Positions 1 through 64,000 of a stretch of DNA of 64,000 bases are shown piece by piece. The first letter of the stretch is position 1. Each line of letters begins with the position of its first letter. The position numbers and the translations under genes were made by a program. Origin of the DNA: Lacticaseibacillus absianus (GTDB lineage: Bacteria; Bacillota; Bacilli; Lactobacillales; Lactobacillaceae); assembly GCF_013407595.1 (NCBI RefSeq), contig NZ_JABEKX010000001.1, positions 266,522-330,521 on the forward strand, written 5' to 3'. The notes beneath the pieces were generated by a model. The model saw nothing but the letters and a program-made list of their open reading frames with translations, did no database searches and was not told where the DNA came from.

Positions 1-136
1 CCTGGATATGGTTATACACTACAACCGTTTTGTTGGTGTCAATCTTAACTTGAAAGGCCTTGGTGGCAGTGCTCAGTGGCGCCCGCCGCTGGTCATCCTC
101 TAATTTGATCCGAACAATCTCAGGTTTCTCATCCAT
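1..136 (-). CDS. IS66-type accessory ORF, 3' end outside window
   Basis: An ATG preceded by GAGGT opens a reading frame that runs leftward off the window; the first 45 residues are visible (start MDEKPEIVRIKLEDD). It lies just inside an IS66-like terminal repeat (203-223), where the first short accessory gene of such elements sits, ahead of tnpB and tnpC. I assign it by position rather than by a recognised motif. Its role in transposition is not known to me. Confidence 0.5.
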   Translation of the reverse strand, partial: MDEKPEIVRIKLEDDQRRAPLSTATKAFQVKIDTNKTVVVYNHIQ

Positions 137-223
137 AAAATTACCTCACCAATTTAGATTTGATGAGGCAATCATACTGCCCGGCAAGGGGCAATCATAT
201 CCGGTCTGTTATTGGGTGCTTAC
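1..223 (-). mobile_element. IS66-family element, 5' end only (element A)
   Basis: The terminal repeat at 203-223 reads outward as GTAAGCACCCAATAACAGAC on the minus strand and is followed by a leader and a short ORF. This is the upstream end of an IS66-like element transcribed leftward out of the window. The matching far end is not visible. Confidence 0.6.
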
Positions 224-259
224 TATGCCCTTTCATTCGTAAGCACCCAATAACTGACC
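203..259. repeat. Facing IS66 terminal inverted repeats with 15-nt spacer
   Basis: Two 21-nt ends, 203-223 and 239-259, are inverted copies of each other (core GTAAGCACCCAATAAC) with one difference, separated by 15 nt. The left belongs to the 5' end of element A and the right to the 3' end of element B, so the two elements lie head to tail. A degenerate third copy, 16 of 21 identical, lies inside element B at 282-302. Confidence 0.7.
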
Positions 260-310
260 GCATATGAATCCCGCTCGTAAGGTAGGCACCTAGTAATCGA
301 CCGCTGAAAT

Positions 311-345
311 AGGCCCGCAATCTCGTCTTTTGAGATTGCGGGCCT
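311..345 (-). terminator. Hairpin at the IS66 3' end
   Basis: The arms 312-324 and 332-344 form a perfect 13-bp stem with a 7-nt loop, just downstream of the tnpC stop. There is no clear U-run on the minus strand, so termination is inferred from position. Confidence 0.5.
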
Positions 346-354
346 TCGTATTCT

Positions 355-1692
355 TTAAACGATTGATTCTACGTTTGAACTGTTAGTCTTTAAATTCCAT
401 GGCAAACACGCCTCCAACGATTCCGTTTTTGCGAATGTTGGTAGCTGTGAGACAATCTCTAACAGTTGTGTGATGTAGTTCCGCGGATCGATCCCATTGG
501 CTTTCGCGGTTTCAACCACGGTCATCCAGATGGCGTTGGCTTCGGCACCTTTTGGACTAGTGCTAAACAGCCAGTTTTTCCGGCCAATCACATAACTCTT
601 CATGTTGCGCTCAGAAGCGTTATTACTTAAATCGATTTCCCCAAATTCTAGGACGCGATTTAATGCGACACGTTGCCCCTGCGCATACGCCAATGCTTTA
701 CCTAGACGATCTTTTGGTAAAGTCTCGACATGATCACACCACTCCCAAAAGTGCTCGATCAACGGTTTAAGCACCACTTGACGCTTTTCCAGGCGTGATG
801 CGCTATCTAAGCCTGCCCAATTCCGTTCGAGTTCAAACATCTGATTGAGTAGCTTCAAGCCCAGCGTCATCTTCTTAGTGTTCTTGAAATCATCGAAGAA
901 CTTACGCCGTACATGCGCCCAACAACCAACGCGAGTGATTGAATCACCCAGAAGATTGTAGCCGGCGTAGCCGTCGCATTGTAGGACACCAGGAAAGCCA
1001 CTGTATAAGTTCTGAGCGAATTTCCCGGAGCGAGTATTCGCATAGGCATACATGACGACTGGCGTTTCGCACCGCGTGATACTACGGGCTACCCAAATAT
1101 ACGACTTGCTCTGCGCCGACTTGCCAGGCTCTTGAAGTACCTGATAAGGGGTCTCATCGCCTTGGAGAAAACCTTGGCTCATCAAGTGGCTACGCATCAG
1201 GTCATAAACTGGCTTCACTAACTCGGCACACTTGATGACCCAATTTGAGATTGTGGTCTCACTTAATAAGACGCCTGCACGCTGCCAATCCTTTAATTGG
1301 CGATAGAGCGGTGTCCCGAGAATGCATTTTTGATGCAAAATCGACGCGATCAACGAAGGCGTCGCAATGCTGTGGGCAATTAATGCCTTCGGCGCGTTAC
1401 CACGATAGATATGACTACATCCATCTTCAAGTTCGCAAGTCGAGCACTTGTAGGTCTTCTCATAGATTTTCTCGACAAACAAACGCCCTGGGATTCGATG
1501 AACGACCTCGCGAACAAAGTGAGTGCCTACCAATTTCAATTCATGACCATGTTCACTGTGTTCATCGGTTTTGGAAACAAAGGTGGTTCTTACCGGTAGA
1601 TCATTCGCCAACAACTGCTGCCGAGTAGATTTCGGCTTTCTTAGCTGCTGCGGTTCATCATCTGTTACTGCTTCGCTTTGTTGCCCAGTTTG
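355..1692 (-). pseudogene. tnpC: IS66 transposase (TnpC), N-terminus lost
   Basis: The DDE transposase core is readable: FLQGDETPYQVL (first Asp), LQCDGYAGYN (second Asp) and NNASERNMKSYVIGRKNW (Glu), plus the zinc-finger-like CSTCELEDGC. The reading frame is open to 1803, but residues upstream of about QTGQQSEAVTDDE do not look like IS66. In another frame they encode the start of an NAD(P)-binding protein. Family members are usually above 500 residues with an N-terminal coiled coil; here roughly 70 residues are missing. The element is probably immobile unless helped in trans. Confidence 0.75.
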
Positions 1693-1822
1693 CGACAATA
1701 TCACCGATATTGTCGTCCGAATCCCCAACATCAATGTAGTTGACAGCGTTGTCCACCGATATAAAGGCATTACCGATTGCTTGCTCCATGTTCCCTTTTC
1801 CACAAATCGTAATTTTAGTCAT
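1692..1822 (-). pseudogene. 5' fragment of an NAD(P)-binding oxidoreductase gene
   Basis: An ATG at 1822 with an AGAGAC-like ribosome site upstream opens a frame starting MTKITICGKGNMEQAIG. This is a Rossmann start with GKGNM in the place of GxGxxG, as in F420-dependent NADP reductase-like proteins. It continues to about DNIGDIV at 1694, where family members go on with the second half of the nucleotide-binding fold. Here the sequence turns into IS66 transposase DNA in another frame and soon stops. The break is an IS66-linked deletion or insertion. Confidence 0.6.
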
Positions 1823-2454
1823 TATACTTCGTCTCTTTCTTTTAGTGAGTTAGGAATATCCTGATTGGCTTATTTAGTCAAGGCGATATTTCGTCAACAC
1901 CCAAACAACTAGCTTGGAAATTAAATCAATAAGAAGATTTCAGAAGGCTTCGAATTTCCGGCAACAAGTAGTTGTGGCGTCATACCTTAATTGCCTTACA
2001 TTGGGCCTCACAATACAAATAGCGGGTCTTCCATATGCTTGCCAAATCCTTAATAGTCTGAACTTGAACGGACCTAGGTTGACCTCAACAGCGTCAAATC
2101 CGTGATCCGAATCTCTGGTCACTGACTAGAGCAGATAAAGAACGCCGAGCACTTGTTACGAAAAGTGGTAGTAATAAAGCCTTTTAATCCATGTTATTCA
2201 CTTCGAATGCGTTATAGGACTTACATTCCGTGTATATGTAAGCAGAAATTTGAATTGGCATAAATCGGAATTGCTTACGAGGTGTTCTACAAAGACGGTT
2301 AGTGACTTGGTGATTAGTGGAGGCTCAGAATTTTTGAGGAGCGTAAAGTGCCTTAAATATTAGGAAACCATTACATTTCAGAGCTTTGGTTTCAAATACG
2401 CTGTAAAAGCTGTCTGTATATGGTGAGAGCAAAAGTTCTCAAATCTTTTTGAAA
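1823..2454. other. AT-rich gap without a supported gene
   Basis: There is no start with a ribosome site and no long frame. On the minus strand a short frame reading LASIWKTRYLYCEAQCKAIK, ending near 1980, may be the tail of a decayed gene with a frameshift just upstream. It is too short to name. The stretch separates the IS66 remains from the mobilizable element and is visibly AT-rich. Confidence 0.4.
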
Positions 2455-2540
2455 GGAGGTAGCCTTGCCGCCGTGCGCGGCGTGCAGCGCGAAAGCCGCT
2501 AGCGCGAGCGGCGGCGGTCGGCGTTAGCCGGCCGTCATCA

Positions 2541-2572
2541 GCCCCCAGTGTCTAATAGGGGGGCGATAGTAT
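2541..2572 (+). other. Candidate oriT hairpin for the relaxase
   Basis: CCCCC (2542-2546) and GGGGGG (2558-2563) form a stem closing a loop containing TCTAATA, followed by CGATAGTATGAC, about 120 bases upstream of the relaxase. A C5/G6 stem around TCTAA is how I recall the origins of MobT relaxases in Tn916/ICESt3-type elements. The 2455-2535 stretch before it is an unusually GC-rich palindromic patch in AT-rich DNA. Nicking is not shown. Confidence 0.5.
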
Positions 2573-2680
2573 GACAGAATAAACCTGCTAGGCAGAAATA
2601 AACCGCGCAAGACCGGCGTTTTGCTAGAAATATTACGCAAAATTAGCGTCCGATTAGTTCACATCGAAAGGAATGACAAA

Positions 2681-3967
2681 ATGCAAAAGGATTTAACGCT
2701 TGTTAATCCACAAAGCTTCTCGTGGTTAGACGAGCTGGAAGAATTCAAAGATGCCTATGGCATCACACAGCAACAATTAGCCGATACAACGGGATATCGT
2801 CGCGAGTACATCAACGCCTTAATCAGAGGCCGAAAACAGCTCACAGCGCAAGCTAAGGCCAAATTAACGACCGCAATGCGCGTACTGACCAAACGGAACA
2901 ACCTAGATTGCTGTATCGACTACTTCCGCGTCACCTTTAAGTCACACGATGCCGAAAACATCATTCAAAAGATATTTCAGATTAGGCCAGAGCACTTCTA
3001 TCATGAGGACTGGGCGTTTTACGGCTACACGCATAAGCTGATCTGTGGTGAGCTAACGGTGATGCTCTCACAACAGCCAGAACGCCGTCACGGTGAATCA
3101 GAAGAAGCGTGGCTAAAACGAGACAAGGGCACGATGATTGAGTTGAGCGGCAAAGGCTGTCGCTATCTGGAAAACTACCTTAGCGGGCAAAAACGCTCGT
3201 GGTATGACGTCTTCGTGGCCTGCAAAGAACTACATGGTCACTTCAAGCGAATTGACCTCGCGATCAATGACCGTCATGGCGTCCTCGACATTCCAGAATT
3301 GATTGAGAAGTATCGAAACGACGAATACCGCTCGCGTTTCAAAGGTGGCAAAATTCATCGCTCGGATCGTGACCACAAGGAGGGAAACACCTTAGAGTTA
3401 GGCTCACGCCAAAGTGGTGTCCACATGGTGATTTACGAAAAGGACTTTGAGCAGTGGCAAAAGCAAAACGTGTTACTAGAAGACAAGTTACCGATTGAAG
3501 AACAACCAATTAAGAATCGTTTTGAAGTGCGGCTAACTGATGAACGGGCTGATTCAGGTATTGAGGCGTTACTGTCAACTCGCGACCCTGAAAAGGTTAT
3601 CTTCGGCATCATCAACCATTATATTTGCTTTCTCACCCCTACCAAAAGTAAGAGTAAGCAAAGCTGGCCGATTGACCCACGATGGGCAACCTTTATTGGT
3701 GCTAATCGGGACAAGTTATCCCTAACCGTTGACCCGCAACCCTTCGACTTTACGACAACTGTTGGCTGGCTCAAGAAGCAAGTGAGTTCCTCGCTGAAAC
3801 TGATTGTGATTTTAGACGAGATGTTAGGAACGCACACGCTTGATGAAATTATTGACGCTGGCAAACTAAGTCCACGGCAAATCGATTTGATTCAGCATTA
3901 TCAAAATGGCAACTGTGGCGCCTACCTAGACGATTTTGAAGCAAAAGAAAAACAAAGCAACGAATGA
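2681..3967 (+). CDS. mobT: MobT-type relaxase (Rep_trans domain)
   Basis: A 428-residue protein with an N-terminal XRE-like helix-turn-helix (about residues 17-65, ITQQQLADTTGYRREYINAL). It is followed by a Rep_trans-type initiator/relaxase domain with FKRIDLAINDRHG and NRFEVRLTDERAD. The HTH plus Rep_trans layout is that of MobT relaxases (Orf20 of Tn916, NicK of ICEBs1), which nick oriT and stay bound to the DNA end. The ATG at 2681 is chosen because GAAAGGA lies 7-13 bases upstream; a longer frame from 2621 has no such site. It could also support rolling-circle replication of the excised element. Confidence 0.8.
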   Translation: MQKDLTLVNPQSFSWLDELEEFKDAYGITQQQLADTTGYRREYINALIRGRKQLTAQAKAKLTTAMRVLTKRNNLDCCIDYFRVTFKSHDAENIIQKIFQIRPEHFYHEDWAFYGYTHKLICGELTVMLSQQPERRHGESEEAWLKRDKGTMIELSGKGCRYLENYLSGQKRSWYDVFVACKELHGHFKRIDLAINDRHGVLDIPELIEKYRNDEYRSRFKGGKIHRSDRDHKEGNTLELGSRQSGVHMVIYEKDFEQWQKQNVLLEDKLPIEEQPIKNRFEVRLTDERADSGIEALLSTRDPEKVIFGIINHYICFLTPTKSKSKQSWPIDPRWATFIGANRDKLSLTVDPQPFDFTTTVGWLKKQVSSSLKLIVILDEMLGTHTLDEIIDAGKLSPRQIDLIQHYQNGNCGAYLDDFEAKEKQSNE

Positions 3968-4098
3968 ACGCGATTGCCGCGCTGACCCGAAACTTTGCCC
4001 TAGACAAGCTAAGTATATCATGGTCAGTAAAATGCGGCGATCTCCAATTTGAAAAAGGAGAATATTATGCCAGCATACCTGACCCTGACACGGGCTGA
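3964..4098 (+). CDS. Possible 44-residue ORF overlapping the relaxase stop
   Basis: ATGA overlaps the relaxase stop codon and opens a frame starting MNAIAALTRNFALDKLSISW. It ends inside the DUF3173 gene in another frame. The ATGA overlap suggests translational coupling, but the frame has no recognisable domain and half of it shadows the next gene. It could be chance. Confidence 0.25.
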   Translation: MNAIAALTRNFALDKLSISWSVKCGDLQFEKGEYYASIPDPDTG

Positions 4099-4309
4099 TT
4101 TAATCAAGCTGGGATACAGTCCAGCGCAAGCAAGCCGTATCATCAAAATGGCAAAAGAGTTGTTGCTCAAACGTGGCCTTGGATGGTACGGTAAGAAAGG
4201 CGTAGACCGTGTTCCAGTGGAAGCAGTAGACGCAGTATTAGGCTTGAAACTAAGCCAACTTGAGGGTGCACCAAGTGGCCTTTCCGCAGTTAAGGAGGAA
4301 CTATCTTGA
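4067..4309 (+). CDS. DUF3173 protein, excisionase-like
   Basis: An 80-residue protein reading PAYLTLTRADLIKLGYSPAQ and a conserved GLGWYGKKGVDRVP, characteristic of DUF3173 proteins that sit directly before integrases in Gram-positive integrative elements. The role is probably recombination directionality, inferred from position. The ATG at 4067 follows AAAAAGGAG by 6 nt; an in-frame TTG at 4049 lies before the ribosome site and is rejected. Its TGA overlaps the integrase TTG (TTGA), indicating coupled translation. Confidence 0.75.
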   Translation: MPAYLTLTRADLIKLGYSPAQASRIIKMAKELLLKRGLGWYGKKGVDRVPVEAVDAVLGLKLSQLEGAPSGLSAVKEELS

Positions 4310-5439
4310 CTACGAAAGACCATATTACAAAACAAGCGGACGGCACTTTTAGCTTCCGCGTGAGCTTAGGAACTGACAAACGGACTGGCAAGCGAATTCA
4401 AAAACGCGCCAGCGGCTTCAAAACGAAAACGGAGGCGAAAAAAGCAAGAGTTGCAATGTTGGCAGCTGGGGTCGACGATGATGAGGACATCAAGAAGACG
4501 AAGTTTGGCGAGTTTATGGAGGACGTGTTCAAACCTTGGTACAAAACCCAAGTGAAACCACGCACCTACCGCCAACGGTTAGTTTTGATGAACACCGATT
4601 ATCTGACTAGGTTCAACGACATTATCATTGACCAAATTCGGCCGATTGATGTGCAACATTGGCAAGTCAGCGTACTCAAAGACTGTAAGCAATCCTATGC
4701 GCGTACCATCAACATTATGTTAGGCCAAGTGCTTGAACGTGCTAAGGCGCTTGGTATCATCACTGAAAATCCCGTGCGGGTCGTTGGCCTCATCAAAAAG
4801 AAGAAAGCAAAAATCAAGTTCTGGACGCAAGCTGACTTCCAAAAGGTACTCGCCAAAACGAATACCGATACGTATACAGGACGCTTTGATCACACGATGT
4901 TGTGGTTCATGTTTATGTCTGGCTTGCGAAGCGGTGAAGCACGGGCATTAAAGTGGACAGACGTTGATCTCGAAGCTAAGACCGTGAACGTCAATAAGAC
5001 GATGGACTATCACAACCGCAACTGGTTTGAAACGCCCGCGCCAAAGACTGCCGCTAGCCGCCGCACCGTGGCGCTTGATGACGATACCGTTACGTGCTTA
5101 GGCGCGTGGCAGGACGCACAAGCGGTAATGGTGAATTCCGAGTGGGTATTCTCACTTAATGGAATTCCGTGCTCTGACCAGCAATTTATCGCCATTGTGG
5201 ACACTTACAGCGATGCGGCCAAGGTTCAGCGGATTACCGTGCACGGCCTCCGCCACTCGCATGTGTCGCTGTTGATCAGCCTTGGTGAAAATCCACTCCA
5301 GATTAAAGAGCGTCTGGGGCATGAGGATATCGAAACGACACTCGGTACTTACGGTCATCTCTACCCAAACAGTAACTTTGAAGTCGCAAAAAAGCTCAAC
5401 GGGATATTCTCCAAAGAGGTGCCCGATGAGCCAAAATAA
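4306..5439 (+). CDS. int: Tyrosine site-specific integrase
   Basis: A 377-residue phage-type integrase. An N-terminal arm-binding domain (about 1-60, DGTFSFRVSLGTDKRTGKR) resembles that of Tn916 Int, followed by a core-binding SAM-like segment and a catalytic domain. Catalytic residues are visible: Arg in MSGLRSGEARAL (about 208), HGLRHSH (about 312), LGHEDIETT (about 340) and Tyr in GTYGHLY (about 349). It starts with TTG after AAGGAGGAACTATC. It would integrate and excise the element. The set of active-site residues is complete, so the protein is predicted to be active. Confidence 0.9.
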   Translation: MTTKDHITKQADGTFSFRVSLGTDKRTGKRIQKRASGFKTKTEAKKARVAMLAAGVDDDEDIKKTKFGEFMEDVFKPWYKTQVKPRTYRQRLVLMNTDYLTRFNDIIIDQIRPIDVQHWQVSVLKDCKQSYARTINIMLGQVLERAKALGIITENPVRVVGLIKKKKAKIKFWTQADFQKVLAKTNTDTYTGRFDHTMLWFMFMSGLRSGEARALKWTDVDLEAKTVNVNKTMDYHNRNWFETPAPKTAASRRTVALDDDTVTCLGAWQDAQAVMVNSEWVFSLNGIPCSDQQFIAIVDTYSDAAKVQRITVHGLRHSHVSLLISLGENPLQIKERLGHEDIETTLGTYGHLYPNSNFEVAKKLNGIFSKEVPDEPK

Positions 5440-5631
5440 TTTGAAAAGGGTCAAAACTGTGCCACCGTAAAATCGATGGTGCTAGAAACGTTGATACCAC
5501 GGGACGGGCGCGAAATGCGCGATTGTTCCCGGGAAATACGTGCGGGTGTGAGACGGCCGCGAACACGATGCCGATGGCACGTCGCGGTGGGTGCAGTACA
5601 GCTAACTGGCAACTGAATGGAGGTCACAGAG

Positions 5632-5835
5632 ATGGCAACAACGGGTCAATGTCCGTGGTGCGGTGGCACCGATTTTGTCGAAGCGAAGCATATGCCTTAC
5701 CAGAATATCGCCCCAGAGAGCAGCACGCTGGCGCTCGTCGGCCGGGGCGACTTGCGGTATACGGTGTGCCGCGACTGTGGCACGATCGTCCGGACCTATG
5801 TCTCGGATGTCGCGAAAGTCCGGCGGTGGCGCTGA
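5632..5835 (+). CDS. Small zinc-ribbon protein
   Basis: A 67-residue protein with two CxxC knuckles, CPWCG near the start and CRDCG near residue 51, the layout of a zinc ribbon. Such proteins are common in lactobacilli and their role is unknown; nucleic-acid binding is a guess. The ATG at 5632 follows GGAGG by 8 nt; an upstream in-frame ATG at 5617 overlaps that ribosome site. It is monocistronic and followed directly by hairpin repeat A. Confidence 0.7.
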   Translation: MATTGQCPWCGGTDFVEAKHMPYQNIAPESSTLALVGRGDLRYTVCRDCGTIVRTYVSDVAKVRRWR

Positions 5836-5851
5836 CGCGTCGAACATGACA

Positions 5852-6014
5852 GGGGCTGTGCCATAACGCGGTTTTAGCCCAGAGTATAAGAGAGACCCCC
5901 TGCAAAACCCGAACTTAGGTTTTGCAGGGGGTCTCTCTTATACGGCTAGGGCGTTGTGTTATGGCACGTAACGTTCTGGAATAGTCGTGCCACCAGGGGT
6001 TATGTCACAATCCC
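5852..6014 (+). repeat. Modular hairpin repeat, copy A
   Basis: A left module beginning GGGGCTGTGCCATAACGCGG is followed by a perfect 26-bp hairpin (5884-5909 with 5918-5943, 8-nt loop). A right module then holds GTTCTGGAATAGTCGTGCCA and ends GTCACAATCCC. The two ends form an imperfect inverted repeat. The copy lies between convergent genes. It is the cleanest copy of the family also seen at 6476, 10842, 14119, 18236, 58914, 59866 and 61346. Confidence 0.85.
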
Positions 6015-6030
6015 GTTCGTGTGCGATGCG

Positions 6031-6438
6031 CTAGAAGGTCAGCGTGTCATCGCCGACCTGGGCTTCATCGAAGGTCGCCGCAAAGACAGCCATGTTCTCG
6101 CGGTATTCCGGCGAGAAGCGGGCGAAGCTCGGGTACTTCGCGTCCATCGCCGCGAAAAAGGCGCTGCGGTCGGCCGCCGCTTCGCAGTGCGCGCCGGTGA
6201 CGCGGATGGTCTGGAAGTTGACCGGGACGGTCTCGAAGGAGACCGTCGGGTTGGCCTTCAACTCGGCGACCTTGGCGGCGGTGCCCGCGGTGCCGAAGTA
6301 GATCGTGTTGGCCTGATCCGGGAAGTGCATGAAGAAGACGAAGCGAACGCTTGGCGTGTGGCCGGCGGTCGTCTCAGTCGCCAAGGCGATCATTTCAGCG
6401 TTGGCGAGCAGGTCGTGGTACGTTTCTTGAGTGGACAT
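6031..6438 (-). CDS. Pyridoxamine 5'-phosphate oxidase-like flavin-binding protein
   Basis: A 135-residue single-domain protein with the split-barrel fold pattern of PNPOx-like proteins: AEMIALATETTAGHTPSVRF, FMHFPDQANTIYFGTAGTAA and the C-terminal segment. It is too short for PdxH. These proteins bind FMN, F420 or haem and reduce small molecules; the substrate here is unknown. The ATG at 6438 follows AGGAGGCTTATCG. The longer open frame upstream runs into repeat copy B and is not coding. It probably stands alone. Confidence 0.7.
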   Translation of the reverse strand: MSTQETYHDLLANAEMIALATETTAGHTPSVRFVFFMHFPDQANTIYFGTAGTAAKVAELKANPTVSFETVPVNFQTIRVTGAHCEAAADRSAFFAAMDAKYPSFARFSPEYRENMAVFAATFDEAQVGDDTLTF

Positions 6439-6475
6439 CGATAAGCCTCCTGTGGTTAGATTCAGGCTCAGTATA

Positions 6476-6573
6476 GCACACCGGTAAGCGCAGCCCTCAG
6501 CCAAACCTGAGTGCGGGTCTTACTGAGGGCTGCGCTGACACTGTAGGCTAAAACCGCGCTATGGCACAGTCCC
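6476..6573 (-). repeat. Modular hairpin repeat, copy B (degenerate)
   Basis: On the minus strand it begins GGGACTGTGCCATAGCGCGG and continues into a hairpin with arms 6487-6500 and 6523-6536 (core AGCGCAGCCCTCA). The apical part of the stem has decayed compared with copy A. It lies between the alcohol dehydrogenase stop and the start of the PNPOx-like gene. Confidence 0.75.
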
Positions 6574-6590
6574 TCGAGCCCGTGCCGCGC

Positions 6591-7712
6591 TTATTCGCCG
6601 GGCACGTAGGTCTCGTCGATCACCAGCACGGGCTTGATCGTCTTGCCCGAGCGGGAGTCAGCGTTGGCCTCGTTGATCTGGTCGAAGGAATAGAACTTCT
6701 CGGTCTTGTCGAAGTCGAACAGGCCCATTTTGTAGAAGTCGATCAGACGCGGGATGTCGATCTGCGGGATGGAATCGCCCATGTTGACGCCGACGATCTT
6801 CTTGTCGTCGACGCACAGGTCGTTCCAGGTGTCCACGTCGATGTGATGCGGGGTGACGGCGATGGTCGCCGTCGTGCCGCCTTGCGCGAGGACTTTGATC
6901 GAGCTCTCCATTACCGCGGTGACGCCGGTGGTGTCGACTGCCCAGTCGACGCCGCGGCCACCGGTCAGGTCCTTCACGGCCTGAACGACGTCGATGCCCT
7001 TGGAGTTGATCGTGTCCGTCGCGCCGAGTTCCTTGGCCAGCTCGAGGCGGGAATCCACGATATCGATGCCGATGACCTTGACGCAGCCGGAGATCCGGCC
7101 AGCCATCATGGCCGCCAGACCGACCGCACCGGTCCCGAACACGGCGATGGTGTCGCCGGGCCGCGGCTTCAGGGTGTTCAAGACGGTGCCGGAGCCGGTC
7201 ACGTAGCCGCAACCCAGCGGACCGAGCTTGCGCAGATCCAGGGCCTTATCGACTTTGACCGCGTTGCGCTCGCGAACGACGGTCGTGGTGGTGAAGGAGC
7301 TCTGGTCGAACATGTCGGCGATGTGCTGGCCGTTTTCGGTAAAGTGGCTGGTGCCATCTGGTCGGATCCCGGATAGGTTGTTGTGCGCGTAGTTCTCGCA
7401 CTGCGTCGGGATACCCTTCAGGCAGGACTTACAGTTCCCGCAGGCGTAGAAGGACAGGACCACGTGGTCACCGGGCTGGAACTGGGTGACTTCCGGCCCG
7501 ACCTTCTCCACGATCCCCGAGCCTTCGTGCCCGAGCACGATCGGGTAGTCGATGATGGCGTCGCCGATGCGCAGGGCTTCGTCGGAGTGGCAGATCCCAC
7601 TGGCGACCATGTGCACCTGGATATCGTCTGGGCCCATCTCGGCCAACTCGATATCGTCTTTGATCTCGAAGTCGGCGTTTTGCTGCTGAACAACTGCTGC
7701 TTTGATCTTCAT
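6591..7712 (-). CDS. Zinc-dependent alcohol dehydrogenase (MDR family)
   Basis: A 373-residue medium-chain dehydrogenase. Catalytic zinc ligands are Cys in ASGICHSDE, GHEGSG and a later Cys in GPLGCGY. Structural zinc cysteines are in YACGNCKSCLKGIPTQC. The Rossmann motif is VFGTGAVGLAAM, followed by IGIDIVDSR with Asp favouring NAD. The domain layout matches class III/aryl-alcohol dehydrogenases that interconvert alcohols and aldehydes. The start is ATG at 7712 (MKIKAAVV), 8 nt after AAAGGAG; a second ATG at 7715 is possible. A cre-like site lies upstream, so carbon catabolite control is likely. Confidence 0.9.
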   Translation of the reverse strand: MKIKAAVVQQQNADFEIKDDIELAEMGPDDIQVHMVASGICHSDEALRIGDAIIDYPIVLGHEGSGIVEKVGPEVTQFQPGDHVVLSFYACGNCKSCLKGIPTQCENYAHNNLSGIRPDGTSHFTENGQHIADMFDQSSFTTTTVVRERNAVKVDKALDLRKLGPLGCGYVTGSGTVLNTLKPRPGDTIAVFGTGAVGLAAMMAGRISGCVKVIGIDIVDSRLELAKELGATDTINSKGIDVVQAVKDLTGGRGVDWAVDTTGVTAVMESSIKVLAQGGTTATIAVTPHHIDVDTWNDLCVDDKKIVGVNMGDSIPQIDIPRLIDFYKMGLFDFDKTEKFYSFDQINEANADSRSGKTIKPVLVIDETYVPGE

Positions 7713-7768
7713 CATGAACACTCCTTTGTGAGGGTTTTACGTGTTCATTATTTCACTTATTCGAAAAA

Positions 7769-7783
7769 TTGCAAGCGTTTCCA
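7769..7783. promoter_or_regulatory. cre-like site upstream of the alcohol dehydrogenase
   Basis: TTGCAAGCGTTTCCA fits the CcpA operator pattern WTGNAANCGNWNNCW at every position. It lies about 55 bases upstream of the dehydrogenase start, where CcpA binding would affect the promoter. Confidence 0.65.
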
Positions 7784-7879
7784 CTCATGCCTGTCGATCT
7801 GCCCTGAGTCATATCCTTTGTTCACCCGACCGATGCCGCACCAGCTCAGGCTTTGCGGCCGATCTATAGTGGAACAAAT

Positions 7880-8869
7880 TTACAGGTCGGGGATGCCGGC
7901 TTCACGGTCGGCGGCGGGGGTGCAGCCGAAGCAGGCGGTGTACTTCGAATAAAAAAAGCTGGTGTTCGTCAACCCGACCGCGGCGATGACGTGGCGGATC
8001 GGCTGGCGGGTCGTCTGGATCAGCTCGCGGGCGCGCAGTAAGCGCTCCTCCGTCAGGGCCTGGCTGAACGGCTGCCCGACTTCGCGGCGAAACAGGTTGC
8101 TGAGGTAGTTGCGGTTGTACGCGAGCTGGTCGGCGAGCTGCGCGAGGGTCACCTGGGCGTAGTCCGTCTGGATCGCGGTCAGCATAGTCATCGCAATGGT
8201 CTGCGCCGGGGTCAGCGCCGGCTGCGGTAAGTCGGCCAACCCACGGGCGAGCTGGGCGACCAAGACTGTGGTCTCGGCGGCCATGATCGTCTCCCCCAGC
8301 GGGCGGGGCTGCAGGTATTCTTCGATCAGGCGTTGCAGGGTGGCCTGTAGCTCGCCGGTGCGTGCGGCCGGGTAGAGGACGTAGCCCGCAGGCGGGGCGT
8401 CGGTGCGCTGGGCACGCTCAAAGGCGGCGCGCACGTTGCGCTGACGCAGCAGGGCGTCGAAGTGGGCGATGGAGAGTTGAGGGTCGTGGAGCAGCACGTT
8501 GATCAGCAGGTCGCCTTCACCCAACGCGTCGATCGCGTGCCGGCTGCCGCGGTCGATCAGGAGCAGGTCGCCGGGGCCTAGCGACACGGGGGCCCCGTTG
8601 ACCTGCTCCTGGGCGTGGCCGGCGAGCATGTAGTTGAGCTCAAGGAAGTCGTGGGCGTGCAGTGGGTACGGCGCGAAGCGGTTGTGCTTGCTGATGACCA
8701 GATCGCGGTGGCGAAAAAAGGTCTCGTTGAGGATCGGGATGCGGGCCCGTTCGCTCGATGCGATGTTCAAAACGGTCGGGGGCAAGTCGTCGGCGACCTG
8801 CGCGTCGCGACGTTGCGCGATCTCGACCGGGGTCAAGGCGCGTAGGGTCTGCCAAATGATCGGTGCCAT
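7880..8869 (-). CDS. AraC-family regulator with N-terminal cupin
   Basis: A 329-residue regulator. The N-terminal half holds a cupin-like sensor (FAPYPLHAHDFLELNYMLAG, GPGDLLLIDRGSRHAI). The C-terminal part, from about residue 225, holds two helix-turn-helices (VTLAQLADQLAYNRNYLSNL, then PIRHVIAAVGLTNTSFFYSK). The ATG at 8869 follows GAAGGAGGTGCGCT. It lies upstream of, and in the same direction as, the alcohol dehydrogenase, but that gene has its own promoter region. A metabolite ligand and control of the neighbour are inferences. Confidence 0.85.
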   Translation of the reverse strand: MAPIIWQTLRALTPVEIAQRRDAQVADDLPPTVLNIASSERARIPILNETFFRHRDLVISKHNRFAPYPLHAHDFLELNYMLAGHAQEQVNGAPVSLGPGDLLLIDRGSRHAIDALGEGDLLINVLLHDPQLSIAHFDALLRQRNVRAAFERAQRTDAPPAGYVLYPAARTGELQATLQRLIEEYLQPRPLGETIMAAETTVLVAQLARGLADLPQPALTPAQTIAMTMLTAIQTDYAQVTLAQLADQLAYNRNYLSNLFRREVGQPFSQALTEERLLRARELIQTTRQPIRHVIAAVGLTNTSFFYSKYTACFGCTPAADREAGIPDL

Positions 8870-8993
8870 AGCGCACCTCCTTCATAATGCCTTCACCGTA
8901 GCGCCGCGACCTTGGTGTGTCAACGTTTCGCGCCGATCGCCGGGTTAAATAACAAACTTTTTAATCATAAATTTCTACATATTCGCATTAAAG

Positions 8994-9023
8994 TTGACGA
9001 AAAATAACGTGAGCGATTACACT
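8994..9023 (+). promoter_or_regulatory. Promoter of the WxL protein gene
   Basis: TTGACG (8994-8999) and TACACT (9018-9023) are separated by 18 bp in an AT-rich island. The predicted transcript start falls just before the leader hairpin at 9032. Confidence 0.5.
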
Positions 9024-9031
9024 GGTCCCAA

Positions 9032-9055
9032 CGCCGAGAAAACGGTTTCTCGGCG
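9032..9055 (+). other. Leader hairpin before the WxL gene
   Basis: CGCCGAGAAA (9032-9041) and TTTCTCGGCG (9046-9055) form a perfect 10-bp stem with a 4-nt loop. There is no U-run after it. It would sit at the extreme 5' end of the mRNA, upstream of AAAGGAGG, a position that could protect the message from 5' decay. Confidence 0.55.
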
Positions 9056-9083
9056 CAGCAATCAGCCAAAGGAGGCAAGTCAG

Positions 9084-9761
9084 ATGAGGAGAAGCAGTTG
9101 GCTCGGCCTGATCGGCGGGGTGCTGATCGGCGTGGCCGGCGGTGTGCCGGTGGTCGCGGCGACCGGCCCGGGTAATGCCGGCGAGAACATCGCGGCGGCG
9201 GTGGTCGGGGCCGGGTTCACCGTCAGTGAGGCCGGTGACGCCGACGCGGCCAGCGACGCCACGGTGGAGCTGAGCGCCGGGGCGCTGACGTTGGACGCGG
9301 TCCCGAATTTCCACTTTGCGACGAAGCCGGTCGCTGACATTATCACCGGTCGCGCGCTCACCCTCGCGCTGGGGGACGGACCGCGGACCGCGGCTAATTA
9401 TGACGGCAACGACGACGGCGTGGCGGTCGTCACCGATTACCGCGGCACGAACGGGGGCTGGACCCTGTCGGCGGAGGCTGCGGCGTTCGAACGGGTGGGC
9501 GGTGACGTCAGCGATACGCTGTACTTCAGTGCCTTTCCGATCACCGGGAAGGCGACTGGTGACAATATCGGGGCGCTGACCAGTGGGGCTGAGTTGCTCG
9601 ACGGCGGCCCGGTCATGGCGGCGGCCCCAGGCTTCGGGACGGGGACGACGACGTGGCGGCTCGACTCAGCGACCGTTGAGTTGCTCCAGAGCGTCGCGGC
9701 TAAGGCTGGGCAGTACCGCTCGACCATCCAGTGGCGCTTATCGACCACCCCGCAGCCGTGA
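9084..9761 (+). CDS. WxL-domain cell-surface protein
   Basis: A 225-residue secreted protein with a signal peptide (MRRSSWLGLIGGVLIGVAGG, cut near VVAATG). The mature part is a WxL domain: the WTL of NGGWTLSAEAAAF and the closing QYRSTIQWRLST, matching the usual YxATLxWxL end. WxL domains bind peptidoglycan non-covalently and often act with DUF916 partners. The ATG at 9084 follows AAAGGAGGCAAGTCAG; the frame is open further up but lacks a ribosome site. It is co-directional with the DUF916 gene 69 bases on. Confidence 0.8.
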   Translation: MRRSSWLGLIGGVLIGVAGGVPVVAATGPGNAGENIAAAVVGAGFTVSEAGDADAASDATVELSAGALTLDAVPNFHFATKPVADIITGRALTLALGDGPRTAANYDGNDDGVAVVTDYRGTNGGWTLSAEAAAFERVGGDVSDTLYFSAFPITGKATGDNIGALTSGAELLDGGPVMAAAPGFGTGTTTWRLDSATVELLQSVAAKAGQYRSTIQWRLSTTPQP

Positions 9762-9766
9762 CCGCC

Positions 9767-9787
9767 AGGTGCCGCGATGCGGCACCT
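9767..9787 (+). other. Short intercistronic hairpin
   Basis: AGGTGCCGC (9767-9775) and GCGGCACCT (9779-9787) form a 9-bp stem with a 3-nt loop, a few bases after the WxL stop. There is no U-run. It probably tunes expression between the two cotranscribed genes, not full termination. Confidence 0.5.
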
Positions 9788-9830
9788 ACATAGACTGAGA
9801 TGCTGCGTTGGAAGCGAAAAGGGGCGACCG

Positions 9831-10823
9831 ATGATGCGACGCTGGTGGTGGATGATCGGATGGTTGTGGTGGTTGGTGTGTGCCGCGCCGGGGCATCCGG
9901 TGCAGGCGGTCGGCGCGGGGTTCACGGTGACACCGCAGTTGCCGGCGAATCAGTTGGATCGTGCGGCGGGCTTCTTTGACCTGCGGGTGACGCCCGGCGT
10001 TGCCCAGCCGCTGACTGTGGTGGTCGCTAACCGCACGGCGACCGCCAAGCGGTTGCAGGCCCAAGTCGTGACGGCCTACACGCAGGTCAACGGCGTGGTC
10101 AGTTACGCCCCGGGTGCGCCACGGGATGACAGTGCCCAGGTGCGGTTGAGCGAGATCGCTTCTAAGCCGGTCACCTTCACCCTGGCGGCGCACCAGGCGC
10201 GCCCGGTGACCATGACCGTGGTCCCACCGGCGAGTGGGTTCACCGGCCAGGTGCTTGGGGCGCTGATCGTTCAGGATCGCTCGACATACGCGGCAGGCGG
10301 CAGTGCAGCCGGGTTCGGCGTGCGTAACCAGTTCACCTTGGCTGTGGCGGTGCAGTTGCAGGTGAGTCTGACGAAGGTCGCCCCCCACCTCCGGCTGGGC
10401 CCGGTGCGCCTGGGGACGCAGGCGACGCGGCCGGCGGTGCTCGCACAGGTTCAAAACGATCGGCCGCGCCTCTTCGGTCAACTGGCGCTGACGGCGACGA
10501 TCACGCCGACCAGCGGGGGCCCGGCCGTCGCTCGGCGACAGGTGCACGACTACGCAATGGCGCCGAACTCCCACTTCGACTTCGCCGTCTGGCCAGCGCA
10601 AGACCTCGCGCCGGGGCGCTACTGGTTCACCCTGACGGCCACTGCCGGTCAGGCCACCTGGCGCTTCCGGCGCGCCTTCACCGTGGGCCAGACGCTCAGC
10701 AGCCAGGCCCAGGCGGCGGGGCGGCAACGCCTGTGGGCCGCGGGGTGGCTCGCGGTGCTTACCTTGGCGCTGGTGCTCTGGCTGGGGTGGCGGCGCCGCA
10801 AGCGCCGGGGCCTCGGTGCGTGA
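9831..10823 (+). CDS. DUF916/DUF3324 WxL-partner membrane protein
   Basis: A 330-residue protein with an N-terminal signal sequence rich in Trp (RRWWWMIGWLWWLVCAAPG). It has a DUF916 domain (about 30-150, FFDLRVTPGVAQPLTVVVAN), a DUF3324 domain (about 160-280, FTGQVLGALIVQD) and a C-terminal membrane helix followed by a basic tail (LWLGWRRRKRRG). Members anchor WxL proteins and bind peptidoglycan. The start at 9831 follows AAGGGGCG. Together with the preceding WxL gene it makes an unusually small WxL locus; larger loci usually carry several WxL genes. Confidence 0.8.
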   Translation: MMRRWWWMIGWLWWLVCAAPGHPVQAVGAGFTVTPQLPANQLDRAAGFFDLRVTPGVAQPLTVVVANRTATAKRLQAQVVTAYTQVNGVVSYAPGAPRDDSAQVRLSEIASKPVTFTLAAHQARPVTMTVVPPASGFTGQVLGALIVQDRSTYAAGGSAAGFGVRNQFTLAVAVQLQVSLTKVAPHLRLGPVRLGTQATRPAVLAQVQNDRPRLFGQLALTATITPTSGGPAVARRQVHDYAMAPNSHFDFAVWPAQDLAPGRYWFTLTATAGQATWRFRRAFTVGQTLSSQAQAAGRQRLWAAGWLAVLTLALVLWLGWRRRKRRGLGA

Positions 10824-10841
10824 GTGCGGCAAGGCAAAAAA

Positions 10842-11167
10842 GGGCCGTGCCATCACGCGGGTTTAGCCTAGAATATAAGAGCGGTTCCCTGACCCGAATT
10901 TAGGGTTGCAGGGAACCGCTCTTAATAAGGCTTGCGCTGCCCGGTCGAACGCAGTGCGTGACCGGCAGACAAGCGTTAGAATGCCGAACTGCGGCCTCCG
11001 GCATCGCCGGACGGAAGCATGGGTACTTACTGCGGAGTCCGGCAACGCCGGACGGAAGCACGAGCACTTACTGCGGAGTCTGGCATCGCCGGACGGAAGC
11101 ACCGGCGTTGCCGCCATGGCACGTCATGGTCTGGAACAGCCGTGCCACAAGATGGGTGTCACAGCCC
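10842..11167 (+). repeat. Modular hairpin repeat, copy C (long form)
   Basis: The left module GGGCCGTGCCATCACGCGGG is followed by a 16-bp hairpin (10876-10891 with 10909-10924). A second module holds CTGCCCGGTCGAACGCAGTG, itself able to fold with GTGCGTGACCGGCAG. Three 41-bp tandem units and the right module, ending GTCACAGCCC, complete the copy. Runs of A before it and T after it extend the terminal inverted repeat and would let it terminate both convergent neighbours. Confidence 0.85.
10989..11111 (+). repeat. Three 41-bp tandem units inside copy C
   Basis: Units start at 10989, 11030 and 11071, each beginning CTGCGG. Each carries a small hairpin (TCCGGC with GCCGGA, loop 3 nt) and the string GCCGGACGGAAGCA. 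Unit borders are exact at 41 bp. Copy D has two units of the same kind. Confidence 0.85.
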
Positions 11168-11179
11168 TTTTTTTGGCAG

Positions 11180-12742
11180 TCATGCGTCTGGCTGGTACCA
11201 CGCCCACACGGCGGCGATGGTCGGCTGCGCGAGGTACTTCACGTCGAGCGACGCCAGCCCATTGCCCTTGCGCAGGTTGATCGTCAAGTGTCCGAGCCCA
11301 GTGCGGGCGAGCCACACCGGCTGTTTGCGTTCCAGTGACTGGATGTTGGCGCGGCGCAGGAAGAGGGTCTCACGTGACCACACGTGGCCGATCTGACACA
11401 CGAGTCGGTCGCCGTCGAGCTGGACCACTCCGGTGTGCCGCCCGGCGAGCCAGCCGAGCGGCCCGGCGAGCAGTGTCAACGCCGCGGCCCCGCCGGCCAC
11501 CCAAGGCGTCCAGGCGCGCCACCACCACCAGCTGGCGGCGATCGCGAGCAGGCCGATGGTCGCCCAGGTCAGCGCCGCGTTGCGGGCGTAGCGCCACGGG
11601 GTGCGCGGGCGGGCCAGCGTTGGCAGGTCAGTCGGCAGCCAGGGAATGAAGGGGCGCATCGTCGGCAACAGCGCGGCGTCGGCGACGACCGGCAGGAGCA
11701 CTAGGTCATCGTCGCTTTCGTCCGCCGCGGCGCTGGAGGCGGTCAATCCCTGCACCGTGCTTAGGTGGAAACACTGGCGCAGGATGCTGGCCTTGGCCCG
11801 CACGGCTTGGATGCGCGGGCGCTGAACGCTGACCGCGTCGCGCTTGAGCAGCCCACGCTCTGCGGTCAGCAGGTCACCGCGCCGCGTCAGGGTGAAGCGG
11901 TAGTATTTTTGGATCAGGTTAAAATACGACAGGGCAAAACCGATCAGCAGGACCAGGATCACCAGCCCGACCAACAGGGTGACGGCCAGATGGCTCAGCG
12001 TGGTGCCCAGTGCGTCGACCCACGCCTTAGGAGCGAGGTCCTCCAGCTTGTTGACCACCCACAGCAGCCCGGAGATGATCGGGATCACCCCGAGGCTGGT
12101 CAGCGCGTAGAGGTTGAGCGCGTGGGCGTCAGCGGTGTAGCTGTCGTCTGGAGCGCCGGTCAGCAGCGGGGCTGGGTCAGGAGTCGTCGGCATCGGCTCG
12201 CTGATCGGCGCTTCGGGCGCTGCTGGTTCAGCGGGCCCTGCTGCGGTCACGTCGGGCGAACCGCCGGTGGCGACATCAGTGGCCCCGGCGACTGCGACAC
12301 GCATGCGCCGGGCCTCGATCTGCGCGGCGACTTGGACCGGCACGGCGTCGAGCACCGCCTCAGCCTTGTCGCTGTCTTGACCCGAGGTCTCGATGCTCAG
12401 CCGCTCCAGGCCGAACGGGGTGAGGAAGAACCACTGCTGGCGCTGCAGTGTCTGGATCTTGGTGTAGGGGATGTGGCTGGTGCGACGCTTGAACAGGCCG
12501 CTGCTGACGGTCAAGGCGTCCGGCCCCAGCGTGTAGGTGAAGCGCCAGTAACGCACGCCGGCGGACAGGGCGGCGATGGCGACCAGGATCCCGAGGAGGC
12601 CGAGGTCAGTCAGCCCCTCCATGCGGGTGAAGCCACCTTTGAAGTCGCGCAAAAAAGCGAGCAGGGCTAGCGGGGTCCAGGTGAGGAGCCGGCCGCCGAT
12701 CAGCATCACCAGCGCGAGCGGGTGCAGTCGCTTAGGCGTCAT
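11180..12742 (-). CDS. PH-domain membrane protein, YdbT type
   Basis: A 520-residue membrane protein with three bacterial PH (bPH2, formerly DUF304) segments. One follows the first helix pair (TYTLGPDALTVSSGLFKRRT), another is near residue 280 (YRFTLTRRGDLLTAERGLLK) and the last is at the C-terminus (LDGDRLVCQIGHVWSRETLF). Hydrophobic helix pairs separate them. A Pro/Ala/Thr-rich linker of roughly 50 residues (near 150-200) is inserted. The gene overlaps its upstream partner by 11 bases, as in ydbS-ydbT pairs. Function is unknown; the pair is sometimes linked to envelope or bacteriocin resistance. Confidence 0.8.
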   Translation of the reverse strand: MTPKRLHPLALVMLIGGRLLTWTPLALLAFLRDFKGGFTRMEGLTDLGLLGILVAIAALSAGVRYWRFTYTLGPDALTVSSGLFKRRTSHIPYTKIQTLQRQQWFFLTPFGLERLSIETSGQDSDKAEAVLDAVPVQVAAQIEARRMRVAVAGATDVATGGSPDVTAAGPAEPAAPEAPISEPMPTTPDPAPLLTGAPDDSYTADAHALNLYALTSLGVIPIISGLLWVVNKLEDLAPKAWVDALGTTLSHLAVTLLVGLVILVLLIGFALSYFNLIQKYYRFTLTRRGDLLTAERGLLKRDAVSVQRPRIQAVRAKASILRQCFHLSTVQGLTASSAAADESDDDLVLLPVVADAALLPTMRPFIPWLPTDLPTLARPRTPWRYARNAALTWATIGLLAIAASWWWWRAWTPWVAGGAAALTLLAGPLGWLAGRHTGVVQLDGDRLVCQIGHVWSRETLFLRRANIQSLERKQPVWLARTGLGHLTINLRKGNGLASLDVKYLAQPTIAAVWAWYQPDA

Positions 12743-13196
12743 CGCGCGCCTCCTGTGCCAGCCGGAGGATCAAGTCGCGCAAGGTGGCGGCCGTCGCCGT
12801 GGTCACCCCGGCGATCGCGTCCGTCGTCGCCGCTGTCTGGATCTGCACTTCCTGCAGCCCGTTGGCGCGCAGGATCGGGCCGGCCTCTAGCGTGACGTTT
12901 TGGATCCGACTGATCGGGATCGCCGTCTCCTTGCGCACGAGTGCCCCTTCACGCAGGTACACGGCGGTGTCGGTGATCCGGTAACGCCAGTACGCGTAGC
13001 GGTAAGGGATCAGCAGCGCCTTGCTCCCGGCGTGCAGAACGAGGACCGCGGCCCCGATCAGCACCACCCACAACGGCCAGTGCCATAGCGTATGCCCCAG
13101 CCAGGCCACCGCGGTGACAGCGCCCCACCACCCCGCGGTCAACAGCGTCCCGATCCACCAGACCCGGCGGATCGCCGCCGGTAGTCGTTCTTCCAT
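12732..13196 (-). CDS. PH-domain membrane protein, YdbS type
   Basis: A 154-residue protein with two N-terminal membrane helices (VWWIGTLLTAGWWGAVTAV, then LWVVLIGAAVLVL) and one bPH2 domain (YWRYRITDTAVYLREGALVR). It is the small partner of the following three-PH gene and its TAA lies inside that gene. The ATG at 13196 follows AGGAGGAGATAACG. It is divergent from the DUF2975 gene across the twin palindromes at 13287-13323. Confidence 0.8.
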   Translation of the reverse strand: MEERLPAAIRRVWWIGTLLTAGWWGAVTAVAWLGHTLWHWPLWVVLIGAAVLVLHAGSKALLIPYRYAYWRYRITDTAVYLREGALVRKETAIPISRIQNVTLEAGPILRANGLQEVQIQTAATTDAIAGVTTATAATLRDLILRLAQEARDDA

Positions 13197-13286
13197 CGTT
13201 ATCTCCTCCTGTCTCGGTCGGTGACCAAGTTACTGCGATAATAGCAGAAAGTCGATGGTCGTTCAAATTTTCACATTGGTCGTGCA

Positions 13287-13323
13287 TATCGTCTGACGAT
13301 ATGATATTATCGTTTTGCGATAA
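13287..13323. promoter_or_regulatory. Twin operator: two TATCG-N5-CGATA palindromes
   Basis: TATCGTCTGACGATA (13287-13301) and TTATCGTTTTGCGATAA (13307-13323) share the half-site TATCG with the same 5-nt gap. Their centres are 21 bp apart, two helical turns. They lie between the divergent YdbS-type and DUF2975 genes, about 20-55 bases before the latter. The XRE protein encoded at 13895 is the natural candidate to bind them. Confidence 0.65.
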
Positions 13324-13341
13324 CAAACAGGGGGTGGCGAC

Positions 13342-13884
13342 ATGAATGGGGCAGACTTAGTTCAAGGGCGCACGCGTACCGCCGTGCGCGTGCTGAAGTG
13401 GGCGTTCGGCCTGATCCAGTGGGGCAACGTGGGCATGGCGATCGGATGGCCGACATGGCTGATCCTGCAGGCACGCCAGGCCAAGATCGGGCCGTGGCTC
13501 CCGGCCAACCACTGGCTGCCGATGGAGACGACCACGATCACGATCACCTATCCGGATCGACCGAAGTGCGTGCACACGTACGTGGGGATGGGATTCTTCG
13601 TGTGCTGGCTGATCGGGATCGTGCTGGGTTGTGTGGCGGGGTTCTTGATGTTTCGGGCGTTGCGGCGGCTGTGCCAGGCGATCGAGGCCGGCGTCTTCTT
13701 CACTGCAGGCAACTTGGCGCTGTGGCGAACGGTGGTGCGCATGGCCCTGGCGCAGTGGGGGCTGGCCGCGCTGGGTGGGCACCTCGATGCGACCGGTCTG
13801 TTGTTGGTGGTCAGCGGCTACGTCTTGGCGGTCTTGTTCCGGTATGGTCTGGCGCTTCAAGACGACGCTGACCAGATGATATAA
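13342..13884 (+). CDS. DUF2975 membrane protein
   Basis: A 180-residue protein with about four membrane helices and the layout of DUF2975 proteins: an N-terminal helix, an extracellular segment (about 50-80), the helix pair FFVCWLIGIVLGCVAGFLMF and a cytosolic loop (RALRRLCQAIEAGVFFTAGN). DUF2975 genes typically precede a small XRE regulator, as here with a 10-base gap. Function is unknown. The ATG follows CAGGGGGTGGCGAC. Confidence 0.75.
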   Translation: MNGADLVQGRTRTAVRVLKWAFGLIQWGNVGMAIGWPTWLILQARQAKIGPWLPANHWLPMETTTITITYPDRPKCVHTYVGMGFFVCWLIGIVLGCVAGFLMFRALRRLCQAIEAGVFFTAGNLALWRTVVRMALAQWGLAALGGHLDATGLLLVVSGYVLAVLFRYGLALQDDADQMI

Positions 13885-13894
13885 GGATATCAAG

Positions 13895-14113
13895 ATGATC
13901 AAAGTTACCTTAGACCAGGTCATGCGCGCACGCGGCATCAGTAGCGTCGAGCTGGCCCAAGCGATCGGCATCACGCCGGCGAACCTCTCCATCCTCAAGA
14001 CCGGTAAGGCCAAGGGGATCCGGTTCAGCACGTTGGCCAAGCTCTGCCAGGTGCTGGACTGCCAGCCCGGCGAGCTGCTGGCGGCAGAAGACACGCCGGC
14101 AGACGCCAAATAG
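13895..14113 (+). CDS. Small XRE-family regulator (YozG type)
   Basis: A 72-residue protein that is almost entirely one Cro/CI helix-turn-helix: MIKVTLDQVMRARGISSVEL, then AIGITPANLSILKTGKAKGI and LCQVLDCQPGELL. This is the usual partner of DUF2975 proteins. It probably autoregulates through the twin palindromes upstream of the DUF2975 gene. Repeat copy D starts 5 bases after the stop. Confidence 0.85.
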   Translation: MIKVTLDQVMRARGISSVELAQAIGITPANLSILKTGKAKGIRFSTLAKLCQVLDCQPGELLAAEDTPADAK

Positions 14114-14118
14114 GCCGA

Positions 14119-14413
14119 GCGGCTGAGACATAAAAGCGTTTTGGCCCAGAATATAAGCGTGTCCTCCGGCAAACCCCTAGGTTTTGCTGGAGGACACGCT
14201 TACTCGGCTTGCGCTGCCCGCTCGAACGCAGTGAGTTACGGGCAGACATGCGTTAGAACGCCGTGCTGCGGCCTGCGGCTATGCCGGACGGAAGCACTGG
14301 TACTCACTGCGGTCTTCGGTATAGCCGGACGGAAGCACGGACGGCGCTTTGTGACTCGTCTTGTTTTGGAATCGTCTTGCCGCTATCGTGAGCCGCTGAT
14401 GATGGCTCAGCCC
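14119..14413 (+). repeat. Modular hairpin repeat, copy D (long form)
   Basis: It begins GCGGCTGAGACATAAAAGCG, has a hairpin at 14154-14202, the second module with CTGCCCG/CGGGCAG arms and two 41-bp units. It ends in GATGATGGCTCAGCCC, an imperfect inverted repeat of the start. TAGGCCGA before it and TTGGCCGA after it agree at 7 of 8 bases and may be a decayed target duplication. It lies between convergent genes. Confidence 0.85.
14266..14347 (+). repeat. Two 41-bp tandem units inside copy D
   Basis: Units begin CTGCGG at 14266 and 14307. Each carries a small hairpin arm next to GCCGGACGGAAGCA, in the same register as the three units of copy C. The two units differ from each other mainly in the hairpin arms. 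Confidence 0.8.
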
Positions 14414-14444
14414 TTGGCCGATCGGGCGTCGAATCAGAGGCCGC

Positions 14445-14768
14445 TCAGACCAGCGGCCGCGCGACGAGCTCGATCAAGCCCTTGTGCAAGGCGACGTTGA
14501 TGCGGTCGATCGGCTGCTCGAGGATCTTCTGGTATTCCTCCAAAACGTCATACGGCAGGGGTGTCATGGCGTGGAGGTCGTCGATCACGTCGGCTACACG
14601 GTCGGCCTTGGTCAGGTCGCCGAAGATGTCGATCTTGCTCAGGCAGTCTGTCAGCAGTGCAGACAGCTGCGCATCTGGTTTACCGCTCAGGTCGGTGATG
14701 ACCACTTGCTGGTGGTTCAACGGCTGGTGCTCGAACTGGATCACTTTTAACGCGCGAAACACATTCAT
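14445..14768 (-). CDS. Unrecognised 107-residue protein
   Basis: A soluble, mixed alpha/beta-looking protein beginning MNVFRALKVIQFEHQPLNHQ. A helical middle contains LSALLTDCLSKIDIF and the end reads IELVARPLV. There is no signal peptide or membrane segment and I recognise no domain. The ATG at 14768 follows GAGGTG by 6 nt. It is divergent from the HesB-like gene, sharing a short promoter region, and convergent with the XRE gene across repeat D. Confidence 0.6.
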   Translation of the reverse strand: MNVFRALKVIQFEHQPLNHQQVVITDLSGKPDAQLSALLTDCLSKIDIFGDLTKADRVADVIDDLHAMTPLPYDVLEEYQKILEQPIDRINVALHKGLIELVARPLV

Positions 14769-14866
14769 AGCGCTCACCTCTTGTTTTATTCGATTGTATG
14801 CCTAAGTGCTGCCCAAAGACAATGATTTGTGCATCATGCTACGATGGAAGGGAAGGAGGCGATGCA

Positions 14867-15211
14867 ATGCATGAATTGACGATGACCCCAGAAGCTCAGG
14901 AGAAGATCAGCGATTGGCTCCCTGCAGATCGCGCCCTGGTGCTCGACCTCGATGACGGGGTCGGCCCGTTCTCCAAAGCGGGTGTCTGCAGCCTGGACGT
15001 GTCGTTCCGGCTGTTGGCGGTGCCACGAGACGACTTGGCGGCGCCGTACACCGAGACGGTGAGCTCCCCTGTCGGCCCGGTCCACATCAAGGACTACACG
15101 GCCAACTACTTCACTGAGGCCCCCCGCCTGGCGCTGCAAGGCAGCCGGCTGGCCCTGAGCAACAACACTGGACTGGTCGACTCTAACGTCGAGCGCGTGT
15201 TGGTGGATTGA
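14867..15211 (+). CDS. HesB/IscA-like (Fe-S biosynthesis family) protein
   Basis: A 114-residue protein with the fold pattern of HesB-like proteins: MTPEAQEKISDW, LVLDLDDGVGPFSKAGVCS and the C-terminal ALSNNTGLVDSNVERVL. The conserved CxC pair of true A-type Fe-S carriers is absent. It is therefore closer to the YneR-type branch found in lactobacilli, and cluster delivery cannot be assumed. The ATG at 14867 follows AAGGAGGCGATGCA. A hairpin with seven T's follows the stop. Confidence 0.7.
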   Translation: MHELTMTPEAQEKISDWLPADRALVLDLDDGVGPFSKAGVCSLDVSFRLLAVPRDDLAAPYTETVSSPVGPVHIKDYTANYFTEAPRLALQGSRLALSNNTGLVDSNVERVLVD

Positions 15212-15226
15212 CGCCCCACGAAGATC

Positions 15227-15257
15227 GGTGCCCTGGACCCCCGGGGTGCCTTTTTTT
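15227..15257 (+). terminator. Intrinsic terminator after the HesB-like gene
   Basis: GGTGCCC pairs with GGGTGCC allowing two G-U pairs, followed by TTTTTTT. A 19-base direct repeat (at about 15263 and 15308, core AGAGCGGCGGACTCGCG) lies in the following spacer, before the helicase gene. Confidence 0.6.
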
Positions 15258-15403
15258 GTCCCCAGAGCGGCGGACTCGCGGGCTTAGCGGGAACCGCAGC
15301 TCGACGAGCCAGAGCGGCGGACTCGCGCCGGCTAGACCCGCGTGTACAGATAGTGTAAAGTGGCCTCAACGGCGGCCTGACCACAGGCGCCAAGGAGGTT
15401 GGA

Positions 15404-17623
15404 ATGACGATCGAACGACCGGATCGCGCCGCACTGGCAACGGCGATCCGCACAGCCCAGCAGACGCAAGTGGCGCTGGAGGCGTGGCAGGCCAAGTTGA
15501 CCACCGCCATGGCCGCCCCGTTTGACCAAGCGCGGCAGTTACACGACGCTGCGGTGCAGGCGGCGGTGGCCGCAACGGTGCTGCCACCGATCATCGCGGC
15601 AGATTCCAAGCCGGTCACCCCGGCGCTGGCGGCTGCTGGCATCACGACGCTCGGCGAGTTGCAGGCGGTGATCTACACCGAGGCGAACGTGGCGGGATTG
15701 AGTGCAGCGACGTGCAAAAAACTGCGGCAGTTCTGCTCGGACCAGGTGACCGCAGTCGCCGAGTCGACGCCGCTGCGCCTCGACTTTGACCGCGACCCGC
15801 AGCATAGCGCCGATCTGTGCCGCAGCGCGCTGGCGTGGCCAGTGTTGCAAGTGGCGCAACAAGCGCTCGCGCCGGTGGCGGACACTGTCGCTGCGCTCGG
15901 CCTGACCGTGGCGACGTTGCCACTGAACCGGCTGACACCGCTGGGGTGGTGGCTGACCGGTGCGACCCGCAAGGCGCAGCTGGCGACAGCGGCGACACAG
16001 GTGATCGCTGCCGCCCCGGCCACCGCCCAAGCGCTGGCGGATGCCGTGGCCCCGCTGGTGGCGGCGCAACCGCTGGCGCTCGACGCGGTGCGTGCACGGT
16101 TCGAAGCGGATGCCGCGAGTTTTTATGCCTTATTCGAGCAGCTGGAACTCGCTGGGACGGCCCCGACGGCGGTGGCGCTGGATCCGTTCGCCGACTTGAT
16201 TCAAGCGGCGCCGACCGCCGCAGACCCGACGCAAGCGGCACTGCAGACCCTGGTGCGCCGGGTAGGGGCGATCGACTACACCAACCCTTACCTGACGGCC
16301 ACGCTGCGTGGCTGGCAGGCGTTCGGCACCCGCTACGCGCTGGCGCAGCGCAAGGTCTTGCTCGGCGACGAGATGGGCCTGGGCAAAACGCTGGAGGCGC
16401 TGGGCGTGATCACCAGTCGCCTGGCAGCCGGCGACACGCACGCGCTGGTGGTCGCGCCGGTCAGCTTGCTGACGAACTGGCGCCGCGAGGTCCGCAAGCA
16501 CACGACGCTGGTGCCCCGCATCCTGCACGGGGACGACCGCGCCGCGCAGCTAGCCGCTTGGCAGGCGCAAGGCGGGGTGGCGGTGATCAACTACGATCAG
16601 CTGTGGCGGCTGCCGGCTTCGGCGCTCACCGCGGTGGACGTGCTGGTGGCCGATGAGGCGCAAGCGCTTCTGAACCCGCAGGCCAAGCGGACGCAGGCGG
16701 TCACGCGCTTGGCCCGGCAGGCTGACACGGTGATGTACATGACCGGCACGCCGATCCAGAACCGGCTGGAAGACATGCTCAACCTGATCGCGCCGCTACA
16801 GCCCGCGATCTGCGCGCAGCTGGCGGCCGGGCCGCAGCTCTACGCCGAAGACGCCTTCAAGCGCGTGGTCGCCCCGGTCTACCTCCGCCGCAACCGGGCG
16901 GATGTGCTCAAGGAGCTGCCGCCGCTGGAACGCCAAGACGTCTGGGTCGATTTTTCCCCAGCAGAGCGTGCCCAGTATCAGGTGGCGGTGCACGACGGGA
17001 ACTTCATGGCGATGCGCCAGGCCGCCTGGCTGCCCACCGAACCGGCGGCGCAGGCCCCTAAGCGTGCGTGGCTGGTCAACTTGGCGCAAGAGGCGGTCGC
17101 CAACGGCCACAAGGTGCTGGTGTTCTCCTACTTTCGGCGCGTCCTGGACCTGGTCGAGCAGGACCTCGGGGCGTTGTGCTTGCCGCCCATCACGGGCAGC
17201 TTGAGCCTTGGTGAGCGTCAGGCCCTGCTCGATGAATTCGTGGCCCGCCGCAGTGGGGCGGTGCTGTGCGCACAGATCCAGACGCTGGGCCAAGGCGTGA
17301 ATTTGCAGGCCGCCGACACCGTGGTGTTCGCCGAGCCGCAGCTCACCCCGGCGACCGAGGCGCAGGCGTTGTCGCGCGTCTACCGCATGGGTCAGACACG
17401 TTCGGTGACCGTCTACCGCCTACTGACCGAGCACGCGATCGACCAGCTGATCCGTGCGCGCGCCGCTCACAAGCAAGCGGTCTTCGATCAGTTCGCCAAG
17501 GACTCTTCGGTGGCGGCAGCGACCGAAGACGCGACGGCCCAGGCCAGCTCCGCGTTGCTCAGCCAGCTGGTCGCGCAGGCTGCGGCCCAGGCGCGCCCAG
17601 ATGCGGACTGGGACCAGTACTGA
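15404..17623 (+). CDS. SNF2-family DNA-dependent ATPase
   Basis: A 739-residue protein. Residues 1-290 are Ala-rich and include a helix-hairpin-helix-like stretch (AGITTLGELQAVIYTEANVA, GLSAATCKKLRQF). The SNF2 motor follows: LGDEMGLGKTLEA (Walker A, near 321), VVAPVSLLTNWRRE, VADEAQALLNP (DEAQ box, near 416) and MTGTPIQNRLEDML. The helicase C half includes VLVFSYFRRVLDLV and ALSRVYRMGQTRSVTVYRL. Such ATPases remodel protein-DNA complexes. No methylase or nuclease gene is adjacent, so a defence role is unsupported. The ATG follows AAGGAGGTTGGA. Confidence 0.85.
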   Translation: MTIERPDRAALATAIRTAQQTQVALEAWQAKLTTAMAAPFDQARQLHDAAVQAAVAATVLPPIIAADSKPVTPALAAAGITTLGELQAVIYTEANVAGLSAATCKKLRQFCSDQVTAVAESTPLRLDFDRDPQHSADLCRSALAWPVLQVAQQALAPVADTVAALGLTVATLPLNRLTPLGWWLTGATRKAQLATAATQVIAAAPATAQALADAVAPLVAAQPLALDAVRARFEADAASFYALFEQLELAGTAPTAVALDPFADLIQAAPTAADPTQAALQTLVRRVGAIDYTNPYLTATLRGWQAFGTRYALAQRKVLLGDEMGLGKTLEALGVITSRLAAGDTHALVVAPVSLLTNWRREVRKHTTLVPRILHGDDRAAQLAAWQAQGGVAVINYDQLWRLPASALTAVDVLVADEAQALLNPQAKRTQAVTRLARQADTVMYMTGTPIQNRLEDMLNLIAPLQPAICAQLAAGPQLYAEDAFKRVVAPVYLRRNRADVLKELPPLERQDVWVDFSPAERAQYQVAVHDGNFMAMRQAAWLPTEPAAQAPKRAWLVNLAQEAVANGHKVLVFSYFRRVLDLVEQDLGALCLPPITGSLSLGERQALLDEFVARRSGAVLCAQIQTLGQGVNLQAADTVVFAEPQLTPATEAQALSRVYRMGQTRSVTVYRLLTEHAIDQLIRARAAHKQAVFDQFAKDSSVAAATEDATAQASSALLSQLVAQAAAQARPDADWDQY

Positions 17624-17703
17624 CGAACTGGGCTTAAGACGGATGCCGGTAAAAGCGGTTCCATGCTATAATTGTCCCAGCATGATCTGGAGGGGGTGGC
17701 GTG

Positions 17704-18147
17704 ATGGCCAAGCGAACACGGGCCACGCAGCGTCAGGCGAAGAAGCCAGGGACAGAGAAGAAAGCGAGCGCGGCCGGGTTGGGGGTCGTTGCACTGTTAG
17801 CGGTGCTCAAGCCGCTGTTCACCGGGATCAAGGCGGTGATCGACATCGGGTTCGACGGGACAGACGGGTTCGATCGGTTCGCGGTCGGGAACCCGATGAT
17901 CGCCGGGCTGGCGATCGGAACGGTGATCGCGGTCGCAGGCTGGTTGGTGATCCGCAAGCTCCGGCCGCGGAACCTGCACAGTCAGACGAGCTACGCCGCT
18001 AAGGAAGACGGCTACACGACATCGGCACCGACCCTGACGCGCGCAGATCGCACGCCGATACGGCGCAACCTGCTTGGCATCGGCGTACTGGTGATCGCGG
18101 TGGTCGGGCTCGTCTTGGGGCTCGTGGCGGCGCTGATGCTGGCGTGA
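17704..18147 (+). CDS. Unrecognised small membrane protein
   Basis: A 147-residue protein with a Lys/Arg-rich N-terminal tail of about 25 residues, a hydrophobic segment (LGVVALLAVLKPLFTGI) and a second helix (MIAGLAIGTVIAVAGWLVI). A cytosolic stretch and a C-terminal helix (GIGVLVIAVVGLVLGLVAAL) follow. No domain is recognised. The ATG at 17704 is 3 bases after a possible GTG and follows GGAGGGGG. Repeat E separates it from the convergent ATPase gene. Confidence 0.65.
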   Translation: MAKRTRATQRQAKKPGTEKKASAAGLGVVALLAVLKPLFTGIKAVIDIGFDGTDGFDRFAVGNPMIAGLAIGTVIAVAGWLVIRKLRPRNLHSQTSYAAKEDGYTTSAPTLTRADRTPIRRNLLGIGVLVIAVVGLVLGLVAALMLA

Positions 18148-18235
18148 TCGGGGCGCTGAGCAGTGGGTTCGGCGGGCTGGCCCTGCCGTAGTGGGGTAGC
18201 GGTCGGACCACGCGAGAAACAAGACGAGATAAACG

Positions 18236-18409
18236 GGAGGATGAGCCATAATTAACGGCTCAGGAATGAACCAAGACTATTCCAGAATAGTCCGAACAAA
18301 AAGCAACGCCCTAGCCGTATAAATCAGGCTCCCCACAAAACCTAAGTTCGGGTTTTGCAGGGAGCCTGATTTATACTCTGGGCTAAAACCGCTTTTTGTC
18401 TCAGCCGCC
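18236..18409 (-). repeat. Modular hairpin repeat, copy E
   Basis: On the minus strand it starts GGCGGCTGAGACAAAAAGCG. The hairpin arms 18317-18342 and 18351-18376 match at 24 of 26 positions, and the right module contains ACTATTCTGGAATAGTC. Its middle arm sequence (TCAGGCTCCC) differs from copy A but is complementary to its own partner. It lies between convergent genes. Confidence 0.85.
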
Positions 18410-18426
18410 TTTGTCATCCCGTCGCG

Positions 18427-21213
18427 TCACCGGCGCATGGCCCACCAGAGCTCCTTGAGTCCCGACAGGACGAAGGTCGGGATCGCCGGCAGGAAGATCA
18501 CGGCGAGGTAGAGCTCGGCGCTCAGCGGGGCGGTCCCCATCACGGTGTTGAAGAATGGGAACAGGGTGACGAGCAGCGAGGTGACGGCGGCGAAGCCGAC
18601 GGCGATCAGGAGCTTGCCGTTTTCGAACGGGTTGCGGCGGAACAGGGTGCGGGTGCTGCGGGCGTCGAAGACGTGCCAGAGCTGGCCGAAGACGAGGGTC
18701 AAGAAGCCCAGCGTCTGTGCCTCAGACGCGCGCATCCCTTGGTGAGCGCCCCAGAGGAAGGCGACGTAGACCAGCCCCCCCATCACGATGCCGCGGAGGA
18801 AAATGCGCCCGAGCATGCCGTCGAGGATCGAGGCGCGCACGTTGCGCGGTGGCTGCCGCATCAGGTCGGCCTCGGGCACATCATAGCCCAGCGCGAAGCT
18901 CGGCAGGGCATCGGAGACCATGTTCACCCAGAGCACCATCAGCGCCGTCAGGGTCGGGACGGTCGCGGCGACCTGACCGACTTGGTGCGTCATCAGGAGC
19001 ACCCCGAACAGCAGGGCCAGCACCTCGGCAACGTTGGTGGTCAGCTCGTGGCGCATGAAGTTCTTGATGTTGCCAAAAATCGTGCGGCCAGCCGCGACGG
19101 AGTTCTCGATGGTGGTGAACTTGTCGTCGAGCAGGATCAGGTCTGCGGCGTCTTTGGTCACCTCGGTCCCGTTGATTCCCATCGCGATGCCGATGTCGGC
19201 GGCGCGCAACGCCGGGGCGTCGTTGATCCCGTCGCCGGTCATCGCGACGATCTCATCGTGGCGCTGCAGGGCGTGGACGATGCGCTGCTTGTGCTCTGGC
19301 GAGACGCGCGCGTAGACCCGGATGTCTGGGACGATGGCGTACAGCTCGTCATCGCTCATCGCTTCGAGCTCGCGGCCTTCCACCACGCGGGCCGTGTCGT
19401 CTTCGACGATCCCCAGCCGCGCAGCGATCGCGCGGGCGGTCACCGCGTGGTCACCGGTGATCATCACCACCTGGACCCCGGCTTCATGCAGCGTGCGCAC
19501 GCTTTGGCGCACTTCCGGGCGCGGGGGGTCGATGATCCCGGCCACGCCGAGCAGGGTCAGGTGTTGCTCCAACTCGGCGACGCTGCCGTGCAGTGCGAGC
19601 TCGCGGTCGATGTCACGCAGGGTGACGGCGATCGTGCGCAAGGCGTCGCTGGCGAACCCGAGTACCTGGGCCTCGACCGCTTCGCGCGCCGCGTCGATCG
19701 CCAGCAGGCGGTCGCCTTGCTCGACCCAGTCGGTGTGCGCGAGCACCACGTCGGGGGCGCCTTTGGTCAGCACCTGGTACTGCTCGCCGTCTTTGATCAC
19801 AACGCTCATCATCTTGCGTGTCGAGTCGAAGGGCAGCACGCGCACGAGGTCGATGTTGCGGCCGGTGTTCTTATCTAACAGGGTGTCGCGCTCGATATCG
19901 ACTTTGTGACCCATCACCACCAGCGCGACGTCGGTCGGGTTGCCGAACGGGGCGCTGCGACCGTCGTCGTCTTCGACGATCGCCGCCTCGTTGTTCAAGA
20001 CGCTGGCGAGCATGAAGCGCTCGTAGCTGGCGGTGTGCGCCGGGTCATCGGGCAGGATCTCACCGATCGGCTCGTAGCCGTTACCTTCCACTGTGTAGGT
20101 CGCGCCGTTGGCGTAAAATCGGGTGACGGTCATCTCGTTTTTGGTCAGTGTGCCGGTCTTGTCCGACGCGATGAAGCTGGTGGACCCCAGCGTCTCCACT
20201 GAGTTCAGCGACTTGATCAGGCCGTTGTTCTTGGCCAGCATGGTCGCGCCGATCGTCAAGACGATCGACAGCACCGCCGGCAGGGCGTCCGGGATCGCGG
20301 CGACGGCTAAGGCGATGGCGGTGGACAGCGATTCGGCGACCGCGGCGAACGACAGTGTGCCGGTGGTCTGGTACGCCTTGAATAGCTCCAGCCCGAGGGT
20401 CAGGAACACGATCGCAATGGCGACGATCATCAGCTTCTTGGTCAGCGCTGCGATGGTGCGCTCGATCGGGGTCTTTTTGTCCACGACCTGGTGCAACAGC
20501 GTGGCGATCTTGCCCAGCTCCGTGGTCATGCCGGTGCCGACCACGACGCCCAGCCCGTTGCCGTGTGTGACCATCGAGCCAGAGTAGCCCATGTTCGTGC
20601 GGTCACCCAGCTCGGCGTCGCCGACCAGCGCATGGGTCTGCTTCGCCACCGGCTCGGCCTCGCCGGTCAGGTGGGCCTCGTTGACCTGCAGCTCGGCCCG
20701 GTGCAGCCAGCGCACGTCGGCCTCGATGAAGTCGCCGGTGCGCACGGAGATGATGTCGCCGGGCACCAGCGTCTCCGCCGGGATCTGCCCCCACTCGCCG
20801 TCGCGCAAGACGTTGGCGTGGTGGTCAGCCATCGACTTCAAGGCGTCCAGCGACTTCTGCGCGTTTTGCGCCTGCCAGAAGCCCAGCCCCGAGTTCACGA
20901 AGATCAGGATCAAGATCGCGATGCTCTCGTAGATCGCGGCCATCCCGTGGGCGCGGTTGCCCGTCACCAGCAGGTCGTAGGCGGCGCTGCCCCAGGCGAG
21001 GAACACGGCGATGAACAAGATGATGACCAGCGGCTCCTTGAGTGTGTCGAGGAACTGGCGCCACGCGCTAGGCCGCGGTGGCGTCGGTAAGGCGTTCGGG
21101 CCGTGCTGATCCAGGCGGGCTTGCGCTTCGGTCTGAGTTAACCCGTGCGTGCGGTCCGTGTTCAGTTGGGCCAGCACGTCGGCCTTGTGTTGTGCGTATG
21201 GGGCTTGTGACAT
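18427..21213 (-). CDS. Cation-transporting P-type ATPase (P2-like, Ca2+/Mn2+ type)
   Basis: A 928-residue P-type ATPase with an N-terminal cation-ATPase domain (THGLTQTEAQARLDQHG) and an actuator with HLTGEAEPV. The phosphorylation site is SDKTGTLTKNEMTV (Asp near 350), the hinge is MTGDGINDAPALRAADIGIA, and a C-terminal helical block follows. The membrane motif AAIPDALPAV has Asp where Ca2+ pumps have Glu (PEGLP), and the later motif is LWVNMVSDALPSFALG. Ion choice is therefore uncertain between Ca2+, Mn2+ and Mg2+. The ATG at 21213 follows AAAGGAGGAATTGTTT. Confidence 0.85.
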   Translation of the reverse strand: MSQAPYAQHKADVLAQLNTDRTHGLTQTEAQARLDQHGPNALPTPPRPSAWRQFLDTLKEPLVIILFIAVFLAWGSAAYDLLVTGNRAHGMAAIYESIAILILIFVNSGLGFWQAQNAQKSLDALKSMADHHANVLRDGEWGQIPAETLVPGDIISVRTGDFIEADVRWLHRAELQVNEAHLTGEAEPVAKQTHALVGDAELGDRTNMGYSGSMVTHGNGLGVVVGTGMTTELGKIATLLHQVVDKKTPIERTIAALTKKLMIVAIAIVFLTLGLELFKAYQTTGTLSFAAVAESLSTAIALAVAAIPDALPAVLSIVLTIGATMLAKNNGLIKSLNSVETLGSTSFIASDKTGTLTKNEMTVTRFYANGATYTVEGNGYEPIGEILPDDPAHTASYERFMLASVLNNEAAIVEDDDGRSAPFGNPTDVALVVMGHKVDIERDTLLDKNTGRNIDLVRVLPFDSTRKMMSVVIKDGEQYQVLTKGAPDVVLAHTDWVEQGDRLLAIDAAREAVEAQVLGFASDALRTIAVTLRDIDRELALHGSVAELEQHLTLLGVAGIIDPPRPEVRQSVRTLHEAGVQVVMITGDHAVTARAIAARLGIVEDDTARVVEGRELEAMSDDELYAIVPDIRVYARVSPEHKQRIVHALQRHDEIVAMTGDGINDAPALRAADIGIAMGINGTEVTKDAADLILLDDKFTTIENSVAAGRTIFGNIKNFMRHELTTNVAEVLALLFGVLLMTHQVGQVAATVPTLTALMVLWVNMVSDALPSFALGYDVPEADLMRQPPRNVRASILDGMLGRIFLRGIVMGGLVYVAFLWGAHQGMRASEAQTLGFLTLVFGQLWHVFDARSTRTLFRRNPFENGKLLIAVGFAAVTSLLVTLFPFFNTVMGTAPLSAELYLAVIFLPAIPTFVLSGLKELWWAMRR

Positions 21214-21277
21214 GAAACAATTCCTCCTTTGGGGGTGGTCGACCGGTGGCTGAGACCGCGCAGACGCGGACCAGGCC

Positions 21278-21340
21278 AAAAAGGGCGCAAGCGACAAGAA
21301 CCTTTCCTCCCCGGGAAAGTGATTCTTGAAGCTTGCGCCC
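21278..21340 (-). terminator. Long hairpin with U-run upstream of the ATPase
   Basis: On the minus strand GGGCGCAAGC (21340-21331) pairs with GCTTGCGCCC (21292-21283). Inner stems are CAAGAA/TTCTTG and CTTTCC/GGAAAG, followed by TTTTT. It either ends transcription of the upstream membrane-protein gene or acts as an attenuator in the ATPase leader. A TTGACA lies about 55 bases upstream of it, but no clear -10 follows. No known riboswitch core was recognised. Confidence 0.7.
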
Positions 21341-21423
21341 AACCGATGGTTCGTATTGATTTGTTATAGCTAGCTTAACGTGTTGCGAATAATGCTGTCA
21401 AGCTATTTGACCCGGTGAACTGG

Positions 21424-22812
21424 TCAGTTGCCGGCGGCTTGCGCCCAGATCGCCGTGGTGAGCTTGGCGTCATAGCGGTAACCTTCGACTTCGCCTTCGG
21501 CCACCGCGTAGTGGTACCACGCGCCTTCGCCGGTGCTGGCGTCGTAGCGCAGCTTGGCGCCGTCGCCCAGCATGATCTGAAGCTCGATCACGTTGCCGTG
21601 GACCGTGGCGGGCTCCGGGAACTCGAGCAGGTCGACGGCCAGTCCCTCGGCTGCAAAGTCTGATGTGATCGCTTGCTTGAACTGATCGACCGTCAGCTTA
21701 GGCGCGACGATCTTGGCCGCATCGCGCGTCAGCTTGGCCGTGTCGGCTGCGGTAAAGTCCTTCATCAGGTTGCCGCTGGCGATCTTGTTCCCGTCGCGGG
21801 TGAGCGTGTACGCGCCGCTCAGGGTCGCCGTCAGCGTGCACTTGAAGTTGGCCGACAGGGCCTCACCCGAAAAATTCAGCGTACCGATATCGGCGGTGTA
21901 GGTGGTCCCGCTGATCTGGTCGTGATCGACGAAGAACGCTCGCACTTGATCGAGCCGGCTGCGATCGTAGCCGCTCGCCTTGGCGTAGGCGAGCAGGACA
22001 CGCTTTTGCCGGTCGCTGGCGCTTAGGGCCTTAAGGTTATCGAGCTCAGCGGCCTTCTTGTCCACTGCGGTGAGCAGCGTCTGGTAGGCCGCCTTGAGCC
22101 CGGCGTACTTCAGCTTCGCGACATAGGTTTTGAAGGCGGTCAGCTGCGCGAGGGTGACGCCGGACTTGAGCGTGCCGTCGTCGGCGATCACGGCGACTTG
22201 CTTCTTGAGCGCCTCGCGTTCGGTGATCTGGGCCTTGGCGAGCGTTGTCGCCTTCAGCAGTGCCACGTTCAGCGTGGCGTTGACGGCCCGCGCTTTCGCG
22301 GCCGCCTTAGTCACGGTCGCCGTCGTCACCTCGTCTTGCACGATCACGTCGGTGTGGGTGGTCGCACCGGTCAGGACCGGCGACTGGAACAGCGCGTTGA
22401 CCGCCGCCGTGGCGGTCTGGGCGGTGCGCAGCGTCTTGATCTGCTTGGTCAGCTTCGCCTGCGCCTGGGTGAAGGCGGTGTACTTGGCCGCGGTCGCCTT
22501 GTCGGTGGCCTCGGCGTACGGCTTGGCGGTGGTGGTCAGTTGGTCGGCGTCTCGCTGAAGGGCCGTCACCGTGGTGGGGGTCACATCGGCTTGGAGATAG
22601 GCTTGCTGGTCGTCCGTCCAGCTCTTGGTGATCTTGGTCTGGAGCGTTGCCTGATCCTGCTTGAGTTGCTTGAAGACAGTGGCGGCCTGGGCCTGGCGGT
22701 GGGCCGCCTGATTGTGGCGCACGAGCAAGAAGCCCCCGACGGCCAACAGCAACAAGACCACGAGTCCGATGACCGCAAAGATCACGCGATTGCGGCGAGT
22801 CATTCTTTTCAT
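21424..22812 (-). CDS. Membrane-anchored extracellular protein, function unknown
   Basis: A 462-residue protein with a basic N-terminus, one membrane helix (VIFAVIGLVVLLLLAVGGFL, about 10-30) and a long extracellular part. Residues about 35-280 are helical, with Gln/Thr/Ala/Lys-rich segments suggesting coiled coil. The C-terminal 170 residues look like a beta-rich globular region (FSGEALSANFKCTLTATLSG, YALTRDG-like turns). No cysteine lipobox and no sorting signal are present. The ATG at 22812 follows AGGAGG by 6 nt; the longer open frame upstream has no ribosome site. Function unknown, probably envelope-related. Confidence 0.6.
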   Translation of the reverse strand: MKRMTRRNRVIFAVIGLVVLLLLAVGGFLLVRHNQAAHRQAQAATVFKQLKQDQATLQTKITKSWTDDQQAYLQADVTPTTVTALQRDADQLTTTAKPYAEATDKATAAKYTAFTQAQAKLTKQIKTLRTAQTATAAVNALFQSPVLTGATTHTDVIVQDEVTTATVTKAAAKARAVNATLNVALLKATTLAKAQITEREALKKQVAVIADDGTLKSGVTLAQLTAFKTYVAKLKYAGLKAAYQTLLTAVDKKAAELDNLKALSASDRQKRVLLAYAKASGYDRSRLDQVRAFFVDHDQISGTTYTADIGTLNFSGEALSANFKCTLTATLSGAYTLTRDGNKIASGNLMKDFTAADTAKLTRDAAKIVAPKLTVDQFKQAITSDFAAEGLAVDLLEFPEPATVHGNVIELQIMLGDGAKLRYDASTGEGAWYHYAVAEGEVEGYRYDAKLTTAIWAQAAGN

Positions 22813-22915
22813 ATTCTTCCTCCTAATATTACGATATGTAGAATACCATAATTTGGTTTTCAAAGAACGGGCAAAGATGCGGTACCCCCCAAACTTGTTT
22901 TTTAAGCGCTTACTA

Positions 22916-22962
22916 TTGTCACGTCTAACCGCGTGTGCTATATTACTTACGTAAACGTTTAC
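22916..22962 (+). promoter_or_regulatory. Promoter and LacI operator of the glucan regulator
   Basis: TTGTCA (22916-22921), a 17-bp spacer and TATATT (22939-22944) form a good sigma-A promoter. The palindrome GTAAACGTTTAC (22951-22962) lies at the transcript start. The same palindrome precedes the GH66 gene, pointing to autoregulation by the LacI protein. Confidence 0.7.
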
Positions 22963-22975
22963 CTGGAGGTCGACT

Positions 22976-23962
22976 ATGCCAACAATTAAAGATATTGCCA
23001 CAATGACTGGCGTATCGATCGCAACTGTTTCACGTGTGCTAAATAACCAAGGGGGTTATAGCGAAGAGACGAGAGAAAAAGTTGAGAATGCAGCGCGTGA
23101 GATCAATTACTACCGTAACGAAATGGCGGCGAGTCTAAAGAAGAGTTCGGCGCGAATTATCGGATTGATCATGCCTAACGCACCAACGCTGTTCTACGGT
23201 GACATCGTGGAAGGTATCGAAACGGTTGCAAGCCGCAATAACTATAGCGTGATTATCACGCACGCAGGTCAAGACGGGACTAACTTGATGGACTGCGTGA
23301 GCCTGATGGCGGAGCGGCGAGTTGAAGGCCTTGTGATTGCGTCGATGTCTCTAAACAAATCTGTGGAAGAGCAAATCAAGAACCTGACTTTTCCAGTGGT
23401 ACTTGTATCCACTTGTGCTGGGACGGACATTCCATTTATCAAAGTTGACGACGAATCCGCAGCTTATGATGCGACTAATTATTTGATTGAGCACGGACAT
23501 CAAGAAATTGCAATTGCAGGACCTAATCTGAGTGATCAGATTGCGGGGTTGCCGCGTGTCACAGGCTATCGTCGCGCAATGACTGATCACGGTTTAGTTG
23601 TCGAACCGGAGTGGATTCACCCTGGGACTTTTTCATTTGACTCTGGAATTGCCGCGATGCATGCGTTTTACAATCTAGCTCACCGACCGGATGCCGTTTT
23701 TGCGGTTTCTGATGATACAGCCTTAGGGGTCATGAACACCGCCATGAACCTAGGCTTACGGGTGCCCGAAGACCTTGCGGTGATTGGGTATGACAATACT
23801 AGAATCGCGAGCATGGCAAACCCTGCATTGACGGCCGTTAGTCAGCCTTTTTTTGAAATGGGGGCCAAAGCGGTACAGAAGATGATTGGTGCAATCGATT
23901 CAGGTCGTGAAATTGATTCGGAAATTCTACACCATCGTATTTTTGAACGGCGTTCTGTCTAA
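22976..23962 (+). CDS. LacI-family transcriptional regulator of the glucan operon
   Basis: A 328-residue LacI/GalR regulator. The N-terminal HTH with hinge helix is complete (TIKDIATMTGVSIATVSRVL, then the ASLKKSS hinge), followed by a periplasmic-binding-protein-like sugar domain (IIGLIMPNAPTLFYGDIVEG; VIGYDNTRIASMANPALTAV). The ATG follows CTGGAGGTCGACT. Operator-like palindromes lie before this gene and before the next one. It probably represses the operon in the absence of isomalto-oligosaccharides or a related effector. Confidence 0.9.
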   Translation: MPTIKDIATMTGVSIATVSRVLNNQGGYSEETREKVENAAREINYYRNEMAASLKKSSARIIGLIMPNAPTLFYGDIVEGIETVASRNNYSVIITHAGQDGTNLMDCVSLMAERRVEGLVIASMSLNKSVEEQIKNLTFPVVLVSTCAGTDIPFIKVDDESAAYDATNYLIEHGHQEIAIAGPNLSDQIAGLPRVTGYRRAMTDHGLVVEPEWIHPGTFSFDSGIAAMHAFYNLAHRPDAVFAVSDDTALGVMNTAMNLGLRVPEDLAVIGYDNTRIASMANPALTAVSQPFFEMGAKAVQKMIGAIDSGREIDSEILHHRIFERRSV

Positions 23963-24035
23963 GGCTTCAAGATGGGTCATTGGACACAGTTACTGTAGAT
24001 AGTTTGTCGATGGCAGTAAGAAAAAATTTTTTAAC

Positions 24036-24057
24036 GTAAACGTAAACGTTTACGTAG
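24036..24057 (+). promoter_or_regulatory. LacI operator before the GH66 operon
   Basis: GTAAACGTTTAC at 24042-24053 is identical to the operator before the LacI gene. It is preceded by one more half-site (GTAAAC), giving a direct-plus-inverted array. It lies 19-36 bases before the TTG start of the GH66 gene, where bound repressor would block transcription. Confidence 0.7.
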
Positions 24058-24071
24058 ATAGGGGGATTAGT

Positions 24072-25757
24072 TTGAAGGCGACGCTTGATAAAGTTCAGTA
24101 TACCTACTCGGACCAAATAAAAGTGCAGATCATGCTAGATAAGGCACCCGAGTCGCTCCACTTTCGTTTTTATCGATTGATGGACTGTATCTTGACTAAA
24201 ACTGTCGGAAAAAGTGAATTCGGTTCTTTGACGTTTAGCTTTTCCGCAACTGTACTGGCATTAGATTCTCAGGCTGCTAACGGAATGCTGTTGATTGTTG
24301 AGGCAGAGGGTGCAAGTGGGCAGTTGATTGATTCAACGTCAGTCGTGTTTGATATTGTGGCGTCTCCATACCAGACGCCGAGATATGGTTTTGTGAGCGA
24401 TTTTAGTACGCGAGTCGATCCAACGCGAGTAATTTCCTCGCTACGTAGATATCATATTAATATTGTCCAATATTATGACTGGATGTATAGGCACCATCAG
24501 TTGTTGACCGATCAACCGGAATACGATGATGCGATGGGCAAACATATTTCTTTCAACACCGTCAGCGGACTGCAAGAGGCGGCTCATGCCGCTGGAATGA
24601 AAAATATCGCTTATGCTGCGATTTACGGTGCTCAACCGGAGTATGCTGAGTCACATCCAGCGGAGCGACTCTACAGCATTAGGGCGCAACCGTTAAACTT
24701 TCTTCCTCAGATTGCGTACATGGATGTTCATCTTAGTAGCGGTTGGGCACAACACATTGCCAATCAGTTCGTAGCGACGCTTGAACAGGGATTTGATGGA
24801 TTACACCTTGACACATACGGCTTTCCAAAAGAGGCGTTAAGCCACGATGGACAAGTAAGGTATCTGCGTGATGACATTCCAGCGTTGATCCAGATGTTAC
24901 GACGTCGGTTAGATCTCAATGACGCGACAAGGAATAAGGCAACAATTTTTAATAACGTCAATGGTTGGCCGTTGTCTGCTACTGCTCAAGCACCAACTGA
25001 AGCTAATTACATTGAGGTATGGTCGCCTCATGACACGTTATATGATCTCTATTTGTTGATTCAGAAGGCAAGAGCCATGGCACCGACGAAACCTGTCATT
25101 TTGGCTGCCTATCTCCACCAGTTTTTGGGTATAGATGAACATTCTCCAGTCAGCGACGTTGATGCTGCGTTGTATTCAAGCTTACTAACGATGGCTACAA
25201 TCTATGCTTCCGGTGGGTTTCACCTGGCCTTGGGCGATGATGCTCGAATCTTGACGCAGGCCTACTATTCGGATAATGCGCCAATGTTTGGTCCAGTTCA
25301 AGAGCGATTCCAGTCATACTTGGATTTTGTCGTTCAGAATGAAGCCTTACTCATCGCCCCCGAGCTAGTGGACGAAACAGAAGCAGTAGTGGACGGGATT
25401 AATGACGAGATTGTCTTGCAGGGTGTGTCGTACGCGTCCAAACCGGTTGTGGGTCGGGTGTGGGTATTGGTCAAAAAAACTAAGACGTTCGAAGTCATAC
25501 ATTTGATCAATCTCGTCGGAGCAGCGCATACGCAGTGGGCAGAGCGCAACGAAGGGCACCCTGACCTGTGTGAGCATATTGTCATCAGAGTCGAGTCGGT
25601 TGCGCGCAGACCCAAGCGTGTGTATAGTGCGTCACCCGATTCATCGAACTGGAAGGAATTGTCGTATCAGATATTCGAGTCAGAACGAGGCATTTTTTAT
25701 GAAATTGCAGTACCACAGCTGTTGATCTGGAATTTGATTTATATTGACTACGACTAA
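24072..25757 (+). CDS. GH66 dextranase/cycloisomaltooligosaccharide glucanotransferase-like, intracellular
   Basis: A 561-residue enzyme with the GH66 signature. It has a beta-sandwich start, then the barrel PRYGFVSDF, YYDWMYRHH, GFDGLHLDTYG (catalytic Asp near 248), FNNVNGWP and EANYIEVWSP (candidate acid/base Glu near 314). GH66 enzymes cut or cyclize alpha-1,6-glucan. There is no signal peptide and the protein is shorter than secreted dextranases. It should therefore act in the cytosol on imported oligosaccharides. The start is TTG after AGGGGGATTAG. It is first in an operon with ABC, GH13 and GH31 genes. Confidence 0.8.
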   Translation: MKATLDKVQYTYSDQIKVQIMLDKAPESLHFRFYRLMDCILTKTVGKSEFGSLTFSFSATVLALDSQAANGMLLIVEAEGASGQLIDSTSVVFDIVASPYQTPRYGFVSDFSTRVDPTRVISSLRRYHINIVQYYDWMYRHHQLLTDQPEYDDAMGKHISFNTVSGLQEAAHAAGMKNIAYAAIYGAQPEYAESHPAERLYSIRAQPLNFLPQIAYMDVHLSSGWAQHIANQFVATLEQGFDGLHLDTYGFPKEALSHDGQVRYLRDDIPALIQMLRRRLDLNDATRNKATIFNNVNGWPLSATAQAPTEANYIEVWSPHDTLYDLYLLIQKARAMAPTKPVILAAYLHQFLGIDEHSPVSDVDAALYSSLLTMATIYASGGFHLALGDDARILTQAYYSDNAPMFGPVQERFQSYLDFVVQNEALLIAPELVDETEAVVDGINDEIVLQGVSYASKPVVGRVWVLVKKTKTFEVIHLINLVGAAHTQWAERNEGHPDLCEHIVIRVESVARRPKRVYSASPDSSNWKELSYQIFESERGIFYEIAVPQLLIWNLIYIDYD

Positions 25758-25771
25758 AGGAGCGAATAAAA

Positions 25772-27022
25772 ATGAAAAAACAGCAGCTTATGTTTACCTC
25801 ACTTTTCATTGCCACGATTCTTGCAGGATGTGGAAGCAAGTCAACTCAGACGCCTCAGCAGTCATCTGATCAGAAGGTGACGATCACGATGTGGCAGACT
25901 TTTTCGGATGTGGAGACCAAGGTTTTTGACCAGAAAGTGATTCCTGCGTTTGAGAAGGCTAATCCAAATATCAAGGTAAAAGCGACGCGGATGCCTTCCG
26001 GTGATGAGTACAACCAGCAGATTATTCAGGCGGTTTCTGGCAATAGTGCGCCGGATCTCGCACGAGTTGAAGTTACGGCGGTTCCTAAATACGCCAAGTT
26101 AGGGGCATTTTATCAAATTGATAAACAGAAGGACTTTGAGCAGTTCTCTAAGCAACTAGTCAAAGGACCGCTGAGCACTAATCTTTATGAGGGTCATTAC
26201 TACGGGATTCCGCTGGATACGAACACGCGGGTCGCAATCTATAATAAAGCACTTCTGGCCAAGGCGGGACTTAAAACACCGCCCACTGATTTTAAGTCCT
26301 TGATAGATAAAGCTAAAGGTATTGTGGACGATGAGACATTTGTCTTTGGCCCGGCCGGGAGTAGCTCTTGGGGGCTGATGCCGTATTTCTACTCACTAGG
26401 CGGAACATTTGCCAATAAAAAGAGCACCAAGGCAACGGGTTATCTCGACAGTAAGGCTAGTATTCAAGCGATGAAGACGCTCGTTGAGTGGAATAAGAAA
26501 GGGTATATGGGCAAGTCCTTGACTGGCGGCCTTGGGACTTGGGAAGGTCTGAACGGTGGAAATTACCTGATGATCGACGACGGTCCATGGTATGCGCAGG
26601 CGAATAAAAAGACTGCCAATCAGGTGACCTATGCGCTTTTTCCGAAAGGTAAAGCGGGTAGCCTCGAAGTGATCGGTGGGGAAAACACTGTTATTTTTAA
26701 TAGCAGTAAGCACAAGGAAGCCGCATATAAGTTTGCAAAGTACTTGGCCTCTGACAAGGCACAGACAATTTTCGCTAAAGAACTCGAGATGCTACCGGTT
26801 AACCGAACAACCAGCAAAAAGCCAGTCGTTCAGGACAATGAATTGATGGCACTGTATTCCAAACAGCTTGACACCGCAGTATCGCGAATCCCATCGGCAA
26901 AGTGGGAACAAATCGACAAGACTATTTCATTAGCGTTTGAGAACTGCCTAGTGAAAGGCGGCGATCCAGCAGCAACGTTAAAGGATGCCGCTATGAAGGT
27001 TGATACTTATCTAGCTGAGTAG
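25772..27022 (+). CDS. ABC sugar-binding lipoprotein
   Basis: A 416-residue extracellular solute-binding protein family 1 member. The lipobox ILAGCGSKS gives a lipid-anchored Cys near 20, followed by a Ser/Gln linker and the binding fold (VTITMWQTFSDVETKVFDQK; YGIPLDTNTRVAIYNKALLA). It delivers oligosaccharides to the two permeases encoded next. Given the downstream GH13 and GH66 enzymes, isomalto-oligosaccharides are the likely cargo. Spacing to the previous gene is 14 bases, with AAAGGAG. Confidence 0.9.
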   Translation: MKKQQLMFTSLFIATILAGCGSKSTQTPQQSSDQKVTITMWQTFSDVETKVFDQKVIPAFEKANPNIKVKATRMPSGDEYNQQIIQAVSGNSAPDLARVEVTAVPKYAKLGAFYQIDKQKDFEQFSKQLVKGPLSTNLYEGHYYGIPLDTNTRVAIYNKALLAKAGLKTPPTDFKSLIDKAKGIVDDETFVFGPAGSSSWGLMPYFYSLGGTFANKKSTKATGYLDSKASIQAMKTLVEWNKKGYMGKSLTGGLGTWEGLNGGNYLMIDDGPWYAQANKKTANQVTYALFPKGKAGSLEVIGGENTVIFNSSKHKEAAYKFAKYLASDKAQTIFAKELEMLPVNRTTSKKPVVQDNELMALYSKQLDTAVSRIPSAKWEQIDKTISLAFENCLVKGGDPAATLKDAAMKVDTYLAE

Positions 27023-27038
27023 GATGGGAGACGGCATA

Positions 27039-27947
27039 ATGGCACACACGAAACAACGAAGGGAGAATATGACCGCGCTGATGTTTATTGGTGTGGGGCT
27101 CTTTCTCTTCACGGTATTCATCTTCTATCCACAGGTTAAAAATGTCTATATGGCATTCACGAATTACAACATTATGCCAGGCTCTGAAAATCGATTTGTC
27201 GGGTTTGAAAACTTCAAATCAATGTTTGCAACTGGCGGGACATTCGGTAATAGCGACTCGTTTATGTTGGCATTACGAAACTCCGTACTTGCGGTGCTAG
27301 TTACCGTGCCAGGGCAGCTTATTCTTGGGTTGGTAATTGCGATCATGATCGATCGAGTTAGCCATGGTCGTTTATTTTATAAAGTGATGCTATACATTCC
27401 GGTAATCTCTAGCTGGGTCGTGGTTTCAATCCTGTTTAAGTATCTGTTCCAAGATACTAAAGGCTCGCTGATTAACTATTATCTACTCAAACTGAATCTG
27501 ATCAGCCATCCTGTCGCCTGGCTTCAGAACACATGGACCGCCAGTGCGGTAATCTGGGCTTTGTGTATATGGAAAGGCGTTGGTTGGGTAATTATTATTT
27601 ACAATGCGGCCATACAGACCTTGCCGAAGGAACTGTATGAGGTGTCATACTTGGAAGGTGCGAATCCGATTCAGCGGTTTTTCTACATTACGCTGCCCTT
27701 GTTGAAAAAAACGACGATTTATGTGGTGGTTCAGCTGACAATCGGGGCATTCGGCATAATGATACAGGTGATGCTGATCACGGCAGGTGGGCCGATGGGA
27801 ACAACAGAAACGCTAAACAGTTATATGTACAGCAAGGCGTTTACTGAATTCCAGTTTGGCTACTCGTCGGCGGTCTCACTGGTGATGGGGGCAGTTGTAA
27901 TTGGAACTACGCTGCTTCAGCGAAAGTTAATGCGGGAGGAGAAGTAA
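27039..27947 (+). CDS. ABC sugar permease, MalF/MsmF type
   Basis: A 302-residue inner-membrane permease with six helices and the ABC-ATPase coupling motif YEVSYLEGANPIQRFFYITL. The start is ATG at 27039, 8 nt after GGGAG; an upstream in-frame ATG at 27024 overlaps that ribosome site. It pairs with the next permease, whose ATG overlaps its stop by one base. No ATPase gene is present in the operon, as in other Msm-type systems that use a shared MsmK ATPase encoded elsewhere. Confidence 0.9.
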   Translation: MAHTKQRRENMTALMFIGVGLFLFTVFIFYPQVKNVYMAFTNYNIMPGSENRFVGFENFKSMFATGGTFGNSDSFMLALRNSVLAVLVTVPGQLILGLVIAIMIDRVSHGRLFYKVMLYIPVISSWVVVSILFKYLFQDTKGSLINYYLLKLNLISHPVAWLQNTWTASAVIWALCIWKGVGWVIIIYNAAIQTLPKELYEVSYLEGANPIQRFFYITLPLLKKTTIYVVVQLTIGAFGIMIQVMLITAGGPMGTTETLNSYMYSKAFTEFQFGYSSAVSLVMGAVVIGTTLLQRKLMREEK

Positions 27948-28780
27948 TGAGAAAAAAGCAACGCTCTTTACAAATTTTTCTTCACGTTATCCTTATCGGT
28001 CTTGTCCTGTTCTCGATCTTCCCGTTCTTGTACATGCTTGCAACGGCAATGACTGAGGATTCGTACACAATGCCCTACCCGCCGGTGATCATTCCGAAAT
28101 CGTTTTACTTTGGTAACTTTGTATCTGCATGGACTTCCAGCAACTTTGCTAGATTTTTTATGAACAGCTTATTTGTCTCCACAGTCTCCACGATGCTGAC
28201 TATTATTGTGTCGGTGATGTCTGCCTATGGTTTTGCGAAGATCAATTTTACGGGTAAGAATATCCTCTTTAACCTGTACATTTTTTCCATGATGATTCCA
28301 GCGGTTCTATCGCTAGTTTCACAGTATACCGTTCTGAACGCTGTGCACCTAATCGATACTTATACGGGTTTGATTCTGCTCTATGTTAGTGGCGGGATCG
28401 CAGGAAACATGTACTTTCTAAAGGGATTTATCGAGGATATTCCCGCGGAATATGAAGAGTCGGTGTATATTGACGGCGGTAGCCGATGGACAGTCTTGCG
28501 CCACGTTATCTTGCCAATGTGCAAGTCCTCGATAGCGACCTTGGCCATCTTGTCGTTCATGGGTTCATGGGATGAATTTTTCTCGGCTTTGACCATTATA
28601 AAAACAGAGTCCAAACGAACATTGCCGATTGCGATCAAGATGTTTCAAGGGCAAAATGCGACGCAATGGGGATTGGTTTTTGCAGCGTCGCTTATCGCTT
28701 TGGTTCCAATACTGCTGATCTTTATCACCTTCCAAAAAGCATTTGTGAAGGAAAACGAAGGCGGCGGAATCAAAGGATAA
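27947..28780 (+). CDS. ABC sugar permease, MalG/MsmG type
   Basis: A 277-residue permease with six helices and the coupling motif EESVYIDGGSRWTVLRHVIL. It overlaps the previous stop by one base (TAATG), so translation is coupled. It is the second half of the transport channel for the oligosaccharide delivered by the lipoprotein. Confidence 0.9.
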   Translation: MRKKQRSLQIFLHVILIGLVLFSIFPFLYMLATAMTEDSYTMPYPPVIIPKSFYFGNFVSAWTSSNFARFFMNSLFVSTVSTMLTIIVSVMSAYGFAKINFTGKNILFNLYIFSMMIPAVLSLVSQYTVLNAVHLIDTYTGLILLYVSGGIAGNMYFLKGFIEDIPAEYEESVYIDGGSRWTVLRHVILPMCKSSIATLAILSFMGSWDEFFSALTIIKTESKRTLPIAIKMFQGQNATQWGLVFAASLIALVPILLIFITFQKAFVKENEGGGIKG

Positions 28781-28822
28781 ACGGCGATCTAGCTATGTAA
28801 TGTAAATAAAAGAGGTAATTGA

Positions 28823-30454
28823 ATGACGACTGGTAAATGGTGGCAGAACGTTGTAATGTACCAGATTTACCCACGCTCCTTCCAAGATAGTAACGGGGAT
28901 GGAGTCGGCGACATCCCTGGGATCATCTCACGCTTAGATTATCTGCAACAGTTGGGTGTCGGAGGGATCTGGCTTAGTCCGGTCTATGCGTCGCCTAACG
29001 ATGACAACGGGTACGATATTTCGGATTACGAAGCGATCATGCCGGAATTCGGCACGATGGCGGATATGGAACGACTGATTGCAGAAGCCAAGGCGCGTGG
29101 GATTCGGATCGTGATGGATTTGGTTGTGAACCACACCAGCGATGAGCACCGCTGGTTCGTAGAGGGCCGAAAAGCCAAAGATGCACCGTATCACGATTTT
29201 TACGTCTGGCGCGATCCGGTTGAAGGGCAGGATGTTCCGAATGATCTGCGTTCGACGTTTAGCGGCCCAGCTTGGACATATGACCCGACGGTTGGCCAGT
29301 ACTATCTGCACCTGTTCAGCCCGAAGCAGCCGGATCTGAATTGGGCCAATCCAGTGGTGCGGCACGCTGTTTATGACATGATGAACTTCTGGATTGCTAA
29401 GGGGATCGGTGGGTTCCGCATGGACGTGATCGATTTGATCGGTAAGGAACCCGATAAGATGATCACGGGCAACGGCCCAAAGCTTCACGATTACTTGCAG
29501 GAGATGAATCGAAACACATTCGGTGGTAAAGACTTGATGACAGTGGGTGAGACCTGGGGCGCAACACCTGAAAATGCCAAGTTGTTCTCAGACCCGGCGC
29601 GGCATGAGCTGTCAATGGTCTTCCAATTCGAGCACAGCGGGCTCGACCAGCAGCCTGGGGGTGAGAAGTGGGATCTCCAACCGCTGGCGATCCCCAACTT
29701 GAAACGCGTCCTTTCCAAATGGCAGACGACGTTAGGCGAGCGGGGTTGGAACAGTCTGTTCTGGAATAATCACGACCTGCCGCGAATTGTGTCGCGTTGG
29801 GGCAACGATCAGACTTATCATGACCAGAGCGCGAAGCTATTTGCGATCCTGCTGCACATGATGAAAGGAACGCCTTACATCTATCAAGGCGAAGAAATCG
29901 GCATGACGAACTATCCAATCACCGATGCCTCAGAGATTGATGATATTGAGAGCCTGAATCTTTACAATGAACGGGTTCAAGCGGGTTATGATCCAGCCGG
30001 TGTGATCCACTCGATTAATGTCAAAGGGCGAGACAACGCACGGACCCCAATGCAGTGGGACGCTAACGATGGGGCGGGTTTCACCACCGGTAAGCCATGG
30101 CTACACATTAACCCGAACCATGTACAGTACAACGTGGCGAGCGAGGTGGCCGATGCGGACTCAGTTTGGGCGACCTATCAGCAGTTGATTGCGCTACGTA
30201 AGCAGAATGATCTGGTAGTTTGGGGCGATTATGCGCTGCTGGAAGATACCGCTGATGACGTGTTTGCCTACTACCGGACGGATCAAAGTCATCGGTGGCT
30301 GGTTGTTGCCAACATCTCAGCGGAGCCGAATGCGTTCACGTTGATGGATCAGGCTGAACGGCTGATCATCAGCAATTATGCGGACACAGCACTGACTGGT
30401 GGCGAGCGGCAGTTGCGGCCGTATGAGGCATTCGTGGTTGAAGTGAAGGCATAG
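28823..30454 (+). CDS. dexB: GH13 glucan 1,6-alpha-glucosidase/oligo-1,6-glucosidase
   Basis: A 543-residue GH13 subfamily-31-type enzyme. It opens WWQNVVMYQIYPRSFQDSNG and has DLVVNHTSDEH, GFRMDVIDLIG (nucleophile Asp near 201), VGETWG (acid/base Glu near 243) and FWNNHDLPRIVSRWG (transition-state Asp near 318). VIDLIGK after the nucleophile is the 1,6-cleaving signature, in place of the VIN of maltases. It removes glucose from isomalto-oligosaccharides or from products of the GH66 enzyme in the cytosol. It is downstream of the ABC genes, with AGAGG before the ATG. Confidence 0.85.
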   Translation: MTTGKWWQNVVMYQIYPRSFQDSNGDGVGDIPGIISRLDYLQQLGVGGIWLSPVYASPNDDNGYDISDYEAIMPEFGTMADMERLIAEAKARGIRIVMDLVVNHTSDEHRWFVEGRKAKDAPYHDFYVWRDPVEGQDVPNDLRSTFSGPAWTYDPTVGQYYLHLFSPKQPDLNWANPVVRHAVYDMMNFWIAKGIGGFRMDVIDLIGKEPDKMITGNGPKLHDYLQEMNRNTFGGKDLMTVGETWGATPENAKLFSDPARHELSMVFQFEHSGLDQQPGGEKWDLQPLAIPNLKRVLSKWQTTLGERGWNSLFWNNHDLPRIVSRWGNDQTYHDQSAKLFAILLHMMKGTPYIYQGEEIGMTNYPITDASEIDDIESLNLYNERVQAGYDPAGVIHSINVKGRDNARTPMQWDANDGAGFTTGKPWLHINPNHVQYNVASEVADADSVWATYQQLIALRKQNDLVVWGDYALLEDTADDVFAYYRTDQSHRWLVVANISAEPNAFTLMDQAERLIISNYADTALTGGERQLRPYEAFVVEVKA

Positions 30455-30467
30455 ACGACGCCTTGAT

Positions 30468-30505
30468 AGGCAAAAGTGGGTCCTTTCGAGGGCCTGCTTT
30501 TGCCT
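30468..30505 (+). terminator. Intercistronic hairpin between GH13 and GH31
   Basis: AGGCAAAAG and CTTTTGCCT (with extra pairing of GGGTCC and GGCCT inside) form a strong stem at 30468-30505. The T-run is weak, so partial termination or an mRNA-processing role is more likely than a full stop. Confidence 0.5.
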
Positions 30506-30546
30506 AAAATGGGAATCGTCTCGAACTAACCGAGTGAGGGATGAAA

Positions 30547-32817
30547 ATGAAAAACAATGTATTGACGGATGGGCACTATCGCATCACCGTCTTAACTGAC
30601 GGTTTGTTGCGCTTGGAATATTCAACGCAGGGCCAGTTCGTTGACCAGCGTACGATTCAGGTCACCAACCGGAGTTTTCCAGTCTTTGACTACACGGTGA
30701 TCGATAAAGCTGACCAGCTTGAGATCATCACGAAGGAACTGCATCTGTTTTATGATAAGCAGCCCTTCTCGCCGAGCGGCTTGGTGATCCAGATGACCCC
30801 GGCTGACGAGCGTTATGGCGGGACGTACCGTTACGGCGATCACCCGAACACCTTGAAAGGGACCGCCCGGACGTTGGACGGCTGTGACGGGGAGACACCG
30901 CTGCAGGATGGCATCATTTCCCGAGAGGGGTTCGCGCTGCTGGATGACTCCGAGACCATGCTGTTGGCTGACGATCAGATCCTGAGTGCCAAGGCGACTC
31001 AGTCAACGGATCTGTATTTCTTTGGCTACAACCATCACTACAAGACAGCGCTACATGACTTTTATCGGTTAAGCGGCGCAACACCGCTGCTGCCGCGGTT
31101 TACCTTAGGCAACTGGTGGAGTCGCTACTGGCCGTATACTGAGGCGAGTTATCTGAAGCTGATGGACCGGTTCCGCGCCGAAGAGATTCCGCTATCCGTC
31201 GGTATGATTGACATGGACTGGCATCTGACGGACATTCCGCAGCAGTGCGGCAGTGGCTGGACGGGTTACACGTGGAACAAGCAGCTATTCCCGGACCCAG
31301 CCCGGTTCCTGAACAAGTTGCACACGCTCGGAATGCAAACTAGCCTCAACGTGCACCCGGCTGACGGGATCCGTCCGTTTGAAGCGGCTTATCCAGCAGT
31401 GGCCGAGGCGCTGGATCTGGATCAAGTCAAAGGGGAACCTGCGTCCTTTGATTTGATGAACCTCAACTTCCGCCGCGCGTACTTCGAGCTGGTGCACCAT
31501 CCACTTGAAAAAGAAGGCGTCGACTTCTGGTGGATCGATTGGCAGCAAGGTACGGTGTCCCGCGCCGCGGATGTCGATCCGCTGTGGTTGCTCAACCACT
31601 ACCACTATCTGGATCACCAACTGCATCATGCCGACGGATTAATTCTCTCACGGTATGCCGGCCCTGGTAGTCACCGTTACCCGGTCGGCTTCTCAGGTGA
31701 TACGATCATCAGCTGGCGTTCTTTGGACTTTCAGCCGTACTTCACGGTAACTGCTTCCAATATCGGTTATGGGTGGTGGAGTCACGACATTGGTGGTCAC
31801 ATGGGCGGCACGCGCGATTCGGAACTCACGACGCGCTGGGTTCAACTGGGGGTCTTCAGCCCGATCAACCGGCTGCATAGTTCAGCTAACCGTTATTCTG
31901 GCAAAGAACCGTGGAAATTTGATGCCCGCTATCACCAGACCATGGCTGAGTATCTGCGGTTACGGCAACGCTTAGTCCCGTATCTTTACACGATGAATGT
32001 GCGGGCGCATGAGCAAGGTGATCCGTTGATCGAGCCGATGTATTATGCTTATCCGCGCGATGACCGAGCGTATCAGTACCGTAACCAGTATCGATTCGGG
32101 ACTCAAATGATGGTCATGCCGATCACGACTCCAGAGCGACCCGCGCTTCAGTACGGGACTGTGAAGATGTGGTTCCCAGAAGGCGACTGGCGGGACATGA
32201 CGACCGGTTGGCACTATCCGGGCAATACCGAAATGACCGTCAACCGCCGGCTGGAAGACTATCCGGTCTTCGTTCAGGCCGGTGCGATCGTGCCGATGGT
32301 CGGCGTCGATCAATCTGCAGACTTCGGCACCGCATTACCGGATGTGATCGACTGGTGGGTCTACCCTGGTGCGGACAATACGTTCGCGATGGTCGAAGAC
32401 GACGGTGATCGACGTGTCGTGTCAACGCTGCACTTAAACGCGAAGATCAATCAAGTCAGCCTGTCCGTGACCGGGGACACGACGATTCTGCCTGTCCAAC
32501 GCAAGCATCGCGTCATCGTCGTCGACCGTGGCGTCCAGACGACATGCGCAATCAGCGATGGCGGCGTGGTCGACTTACCACAGTCTGATTCTCAAGCGAC
32601 CCAAGCCGCGATGTCGGCCGTGCTTGATGAACGAATCAAGCGACCAATCAATGGCTATGACTTCAAGGGTGAGCTGGCCGACAGGCTGACCACGCTGAAG
32701 GGGACCGCGTTGGATGACTATCTTCAGACGCTGACAGATCGCGATTTGGCTGCGCTCTACCACGAACTCGTACGGGTGTCTAGCTGCTCCGGGGTCGCAC
32801 TCAACCTCCAAGAATAG
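30547..32817 (+). CDS. GH31 alpha-glucosidase-type hydrolase
   Basis: A 756-residue GH31 enzyme: an N-terminal beta domain, barrel with LGNWWSRYWPYTEASYLKLM, MIDMDWHLTDI, nucleophile region DFWWIDWQQG and acid/base region GFSGDTIISW. The nucleophile motif WIDWQ replaces the usual WxDMNE, placing it in a divergent branch. Substrate specificity cannot be assigned; non-1,6-linked gluco-oligosaccharides are a guess. A C-terminal helical tail of about 50 residues follows the beta domains. The ATG at 30547 is 6 nt after GAGGG; an ATG at 30541 is closer than usual. It is last in the operon, before a bidirectional terminator. Confidence 0.8.
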   Translation: MKNNVLTDGHYRITVLTDGLLRLEYSTQGQFVDQRTIQVTNRSFPVFDYTVIDKADQLEIITKELHLFYDKQPFSPSGLVIQMTPADERYGGTYRYGDHPNTLKGTARTLDGCDGETPLQDGIISREGFALLDDSETMLLADDQILSAKATQSTDLYFFGYNHHYKTALHDFYRLSGATPLLPRFTLGNWWSRYWPYTEASYLKLMDRFRAEEIPLSVGMIDMDWHLTDIPQQCGSGWTGYTWNKQLFPDPARFLNKLHTLGMQTSLNVHPADGIRPFEAAYPAVAEALDLDQVKGEPASFDLMNLNFRRAYFELVHHPLEKEGVDFWWIDWQQGTVSRAADVDPLWLLNHYHYLDHQLHHADGLILSRYAGPGSHRYPVGFSGDTIISWRSLDFQPYFTVTASNIGYGWWSHDIGGHMGGTRDSELTTRWVQLGVFSPINRLHSSANRYSGKEPWKFDARYHQTMAEYLRLRQRLVPYLYTMNVRAHEQGDPLIEPMYYAYPRDDRAYQYRNQYRFGTQMMVMPITTPERPALQYGTVKMWFPEGDWRDMTTGWHYPGNTEMTVNRRLEDYPVFVQAGAIVPMVGVDQSADFGTALPDVIDWWVYPGADNTFAMVEDDGDRRVVSTLHLNAKINQVSLSVTGDTTILPVQRKHRVIVVDRGVQTTCAISDGGVVDLPQSDSQATQAAMSAVLDERIKRPINGYDFKGELADRLTTLKGTALDDYLQTLTDRDLAALYHELVRVSSCSGVALNLQE

Positions 32818-32866
32818 GATTGGCCGCATCGCTTAATGTCACGGCGCTTTATCTTGAGGTGTTTGA

Positions 32867-34528
<1,662 letters not shown>

Positions 34529-34532
34529 GTGG

Positions 34533-34567
34533 GATGGGGCTTGAACGCACCGGGTTCAGACCCCATC
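34533..34567 (+). terminator. Hairpin after the GH1 gene
   Basis: GATGGGG..TTGAAC pairs with GTTCA.ACCCCATC in a stem of about 13 bp with a 6-nt loop, directly after the stop. There is no long T-run, so its strength is uncertain. Confidence 0.6.
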
Positions 34568-34598
34568 GTGCGCGCCTCGAAGACAAGGAGTGTTGACC

Positions 34599-35414
34599 AT
34601 GTCGATCAAGCTGATCGCATTAGATATCGATGATACGTTACTGACCTCTGACCAGACCATCCTGCCGAGCACCAAGGCGGCGGTCGCCGCGGCCTTGGCG
34701 CGTGGAATCAAGGTCGTGCTCTGCACCGGCCGCCCGCTGGCCGGCGTTCAGCCGTTCCTCGACGCGCTCGGCATCACCGGGCCCGACCAGTACGTCGTCA
34801 CCTACAACGGCGCGGTGATCGAGACCGTCGCCGGGCAGGTCGTCGCGAAGCGCCTGATCGACCGCGCCGGCTACGAGACGCTGACGGCGTACGCCAAGGC
34901 GCAGCACCTGCCGTTCAACGTGCTGGATGAAGACAGTGTGATCTACACCGCCGACCGTGACGTCGACGCGATCACCGTGGTCCAGGCGTTGGAAAACCAA
35001 GCGGGCATCCTGATCCGCGACCCGGAAGACCTGCCGGCGGACTTTGCGATCGCCAAGGGCCTCTTCGTCGGGGACCCCGCCCAGCTGGACGCCGCAGAAC
35101 CCGCGGTGCACGCGGCGTTTGACGCCGACTATTCGGTCATTCGCGCTGGGCGCTACTTCCTCGAGGTGATGCAGGCCGGCGTGGACAAGGGCCAGGCCCT
35201 GCGCGACCTAGCCGCGCTGCTCGGGTTCACGCGCGACGAGCTGATGGCGGTCGGGGATGAAGGCAACGACCTCGCGATGTTCGCCGCGGTCGGCACCGCC
35301 GTCGCAATGGGCAACGGCAGCGACATCGCCAAGGCTGCCGCCGGCCACGTGACGGGCACCAACGACGAAGGTGGGCTAGCGGCCGCCATCGAGCGGTTCG
35401 CGCTGACGGACTGA
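34599..35414 (+). CDS. Cof-type HAD phosphatase
   Basis: A 271-residue HAD hydrolase of the Cof/YidA class. It has DIDDTLL (nucleophile Asp), LCTGRPLAG (motif II region), a C2 cap, and the Mg2+ loop AVGDEGNDLAMFAAVGTAVA preceded by the Lys of VDKGQAL. These enzymes dephosphorylate sugar phosphates or flavin intermediates with broad specificity. The ATG at 34599 follows AAGGAG by 8 nt; an upstream GTG is in the ribosome site. It lies between the 6-phospho-glucosidase and pyruvate kinase genes. Confidence 0.85.
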   Translation: MSIKLIALDIDDTLLTSDQTILPSTKAAVAAALARGIKVVLCTGRPLAGVQPFLDALGITGPDQYVVTYNGAVIETVAGQVVAKRLIDRAGYETLTAYAKAQHLPFNVLDEDSVIYTADRDVDAITVVQALENQAGILIRDPEDLPADFAIAKGLFVGDPAQLDAAEPAVHAAFDADYSVIRAGRYFLEVMQAGVDKGQALRDLAALLGFTRDELMAVGDEGNDLAMFAAVGTAVAMGNGSDIAKAAAGHVTGTNDEGGLAAAIERFALTD

Positions 35415-35429
35415 GCGATCCGGACACGA

Positions 35430-35466
35430 GCGCCTGGGGACACCAAGTGGTGGCGCCAGGCGCTTT
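35430..35466 (+). terminator. Intrinsic terminator after the HAD gene
   Basis: GCGCCTGG pairs with CCAGGCGC around a loop that can also fold, followed by TTTTT. Confidence 0.7.
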
Positions 35467-35531
35467 TTGCCGGCGGCGGACCGGTCGGCGCCGGCAACGG
35501 GGGCATTTTTTTCGCGGAATCCCTAAAAAGT

Positions 35532-35560
35532 TTGTAAATACAGCCGAAATTCCTTAGAAT
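35532..35560 (+). promoter_or_regulatory. Promoter of pyruvate kinase
   Basis: TTGTAA (35532-35537) and TAGAAT (35555-35560) are spaced by 17 bp, followed by a leader of about 55 bases with GGAGGAATACAAGT before the ATG. Confidence 0.7.
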
Positions 35561-35623
35561 TAGGCTGTGATGCTTATCACGCATTAGACGGCAACTGCCA
35601 CAACTATATGGAGGAATACAAGT

Positions 35624-37054
35624 ATGCGTAAGACGAAGATCGTCTCCACCTTGGGCCCTGCGTCCAATGACCTGGAAACGATTAAGGCGCTAATCGGCGC
35701 CGGTGCTAACATTTTCCGGTTCAACTTCTCTCACGGTGACCACGAGGAACAGCTCGGCCGTATCAACCTGGTCAAGCAGGCGATGAAGGAGACCGGCGTC
35801 AAGGTCGGCCTGATGCTCGACACCAAGGGTGCTGAGATCCGGACGACCGCTACGACCGACGGCGGCAAGGTGGAATACGACAAGGGCGACAAGATCACCC
35901 TGACGATGAACACCGGTGCGCTGAGCCACAAGGGTGCCATCGACATCACTTATGGCGGCCTGTACGACGATGTTGAGCTCGGCCACCACGTGCTGTTCGA
36001 CGACGGGTTGCTGGACACGGTCATCGTTGACAAAGACGCAGCGAACCGCGCCCTGATCCTGGAAGTGCAGAACCCAGCGATCCTTGGCTCCAAGAAGGGT
36101 GTCAACTCCCCTGGTGTCTCCCTTCAGCTGAAGGGGATCACCGAAAAGGATAAGGATGACATCCGCTTCGGCGTCGCTCAGGGCATGAACTTCATCGCCG
36201 CCTCCTTCGTCCGCAAGACGAGCGACGTGCAAGAGATCCGCGACGTGCTGGCTGAAGTCGGCGGCGAGGACCTCATGGTGATCCCAAAGATCGAATCTCA
36301 AGAAGGGATCGACAACGTCGATGCCATCCTCGAGATGTCCGATGGGATCATGGTTGCTCGTGGCGACATGGGGATCGAGATCCCTTACGAAGAGGTTGTG
36401 GCGGTTGAGCAGATGCTCATCCACAAGTGCAACCTCGTCGGCAAGCCAGTCATCACCGCGACGCAGATGCTTGACTCCATGCAGGAGAACCCACGCCCGA
36501 CGCGTGCTGAAGTGACCGACGTGGCCTTCGCCGTCCTTCAGGGGACCGACGCCACCATGCTGTCCGGCGAATCCGCGAACGGGGACTACCCGATCGAATC
36601 CGTCCACACTATGGCGGTCATCGACGAACGGGCCGACCGCATGCGCCCGTTGCACTCCCCAGTGCTTGAAGAGCTGAAGACCTCTGGCTCCATCACCACC
36701 ACCACCGCGATCGCTGCCGTTACGGCTGCAGAACGCGTCAACGCCAAGGCGATCATCGCGCTGACCGCTAGCGGCTACACCGCGCGTCAGATCTCCCGCC
36801 TCAAGCCTGAAGCGCCGATCACCGCGGTGACCTACGACGAACGCACCGCTTCTGCGCTGCTGCTGTCCTGGAACGTGACCCCGATGGTCCTCGAAAAAGG
36901 GGCAGACTTCGAAGCCCTCGTCGCGAAGGCAGAAGCCAAGCTTGTGGCCGATGGCGTCCTGGCCGAAGGTGACGCAGTCGTTATCGTGGCCGGCCTGCCG
37001 CTCTACGAACCAGGCTCCACCAACAATGTGATGGTCCGTCGCGTCGAGAAGTAA
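35624..37054 (+). CDS. pyk: Pyruvate kinase
   Basis: A 476-residue glycolytic enzyme making pyruvate and ATP from phosphoenolpyruvate and ADP. Family motifs: RKTKIVSTLGPASND, FRFNFSHG, LDTKGAEIR, IPKIESQEG, ARGDMGIEIP and TATQMLDSMQENPRPTRAE. The length ends at the classical A/B/C domains; it lacks the extra C-terminal PEP-utilizer-like domain found in many Bacillus and lactobacillus enzymes (about 585 residues). It is not next to pfkA, its usual partner in lactobacilli. It has a strong promoter and terminator of its own. Confidence 0.95.
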   Translation: MRKTKIVSTLGPASNDLETIKALIGAGANIFRFNFSHGDHEEQLGRINLVKQAMKETGVKVGLMLDTKGAEIRTTATTDGGKVEYDKGDKITLTMNTGALSHKGAIDITYGGLYDDVELGHHVLFDDGLLDTVIVDKDAANRALILEVQNPAILGSKKGVNSPGVSLQLKGITEKDKDDIRFGVAQGMNFIAASFVRKTSDVQEIRDVLAEVGGEDLMVIPKIESQEGIDNVDAILEMSDGIMVARGDMGIEIPYEEVVAVEQMLIHKCNLVGKPVITATQMLDSMQENPRPTRAEVTDVAFAVLQGTDATMLSGESANGDYPIESVHTMAVIDERADRMRPLHSPVLEELKTSGSITTTTAIAAVTAAERVNAKAIIALTASGYTARQISRLKPEAPITAVTYDERTASALLLSWNVTPMVLEKGADFEALVAKAEAKLVADGVLAEGDAVVIVAGLPLYEPGSTNNVMVRRVEK

Positions 37055-37074
37055 GCGACCGCTGACCGATGAAG

Positions 37075-37099
37075 AGCCCTCATTTTGAGGGCTTTTTTG
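37075..37099 (+). terminator. Intrinsic terminator of pyk
   Basis: AGCCCTC and GAGGGCT form a stem with a 5-nt loop, followed by TTTTTT. Confidence 0.9.
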
Positions 37100-37261
37100 T
37101 TAGAAAACGATGAGAAAGAAAATTTTCATTTTGGCGGGTTGACCGTTATCTGACATTATCACGGGGGCAATACCCTGGCAGTATCGTTCAGGCCAGATCG
37201 ACCGCATGACAAAATAAATATCTCGATAATGACGCCAAATTCGGGCGCCGTTGAGGGGACG

Positions 37262-37312
37262 AAACGCTGATCGAGTTGCTGGTGAATGACAGCAACTCAA
37301 TCAGCGTTTTTG
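37262..37312 (+). terminator. Long hairpin in the pyk-adhesin gap
   Basis: The arms AAACGCTGAT.GAGTTGCT and AGCAACTCAATCAGCGTTT pair over about 18 bp and end in TTTTTG. No gene lies between it and pyk (gap 37100-37505), so it may end a short untranslated RNA or act in the adhesin leader. The rest of the gap is AT-rich and shows no other supported feature. Confidence 0.6.
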
Positions 37313-37505
37313 TTATATATCGGGATCATATTGCGTCGTGATCTTGCACACGATCGTTACCGACAGACGGTTGATCTGACGATTTGGCTTGGGGCAATGT
37401 ATCCGCTTTTTTGGCGAGGTGATATACTCTGCTGTACCGTTTATCAGTGTTATTTTAAACGGTATGTTGATCGAAAATTTCCCGTCTGGGAGGGAGGAAC
37501 TTGTC

Positions 37506-40500
37506 GTGTTAGAAAAGTTGAATAAGCAGCACGAACGGGTGGTAAGGGACACGGCGGAAACGCACGTCCGTTACAAGTTGTATAAGCGTGGGCGCAACTG
37601 GGTCGTCGCTGGCCTGATGACGGTCGTCTTCGGACTGGGCGCCTTCACCGCCCCGCGGATCGTGCGGGCGGATGAGGCCGTTGCACCGCCGATCAGTGCG
37701 GTGAAGGCAGAGGATGAGACGTCGTCTGCTGAGGCGAGTGATGTGGTCCCGGATCAAGTGGACGACGTGGTGTCCGCATCTAGCAATGTGGCAATCGCGC
37801 CGCCGGTCGAGGCCAGCACTGAGCACGATGAGGCCGAAGCGGCACCGGCAGTGGCGACCGCCGATCCCGAACCGGAGGCCCTAGCCGCAGCGGAAGCGGC
37901 GACATCAGCGGCGCCGACGCCAGAAGCAAACTCAGCCAGTACGCCAGAGCAACCGGCATCGGACGTCACGACTGCAGCAGAACCAACAGTGGTTGCCGCG
38001 GCGGAGCCGCTACCGGCGCCGGCGCCATTAGCAGCGGCCGTTCCAGCGCCCGCGGGTGTGATCACTGCGCCTCGGAATATCAACAACAGTGCGGCGATCC
38101 GCGAGCAAGCACGGCTCGCCGCGCTGGCGCTTACAACGTCGATCGAAGGTGCGTCGAATTATGCGACGAGCACTAACGGGCAGTATCGTGTGATCACGAG
38201 GTGGATCGGCAACAGCGCTAATTTGACACAGGCGCAGATCACAACGACTAATCTTGACTATCGTGGCCATCCGATCGTACCGAATTACCAACTGAACGTC
38301 ACGAATGTCAGGGAAGTAGACGGCGTCATACAGCTGACGCCAAATTCCGTTATCACTGTGACGATCCCGGTCGGTACGGTTGTCGGCAATACAACGATCC
38401 ATAATTATGCGTTCAACGTGATCGGTTATCCGAGCCTAAACCTTGCGCCAATTGGGGCTGGATACACGGCGGATCCGACCAAGCCGACAGTGACTAACTC
38501 ACTTCAGGGGGACATGTCTGTCTATACCTGGCATACGTTGACGTTGTCCGCATCAGTGTCTGTGAGTGGCGGGGCGAATAACATTGGGGCTGAGGGCGTT
38601 ATGGTGTACTTCAAAACGCCCTTGGCACCGTATGCTGGCACGCAAGATTTTCAACCTTCGGTGATTCTTGCCTACTTTGACGCGCCGACGAGCTACCAAC
38701 TGACTCCAAAAATCACTTCTCCATTAACGAATGCTGCCACGCTCAGTGGGACTGGGACCGCGACTGGGGATACGATCACCGTGCGTGCGATCGGTGGGTC
38801 TCAGACCGTGCAGACCACCGTCGGGTTAAACGGGACTTGGTCGGTCAACCTCGCCGCGATTGGGTTGACGGCTAATCAGGACCTATATGTCGTTGAGTCC
38901 AACACACTTGGTGATGAACCGGGCGGTTATATTGTTCAGCATGCGACAGCAACGCGAACGATCAATTACCGCGATGCGGCGGGCAATACGGTCAGTCCAT
39001 CTGTGACGCAGACATTGAATTTCACACGGTCAGGATTTTTGAATCCAACGACGATGGCTGCTGACTACGGTGCTTGGACTGCGGATGCTAGTAGCACGTT
39101 TGTGGCGGTTGGCTCGCCTAATCTTGGAGACAAGTATACGACAACTAAGACTGTGGGCGCGTTGGCGGTCACAGACCCCACAGCACCGGCGCGCGTTGTC
39201 AATGTGATTTATAATCCGCTGTTTGCAACGATCGGGCCTGATGATTCCAATACCACTGGAGTTGCGCTGGAGACCCTACGCCGAGAGGTCACAAAGACTA
39301 TTCATTACGTGAATGACGATGGGACTCAAGCGGCACCGGATTCTGCCACGACATTGAGCTTCACACGCGTTGCAACAGTTAATTTAGAGACGAAGCGCGT
39401 GGTTGGTTACACTGCTTGGACAGCGGTGACGGAGAATGCCTTCGCAGCGATCGTCTCACCGTCGATCATGACTAAGATCGCAAGCAAGTTTGCTTCGCAG
39501 GTACAGACCGTCTCGGCTTCTGACCTCAACAATCCAACGATCAGTTATGAGGAAACGATCGTGTATTTCCCCGACCAGGTCAGAATAGAACCTGGGATCG
39601 GTGCTGATGAAGGCGACGCAGTCTCTGGGGACGATGAAGATCCACGGCGTTACCCTGAGTCGGTCAGCACCGCAGAGCTGACTAGGGTCATCAAAGAGAC
39701 AGTGCGCTATATCGACGCCAGTACAGGGAATGAGGTCTATGATGACGACGTATTTGAACTGACCTATACGCGCGGTGGGATCATCCGGTTTGACTATGAT
39801 ACCGCGGGGCAGTTAGTGGCGACACCAACACTGGCAGATTGGGAACCGTCACAGTCGACATTTCAGGCGGTGATCGGGCCTTCGAAGGATGGGTTTGTGA
39901 TCGCTGGCGATATCGAGGCAGTGACGACGACCCCGGAGACAGCTGACTTGACCCGCACAGTCTGGTACTATCCTCAGACCGAATTGGTGCACACTGTGAC
40001 GGTGACGACAACTTTTGATATGCCAGTCACAGCAGCGGTACAGCGACAAACGATCGATTTTTCTCGCCAGTTGATCCTGACGCTTGATGTTGAGTCGGGA
40101 GATACGACGGTCAGTCTCGGTGCTTGGACGCCTGATGTAGCTGGGACTGAGCTGGTCGCAGCACTAGGCACGAACATGCCGATGCCAGACAACGGAGACC
40201 CAGTCTGGGCGGCCGGTTGGCGCGCAGCTGTGGTGATCACAGTGAATGACGTACCGGTCGGGGACGGCACGGACCAAGCGATTCAACTTAACAGGACCAC
40301 TGCGACAGGTGATTCGCTCGCCGTCACATTGAATGGGTTGACGACTGAGATCGATCGACTTGTCACTTACACTGACACGCTAATTCACATTCGCTATATT
40401 GATATGAACGATGGTGGGCGTGTGATTGCGGTCATTCACACGACAGAGACGCAGACTGACCCAACGCATTATGGTGATACTTTGATCACAGTTGGTCCCG

Positions 40501-43500
40501 CTACTGGATCTTATCATTTAGAAATAGATGCGGCGAATATGGCGGATGAAAATGGGTCGATTGTTGATGGTAATGAGCGGTTCACCGCTCAACCAGGACA
40601 GACCGTGACCGTCGAACTAAGGCATAAGCTACTGGTTGAACCATTGTCGATCCGGCGTGGGATCCGCTACGTTGTGGAAGACGGTGCCGTTGAGCCGGAA
40701 GAACCGTTCGTGATCCAGACCGCGTCCTGGGAACAGATCACAGATCTGTACGCACAAGCATATGGGGATCAGTTGAGTGCGCCGGTTGAGGCAATCATTT
40801 ATCGACAGCTGAGCGGCTACCTGGCGCTCCCAACACCAGTCATTCCGGAATATGTGGCGAGTCAGGACGAAATTGTTGCAGTTGGTCCTGCGCCTGGAAC
40901 GACAAGCTTGCGCCCAACAGATAATCTAACGTTCGAAGTGATCTACACTCGCAATGTGTTTACCCCGGCGAATCCAGGTAGTGAAAAAGTCAGCGCAGAG
41001 GTCACATGGACCATTGCCCATATCGATGCGTTGACGGGTCAGCCGTTAACCGTGCCGGGATACGTGCCAGCAGAGCTGAAGTTCACGCGCACCGTAACGG
41101 TCAACACGGATGGGACAAAGACGTATGCAGATTGGACACCGGAGACTACGGAGAAGTTTACGGACTATGTAGTCCCTGACATCACAGACTACGTGCATAC
41201 CCAGGGGTCTCTGCTTGGAGGGACGGTAGATGGCGATTCCGGACCTCAAGTAACGACAGTCAAGTATTATCCGGCCGTTGTGACGGTGACACCGGATCAG
41301 CCACAAACCTTGGGAACGGCGACCATTGCAGACGATGACGAAAGTCCGAGATATCCAGCTGGTGTGTCGGCGGATGACCTTAACCGAACGCTCACGCGGA
41401 CGATCGTTTACTGGGATGTCCTTAACGGAACGGTTCTTCGTGAACTGTCAGTTCAAACTGTCAAATTTGAACGTGTCGGCACTGTGACCTTCGTTCAAGA
41501 TGGGCTACCCGTGGTCACCTATGGGGATTGGCAGCCGGTGACAGAGACCTTCCAAGAAGTGGTGCTCGATCCGGCGGATAAGGAGATCGGGGAGTTGTTC
41601 ACATTGCAGACGAAGGTGTCCGCGATGACTGTCGGTGCGAGTGACGCTGACTTGACGGAACATGTTAACTATTACCCGACCACCGTGACGATTCAACCTG
41701 ATCAGCCAGTGACTCAAGGTGATGAGCTGAATCCGGATGATGAGTTCAGCCCTGAATACCCATCGGGTCTTCAGCGGGATGATCTGAACCGGTCCGTGAC
41801 GCAGACGATCCGGTTCGTGGACCCCGTCAAGAACACTGAGTTACAGCCGAGTGTGGTGGCCGGAAGTCTCGACTTCAACCGTGTCGCAACAGTCAACTTA
41901 CAGAGTGGGGAGGTCATCTATGGGGAATGGACGCCAGTCACGGCTGATCAGTTCCCTGCGTTTACTGCCATCCCAACGACCTTGAATGACCTGACCGCAG
42001 ATAAGCAGACACTTGCGCCGACGTCGCCGCTAAAGGACGGTGAGTTGGCTAATGTGACCGAGACCGTCAACTATGTCAGAAAGCCGATCGCTGAGATTGT
42101 TGTCACGCCAGATGATCCGAAGAATGAAGACGATGACGTCTTCCCAGACTACGTTGGCGTTCAAAAATACCCAGATGGCGTCAAAGCGGACGATCTGAAT
42201 CGGATTTTTACCCGGATCATCCACTACCTGAACGGAATGGATGGGACGACGCCCGTCACCAGTAGCGTCACCCAGACACTGACCTACAGTCGGCGCGCAA
42301 CGATCAAGTATGCGTTGGATGATCAAGGTAACTTGACTGGTGAGGCGCCAGAAGTGATTTATGGCGACTGGACGGCGGTTGCTGCGAGTGAGTTTGTGAG
42401 CCAGGAGTCGCCAGTGCTGCCGGATCTATTCACAACCAAGCCGACGACGACGGCGCTAACGCCGACGCAGGACCAGGTCGAGGCGGGAACTCCGATCGAG
42501 CAGAAGGTCTTCTACTATCCGGTCATGGTCACAATCAACCCAGACGATCCTCGGGACGAAGGGGTCATCAATTCTGAAGATCCAGATAGCCCAGAGTGGT
42601 CGAGTGGTCTCACGGCGAAGGATCTGAACACGGCAGTGATTGAGCAGATCACTTTCGTGGGCCGGCGTAACGGAAATACAACACTGTACAGTGATCAGAA
42701 TGGCACAGTTCGGGGACCGCTGGAGAAGATGTTGGACTTTACGCGCCAGGCAACGTTGAACCTTCAGACGGGGGCAGTCGGTTATACCGATTGGCAAGGC
42801 GTGACCGACGATAACTTTGCAGCCGTGACGTTACCTGAAACGCTTTACGATGATGAAGGAGATGAATACGTTCCGTTAGATCCAGAAATTGCCGCGATCG
42901 CCTTGGATCTGACCCAAACAGAACTCGCACCAATCATTTCTCGGATCGCGCTGTACGGCATGCCACCATATAAGACGCTGGAGATCGGGCCGCAACCCCC
43001 AGTCGCTGTCGATGATCCAACTGGGCCGAAAAATGCGGGCGACTTGACCAACTCCAAGGATACGTTGGGGCAGCAATACCCGGCAGGGTTGACCGCTGCG
43101 GATCTGAATGTGACGGTGACTCTGATCGGTCGCTACATTGTTAGCGATGGTGGCGCTCCTGCACCAGCTGAGACAACGCTGACGCTTGCCTTCGAGCGCG
43201 GGGCCACTGTCACCTGGACGGGTGAAACGGATGAGGAGCTGGCCAAAGCGACCGGAGTTGTGGTTTACCATCCGTGGCGTGCAGTGACGAAGGACCTGTT
43301 TGATACAGTGACGAGTCCGACGCTGGCAGATTACTTTGCAGATCTATTGGCGGTTGCTGACCGGGATGGCCTCGCATTTCTGAATGCTAAGGACAAGTTT
43401 GATGATCAGGTACCACTGGTGGTAGAAGTCACCTACTACCCAACCACCGTGACCGTCACCCCGGACAAGCCGGCCAAAGCCGGTGATCCGGTGATCACCG

Positions 43501-46500
43501 ACCAGGTCGATGGGCCGAAGTATCCGGGAGGTGTGGATGAAGACGCGTTGCACCAGACCGTGACGCGCGTGATCACGCGGATCAACGGGGCAACAGGGGC
43601 AGTGATCGAGACGATCACGCAGACGTTGCATTTTGACCGTGAAGCGACCCTGACCTACACGAGTGTGACCGACCTACCAACCCCGACCTACAGTGAGTGG
43701 GCCGCGGTCGCCGGGGAGGACGGTGAGTTCGATCAGTACACGCCGGTCACGGTGGTCGACATGATCGCCGATAAGGCTGAGATCGCGGCGGCTGTGCCGA
43801 CCGTAGACGAGATCGAGCGTGGCCAGGTCGATCCAGAAGACGTGTGGTACTACCCAAGCATCGTCGTGGTCACGCCGGACCAACCGGGGATCGCCGAAGA
43901 AGCGGTCTTCCCCCAGGGACCGAGCCCAGTCTATCCAAGTGGTGTGACAGCAGATGATCTGAACCGAACGCTTACCCGGGTGATCACCTACGTCAACGTG
44001 CAGACCGGTGCGGTGCTGGGCACGGCGTCGCAGACGCTGAACTTTAAGCGCACGGCCACGCTAGTCTACACGACGATCGCCGATAAGCCGACCCCGGGTT
44101 ACAGCGCATGGACACCGGTCGATAACGAGGCGAGTGAGTTTGAGCAGATCGCAGTGCCGAGCTTCGACGGTGTGATCGCGTTGCAGCCGACCGTGGCGGC
44201 CCAGACGCCGACACAGGCGGAGATCGCTGCGGGGGATGAGTTACCGGTCACGGTGAACTTCTTCCCGACGACGATCACGGTGACGCCAGATCGGCCGGGA
44301 CCAGAGGGCGAGGACATTTTCCCGGGCATCGACGGCCCGACGTACCCGGCGGGGACCGATACAGCGGATCTGACCAAAACCGTTGAGCGCCAGATCATCT
44401 ACCACGATGCGGTGAGTGGCGTGGAGGCGTTGGCAGAGACGCAGACCTTGACGTTCACGCGCACCGCGACGCTCGCGATCAACGCAGATGGCACGGTCAC
44501 CGTCACTGGTTACAGCGACTGGGCCGCGACCGAGGACACCTTTGCTAGCTTCACCGTTGCCCCGCAGCCCGACCGCGTCGCGAACCGCAACACAGTGGCC
44601 GAGCGCACGCCGACGAAGGCCGAGCTTGACAGTGAGGGGCCGGTGCTGATCGAACGGGTCTATTTCTACCCAACGACGATCACGGTCGGACCGGACAACC
44701 CAGGGGTGACCGGTGAGGGGATCTTCCCCGAGATCCCGGGGCCTGAGTATCCGGCCGGTGTGGAGGCCAAGGACCTGACGAAGACGGTCACGCGCACGAT
44801 CACTTATGTGGATGCGATGACAGGTGATGCGGCACTGGCAACGACGCAAACGCTGACGTTTACGCGGACCGCGGTACTGACGGTCAACGCAGATGGCACG
44901 GCGACGTTCGATCGGTATTCCGAGTGGACCGCCGTCGAAGATACCTTTGCGAGTTTCGACGTGGCGCCTAAGCCGGACCGGATCGCCAGTGCGGCAACGG
45001 TGGCGGCGTATGCGCCGACGCAAGATGAGCTCAACGGAGACCGAACCTTTGCCGTGACGGTATACTTCTACCCGACGACGGTCACGGTTGGCCCGGATAA
45101 TCCAGGGGTGACCGGCGAGGCGATCTTCCCTGAGATCCCGGGGCCTGAGTACCCAGCCGGCGTGGAGGCCAAGGACCTGACGAAGACCGTTACGCGCACG
45201 ATCACTTACGTTGACGCGATCACAGGCGATCAAGCGCTTGCGACAACGCAATCGCTGACCTTTACCCGGAAGGCGAACTTGGCGATCGGTGCGGATGGCA
45301 AGGCGATGTTCACGGGTTACACGGACTGGACGGCAGATGATGACGCGTTTGACCGCTTCGATGTGGTGGCCCGGCCAGACCGATTGGCGAGCCAAGATGT
45401 GGTGGCGGCATACGCACCGACGCAACAAGAACTGGACGAGGACGTTCCGTTCGCGGAGACCGTCTACTTCTACCCGACAACGGTCATCGTGACGCCGGAG
45501 AAACCTGGTGAAGAAGGCACGGAGATCTTCCCGGAGATCGGCGGCCCGACGTACCCAGGCGGCGTGACCGCTAAGGATCTGAACCGAACAGTGACCCGGG
45601 AGATCATTTACCTGAATGCCACAACGGGGGTTGAGATCACGCGCGAACTTCAAACACTGGCCTTCACCCGTGAGGCTACGCTGACCTTCAGCGAGGCCCG
45701 CACAGACGCGACAGTCAGTTATGGTGATTGGACTGCGGTGACGTCGGCGACCTTCGCTGCGCATGTTGTTGTTGCCCAGGCCGGCTTAGTGGCCGACCGC
45801 GAGACAGTGGCGGCCTACGCCCCGACGCCGGCAGAGATCGAAGCCGGCCAGGCGCCAGCGGTGACCGTGCGGTTCTACGCGGAACTCGTGACGGTCACCC
45901 CGGAGCAGCCGCACGAGGAAGGCGATTCGGTGACCCAAGGGGAAGAGGCCGGGCCGAAGTACCCGTCTGGCGTCACCGCTAAGGACTTGAATAAGACCGT
46001 CACGCGCACGGTCACCTACGTGAATGTGCTGACCGGCGCGACGCTCGGTCAGCCGGTCACGCAGACCCTGACGTTCAAGCGCGACGCGACGATCAAGTAC
46101 GTGGCCGGCGGGGCGCCGGTCGTGACCTATGGTAGCTGGCAGGCAGTCGACGCTGACGGCCACACCTTCGGGCAACTCGCGGCCCCGCACTTTGACGGCG
46201 TTCTGCCGCTCAAAGCGGCGACGGCAGCGCACACGCTGACGGAAGAAGAGATCACGGCGCAGAGTGCTTGGAAAGAGCTGTTGGCCTACTACCCACAGAC
46301 GATCACGGTGACACCGGATAAGCCAGGCACGGCTGGGGAGCGGATCGTGGATGATCCGAACAGCCCGTTGTACCCAGCAGGGGTGGACGCCAAGGCCCTC
46401 AACCAGCAGGCGATCCGCACGATCCATTACCGCGATCAGAACGGCCGCACGCTCGCCCCAAGTGTGACGGTGACGCTCGGTTTCCACCGTAGTGCGACCC

Positions 46501-46925
46501 TGACTTTCGATGAGGCAGGTAACGTGACCGTCGTCTACGCACCATGGCAGGCGGACACTACCAACACGTTCCCAGCCGTCACCAGCCCGCTCGTGCAGGG
46601 CTTCGTGACCACGCAGACCAGCCTTGCCGCACGCCAGGTTGCCGGCCCAGGCACGACGGAAGAGATCGTGCGTTATGTGCCGGTCAAGGCCGACCCTGAG
46701 CCGGGTACAGATCCGGGTCCAGATACAGATTCAGAACCGGCGACAGAACCGGCACCAGCACCAACCGTGAAGGCCGCCCCGCAGTCGCGCCCGGCCAAAA
46801 CGGTCGGCCGGCTGCCACAGACGGGGGACCGGGCCACGACTAACGTGACAGCGCTCGGGTTGATCCTGCTGAGCCTGGTCGGAACGCTCGGCGCAGTCGT
46901 GGGCAAGCGGCGGAAGCGGCGCTGA
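37506..46925 (+). CDS. Giant Mub-type LPXTG surface adhesin
   Basis: A 3139-residue cell-wall protein. It has a KxYKxGxxW-type signal (VRYKLYKRGRNWVVAGLMTV, near 20-40). An Ala/Pro/Glu-rich linker (about 55-190) and an N-terminal non-repeat domain follow. About 17 Mub-B2-like repeats run from about residue 480, with a MucBP-like segment near 960-1040. The end has a Pro/acidic spacer, the sorting motif LPQTGD (near 3103), a membrane helix and KRRKRR. Such proteins bind mucin or other host glycans. The GTG at 37506 is used because GGGAGG lies 8 nt upstream. A longer frame from 37389 lacks a signal start. Confidence 0.85.
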   Translation: MLEKLNKQHERVVRDTAETHVRYKLYKRGRNWVVAGLMTVVFGLGAFTAPRIVRADEAVAPPISAVKAEDETSSAEASDVVPDQVDDVVSASSNVAIAPPVEASTEHDEAEAAPAVATADPEPEALAAAEAATSAAPTPEANSASTPEQPASDVTTAAEPTVVAAAEPLPAPAPLAAAVPAPAGVITAPRNINNSAAIREQARLAALALTTSIEGASNYATSTNGQYRVITRWIGNSANLTQAQITTTNLDYRGHPIVPNYQLNVTNVREVDGVIQLTPNSVITVTIPVGTVVGNTTIHNYAFNVIGYPSLNLAPIGAGYTADPTKPTVTNSLQGDMSVYTWHTLTLSASVSVSGGANNIGAEGVMVYFKTPLAPYAGTQDFQPSVILAYFDAPTSYQLTPKITSPLTNAATLSGTGTATGDTITVRAIGGSQTVQTTVGLNGTWSVNLAAIGLTANQDLYVVESNTLGDEPGGYIVQHATATRTINYRDAAGNTVSPSVTQTLNFTRSGFLNPTTMAADYGAWTADASSTFVAVGSPNLGDKYTTTKTVGALAVTDPTAPARVVNVIYNPLFATIGPDDSNTTGVALETLRREVTKTIHYVNDDGTQAAPDSATTLSFTRVATVNLETKRVVGYTAWTAVTENAFAAIVSPSIMTKIASKFASQVQTVSASDLNNPTISYEETIVYFPDQVRIEPGIGADEGDAVSGDDEDPRRYPESVSTAELTRVIKETVRYIDASTGNEVYDDDVFELTYTRGGIIRFDYDTAGQLVATPTLADWEPSQSTFQAVIGPSKDGFVIAGDIEAVTTTPETADLTRTVWYYPQTELVHTVTVTTTFDMPVTAAVQRQTIDFSRQLILTLDVESGDTTVSLGAWTPDVAGTELVAALGTNMPMPDNGDPVWAAGWRAAVVITVNDVPVGDGTDQAIQLNRTTATGDSLAVTLNGLTTEIDRLVTYTDTLIHIRYIDMNDGGRVIAVIHTTETQTDPTHYGDTLITVGPATGSYHLEIDAANMADENGSIVDGNERFTAQPGQTVTVELRHKLLVEPLSIRRGIRYVVEDGAVEPEEPFVIQTASWEQITDLYAQAYGDQLSAPVEAIIYRQLSGYLALPTPVIPEYVASQDEIVAVGPAPGTTSLRPTDNLTFEVIYTRNVFTPANPGSEKVSAEVTWTIAHIDALTGQPLTVPGYVPAELKFTRTVTVNTDGTKTYADWTPETTEKFTDYVVPDITDYVHTQGSLLGGTVDGDSGPQVTTVKYYPAVVTVTPDQPQTLGTATIADDDESPRYPAGVSADDLNRTLTRTIVYWDVLNGTVLRELSVQTVKFERVGTVTFVQDGLPVVTYGDWQPVTETFQEVVLDPADKEIGELFTLQTKVSAMTVGASDADLTEHVNYYPTTVTIQPDQPVTQGDELNPDDEFSPEYPSGLQRDDLNRSVTQTIRFVDPVKNTELQPSVVAGSLDFNRVATVNLQSGEVIYGEWTPVTADQFPAFTAIPTTLNDLTADKQTLAPTSPLKDGELANVTETVNYVRKPIAEIVVTPDDPKNEDDDVFPDYVGVQKYPDGVKADDLNRIFTRIIHYLNGMDGTTPVTSSVTQTLTYSRRATIKYALDDQGNLTGEAPEVIYGDWTAVAASEFVSQESPVLPDLFTTKPTTTALTPTQDQVEAGTPIEQKVFYYPVMVTINPDDPRDEGVINSEDPDSPEWSSGLTAKDLNTAVIEQITFVGRRNGNTTLYSDQNGTVRGPLEKMLDFTRQATLNLQTGAVGYTDWQGVTDDNFAAVTLPETLYDDEGDEYVPLDPEIAAIALDLTQTELAPIISRIALYGMPPYKTLEIGPQPPVAVDDPTGPKNAGDLTNSKDTLGQQYPAGLTAADLNVTVTLIGRYIVSDGGAPAPAETTLTLAFERGATVTWTGETDEELAKATGVVVYHPWRAVTKDLFDTVTSPTLADYFADLLAVADRDGLAFLNAKDKFDDQVPLVVEVTYYPTTVTVTPDKPAKAGDPVITDQVDGPKYPGGVDEDALHQTVTRVITRINGATGAVIETITQTLHFDREATLTYTSVTDLPTPTYSEWAAVAGEDGEFDQYTPVTVVDMIADKAEIAAAVPTVDEIERGQVDPEDVWYYPSIVVVTPDQPGIAEEAVFPQGPSPVYPSGVTADDLNRTLTRVITYVNVQTGAVLGTASQTLNFKRTATLVYTTIADKPTPGYSAWTPVDNEASEFEQIAVPSFDGVIALQPTVAAQTPTQAEIAAGDELPVTVNFFPTTITVTPDRPGPEGEDIFPGIDGPTYPAGTDTADLTKTVERQIIYHDAVSGVEALAETQTLTFTRTATLAINADGTVTVTGYSDWAATEDTFASFTVAPQPDRVANRNTVAERTPTKAELDSEGPVLIERVYFYPTTITVGPDNPGVTGEGIFPEIPGPEYPAGVEAKDLTKTVTRTITYVDAMTGDAALATTQTLTFTRTAVLTVNADGTATFDRYSEWTAVEDTFASFDVAPKPDRIASAATVAAYAPTQDELNGDRTFAVTVYFYPTTVTVGPDNPGVTGEAIFPEIPGPEYPAGVEAKDLTKTVTRTITYVDAITGDQALATTQSLTFTRKANLAIGADGKAMFTGYTDWTADDDAFDRFDVVARPDRLASQDVVAAYAPTQQELDEDVPFAETVYFYPTTVIVTPEKPGEEGTEIFPEIGGPTYPGGVTAKDLNRTVTREIIYLNATTGVEITRELQTLAFTREATLTFSEARTDATVSYGDWTAVTSATFAAHVVVAQAGLVADRETVAAYAPTPAEIEAGQAPAVTVRFYAELVTVTPEQPHEEGDSVTQGEEAGPKYPSGVTAKDLNKTVTRTVTYVNVLTGATLGQPVTQTLTFKRDATIKYVAGGAPVVTYGSWQAVDADGHTFGQLAAPHFDGVLPLKAATAAHTLTEEEITAQSAWKELLAYYPQTITVTPDKPGTAGERIVDDPNSPLYPAGVDAKALNQQAIRTIHYRDQNGRTLAPSVTVTLGFHRSATLTFDEAGNVTVVYAPWQADTTNTFPAVTSPLVQGFVTTQTSLAARQVAGPGTTEEIVRYVPVKADPEPGTDPGPDTDSEPATEPAPAPTVKAAPQSRPAKTVGRLPQTGDRATTNVTALGLILLSLVGTLGAVVGKRRKRR
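38943..46670 (+). repeat. Array of about 17 Mub-B2-like repeat units
   Basis: Each unit carries TRTITYxDxxTG, QTLxFxRxATL, YxxWTAV and a linker YYPTTVTVTPDxPG, with a period near 134 residues (402 bp) in the 3' half. Units toward the 5' end are divergent and AT-richer. The units near 44,770 and 45,175 are nearly identical, even in DNA, which points to recent duplication there. Confidence 0.75.
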
Positions 46926-47197
46926 TCCCTGGAGGGTAAGCGGGCCCTGCCAGACACGCGCTAGCAGGTGACATGCAATGAAGGAGGCGAAGGCATGCAT
47001 GAGCGATATAATGCACTGCAGCTGCCGCGGCGACCACCTCGCAGCAGGGGCCAGGCGCTGCACAGGCGCGCCGGGTCACTAGGCGGGTGACCGCGTGGAC
47101 GCTGGGCTGACTGGCCTGAGATTGTGAGCGGCGGTCGGCGGCCTGGATGGTCAGCTGATTGCTGAGGACACTTAACGATATCGAACCGATCGCGTGG
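46926..47197. other. Gap after the adhesin, no supported gene
   Basis: A GC-rich stretch without a plausible gene. A short frame near 46995 with AAGGAGGCG before ATG soon stops, so I do not call it. Confidence 0.4.
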
Positions 47198-47236
47198 CGG
47201 CCAGCGCCGAGATCTAGCGCTGGCCGTTTTTGGGTG
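47198..47236 (+). terminator. Intrinsic terminator before the purine permease
   Basis: CGGCCAGCGC and GCGCTGGCCG form a perfect 10-bp stem followed by TTTTT. It lies about 270 bases after the adhesin stop. Confidence 0.8.
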
Positions 47237-47261
47237 CGCATTGTCGTGCGATGGCGCCGAT

Positions 47262-47359
47262 CCCGAACATTATTCGGGGTTGGTCGTGCTGACCGAATCT
47301 TGTTTACTTATCGTTCGAATGAAGGTAAGATAAGAGGTGCGTTTCAGAAATAATGTTCG
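47262..47359 (+). promoter_or_regulatory. PurBox-like sites and promoter of the purine permease
   Basis: CCGAACATT at 47263-47271 matches the PurR box core, with an inverted AATGTTCG near 47351-47358 as a second, weaker box. A promoter of TTTACT (47303-47308), 17 bp and TAAGAT (47326-47331) lies between. The first box is about 70 bases before the predicted start of transcription, the position used by PurR in lactococci as an activator. Confidence 0.6.
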
Positions 47360-47381
47360 TGTTTTGGAGGCATAATTGCAT

Positions 47382-48698
47382 ATGAAAGAGAAGTTACTGG
47401 CTTACTTCGAGATCGATCAGCTCCACACCACGGTGCGCCGTGAAGTGCTGGCGGGGTTCACGACCTTTATCTCGATGGCCTATATTTTGTTCGTTAATCC
47501 ATCCGTACTGGGGGCTTCGGGGATGGATAAGGGCGCGGTGTTCACCGCGACCGCCTTGGCGTCGGCCTTGGGCTGCCTGATGATGGGGATCCTGGCGAAG
47601 TACCCGATCGCCACGGCCCCAGCGCTTGGGATCAACGCGTTTTTTGCCTACTCGGTCTGTATCGGGATGAAGATCCCGTGGCAGACGGCGCTGGCCGGCG
47701 TGTTCGTCGCCTCGCTGATCTTCATTCTGATCACGGTCTTCAAGCTGCGCGAGATGATCATCGACGCGATCCCTTCTGATCTGAAGTTTGCGATCTCCGG
47801 GGGGATCGGCCTGTTCATCGCCTTCCTTGGCTTGAGCGATGGTGGTCTGATCGTCGCCAATAAGTCCACGCTGGTCGGCCTCGGCTCGTTCAACACCGGC
47901 ACCACGTGGCTGACGGTGTTCGGGTTGGTCGTCACGGCGATCCTGATGGTGCGCAAGGTGCCGGGAGGGATCTTCATCGGGATGGTCCTGACGACGGTCC
48001 TCGGGTTGGCGACCGGGCTGATCGCGGCGCCGACTGCGATCGTGTCGGCGGCCCCGTCGCTTCGACCGACCTTCCTCGTTGCGTTGAAAAACGTGCCGAA
48101 CATCAACTCCCTGCAGCTGGTGGTCGTCGTCTTAACGTTCCTGCTGGTCACGTTCTTCGACACGGCGGGGACGCTGGTCGGACTGGCGAACCAGGCGGGC
48201 TTCATGAAGGACAACAAGATGCCGCGTGTCGGCAAGGCGCTGGCGAGCGATTCGACCGCGATGCTGGTCGGTTCCTTACTGGGTACCAGTCCGGTCGGGG
48301 CCTTCGTCGAAAGCTCTGCAGGGATCGCCGTCGGGGGCCGGTCCGGACTGACGGCGGTCACCACGGGGATCTTCTTCCTCTTCGGTCTGTTCTTCTCGCC
48401 ACTGCTGGCGGTCGTGACGACGCAGGTCACCGCGCCGGCCTTGATCATTGTCGGGGTGCTGATGGCCCAGTCGCTGCGCCAGATCAACTGGGGCGAGCTG
48501 GAGATCGCGATCCCGTCGTTCCTGATCCTGCTCGGGATGCCGCTGACCTATAGCATCTCCGACGGGATCGCGCTCGGGTTCATTTTCTACCCGATCACGA
48601 TGATCGCTGCCAAGCGGGGCAAGGAAGTCTCGCCGATCATGTATGGCCTGTTCTTCGTTTTCCTCGGCTTCATGTGGATCCTGAACGCCGGGGCCTAA
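47382..48698 (+). CDS. NCS2/AzgA-type guanine-hypoxanthine permease
   Basis: A 438-residue transporter with about 12-14 membrane helices. The AzgA-branch pattern is clear: LAGFTTFISMAYILFVNPSV, ALGINAFFAYSVC, ISGGIGLFIAFLG, TFFDTAGTLVGLANQAG and GTSPVGAFVESSAGIAVGGR. It imports purine bases with protons. The ATG at 47382 follows GGAGG by 11 nt; a TTG at 47376 is an alternative start. PurBox-like sites upstream support purine-linked control. Confidence 0.88.
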   Translation: MKEKLLAYFEIDQLHTTVRREVLAGFTTFISMAYILFVNPSVLGASGMDKGAVFTATALASALGCLMMGILAKYPIATAPALGINAFFAYSVCIGMKIPWQTALAGVFVASLIFILITVFKLREMIIDAIPSDLKFAISGGIGLFIAFLGLSDGGLIVANKSTLVGLGSFNTGTTWLTVFGLVVTAILMVRKVPGGIFIGMVLTTVLGLATGLIAAPTAIVSAAPSLRPTFLVALKNVPNINSLQLVVVVLTFLLVTFFDTAGTLVGLANQAGFMKDNKMPRVGKALASDSTAMLVGSLLGTSPVGAFVESSAGIAVGGRSGLTAVTTGIFFLFGLFFSPLLAVVTTQVTAPALIIVGVLMAQSLRQINWGELEIAIPSFLILLGMPLTYSISDGIALGFIFYPITMIAAKRGKEVSPIMYGLFFVFLGFMWILNAGA

Positions 48699-48718
48699 GC
48701 CGCTCACTCGACCACCTT

Positions 48719-48746
48719 GAGGGCGCCAGTCATGGCGCCTTTTTTG
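48719..48746 (+). terminator. Intrinsic terminator of the purine permease
   Basis: GGCGCC and GGCGCC around a 6-nt loop, followed by TTTTTT. Confidence 0.85.
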
Positions 48747-48763
48747 TGTAGGACGACCACAAT

Positions 48764-48805
48764 AGTCGCCTGATCCGGCGGCACAATGCGGCGGATCAGG
48801 CGACT
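48764..48805. terminator. Hairpin after the AraC gene
   Basis: AGTCGCCTGATCCG (48764-48777) pairs perfectly with CGGATCAGGCGACT (48792-48805). It lies just past the stop of the minus-strand AraC gene and would end its transcript, although the T-run is poor. Confidence 0.65.
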
Positions 48806-48825
48806 GGCTTGGTGTGCGCTTCAGC

Positions 48826-49689
48826 TCAGTGGGCCAAGAGCGCTTTGCGATATTTCAAGGGCGAGGTGCCCATTTTTTGCTTGAATTCGTGCTGGAAGGT
48901 CTTGACGCTTTGAAACCCGCACCGCGTGGCGATCTCGGCCATCGACTGGTCGTTTTCGACTAGGAGGTAGCTGGCTTTCATCAACCGGTATTCGTTCAGG
49001 AACTGCTTGAAGGTCGTGCCGGTGTTGCGTTTGAAGAAGCGGGTGAAGTATTGGGCGTTGAAGCCGGCGAGGTCTGCGACGTCTTGGAGCGAGATCGGCT
49101 CGAAGTAATGGCTCTCAATGTAGTCGTAGATGGGGATCAGCTGCTGGATCGTCGCGTTGGCGTGCGCGTTGTGCTTGACCGCACTAGCGATGGCCGGCGT
49201 GTGGCGGTGAGGGACCTCGCGCTCGACGAGGTCAAGCAGGGTGTAGAGTTGGCTGAGCATCTGCGCGGGTGAGTGGTGCTGCGTCTCCGCTTCGAACAGG
49301 GCGAACAGGCACCGGTTCAGCTTGTCCGTGACGGCAGGGGGCCACTGGCGACTGTGCAGCGCGCAGGACTGAAACAGGGTAGCGAGCTGGGCGTTGGTCA
49401 GGTGCAACAAGGTGGCGTCATAGATGCTGAGGTTGAACTGGAATACGTTGCGGAGACTGTTCGGTGTGGTCAGGCAGTAGTGGGGAACGCCGCTGGGAAT
49501 GATGAAGATCTCGCCGGCGCTGACAGTGTAGGTCTGCCCCAAGCACCCCAGCTTGGTCTGGCCTTGGCGGGCCTGAATGATCTCGATCTCTTTGTGGCGG
49601 TGGGGGGCCACTGGGGCGAAGCCGTTGCCGGCCAGACAGCGGCCGGGCAGGCTGCCCGGCCATTCAGGGATTTCAATATAGCTGGACAT
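48826..49689 (-). CDS. AraC-family regulator of the oxidoreductase locus
   Basis: A 287-residue regulator with an N-terminal cupin-like sensor (VAPHRHKEIEIIQARQGQTK; SAGEIFIIPSGVPHYC) and a C-terminal double HTH (ISLQDVADLAGFNAQYFTRF; SMAEIATRCGFQSVKTFQHE). It is divergent from the Gfo/Idh/MocA operon, with about 140 bases between them. It is therefore the likely controller of the operon at 49829, perhaps as an activator sensing the imported sugar. The ATG follows CGGAGGCCCTC. Confidence 0.85.
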   Translation of the reverse strand: MSSYIEIPEWPGSLPGRCLAGNGFAPVAPHRHKEIEIIQARQGQTKLGCLGQTYTVSAGEIFIIPSGVPHYCLTTPNSLRNVFQFNLSIYDATLLHLTNAQLATLFQSCALHSRQWPPAVTDKLNRCLFALFEAETQHHSPAQMLSQLYTLLDLVEREVPHRHTPAIASAVKHNAHANATIQQLIPIYDYIESHYFEPISLQDVADLAGFNAQYFTRFFKRNTGTTFKQFLNEYRLMKASYLLVENDQSMAEIATRCGFQSVKTFQHEFKQKMGTSPLKYRKALLAH

Positions 49690-49766
49690 GAGGGCCTCCG
49701 GTACGTGGTTTCGCCGTGATGCACGATAAAGTCAATTTTCAGGCCAAGGCTGTACGTGCTTCGGGA

Positions 49767-49794
49767 AATAAGCGTTTTCAGGAGGGATTATACT
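49767..49794 (+). promoter_or_regulatory. Motif AATAAGCGTTTTCA and -10 of the oxidoreductase operon
   Basis: AATAAGCGTTTTCA (49767-49780) occupies the place of the -35 box of a TATACT (49789-49794) element. A near-identical motif, AATAAGCGTTTACA, lies at 53781-53794 before the PTS operon. It resembles a degenerate cre or a binding site of the divergent AraC regulator. Sharing it suggests joint control of both operons. Confidence 0.55.
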
Positions 49795-49828
49795 ACGGAT
49801 AGCTTGAAAATTCTAGGAGGACACAGAG

Positions 49829-50914
49829 ATGACATTACGGATCGGGATTATTGGCTGTGGCGGGATCGCCAACGGGAAACACTTGCCGGCACTGCGTGAG
49901 GTCGATGGGGTCGCACTGGTCGCTTTTTGTGATCTGATCCCTGAGCGGGCGCAAAAAGCCTGTGCGGAATATGGGACGGCTGAGGCTAAGTGGTACACGG
50001 ATTATCGCGAGCTGTTGAAGCAGCCGCTCGATGTGGTGCATGTCCTGACGCCTAACTCGCAACACGCACCGCTGACGATCGCCGCGTTGGAAGCGGGTTG
50101 CCACGTGATGTGTGAAAAGCCGATGGCGAAGACTTACGCAGAGGCACAGCAGATGCTGGCGGCCGCCAAGCGCACGGGCAAGAAGCTGACGATCGGCTAC
50201 CAGAATCGCTTCCGGCGGGATTCCCTGTACCTGCACCAGATCTGCACGGAAGGGCAGTTGGGCGATGTCTATTTTGCGAAGGCCCATGCGGTCCGCCGCC
50301 GCGGGGTCCCGACCTGGGGCGTGTTCCTTGATGCCGAGGCCCAAGGCGGCGGCCCGCTGATCGATATCGGGACGCACGCGCTCGACTTGACGCTGTGGAT
50401 GATGAATAACTACGACCCGGCGTATGTGGTGGGGACAACGTACCGGCAGCTAGGCGACAATGAGAACGCCGCGAACGCGTTTGGCCCCTGGGACCCGCAA
50501 CAGTTCACCGTTGAGGATTCCGCGTTCGGGTACATCGTGATGAAGAATGGCGCCACGATCTTTCTGGAGTCGAGCTGGGCACTCAACACGCTGGATACGC
50601 GCGAGGCGCAGACGACACTTTGCGGCGCCAAGGCCGGCGCGGACATGCGCAATGGGTTGACGATCAACGGCGAGGATCATTCGACGCTGTACCAAAAGCA
50701 GATCGACCTGTCGACTGGTGGCGTGGCCTTCTTCGACGGGGCGACCGATCGGGCCGAGGTGACTGAAGCGCAGCAGTGGATCAAGGCGATCGAGACTGAC
50801 ACCGAGCCGTTGGTCAAGCCGGAAGAGGCGATCGTCGTGACCCGGATCTTGGAGGCACTCTACCAGTCCGCTGCGGCCGGCCGCCCGGTCTACTTGGACG
50901 AGAAGGGAGAATAA
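49829..50914 (+). CDS. Gfo/Idh/MocA-family oxidoreductase 1
   Basis: A 361-residue NAD(P)-dependent dehydrogenase. N-terminal Rossmann: RIGIIGCGGIANGKHLPAL, then LTPNSQHAPLTIAALEAGCH and the catalytic Lys region CEKPMAKTYAEAQ. The C-terminal substrate domain contains GGGPLIDIGTHALDLTLWMM, with the Asp/His pair typical of the family. Family members oxidize sugars, inositols or sugar derivatives, often at C1, C2 or C3. It is first in a four-gene run in which dehydrogenases alternate with TIM-barrel epimerases. The ATG follows AGGAGGACACAGAG. Confidence 0.88.
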   Translation: MTLRIGIIGCGGIANGKHLPALREVDGVALVAFCDLIPERAQKACAEYGTAEAKWYTDYRELLKQPLDVVHVLTPNSQHAPLTIAALEAGCHVMCEKPMAKTYAEAQQMLAAAKRTGKKLTIGYQNRFRRDSLYLHQICTEGQLGDVYFAKAHAVRRRGVPTWGVFLDAEAQGGGPLIDIGTHALDLTLWMMNNYDPAYVVGTTYRQLGDNENAANAFGPWDPQQFTVEDSAFGYIVMKNGATIFLESSWALNTLDTREAQTTLCGAKAGADMRNGLTINGEDHSTLYQKQIDLSTGGVAFFDGATDRAEVTEAQQWIKAIETDTEPLVKPEEAIVVTRILEALYQSAAAGRPVYLDEKGE

Positions 50915-50916
50915 CG

Positions 50917-51672
50917 ATGAAATCAGCATTGCAGTTGTGGAGCGTGCAAGACGCGATGAAGACGGATTTGCTGGGTACCGTCGAGGCTGTCGCCCAGATG
51001 GGTTACGCTGGCGTGGAATTCGCGGGGTACTTCGGAGTGTCGGCGCAGGCGTTGCGGCAGCAGTTGGTCGCGTCTGGCCTGCAGGTCTGCGGGAGCCACT
51101 TGGCCTTGGCGCAGATCCAGGATCATTTTGACGAGACCCTCCGGTACGAGGACACGATCGGGAACCATCTGTTGGTCGTCCCGTACCTGCCCGTCGAGTC
51201 GGCCACCGCGTGGCAGCGAACTTGCGAGGAGATGGAGGCACTGGCACGGCGGGTCCGCGCCGCCGGGTTTCAGCTCGCGTATCACAACCACTATCATGAA
51301 TTCCTGAGTATTCCGGGCCAGGACCTGTTGGATGAGCTGTACCAAGCGGCGCCGTCGCTTGAGTTCGAAGCTGACCTATACTGGCTCGCCTATTCAGGCG
51401 TTGACATCGATGCCTGGGTCCAAGCGCACCGCCAGCGGCTGGTTATGTTCCACATGAAAGACATGGCCGTGGTCAACGGCGAACGTGAAAGTGTCGTGCT
51501 GGGTACCGGGACGCTGCCGCTGGTGCACTACGTCGATCTGGCGCGGCAACTTGGGCATACGTGGTCGGTGGTCGAGCAAGAAGCCTTCACGTATCAGCCG
51601 CCGATGGTCGCGGCCGCGCAGGATGCGACTTGCCTGAATCGGCTCCTGCAGTCCGGTGAGGCCCGCCTATGA
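50917..51672 (+). CDS. Sugar phosphate isomerase/epimerase-like TIM barrel 1
   Basis: A 251-residue xylose-isomerase-like protein (AP endonuclease family 2 fold). Motifs: MGYAGVEFAGYFG, CGSHLALAQIQ, LAYHNHYHEF (metal-binding His and Glu), FEADLYWLAYSGVD and MFHMKDMAV. Members bind a divalent metal and carry out isomerization, epimerization or lyase reactions. The gap to the preceding gene is 2 bases, and the next ATG overlaps its stop (ATGA). The reaction here is unassigned. Confidence 0.85.
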   Translation: MKSALQLWSVQDAMKTDLLGTVEAVAQMGYAGVEFAGYFGVSAQALRQQLVASGLQVCGSHLALAQIQDHFDETLRYEDTIGNHLLVVPYLPVESATAWQRTCEEMEALARRVRAAGFQLAYHNHYHEFLSIPGQDLLDELYQAAPSLEFEADLYWLAYSGVDIDAWVQAHRQRLVMFHMKDMAVVNGERESVVLGTGTLPLVHYVDLARQLGHTWSVVEQEAFTYQPPMVAAAQDATCLNRLLQSGEARL

Positions 51673-52733
51673 GTGCATTGACAATGGGGGTGATCGGCTA
51701 CGGGGGGATGGGCAGCTACCACTGCCAGACGCTGATCCCCGCGGAGCCGAATGTGAAGCTCGTCGGGGTGTACGATATCGCCCCGGCGCAGCGGGCTGCC
51801 GCGACGCAAGCGGGCCTCAAGGCGTACGCCACGCTGGATGACTTGCTGGCGGATCCGGGGATCGCGTTAGTCCTGATCGCCACCCCGAACGACACGCACA
51901 AGGCGCTTGCCATCGCGGCGCTGGAGCACGGCAAACACGTGATGGTGGAGAAGCCGGCGATGATGTCCTCGGCCGAGTTCAGCGCGGTCCTGGCGGTCGC
52001 CGACAAGGTGGGGCGGCAAGTGTTCGTGCATCAGAACCGGCGGTGGGATCCAGACTTTCGGGTCGTGACGGCGATGGTGCAGGCCCAACTGCTGGGCGAT
52101 GTCTTTCACATCGAGTCGCGGATCCATGGTGCGAACGGGATCCCTGGTGACTGGCGACACGATCGTGCAGCGGGCGGGGGCATGGTCCTAGACTGGGGCG
52201 TGCACCTGCTCGATCAGCTACTGTTCCTGTTTCCTGCTCCGATCAGTCGCGTTCAGGCGCGGTTGAGTCACGTCCTGGGCAACGAGGTCGAAGACGGCTG
52301 TACTGTTGAGCTGACCTTTGCCACTGGCCTGACGGCGTTGATCGAAGTGGGTACGACTAACTATGTCAAGCTACCCCGGTGGTACATCCAGGGCACGACC
52401 GGCACGGCTTTCATGCGGCACTGGGAGCAGACCGGCGAGGTGGTGGTCGCGACAGGCGTTGAGACGCAGGCCCCTGCACCGATCAAGGCCGGGGTCGGGT
52501 TGACGAAGACGATGGCACCGCCGACAGAAGGCGCGGTCCGGCACGTTCCGTTCCCAGCACCGGCCGTACTTGAACCGAGCATCTACCAGAATATCGTCTC
52601 GGTGCTCAACGATGGGGCGACCCCGATCGTGAAGAACAGTGAGGTGCTGCGCGTGCTGCGGCTGATGGAGACGATCTTTGCCGCGGCAGCGGCTCACCAG
52701 AGCCTCCCGTTCGACGCGGTGCCCGGACAGTAG
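51669..52733 (+). CDS. Gfo/Idh/MocA-family oxidoreductase 2
   Basis: A 354-residue dehydrogenase, only distantly similar to the one encoded at 49829. It has VIGYGGMGSYHCQTL, IATPNDTHKALAIAALEHGK, VEKPAMMSSAEF (Lys) and GGGMVLDWGVHLLDQLLF (Asp/His). Two paralogous oxidoreductases in one operon suggest two oxidation or reduction steps on one substrate, for example oxidation followed by reduction after epimerization or cleavage. Translation is coupled to the upstream gene by ATGA. Confidence 0.88.
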   Translation: MSALTMGVIGYGGMGSYHCQTLIPAEPNVKLVGVYDIAPAQRAAATQAGLKAYATLDDLLADPGIALVLIATPNDTHKALAIAALEHGKHVMVEKPAMMSSAEFSAVLAVADKVGRQVFVHQNRRWDPDFRVVTAMVQAQLLGDVFHIESRIHGANGIPGDWRHDRAAGGGMVLDWGVHLLDQLLFLFPAPISRVQARLSHVLGNEVEDGCTVELTFATGLTALIEVGTTNYVKLPRWYIQGTTGTAFMRHWEQTGEVVVATGVETQAPAPIKAGVGLTKTMAPPTEGAVRHVPFPAPAVLEPSIYQNIVSVLNDGATPIVKNSEVLRVLRLMETIFAAAAAHQSLPFDAVPGQ

Positions 52734-52773
52734 GGTCGACGGGCGCGCGTTGACAAGAGGAAAGGAGATCAAG

Positions 52774-53718
52774 ATGAAATTTGGGTTTTTGACGGGGTGC
52801 CTGCAAGGCATGACGTTGGAACAGAAGATGGCGTACGCCCATCAAGTCGGGTTCACGGCGCTCGATGTCTCGTGTTGGCCGCGCGTGAACGCGCGTGACT
52901 ACGCGGGAAGCGATATCGACGTCGAACACCTGACGGAGGCGCGCATCGCGCAGCTTCGCGCGGCAGAGGCAACCTACGAGGTCCAGTTCTCGTCCTTAGC
53001 CTATTATGACAACATGCTACACCCCGATCCCGTGATCCGTGCGCGTTATGAAGCGCACCTCAAGGCGGTGATCGTGGCGGCCGGGCGCCTCAATGTGCCG
53101 TTGGTGGGCTGCTTCGTCGGTAAAGATCAGACCAAGCCCCTGGACGAGAACTTCGACGAGTACGAGGCCCTGTTTACCGAGTTGGTGCAACTAGCTGAGG
53201 CGAATCACGTGAAGCTGATGGTCGAAAACTGCCCGATGCCAGGGTGGCAGGCAGACGGCCTGCCGGGGACGATCTCGTATTCGCCCGAGCTTTGGGATGA
53301 GATGTTTCGCCGGGTGCCCAGCGCCTCGTTGGGCTTGAACTTCGATCCGTCGCACCTTCGCTGGCTGCATATCGATGAGTTGCAGGCGCTTCGCGACTAC
53401 AAGGACCGGATCTTCCACATCGACGCCAAAGACGTTCTGGTGGATGAGCAGGCCCTGCGGCGGTACGGGCTCTTCGGCAAGAAACTCCACCGAGCGCACG
53501 AAGAGGACCTGGGCTTCTGGACTCCGGTGATCCCGGGGCTCGGTGACATCAACTGGAGCCAGTTTTACGGGGTGATGCAGGAGATCGGGTTTGCAGGTGT
53601 CCTCAGCATTGAGCACGAGGACCGGCGCTTCGCTGCGGATAACCAGGCGGTGGCGACCGGCCTGGAGTATGCGTATCACCACCTGGCCCCGATCATCACC
53701 GGCTTTCAGTCTAACTGA
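52774..53718 (+). CDS. Sugar phosphate isomerase/epimerase-like TIM barrel 2
   Basis: A 314-residue xylose-isomerase-like TIM barrel. It has GFTALDVSCWPRVNARDYAG, LMVENCPMPGW (metal-ligand Glu), LGLNFDPSHLRWL and RIFHIDAKD, with late HEEDLGFWTPVIPGLGDIN and GVLSIEHEDRRF. The pattern of Glu-Asp/His-Glu metal ligands is intact. It is longer than the first TIM-barrel protein and not a close duplicate. The ATG at 52774 follows AAAGGAGATCAAG. It closes the first operon, followed by a terminator. Confidence 0.85.
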   Translation: MKFGFLTGCLQGMTLEQKMAYAHQVGFTALDVSCWPRVNARDYAGSDIDVEHLTEARIAQLRAAEATYEVQFSSLAYYDNMLHPDPVIRARYEAHLKAVIVAAGRLNVPLVGCFVGKDQTKPLDENFDEYEALFTELVQLAEANHVKLMVENCPMPGWQADGLPGTISYSPELWDEMFRRVPSASLGLNFDPSHLRWLHIDELQALRDYKDRIFHIDAKDVLVDEQALRRYGLFGKKLHRAHEEDLGFWTPVIPGLGDINWSQFYGVMQEIGFAGVLSIEHEDRRFAADNQAVATGLEYAYHHLAPIITGFQSN

Positions 53719-53740
53719 TCAGTTGAAGTGTGGCCTTGTA

Positions 53741-53776
53741 ATGCCTGAGCGGCGAACCCCGACTCAGGCATTTTTT
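53741..53776 (+). terminator. Intrinsic terminator of the oxidoreductase operon
   Basis: TGCCTGAG and CTCAGGCA pair around a loop, followed by TTTTTT. It separates the metabolic operon from the PTS operon. Confidence 0.85.
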
Positions 53777-53780
53777 GTGC

Positions 53781-53844
53781 AATAAGCGTTTACAAACCTC
53801 GGCGCATGGTGTAGGCTTACGTTGTTAACATGTTAATATATTAA
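53781..53844 (+). promoter_or_regulatory. Promoter region with two overlapping palindromes before the PTS
   Basis: AATAAGCGTTTACA (53781-53794) repeats the motif at 49767. TTAACATGTTAA (53825-53836) and TTAATATATTAA (53833-53844) are perfect 12-bp palindromes sharing 4 bases and covering the probable -10 region. Such a site fits binding by the GntR regulator encoded at the end of this operon. Confidence 0.6.
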
Positions 53845-53876
53845 GTAGAACGATGAGCGGATGGAGGAGAGAATAT

Positions 53877-54356
53877 ATGCCAGTTGTAAACACGCGCGTG
53901 GATGCGCGGATGGTGCACGGGCAGGTCGCGGTGATCTGGACCCCGGCGCTGCAGACGCAGCGGATCATCGTGGCGAACGATGAGGCGGCGGCCAGCGAGA
54001 TGGAGCGGGCCAGTTTGCGGATGTCGGCGCCGGCGTCGATGTTTCTGAGCGTGCTGACGGTCGAACAAGCCGCCGCGAACCTGAACACGACGCGCTACGG
54101 GGATCAGCGGATCTTCCTGGTCTTTCGGACGGTGGACGACGTCAAGCGCTTCAAGGTCTTCGGCGGCCAAGTGGCGGAGCTGACGATCGGCAATATCGCG
54201 CACAAGGACGGCTCGCGTGCGCTTCGGCAGTCGGTGAGCGTGACAGACGATGAGATCGCCACGGTGGATTGGTTGGTCGATCACGGCACGCCCGTATTTT
54301 TGCAGACGGTCCCGAATGATCCGCGACAGGATTTTCAGGCCGTCGCTCACAAGTGA
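53877..54356 (+). CDS. PTS mannose/sorbose-family IIB component
   Basis: A 159-residue cytosolic IIB protein. His14 in RMVHGQVAVIW is the phosphorylation site of this family. The rest follows the fold (IIVANDEAAASEMERASL, FLVFRTVDDVKRF, LTIGNIAHKDGSR). It passes phosphate from IIA to the sugar during uptake. The ATG at 53877 follows GGAGGAGAGAATAT; 8 extra residues are possible upstream without a ribosome site. No IIA gene is present in this window. Confidence 0.9.
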   Translation: MPVVNTRVDARMVHGQVAVIWTPALQTQRIIVANDEAAASEMERASLRMSAPASMFLSVLTVEQAAANLNTTRYGDQRIFLVFRTVDDVKRFKVFGGQVAELTIGNIAHKDGSRALRQSVSVTDDEIATVDWLVDHGTPVFLQTVPNDPRQDFQAVAHK

Positions 54357-54367
54357 GGTAATCGAAA

Positions 54368-55177
54368 ATGAGCCAAGGAATCGCGATCTGGCAGATCGCT
54401 CTGCTGACCTTATATGCATTCTTTAGTATCAATGAATCGTTAATGTTGAATCTTGGGTTCATCCGACCGGTTTTCGCGGGTGCGATCACCGGGGCGATCA
54501 TGGGTGACCTGAAGCTGGGCCTGATGGTCGGTGGGACCATGGAGCTGATGCAGTTGGGGATCTCCGCGTTCGGCGGGGCATCGATCCCGGACTTCTTCCT
54601 CGGCGCCGTGGTCGGCACGACGTTCGGGATCCTCGCGGGCAAAGGCGTCCAATTCGCGATCGGGGTCGGGGTGCCGGTCGGGCTGCTGATGTTGCAGCTC
54701 GACATCCTCGCCCGTTTTGCCAACACAGCGCTGCTACACCGGGTCGATAAGGCCGTGGAGGCGGTCGCGCCGAGGAAGATCGAGATGTGGACGCTGATGG
54801 GGTCCGTTTTCTGGGGCCTGTCACGCGCGCTGCCGGTCTTGATCATCCTGTCGTTCGGTCAGCCGGTGGTCAACACGTTGCTGCAGATCATGCCTGACTG
54901 GCTGATGGGTGGCCTCAAGGTTGCCGGTGGGGTCCTGCCGGTCGTCGGGATCAGCATCCTGCTGCGGTACCTGCCGACGAAGGACTTTGTGCCGGAACTG
55001 CTCGTGGGCTTCGTGCTGGCGGCTTACCTCAACGTGCCGATCTTAGGGGTCACGTTGGTCGGCTTAGCGGCGGCAGTCTACGACTTCAAGAAGCATGGCA
55101 AAGACCGGGAGGCTGCGGCAGTGACTGCACCGGCCGCGACGGCAAGTGATGAAGGAGGATTTCAGGGTGATGAATGA
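54368..55177 (+). CDS. PTS mannose/sorbose-family IIC component
   Basis: A 269-residue membrane protein with about eight helices. The IIC pattern is LTLYAFFSINESLMLNLG, GAITGAIMGDLKLGLMVGGT and LMQLGISAFGGASIPDFFLG. It forms the sugar channel with IID. The C-terminal tail is charged and Ala-rich. It lies 11 bases after IIB and its end overlaps the IID start by 8 bases. Confidence 0.9.
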   Translation: MSQGIAIWQIALLTLYAFFSINESLMLNLGFIRPVFAGAITGAIMGDLKLGLMVGGTMELMQLGISAFGGASIPDFFLGAVVGTTFGILAGKGVQFAIGVGVPVGLLMLQLDILARFANTALLHRVDKAVEAVAPRKIEMWTLMGSVFWGLSRALPVLIILSFGQPVVNTLLQIMPDWLMGGLKVAGGVLPVVGISILLRYLPTKDFVPELLVGFVLAAYLNVPILGVTLVGLAAAVYDFKKHGKDREAAAVTAPAATASDEGGFQGDE

Positions 55178-55991
55178 GCCGAATAAGACCGCACAACAGA
55201 AGATCACGAAGAAGGACCTGTGGGCGGTGAACTGGCGCTGGGCGCTGGCGAGCCAGATCCAGTGGAACTACGAGCGGATGGAAAGCAGTGGCTACCTGTA
55301 CTCGATCCTGCCCGTCTTGAAGAAGCTGTACGGGCACGATAAAGACAAGTTCCGCGAGATGATGAAGGCGGAGAATCAGTACTACAACACCGCCGCCAGC
55401 ATGGGCCATATCGTGCTCGGGCTGGACATCGCCGTGCAGGAGCAAGAAGGGATCGGCGCCAAAGACATCGTGCCGGGCCTCAAGACCGGGTTGATGGGCC
55501 CGCTTGCTGGGGTCGGCGACTCGATGTGGGGTGTGATCTGGGGCACGATCTGGGGCTCGCTGGCCTGCGCGTTTGCGGTCAAAGGCTCCCCGGTCGGTGT
55601 CTTGATGTGGCTGATGGCGAACTTGTGCATCTATGTGCCGTTCCGGTTCTGGAGCATTTTTGCCGCCTATAACCAAGGGGTCAAGCTGGTCACGACGATG
55701 AAGGACAAGCTCAACGCGATGACCAAATCCGCGACGATGCTTGGGGTCATGGTCGTCGGCGCGATGATCCCGACGGTGGTCAACGCCAAGGTCCCGTTCG
55801 TCTACAAGAACGGCGGGATGAAGATCGTGTTGCAGGACATGCTCGATCAGATCATGCCACACCTGATCCCGGTCTGCCTGGTCGCCTTGGCGTACTGGCT
55901 ACTGGGTCGCAAGCACATGAACTCGAACCGCGTGATCTGGATCATGCTGGGCCTGAGCATCGTGTTGTATTCACTGAAGATCTTGGGGTGA
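55170..55991 (+). CDS. PTS mannose/sorbose-family IID component
   Basis: A 273-residue membrane protein of the IID family. It opens ITKKDLWAVNWRWALASQIQ, then NYERMESSGYLYSILPVLKK, FFNTAA-like NQYYNTAASMGHIVLG and a C-terminal helix. It couples with IIC. The ATG at 55170 lies 11 nt after AAGGAGG, inside the end of the IIC gene; a GTG at 55167 is possible. Confidence 0.88.
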   Translation: MNEPNKTAQQKITKKDLWAVNWRWALASQIQWNYERMESSGYLYSILPVLKKLYGHDKDKFREMMKAENQYYNTAASMGHIVLGLDIAVQEQEGIGAKDIVPGLKTGLMGPLAGVGDSMWGVIWGTIWGSLACAFAVKGSPVGVLMWLMANLCIYVPFRFWSIFAAYNQGVKLVTTMKDKLNAMTKSATMLGVMVVGAMIPTVVNAKVPFVYKNGGMKIVLQDMLDQIMPHLIPVCLVALAYWLLGRKHMNSNRVIWIMLGLSIVLYSLKILG

Positions 55992-55995
55992 CGGG

Positions 55996-56610
55996 ATGCA
56001 GGAACATGCAGTTAAGGCACAAGCGCGTGAAGTGGGTCTGATCATCGTCGGCAACTTGGCGATGGGACTGGGGTATGCGAAGTGGATGGTGCCGAACCAT
56101 ATTATCAACGGTGGGGTGACCAGCCTGTCGCAGATCGTGAACCATTACTACCCGATCAGCGTCCCGATGGCCAACAACTTGTGGCTCGCCTTCCTGCTCC
56201 TGTTGACCTTACTGTTCCTAGGGCGCGAGGTGTTCTTGAAGTCGGTGTTGAGCAGCGTGGTCTACTCGGCCAGCTTCACGGCGTGCTTCGCGTGGGCGCA
56301 GCCGCTCACGATCACCCCGTTGGTCGATCTGCTGATCGCCAGTGGGTTCATCGCCTTTGGCTACTACGCGTGCCTGTCCTCGCACGCCTCAACGGTCGGG
56401 GTGGATGTGTTCGCCCTGATCATCAAGAAATACCGGCCAGCGGTGAACCTGAGCCGGGTGATCCGGTATTTCAACTATGGGATCCTCGCCCTTGGCTTCG
56501 TCGCGTTCGGCTTCTGGTCGATCGCGTACGGCTTGGTGTTTGCCTTCATCTATTCGCACGAATTAGACTGGATGCTACACCATTTCAAGTATAATAATAG
56601 TAATGACTGA
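55996..56610 (+). CDS. YitT-family membrane protein
   Basis: A 204-residue protein with about five membrane helices. The YitT/DUF161 signature is REVGLIIVGNLAMGLGYAKW, VPNHIINGGVTSLSQIV and GYYACLSSHASTVGVDVFAL. The usual cytosolic DUF2179 tail is absent, so it is a short form. It sits in the PTS operon with a 4-base gap to IID, suggesting a linked transport or export role. That role is unproven. Confidence 0.8.
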   Translation: MQEHAVKAQAREVGLIIVGNLAMGLGYAKWMVPNHIINGGVTSLSQIVNHYYPISVPMANNLWLAFLLLLTLLFLGREVFLKSVLSSVVYSASFTACFAWAQPLTITPLVDLLIASGFIAFGYYACLSSHASTVGVDVFALIIKKYRPAVNLSRVIRYFNYGILALGFVAFGFWSIAYGLVFAFIYSHELDWMLHHFKYNNSND

Positions 56611-56633
56611 CAGAGAGATTCGGAGGGTGACCC

Positions 56634-57350
56634 ATGGCCGCAAAATATGAACGCATCAAACAAGACATCATCAGCGAGATCCAGTCCGGGCAGTTCCAGC
56701 CGGGTGACAAGCTGTATTCCGAAAGCGAGCTGAAGCGTAAGTACGACGTGAGTTCGATCACGGCGGTCAAGGCGCTGCAAGAGCTCGTGAATGAAGGCTA
56801 CGTCGTCCGCTATCAGGGGAAGGGGACCTTTGTCTCGAAGCGCAAGCGCCGCGAGCTGATCCAGTACACCGACCTCGAGCACAGCCCGGCAGCCGAAAGC
56901 GTGACCGTCTTGGATGTTGCGCTGGTCGACCCAGACGAGCTGCCGGCGGCGATCGACGCGCAAGCGCCGTATGTGGCGATCGTGCGGATCAAGAAAAACG
57001 GGGGCGTGCCGTACAACTACATCACGAGCTACGTCGCCGCGGATCTGATCGACCCTGCGCACCGCACGGCCAAGCAGCTGAGCTCGGTTTATGACCGCGT
57101 CGCCGCGGACAGCGGGCTTGACCTGCTGCGCCAGAATTTTCGCCAGACGGTCAGCGTCGTCTACCCGGTCGACGGCGATATCGCCGAAGCCCTGAGCATC
57201 ACCGACGGGCCGGCGATCAAGCAGGTGATGTTCAACTATGCGGCGGATGGGCGCCTCCTCGAATTCACGACCAGCTATAAACGCTGGGATTATTACACGG
57301 TCCTGTTCGAATCGCCCACGATTGCGCAGGGCGGCCCGGGCCGCGAATAG
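56634..57350 (+). CDS. GntR-family regulator, HutC/UTRA type
   Basis: A 238-residue regulator with an N-terminal winged HTH (YERIKQDIISEIQSGQFQPG; YSESELKRKYDVSSITAVKA) and a C-terminal UTRA ligand domain (about 85-235, TVLDVALVDPDELPA; RRTAKQLSSVYD-like region). UTRA domains usually bind sugar phosphates. It lies inside the PTS operon and likely represses it through the palindromes at 53825-53844 until the phosphorylated substrate appears. The ATG follows CGGAGGGTGACCC. Confidence 0.88.
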   Translation: MAAKYERIKQDIISEIQSGQFQPGDKLYSESELKRKYDVSSITAVKALQELVNEGYVVRYQGKGTFVSKRKRRELIQYTDLEHSPAAESVTVLDVALVDPDELPAAIDAQAPYVAIVRIKKNGGVPYNYITSYVAADLIDPAHRTAKQLSSVYDRVAADSGLDLLRQNFRQTVSVVYPVDGDIAEALSITDGPAIKQVMFNYAADGRLLEFTTSYKRWDYYTVLFESPTIAQGGPGRE

Positions 57351-57361
57351 GATGTGACACA

Positions 57362-58864
57362 ATGACAAACGAATCGACCCAGCCCCTGCACCTGTTCTTG
57401 CTGGCGGACCTCCATGTGGGGAGCCACCGTCAGACGGAAGCCAAGGTGCGCAAGGGACTGGCCAACATGGCCCGGATGGATCCGACCGCCATGTACTTGA
57501 TGAACGGCGACGTGACGACCGCGGGGCGCGTCAGCCAATACCAGGCAGTGTGGCAGGCGCTGACTGATTGCCTGCCGGCGTCGGCCGACGTGCTGATCAG
57601 CCTAGGCAACCACGACGTCCGCGGGCCTTACCCTGCCGATTGGAACAACGATCCTGACAGCGACCCGACGTATTTTCGGGACGTCGTCGTGCCGGAGTAC
57701 ACGACGAACTACCTGATGCCGCACACCGGTGCACGCCAGCTCTACTTCAGCGTGACCCGCGGCAGCTACCAGTTCATCGTGATGAATACGGAAAAAGGCC
57801 TCAAGGACTCGGCTGATTTTTCCCGCGCACAGCTCACCTGGCTGGACCAGCAGCTGAGTGCGGGCGAGGCGGCGGGCTTGGTGAACCTGGTGGTCGTCCA
57901 CCAGGCGCTGCGTGACACGCACTGGCGCAGCAACTTCGGCGGCGGCTTCGGGCGCCAGGATGCGGTGGTCAAGGACATCCTGCGCGTGCATCCGAACACC
58001 TTCGTGCTGTCCGGGCATATCCACAATGGCCTGGGCGTCTGTGAAGTCGTCAGTCGTGAGTACGGTACTTGCATCGATCAGCCGGCCTACACCGTGAGCG
58101 AAAATGGGCACATCGGCCAGGGTCTGGGCTACTACTGCACGCTGAGCCCGACCGCGATGACCTTTGCGGCGTGGGACTTTGTCACCATGACGCCGCTACC
58201 GGCGTATGACTTCACGCTGCAGCCGGTCACACTGGCCGCGGCGGCGGTCGCCCTGGACGCGCAGCTGATGGCGACCCCGACGCCGGCGTTGACCGCCAAA
58301 CGCGCCGCCATCACACCGTTGATGCAGCGGCAGTACGATCAGCACCTGTTCAACGATCCAGCCACCGATGAAGCGACCGGTGCGCCGGCCACCGCGCTGT
58401 ACCCAGCTGCGGTGCAGGCTCAGGTCCAAGCGGCGGTCGCCGGGGTCACCCCCGTGGTCGTGGCGGCACCGCTCGACATGGACGCGTACGCGGCGTACTT
58501 CGGCCGGCGCGATCGGCTGGTCGCGCAGCTCAAGGCGGCTCACGAGCAGGCGATCCAGCGGCTGACCGCGGTGCAGCAACCGGAGCTCCAGCTGAGGCTC
58601 AAGGCGGTGATCGCCCGCGCGGATAAGGTCTGGCCCGCCTTGGCGACGATGGATGACCAGGCGCTGGCAACGGAGCTGGCGCAGTGGACGCACGCCGTTA
58701 ACGCGCCGGATCGCGTGACCGATAAGCAGCGCCTGCGCACCCTGCTCACCGCGTCGCTGCCTGATCCGCTACGGCGCCGAGCCGAAGCGGCGCTGGCCGA
58801 TCCGGCCGCGACGCAGGCCCGCATCGATGGGCTCACGCAGCGACTGGCGGCTTATCGCCACTGA
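57362..58864 (+). CDS. Cytosolic calcineurin-like metallophosphoesterase
   Basis: A 500-residue protein with the five metallophosphoesterase blocks: LFLLADLHVGSH (DxH), LMNGDVTTAGR (GD), LISLGNHDVRGP (GNHD), VVVHQALRDTHW and VLSGHIHNGLGV (GHxH). A C-terminal helical region of about 170 residues (from 330), rich in Ala and Gln, has no recognised domain. There is no signal peptide, so it acts inside the cell. Last in the PTS operon, it may dephosphorylate the imported sugar phosphate or a nucleotide; the substrate is unknown. The gap from the GntR gene is 11 bases. Confidence 0.82.
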   Translation: MTNESTQPLHLFLLADLHVGSHRQTEAKVRKGLANMARMDPTAMYLMNGDVTTAGRVSQYQAVWQALTDCLPASADVLISLGNHDVRGPYPADWNNDPDSDPTYFRDVVVPEYTTNYLMPHTGARQLYFSVTRGSYQFIVMNTEKGLKDSADFSRAQLTWLDQQLSAGEAAGLVNLVVVHQALRDTHWRSNFGGGFGRQDAVVKDILRVHPNTFVLSGHIHNGLGVCEVVSREYGTCIDQPAYTVSENGHIGQGLGYYCTLSPTAMTFAAWDFVTMTPLPAYDFTLQPVTLAAAAVALDAQLMATPTPALTAKRAAITPLMQRQYDQHLFNDPATDEATGAPATALYPAAVQAQVQAAVAGVTPVVVAAPLDMDAYAAYFGRRDRLVAQLKAAHEQAIQRLTAVQQPELQLRLKAVIARADKVWPALATMDDQALATELAQWTHAVNAPDRVTDKQRLRTLLTASLPDPLRRRAEAALADPAATQARIDGLTQRLAAYRH

Positions 58865-58867
58865 TGC

Positions 58868-59060
58868 GAGGCTGAGCCAAAACGCGGGGTGAGCCCAGAA
58901 TATAAGCGCCAATGGGGCTGTGCCATGACGCGGTTTTAGCCCAGAGTATAAGAACGGCCCTCCGCAAAACCCGAACTTAGGTTTTGCGGAGGGTCGTTCT
59001 TGTACGTTTTGCTCTGCCCGTTCGCACGCAGTGCGTGACAGGCAGACAGCCGTCCCGCTG
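58868..59060 (+). repeat. Modular hairpin repeat, copy F, preceded by a truncated copy
   Basis: A left-end fragment (58868-58910, GGCTGAGCCAAAACGCGGGG) stops at the loop side and a full copy starts at 58914. Its hairpin arms 58946-58971 and 58980-59005 match at 24 of 26 positions plus two G-U pairs. The second module with CTGCCCGTTCGCACGCAGTG follows, but no 41-bp units and no right end are seen. It lies after the metallophosphoesterase gene. Confidence 0.8.
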
Positions 59061-59149
59061 CGCCTAATTGCGGAGGCCACCCTCCGCCTCGAGGCCGAAG
59101 TCTGACCCCCGACAGGATGCGATAATGGAAGCATCTTGGAGGGATGACG

Positions 59150-59767
59150 ATGAGAAAGTTATGGGTGCTGGCCCTGGCCGTGCTGGCGGCGACCTTGCTG
59201 GCGGGGTGCGCGAGCCGTGCTTGCCACAGTCGCAAGCAGGCGCTCGCGGTGGCGAGCAGGCGGCTACAGGCACGCTATGGGCAGGCGTTCACGTTGGTGC
59301 GCGTGACCCACTACCGGCACGGGGCGTTGCAGGCGACATTCGCGCCGCGCGCCACGCCAACGCAGCCGACGCGCGTGACGCTGACGGCGCAAGGCACATT
59401 CACCGATGACTACCGCAAGTACCAAGTCCTGCCGGCGCTGCGCCGCGAGCTGGCCACGCGCCTCGGCGCGACCGCGCAGGCGACGTCACTCGCCTGCGAC
59501 TTAGTCGGCGAGACGCACCTGAAACTCCCGGCGACGATCGGGTTGGACGACTACCTCGATAACGTCGATCCGCTACCGGTGATCACGGTGCACCCGGCGG
59601 CTAACAGAACGGCGGCGCAGCTTCAGCCGGTGTATGACGCGCTGTGCCGGCGCTTCCCCGCGTTTCGGTTGCGGGTCATCCGCGCGCACCAGCGGCGCGT
59701 GACCGTGACCCAGGCGCTGCACCAGCGCTGGTTGACACCTCGCGAGCTGCAGGCGCAGCTGGACTGA
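59150..59767 (+). CDS. Lipoprotein, function unknown
   Basis: A 205-residue lipoprotein. The signal MRKLWVLALAVLAATLLAGC ends in a clear lipobox with Cys near 20. The mature part is basic, Arg/His-rich and without a recognised domain. The ATG at 59150 follows GGAGGG; an ATG at 59144 overlaps that site. It stands alone between repeat copies F and G. Confidence 0.7.
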   Translation: MRKLWVLALAVLAATLLAGCASRACHSRKQALAVASRRLQARYGQAFTLVRVTHYRHGALQATFAPRATPTQPTRVTLTAQGTFTDDYRKYQVLPALRRELATRLGATAQATSLACDLVGETHLKLPATIGLDDYLDNVDPLPVITVHPAANRTAAQLQPVYDALCRRFPAFRLRVIRAHQRRVTVTQALHQRWLTPRELQAQLD

Positions 59768-59865
59768 GCGGCGTGCCGCTAGAGTCGGCGCTGGACGCGC
59801 CGTTGGCCTAGCGTCGGCTCACCACCGCTAGTGGACTGGACGATCGGCCGCTGTGAACACCAGAT

Positions 59866-59960
59866 GGGGCTGGGCCATAACGCGGTTTTAGCCCAGTGTA
59901 CAAGCGCGGCCCTCAGTAAAACCCGAAACTTGGGTTTTGCTGAGGGCCGTTTTTGTACGA
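59866..59960 (+). repeat. Modular hairpin repeat, copy G
   Basis: The left module GGGGCTGGGCCATAACGCGG is followed by a 27-bp hairpin (59898-59924 with 59932-59958) containing three G-U pairs and one mismatch. The right module is degraded. It follows the lipoprotein gene. The rest of the 59768-60100 gap shows no gene. Confidence 0.8.
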
Positions 59961-60100
59961 CGAACCCCTAACGGCCTCGTTCTGTTATTAATTCGCATTC
60001 TATAAACCGAATTTCTGCGATATAGAGTGATCCGCTTCACTTTTGATGTGTTATTATAATTACGTAGTTGAACTGTTAGTTACGCATCATCAGGAGGAGC

Positions 60101-60716
60101 ATTAAGAAAAAGTATTCGTTTCTACAGCGTTCAGTTGTCCTAGCTGTAAGCACCCTTGCTTTGCTTTTACTCGCCACTCCCCATACTACTCAAGCAGCAA
60201 CCTCAGAGTCTCCATCTTCAGAACAAACAGTTTTGACTGAGCGCGCTAGCCAAGATTTTGAAACTGCATCTCAATTACCAGTAGAATCATTCCAGAACGA
60301 TTTCATTCCAGGCCCCGCAGCTTATATGCAGACAGTCCTTGCTCGCTCCGGATCGCTCCCTTCAAGCATCGCTGACTACAAGAAACTTGGTTACAAAAAT
60401 ATTGTTTACAGCAAGTGGACAGGCCTATAAAAATGTCATGAGCACTAAGTCAAAACGGATTGCGACTTTTATGGCCGAACAGCTAGCCGGCGTGATTCCT
60501 GCCGCCAGAATTCCCTTAGCCCTCTATGATCTTAGTCAGGTTGTTAAAACACAACACCCCGATATTTGGCCTACCGTTAATGCCAGAATGATTTCCGCAA
60601 CATCTCCACGCGGTATTCAAGTTCTAATTGGAGAAGAATCGTATACCAGATACTACACAAACAGCGCCCGCACAAAGCTCTTAAAGACTGTCCATCACAC
60701 CACTTTTGTTGGGTAG
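60101..60716 (+). pseudogene. Frameshifted gene for a secreted protein
   Basis: A strong AGGAGGAGC ribosome site is followed directly by ATT AAG AAA AAG, an ATT in place of the start codon. It encodes a good signal peptide (KKKYSFLQRSVVLAVSTLAL, ending TTQAA). The frame stops at 60430 (YKNIVYSKWTGL). The next frame continues without a break from near 60400 to 60716 (ASGQAYKNVMSTKSKRIATF ... VHHTTFVG), so one base was lost or gained near 60405. The intact protein would be about 204 residues. AT-rich, probably acquired. Function unknown; a bacteriocin-like or toxin role is possible but unsupported. Confidence 0.6.
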
Positions 60717-60730
60717 AAAGGCTGTCACGT

Positions 60731-60883
60731 ATGACTAAATACTCCATTTTTTTCATATCATTCTGCATCATAATGATTATTATTTATGCCACTGATGCAG
60801 GCCCCTGGTTCGGCGTCCCCGTTGGAATTATAGGGATCGTAGGCACTATCTATTTCGAGTTTGTCGAAAAAAAAAGGCGCTGA
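60731..60883 (+). CDS. Small membrane protein
   Basis: A 50-residue protein with two hydrophobic segments (YSIFFISFCIIMIIIYATDA and WFGVPVGIIGIVGTIYFEF) and a basic end EKKRR. The ATG at 60731 follows GAAAGG. It lies 14 bases after the frameshifted secreted-protein gene, as immunity or partner proteins often do, but that role is inference. Confidence 0.6.
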   Translation: MTKYSIFFISFCIIMIIIYATDAGPWFGVPVGIIGIVGTIYFEFVEKKRR

Positions 60884-60923
60884 TGCGGCTCAAACACTGA
60901 GCTAAAAGTCGAGCCATTTTAGC

Positions 60924-60956
60924 AATACCCCCGCCTAAAGATGGCAGGGGTATTTT
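60924..60956 (+). terminator. Intrinsic terminator after the small membrane protein
   Basis: AATACCCC.GCC pairs with GGC.GGGGTATT around a 6-nt loop, followed by TTTTG. Confidence 0.75.
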
Positions 60957-61145
60957 GTTGCCATTCGCGAGCGAGTGACCGTGACGACCCCAACAGCTTG
61001 CCACCCGCCGCGACCATCGAAGGCAACCTAGAGGGCGGGACAACTCAAGTATCCTTCCGCAAAATTGAAGAGGATGACTAATATAGCGTGCATTCGTGAG
61101 TCGAAACGAGATTATCGCTCACTCATCTAGACTCGCAATGTAAAA
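60957..61145. other. Gap, possible gene remnant
   Basis: No start with a ribosome site. A plus-strand frame ending near 61080 reads TIEGNLEGGTTQVSFRKIEE before its stop, which looks like the tail of a coding sequence without its beginning. It cannot be named. Confidence 0.3.
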
Positions 61146-61175
61146 CAAAAAAGGCCAAAAATGGCCTCTTTTTTC
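61146..61175. terminator. Bidirectional terminator
   Basis: AAAAGGCC and GGCCTCTTTT pair around AAAAAT, with A-run before and TTTTTT after, so it can act on both strands. It lies just past the stop of the minus-strand ORF at 61196. Confidence 0.75.
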
Positions 61176-61195
61176 CTGGTTTTATGCAAAAGTGA

Positions 61196-61333
61196 TCACA
61201 CTTCTAAGTCGAGTGTATCTAGCATCTGTCGCAGATTCAGCAGCTCATCTTTCGCAGCGGAATTGATAGCCTGGCCTTCGGTGCTGTAATCTTTATCAGT
61301 GCTTCGCATTGCATCAGCAAGCACATCTGCCAT
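61196..61333 (-). CDS. Short hypothetical ORF, possibly a truncated gene
   Basis: A 45-residue frame beginning MADVLADAMRSTDKDYSTEG and ending LNLRQMLDTLDLEV. No ribosome site precedes the ATG at 61333. The frame stays open upstream through repeat fragment H, so this may be the tail of a gene cut by that repeat. It has no recognised domain. Confidence 0.35.
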   Translation of the reverse strand: MADVLADAMRSTDKDYSTEGQAINSAAKDELLNLRQMLDTLDLEV

Positions 61334-61345
61334 TTCGGACGACGG

Positions 61346-61395
61346 GGGCGTTGCGTTATGGTACGTCACGTTCTGGAATAGTCGTGCCACCAGAG
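61346..61395 (+). repeat. Modular hairpin repeat, right-end fragment H
   Basis: GGCGTTGCGTTATGGTACGT followed by GTTCTGGAATAGTCGTGCCA matches the right module of copy A almost base for base. The hairpin and left module are missing. It lies just past the stop of the response-regulator gene. Confidence 0.75.
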
Positions 61396-61431
61396 GCTCG
61401 CCGGCGGTGGCTTTTGACTCGGCGCCTCGGC

Positions 61432-62958
61432 TCACCGTTGCCGGCGAAAGGCCATCGGCGTGAGCCCGACTTCGCGCTTGAAGAGGCGTGTGAAGTAGGA
61501 GAAGTTGGTGTAGCCGAGCGACTCGGCGATCTGATTGATCGGGCGGTCGTCGGCCAGGATCATGCGTTGGGCAGTGTCGATCCGTTTTTTGATGATGTAG
61601 TTGGTCAAGGAGAGCCCGAACTCGCTCTTGAACAACTTGGCCGCGTAGTCGGGGTTCAAGAAGACGATCTCCGCCAGGCGGTCGCGGGTCAGCTCCTCTT
61701 CGAGGTGGGTGTCGATGTAGTTCTGGAGCCGGCGGGCGACGCTGATGCTGGAGTCTGCGAACTCAGCGTACGAAAAGGCGCTGCTGGCGGCAAATGCGAT
61801 GAAGCGCTCCATGATCTCGATGCTGTTGAGCGAGTTCAGGTACAGGCTGGCGTACTCGCGCGACGAGAACAGCTTGTGCGCCTGAATGTTATGGCGTTCC
61901 AGCGAGACGTAGATTAGCTGGAGCAGGTCCTCACGGAAGTTGCGCAGGGTGCGGCGACTGAGGTGTTGCGCTTGGGCGCAGTGCTTGAGGTACTGGTGGC
62001 AGTAGCGGCCCAGCGCATCGACGTCGCGTTGGGCGATCAGGTCGCCCAGATGCTGGAGGTCGGGCTCGCGGTGGTCGAGGTCCAAGCGGTGGTACTGGGA
62101 CAAGAAGTTGATGCTGTTGCGGTGCACCGCCAGGTCATCGCTCATCGCGGTCAGCTTGCGGGTGGTGTCCGGTAGGCGCTCAGCGGTGGCCATGGTCCCG
62201 ACGAACAGGGCAAAGTGGGTCTGCTCCGGCTGCAGGATCATCTGCAGCTGCTGGCTGATCCGGTCGCGCTGCTGGAACAGGTCTTCGACCGGTCCGGTGT
62301 GCTTGGCCGCCTGGAGCAGGATTAACAGGCGGTGGTTCTCATCCGGGCTGGAGAAGCAGACGTGGAAGGCGCCGTCGCCGAAGGTCTGGGGCTGAGCGGT
62401 CAGGTGCTGCAAGAGGATCGTGGTGTCGTGGCTGAGCTCGGGCTGGACCAGGATGGGCAGGAAATAGTCGTCGGCGATGCGCGCCAGGAGGTCGGGGCTG
62501 GCCTGGCCGTGGAGCACCTGGCGCCAGTCGTTGGCGATCAGCGCCACCGGGGCCTTGGCCTTGGCGGCGGCCGCCTGTTGCTGACGGCGGATCTTTTTGA
62601 CCGCTTTTTGAAGCACAGCGGTGAAGCGCTCGGGGATGATCGGTTTGAGGTAGTAGTCGAAGCTGCCGAGCTCGATCGCCTTTTGGGCGTAGTTAAAATC
62701 CGCGTAGTTGGTCAAAAAGATCATCTCGGTATCGCGCTGCTGCTGGTGGCGCAGCCAATCCAGGAGGTCCAGACCGCTGCCTTGGGGCATCTCGATGTCC
62801 GACACGATCAGGTCGATGGTCTGCGCCGCCAGTAGCGTCTGCGCCTGGCGCATGTTCGCCGCGGCGAGGACCGTACTGAAGCCGAGCGCCGGCCAGTCGA
62901 TCGTCTGCTTCAAGACGTTGATCACGAACCGATCATCGTCAACTAATAGGACTTTCAT
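61432..62958 (-). CDS. YesN-type response regulator with AraC output
   Basis: A 508-residue protein: receiver domain (VLLVDDDRFVINVL; phospho-acceptor Asp54 in DLIVSDIEMP; TNYADFNYAQKAIE; DYYLKPI). A long middle region without a named domain follows, then a C-terminal AraC double HTH (TRDRLAEIVFLNPDYAAKLF; PINQIAESLGYTNFSYFTRL). It overlaps the upstream kinase gene by 20 bases, so the two are cotranscribed. Such pairs usually control sugar transport genes; the target here is not visible. Confidence 0.88.
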   Translation of the reverse strand: MKVLLVDDDRFVINVLKQTIDWPALGFSTVLAAANMRQAQTLLAAQTIDLIVSDIEMPQGSGLDLLDWLRHQQQRDTEMIFLTNYADFNYAQKAIELGSFDYYLKPIIPERFTAVLQKAVKKIRRQQQAAAAKAKAPVALIANDWRQVLHGQASPDLLARIADDYFLPILVQPELSHDTTILLQHLTAQPQTFGDGAFHVCFSSPDENHRLLILLQAAKHTGPVEDLFQQRDRISQQLQMILQPEQTHFALFVGTMATAERLPDTTRKLTAMSDDLAVHRNSINFLSQYHRLDLDHREPDLQHLGDLIAQRDVDALGRYCHQYLKHCAQAQHLSRRTLRNFREDLLQLIYVSLERHNIQAHKLFSSREYASLYLNSLNSIEIMERFIAFAASSAFSYAEFADSSISVARRLQNYIDTHLEEELTRDRLAEIVFLNPDYAAKLFKSEFGLSLTNYIIKKRIDTAQRMILADDRPINQIAESLGYTNFSYFTRLFKREVGLTPMAFRRQR

Positions 62959-64000
62959 CGTCGGAGCCCTTCCTTTCTGTCGCGCGCTGGACCGGGAGCG
63001 TCAGGTCGATGTAGGCCCCGCCGCTGTGGCGGTTGCCGAGGTCGAGGCGGTAGCTCTTATTGAACAGCAGGTCCAAGCGGTTGATGACGTTGTTGATGCC
63101 GATGTGGTGCTCGTTCAGCGCGATCAGGTGGTCGTTGCGCAAGGCGGCCAGGATCTCCTCCGGGAAGCCTGGGCCGTTGTCTTGGATGTGGATCGCCAGG
63201 ACGTCGCTGTTGTGCGCGCGGATCTCCCGTGCGTCGATCTTGATCTGGGTCTGGTGATCGAAGGAGACGGCGTATTTGACCGAATTCTCGACGAAGGTTT
63301 GCAGCATCAGCGGGGGCACGAGGCACTGGGCCACGTTCGGCGCGACTTGGATGTCCGCCTGGAGCATGTCGTCGCCGTAGCGGATCCGCTGGATCTTGAG
63401 GTACTCGTTGACATGGGCGACTTCCTGGTGCAGCGGTACGAGCTCGGCGCCGGCGTGCAGCAGGTAGCGCATGTACCGACTGGCGGCGAGCAGCAGCGCC
63501 CCCATGTCCTTGGTCTGGTCCATCTGCAACATGCTGTACAGCGTGGTCAGGATGTTGAGGTAAAAATGCGGCCGGACCTGTAGCTGCATGAACTGGATCT
63601 GGGTCTTCTTCTGCTGGATCTCGTTTTCGTACAGAGAGACCTTCAGGGTGCGGACCTGCTCCATTAGGGTGTGGAACTGCGCGTTGACGCTTTCGAGCTC
63701 CTGGATCCGTGAGTTCTGCAGGGGTGTCGCGCCGGGTGTTGCCTGCAGCAGGGTGACGGTCGAGGCGAACGCGCGTAGCGGCACCACGAAGTTGCGCCAC
63801 AGGTAGAAGACGCCGAACATTGCGACGAACGCGATCAGCATCATCAGCGCCATCAAGGCGAGCTGGATGAAGGTGAACTGTTCAGTGCGGCTGGATCGGT
63901 TGAGCACGACGTTCAGGGTGAACGGCAGAGTATCGGCCTCGTCGTGGCGCTGGATGAAGCGGGCCGGGGTGCGGGCCCGCCCCTTGTAGCGCGCATCCGT
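62939..64000 (-). CDS. YesM-type sensor histidine kinase, 5' end outside window
   Basis: At least 353 residues; the frame is open to the window edge, so the N-terminus is missing. It shows the end of an extracellular domain, a membrane helix (FIQLALMALMMLIAFVAMFG) and a HAMP-like linker. The His_kinase dimerization segment QLQVRPHFYLNILTTLYSML has the phospho-acceptor His. A HATPase domain follows with VPPLMLQTFVENSVKYAV (N box) and IQDNGPGFPEE (G1). It phosphorylates the response regulator encoded directly downstream. Confidence 0.88.
   Translation of the reverse strand, partial: TDARYKGRARTPARFIQRHDEADTLPFTLNVVLNRSSRTEQFTFIQLALMALMMLIAFVAMFGVFYLWRNFVVPLRAFASTVTLLQATPGATPLQNSRIQELESVNAQFHTLMEQVRTLKVSLYENEIQQKKTQIQFMQLQVRPHFYLNILTTLYSMLQMDQTKDMGALLLAASRYMRYLLHAGAELVPLHQEVAHVNEYLKIQRIRYGDDMLQADIQVAPNVAQCLVPPLMLQTFVENSVKYAVSFDHQTQIKIDAREIRAHNSDVLAIHIQDNGPGFPEEILAALRNDHLIALNEHHIGINNVINRLDLLFNKSYRLDLGNRHSGGAYIDLTLPVQRATERKGSDDESPIS

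Follow-up and report, generated by a model that had tools for sequence, protein, structure and literature searches.

A probable MITE family with IS1182-type ends that takes the place of stem-loops at gene ends in Lacticaseibacillus and carries a hairpin with compensated arms

Hairpins with arms that differ between copies, each arm still pairing with its own partner, lie at the 3' ends of genes in the window, the 64,000-nucleotide stretch of Lacticaseibacillus absianus contig NZ_JABEKX010000001.1 analyzed here, and the question is what these hairpins are and how their arms remain paired. The four middle-arm sequences quoted in the initial annotation, AGAGACCCCC, TCAGGCTCCC, AACGGCCCTC and CGTGTCCTCC, are present as stated, and in each case the partner arm of the same copy is complementary to it, apart from a single G.T pair in copy 58914. 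The repeats are real and belong to a single family, of which 45 copies or pieces were extracted from the window's own genome. The 16-base end pattern, derived from the family itself and searched with at most two mismatches, is found five times in the window, as compared with 0.08 expected. Copy A with its flanks folds with an energy of -108.2 kcal/mol (shuffles: -59.9 ± 4.3 kcal/mol); in this fold, base 5 of the left end is unpaired.

The hairpin is present, but it makes up only part of the element. The complete compact copy A (5852-6014, + strand, 163 bp, covariance-model match) has ends of its own, with the left end at 5852-5867, the inner hairpin at 5884-5943 (+ strand, 26 of 26 pairs, loop CGAACTTA) and the right end at 5999-6014. 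Copy E (18237-18408, - strand, 172 bp, covariance-model match) is a complete compact copy of a second subfamily, with the GCGGCTGAGACA end. Complete copies are bounded by terminal inverted repeats and may contain additional hairpin modules. The long copy at 10841-11167 (+ strand, covariance-model match), which is preceded by an A-run and followed by a T-run, has module M2 (~10929-10979) and three 41-bp M3 units (~10989-11111); its right end was set by reading, the script having placed it wrongly. The long copy at 14119-14414 (+ strand, covariance-model match) has M2 and two M3 units. The copy at 6442-6573 (- strand, covariance-model match) is partial, having only the left end and the hairpin, and the copy at 58914-59053 (+ strand, covariance-model match) is truncated within or past M2 and adjoins a 46-bp fragment from the left end of an older copy (58868-58913, + strand), which is kept outside the set of 84 copies used below. 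The copy begun at 59866 is split into a left half (59866-59962, + strand) and a right half without the terminal repeat (61345-61394, + strand), both being covariance-model matches; by reading, an AT-rich insertion of 1376 bp (59963-61338, no strand assigned) lies inside it, flanked by two ACGACG hexamers (59957-59962 and 61339-61344). The copies listed in the initial annotation are present, but its "extra truncated fragment" is, by reading, this right half.

Near-identical 160-bp units occur at unrelated loci. A right end is recognized in 70 of the 84 copies and absent in 14; among the former, the common complete lengths are 163, 212 and 172 to 173 bp, and the flanks differ. The proposed MITE-like (miniature inverted-repeat transposable element), modular layout with terminal inverted repeats and compensated arms is supported. 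With 160 to 330 bp the element is too small for a transposase gene, and, as in a MITE, many copies of constant length are found in different surroundings.

The covariance-model search that had been proposed as a check matches 24 of 30 genomes of the genus, the own genome counted. Among 118 genomes sampled across the order, it matches the own genome and only three others, from two other genera; these three matches are weak and were obtained under stricter filters. Strong matches are confined to a single genus among the genomes searched. A search of the window with Rfam 15 gives no match at the gathering score.

The initial annotation could not place the family, but the element shares its ends with an insertion sequence of the IS1182 family. 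This is locus L094 of a sister species (genome G014), where an open frame of 584 codons, stop to stop, lies between GGGGTTGTGACATAACTCC and GGGGCTGTGACATAACCCC; the 469 codons scanned match DDE_Tnp_1 and DUF772, with DDE_Tnp_1_6 just below the cut-off, and the whole locus exceeds the DDE_Tnp_1_6 cut-off. The likeness concerns the ends only (about 16 to 18 bp shared), the interior not being part of the match. Because the L094 insertion sequence has the same ends, the family is read as a MITE moved by an IS1182-family transposase. The candidate partner sits in G014; in the own genome (G000) neither an autonomous partner nor an intact IS1182 transposase was found, only one sub-threshold piece of DDE_Tnp_1_6 (PF13751) with a GGGGTTGTGCCATAACCCC end beside it. 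A partner in the same genome is not strictly required, since partners can be lost. Locus L038, the only DUF772 transposase in the own genome, was rejected as partner, since the 3.2 kb examined contain no matching ends.

The location directly 3' of genes is borne out: a long frame ends within 80 bp of the left end in 60 of the 84 copies, of the right end in 44 (this end being placed at a constant offset in copies with no match for it) and of both in 30, and in 10 of the 84 copies no long frame ends close by. Outside the element, the left 10 nt are 45% A and the right 10 nt are 46% T. The two flanks of one copy also pair together, with a mean score of 3.79 in an anchored test, as compared with 2.58 ± 0.16 after permutation (0 of 2000 permutations reach it); the 14 copies without a recognized right end are left out here, and the right end of copy 10841 is misplaced. 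This test supersedes an earlier unanchored score (own mean 5.59, cross mean 4.56). Several copies are without flank pairing, L006, L026, L060 and L068 scoring at most 0.5. A generic terminator scan of 5700-18600, which covers loops of 3 to 8 only and is blind to three-way junctions, finds 8 terminators, as compared with 7.9 ± 3.1 in shuffles.

Presence and absence of the element at orthologous sites can be compared in four pairs, one of which involves a distant relative. The empty site is a stem-loop each time, three of these being clear terminators, and the element occupies its place. The lysC site is filled in G015 (L132) and empty in G014 (L133), with a 15-bp stem; L085 is filled, and its empty counterpart in G014 (L225) has a 20-bp stem; L074 is filled, and its empty counterpart in G015 (L222) has a weaker stem (z -1.5, 12 of 200 shuffles being equally good); and the site filled by the distant relative in G024 (L135) is empty in G017 (L136). 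As judged by eye, the stem-loop is deleted without target duplication in all four pairs. At a fifth site, tsaD, filled and empty states cannot be aligned between species, and in G001 the stem of the tsaD spacer does not stand out (z -2.0, 10 of 200 shuffles being equally good). An inverted-repeat or terminator target is supported by the flank pairing, the A/T flanks and the empty-site stems, and is not visible at every copy.

We consider it probable, at roughly 0.8, that this is a non-autonomous MITE family, moved in trans by an IS1182-family transposase, which targets stem-loops and replaces terminators. This builds on what is observed directly, namely the unit structure, the shared ends, the gene-end location, the stem-loops of the empty sites, the replacement and the covarying helices. 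The transposase would recognize the shared terminal repeats and mobilize the element in trans, and stem-loops, in practice mostly intrinsic terminators, would serve as targets, which would explain the position 3' of genes. Insertion would replace the target stem-loop, the A and T tracts outside remaining, and the GC-rich terminal repeats would pair beside the retained T tract and probably give the gene back a terminator, so that the insertion is tolerated. It is improbable that the copies are instead a cellular structured-RNA family (a cis-regulator or sRNA) dispersed by duplication and not derived from a transposon: the strong fold and the covariation agree with this, as does the loop motif, which by reading recurs across several species above unrelated stems, but there is no Rfam match, and the IS1182 ends, the precise target replacement and the presence or absence between close species argue against it. 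Independent ordinary terminators, alike through convergence, would also lie at gene ends and have stems followed by T, but this is hardly credible for near-identical 160-bp units at unrelated loci with fixed ends, whose empty sites hold different stem-loops; this reading, set beforehand against the family, is ruled out by the shared left and right modules.

The arms covary. In alignment A1, with 55 of the 84 copies (28 others carry M2/M3, are truncated or went unparsed; L037, which has 10 mismatches, was excluded deliberately, and this favors pairing), 95.5% of the cells are paired, as compared with 83.5% when shuffled, and double-change cells number 277, as compared with 78 when shuffled and at most 64 when slid. 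The covariation reaches a second helix, in which the left end is paired with an internal segment, and the middle pairs of the hairpin are 1.8 to 3.6 times more variable than the rest and still paired. In the proposed mechanism, arm-templated correction (template switching) would be the main source of diversity in the inner hairpin; the alternative is selection at the RNA level. When the palindrome is replicated, a switch of strand or template would copy one arm onto the other, turning a mutation in either arm into a paired change; we give this nearly an even chance. In 29 close copies, picked by name as the main subfamily, diversity per site is 0.094 in the arms versus 0.014 to 0.023 in the left end, helix 1, arm 2 and M2 (right end 0.080, loop 0.068). 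Pairs 7 and 9 show all four combinations with the arms agreeing, L083 and L091, orthologs as judged from their flanks, are distinguished by two paired transversions from C:G to A:T, the insertions GG and GCC of L081 match each other on either side of the loop, and the loop is inverted in L016. However, event numbers are small, variants could spread by exchange between copies, L027 resembles a stepwise T.G intermediate of L011, and the ortholog pair L082/L089 has two uncompensated changes in one arm. PMC8794818 describes this mechanism for RNA hairpins and ascribes perfect stems and their compensating changes to template switching; according to its abstract it deals with reconstructed histories of RNA genes, whereas here each genome holds dozens of copies of one mobile hairpin. 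It is also possible, tentatively, that the transcribed strand must fold, as a selected structured RNA domain at mRNA ends in which second mutations repair single changes. This agrees with the covariation of two helices and with the retention of three consecutive U.G pairs, which would read A.C on the opposite strand, in 49, 54 and 53 of 55 copies. The G.T versus A.C mismatches, counted without the outermost pair and without 7 of the 84 copies having at least five mismatches, are 14 to 3 in G000 alone (distinct events, hand count), but 30 to 18 in all four genomes (p = 0.11) and 3 to 6, the opposite direction, in G014 alone. Moreover, the paired sites of the hairpin change faster than the rest, not slower, and both main subfamilies often show an unpaired A.G at pair 19 (9 copies). 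A further, rather doubtful version is a self-correcting palindrome, one arm of which is rewritten from the other by replication-coupled template switching, so that the arms diversify faster than the remainder of the element and stay paired; a protein or RNA would then read the conserved apical loop GNACTT. If true, mutation alone would yield apparent covariation without RNA selection.

Among known elements, BOX elements are modular, IS1111 is IS110-like, and REP/RAYT elements are GTAG-type palindromes with the RAYT transposase in the genome. As far as the available parts of the sources go, IS1272/TnSha1 (IS1182 family, staphylococci) target an inverted repeat, often a terminator, and remove the stem-loop without making a target duplication (PMC5678879, PMC4923244). 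The Lacticaseibacillus MITE likewise replaces a stem-loop without duplication, but IS1272/TnSha1 carry genes, whereas the MITE, at 160 to 330 bp, occurs in dozens of copies and contains an inner hairpin that covaries. SPRITE, BOX and RUP of Streptococcus pneumoniae are small repeated elements, SPRITE being terminator-like (PMC10969869, as available in part); they have another host, are likened to the MITE by description and not by sequence, and terminator replacement is not mentioned for them in that part. In Coxiella burnetii, according to the same partial source, the MITE QMITE2 is used by IS1111 as a landing site (PMC10969869); here too an insertion sequence uses a MITE in this way, but the IS110-family element lands 5 to 7 nt past the right terminal repeat of the MITE, near or in the T tract. 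An Rfam search of two IS110 loci gives no match. Literature searches for a MITE with terminator stem-loop and transposase in Lactobacillus and for miniature inverted-repeat transposable elements in Lacticaseibacillus found none, and a search for IS1182 miniature inverted repeats found none with lactobacillus in the title. The terminator-replacing MITE is new, as is the IS110-type element homing to its right end.

If a terminator is replaced by the structured ends of the element, it becomes understandable that gene ends tolerate dozens of copies almost without damage; this would also extend the stem-loop-replacing transposition of the IS1272 type to an element without genes in a different genus. 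With dozens of near-identical copies and hypervariable paired arms, the origin of compensating changes becomes testable, and the family is also a warning against taking covariation in a mobile palindrome as sure proof of a functional RNA.

The repeats are a terminator-replacing MITE family, and reading of the sequence and extraction of the copies show them to be present at the positions in the window where the initial annotation had placed them. Comparison of copy A (5852-6014, + strand) with its own 2.84-Mb genome gives 75 BLAST matches, partial and self-complementary ones counted in. From this genome 45 copies or pieces are extracted, 8 of them inside the window, and the covariance model lists additional, weaker matches beyond these; the sister genomes G001, G014 and G015 yield 20, 12 and 8 copies or pieces, respectively. 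A 21-base core pattern matches 24 stretches in the genome_contigs collection (from which the own genome is possibly absent), all of them in the species of the three sisters (probably L. daqingensis 143-4(a), L. suibinensis 247-3 and L. suilingensis ZW152), and the DNA search matches 11 of 41 genomes, every one of the same genus and the own genome counted. The covariance model of 55 compact copies matches 24 of 30 genomes of the genus, the own one among them (the counts per genome include both palindrome strands and perhaps other long hairpins). In the order it matches, with stricter filters, 4 of 118 sampled genomes, these being the own genome and three with weak matches (E 1e-8 to 7e-5) in two other genera.

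Complete copies are commonly 163 bp long, 172-173 bp in a second subfamily with a different end, and 212 bp when module M2 is present, an optional hairpin of about 49 bp that is found in both main subfamilies. The element is built, in this order, from the left end, the P1-left segment, a hairpin of about 26 pairs, P1-right, the short arm 2 and the right end, and the predicted fold of copy A is a three-way junction whose base consists of the two ends and flanking host DNA. Two window copies, at 10841 and 14119, contain M2 and also tandem 41-bp units of the optional module M3 (10989-11111 and 14266-14343, respectively), each unit being a small hairpin with GCCGGACGGAAGCA. Another window copy is interrupted by an AT-rich insertion of 1376 bp (59963-61338), flanked by two ACGACG hexamers, in which a secreted-protein-like frame, apparently interrupted, is seen by eye. 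The window also has a frame of 3178 codons (37389-46925) whose tandem repeats, each about 402-411 bp long, give it an adhesin-like character.

On the opposite strand the right end of the element reads GGGTTGTGACATAACCCC in many copies. The IS1182-family locus L094 of G014 has the ends GGGGTTGTGACATAACTCC and GGGGCTGTGACATAACCCC with a 584-codon frame in between; a scan of 469 of these codons gives matches to DDE_Tnp_1 and DUF772, and the ends of the IS1182-type loci of G013, GTGGCTGAGACATAA, resemble the right end of the second subfamily, GAGGCTGAGACATAA. The sole IS1182-type trace in the own genome is a sub-threshold piece with one IS1182-type end.

Of the 84 copies from the four genomes, 60 have the end of a long frame no more than 80 bp from their left end and 44 have one at their right end; 30 copies have such frames at both ends and 10 at neither. 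The 10 nt outside the left end are rich in A and those outside the right end rich in T, and the two flanks of a copy pair with each other better than permuted flanks do (mean 3.79 versus 2.58 +/- 0.16, 0 of 2000 permutations, 70 of 84 copies), this pairing being absent at some copies. The direct evidence on the target is the comparison of filled and empty sites. At lysC, filled in G015, the same place in G014 is AAAAATCACCCTGAGT CTAAA ACTCAGGGTGATTTT, a stem of 15 pairs (z -7.2). At the L085 site, G015 has the element and G014 a terminator with a 20-bp stem (z -8.8), and the A and T tracts on either side are shared by the two genomes. A group II intron-like piece (L225, around 2040-2948, by eye) adjoins this G014 terminator. 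At L074 the empty site, in G015, is a weaker stem with seven T behind it (z -1.5). At lysC of G024 the site is filled by a distantly related element whose hairpin differs (covariance-model match, E 1e-20), and the place so filled is a terminator in G017 (z -6.2). The tsaD site is filled in the window's genome; in G001 it shows a simple stem resembling a terminator (z -2.0), but the two spacers do not align. Across several species the stems of the model-matched loci are unrelated, yet the apical loop CGAACTTAG, or its GNACTT form, recurs in many of the loci L186-L215 and L229, being absent from some listed loci.

Five full copies (L047-L051) of a 1.7-kb IS110-family element, matching Pfam DEDD_Tnp_IS110 and Transposase_20, are present in the own genome, and all five sit 5-7 nt past a MITE right end. 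A relative in G015 (L229; protein 90% identical) is likewise placed, beside a distant MITE copy. No covariance-model match adjoins the 74% identical relative in G009, and the left end of the G014 relative was looked for and not found. It is possible that the MITE right-end junction is a bridge-RNA target of this element.

Over the 46 pairs of the 55 compact copies, and with kinship among the copies left out of the model, 95.5% of the cells are paired, compared with 83.5% in shuffles. Double changes are found at 23 pairs versus 15.0 in shuffles and in 277 cells versus 78, slid partners giving at most 64. Helix 1 also covaries, with double changes at five pairs. Watson-Crick pairing accounts for 530 of the 568 cells at the polymorphic middle pairs (four genomes together), G.U pairing for 23 and mismatches for 15, and the diversity of the middle pairs exceeds that of the rest 3.6-fold in the own genome and 3.1-, 1.9- and 1.8-fold in G001, G014 and G015. 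In 29 close copies the arms have a diversity of 0.094, the right end one of 0.080 and the loop one of 0.068, and the values for the left end, helix 1, arm 2 and M2 are 0.014-0.023. This arm variation speaks for concerted change or exchange of whole hairpins; simple purifying selection on the pairs should slow the paired sites. A purely templated process of arm change is opposed by the orthologs L082 and L089, which have uncompensated differences, and by L027, a possible stepwise intermediate. Over the four genomes 30 distinct mismatches are G.T and 18 are A.C (p = 0.11), a polarity that clearly favours neither explanation. In copy L016 the hairpin loop is inverted (TAAGTTCG) with the arms intact, and in L081 the stem is extended by matching insertions, GG and GCC, on either side of the loop.

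Published work describes how IS1272 replaces inverted repeats on transposition and how TnSha1 targets terminators (PMC5678879, PMC4923244), and the MITE family shares the insertion mode already known from IS1272. Searches among open-licence PMC papers gave no description of this MITE family; as far as they reach, the host and the form of this terminator-replacing MITE are new. The concerted variation of its hairpin is the most interesting part.
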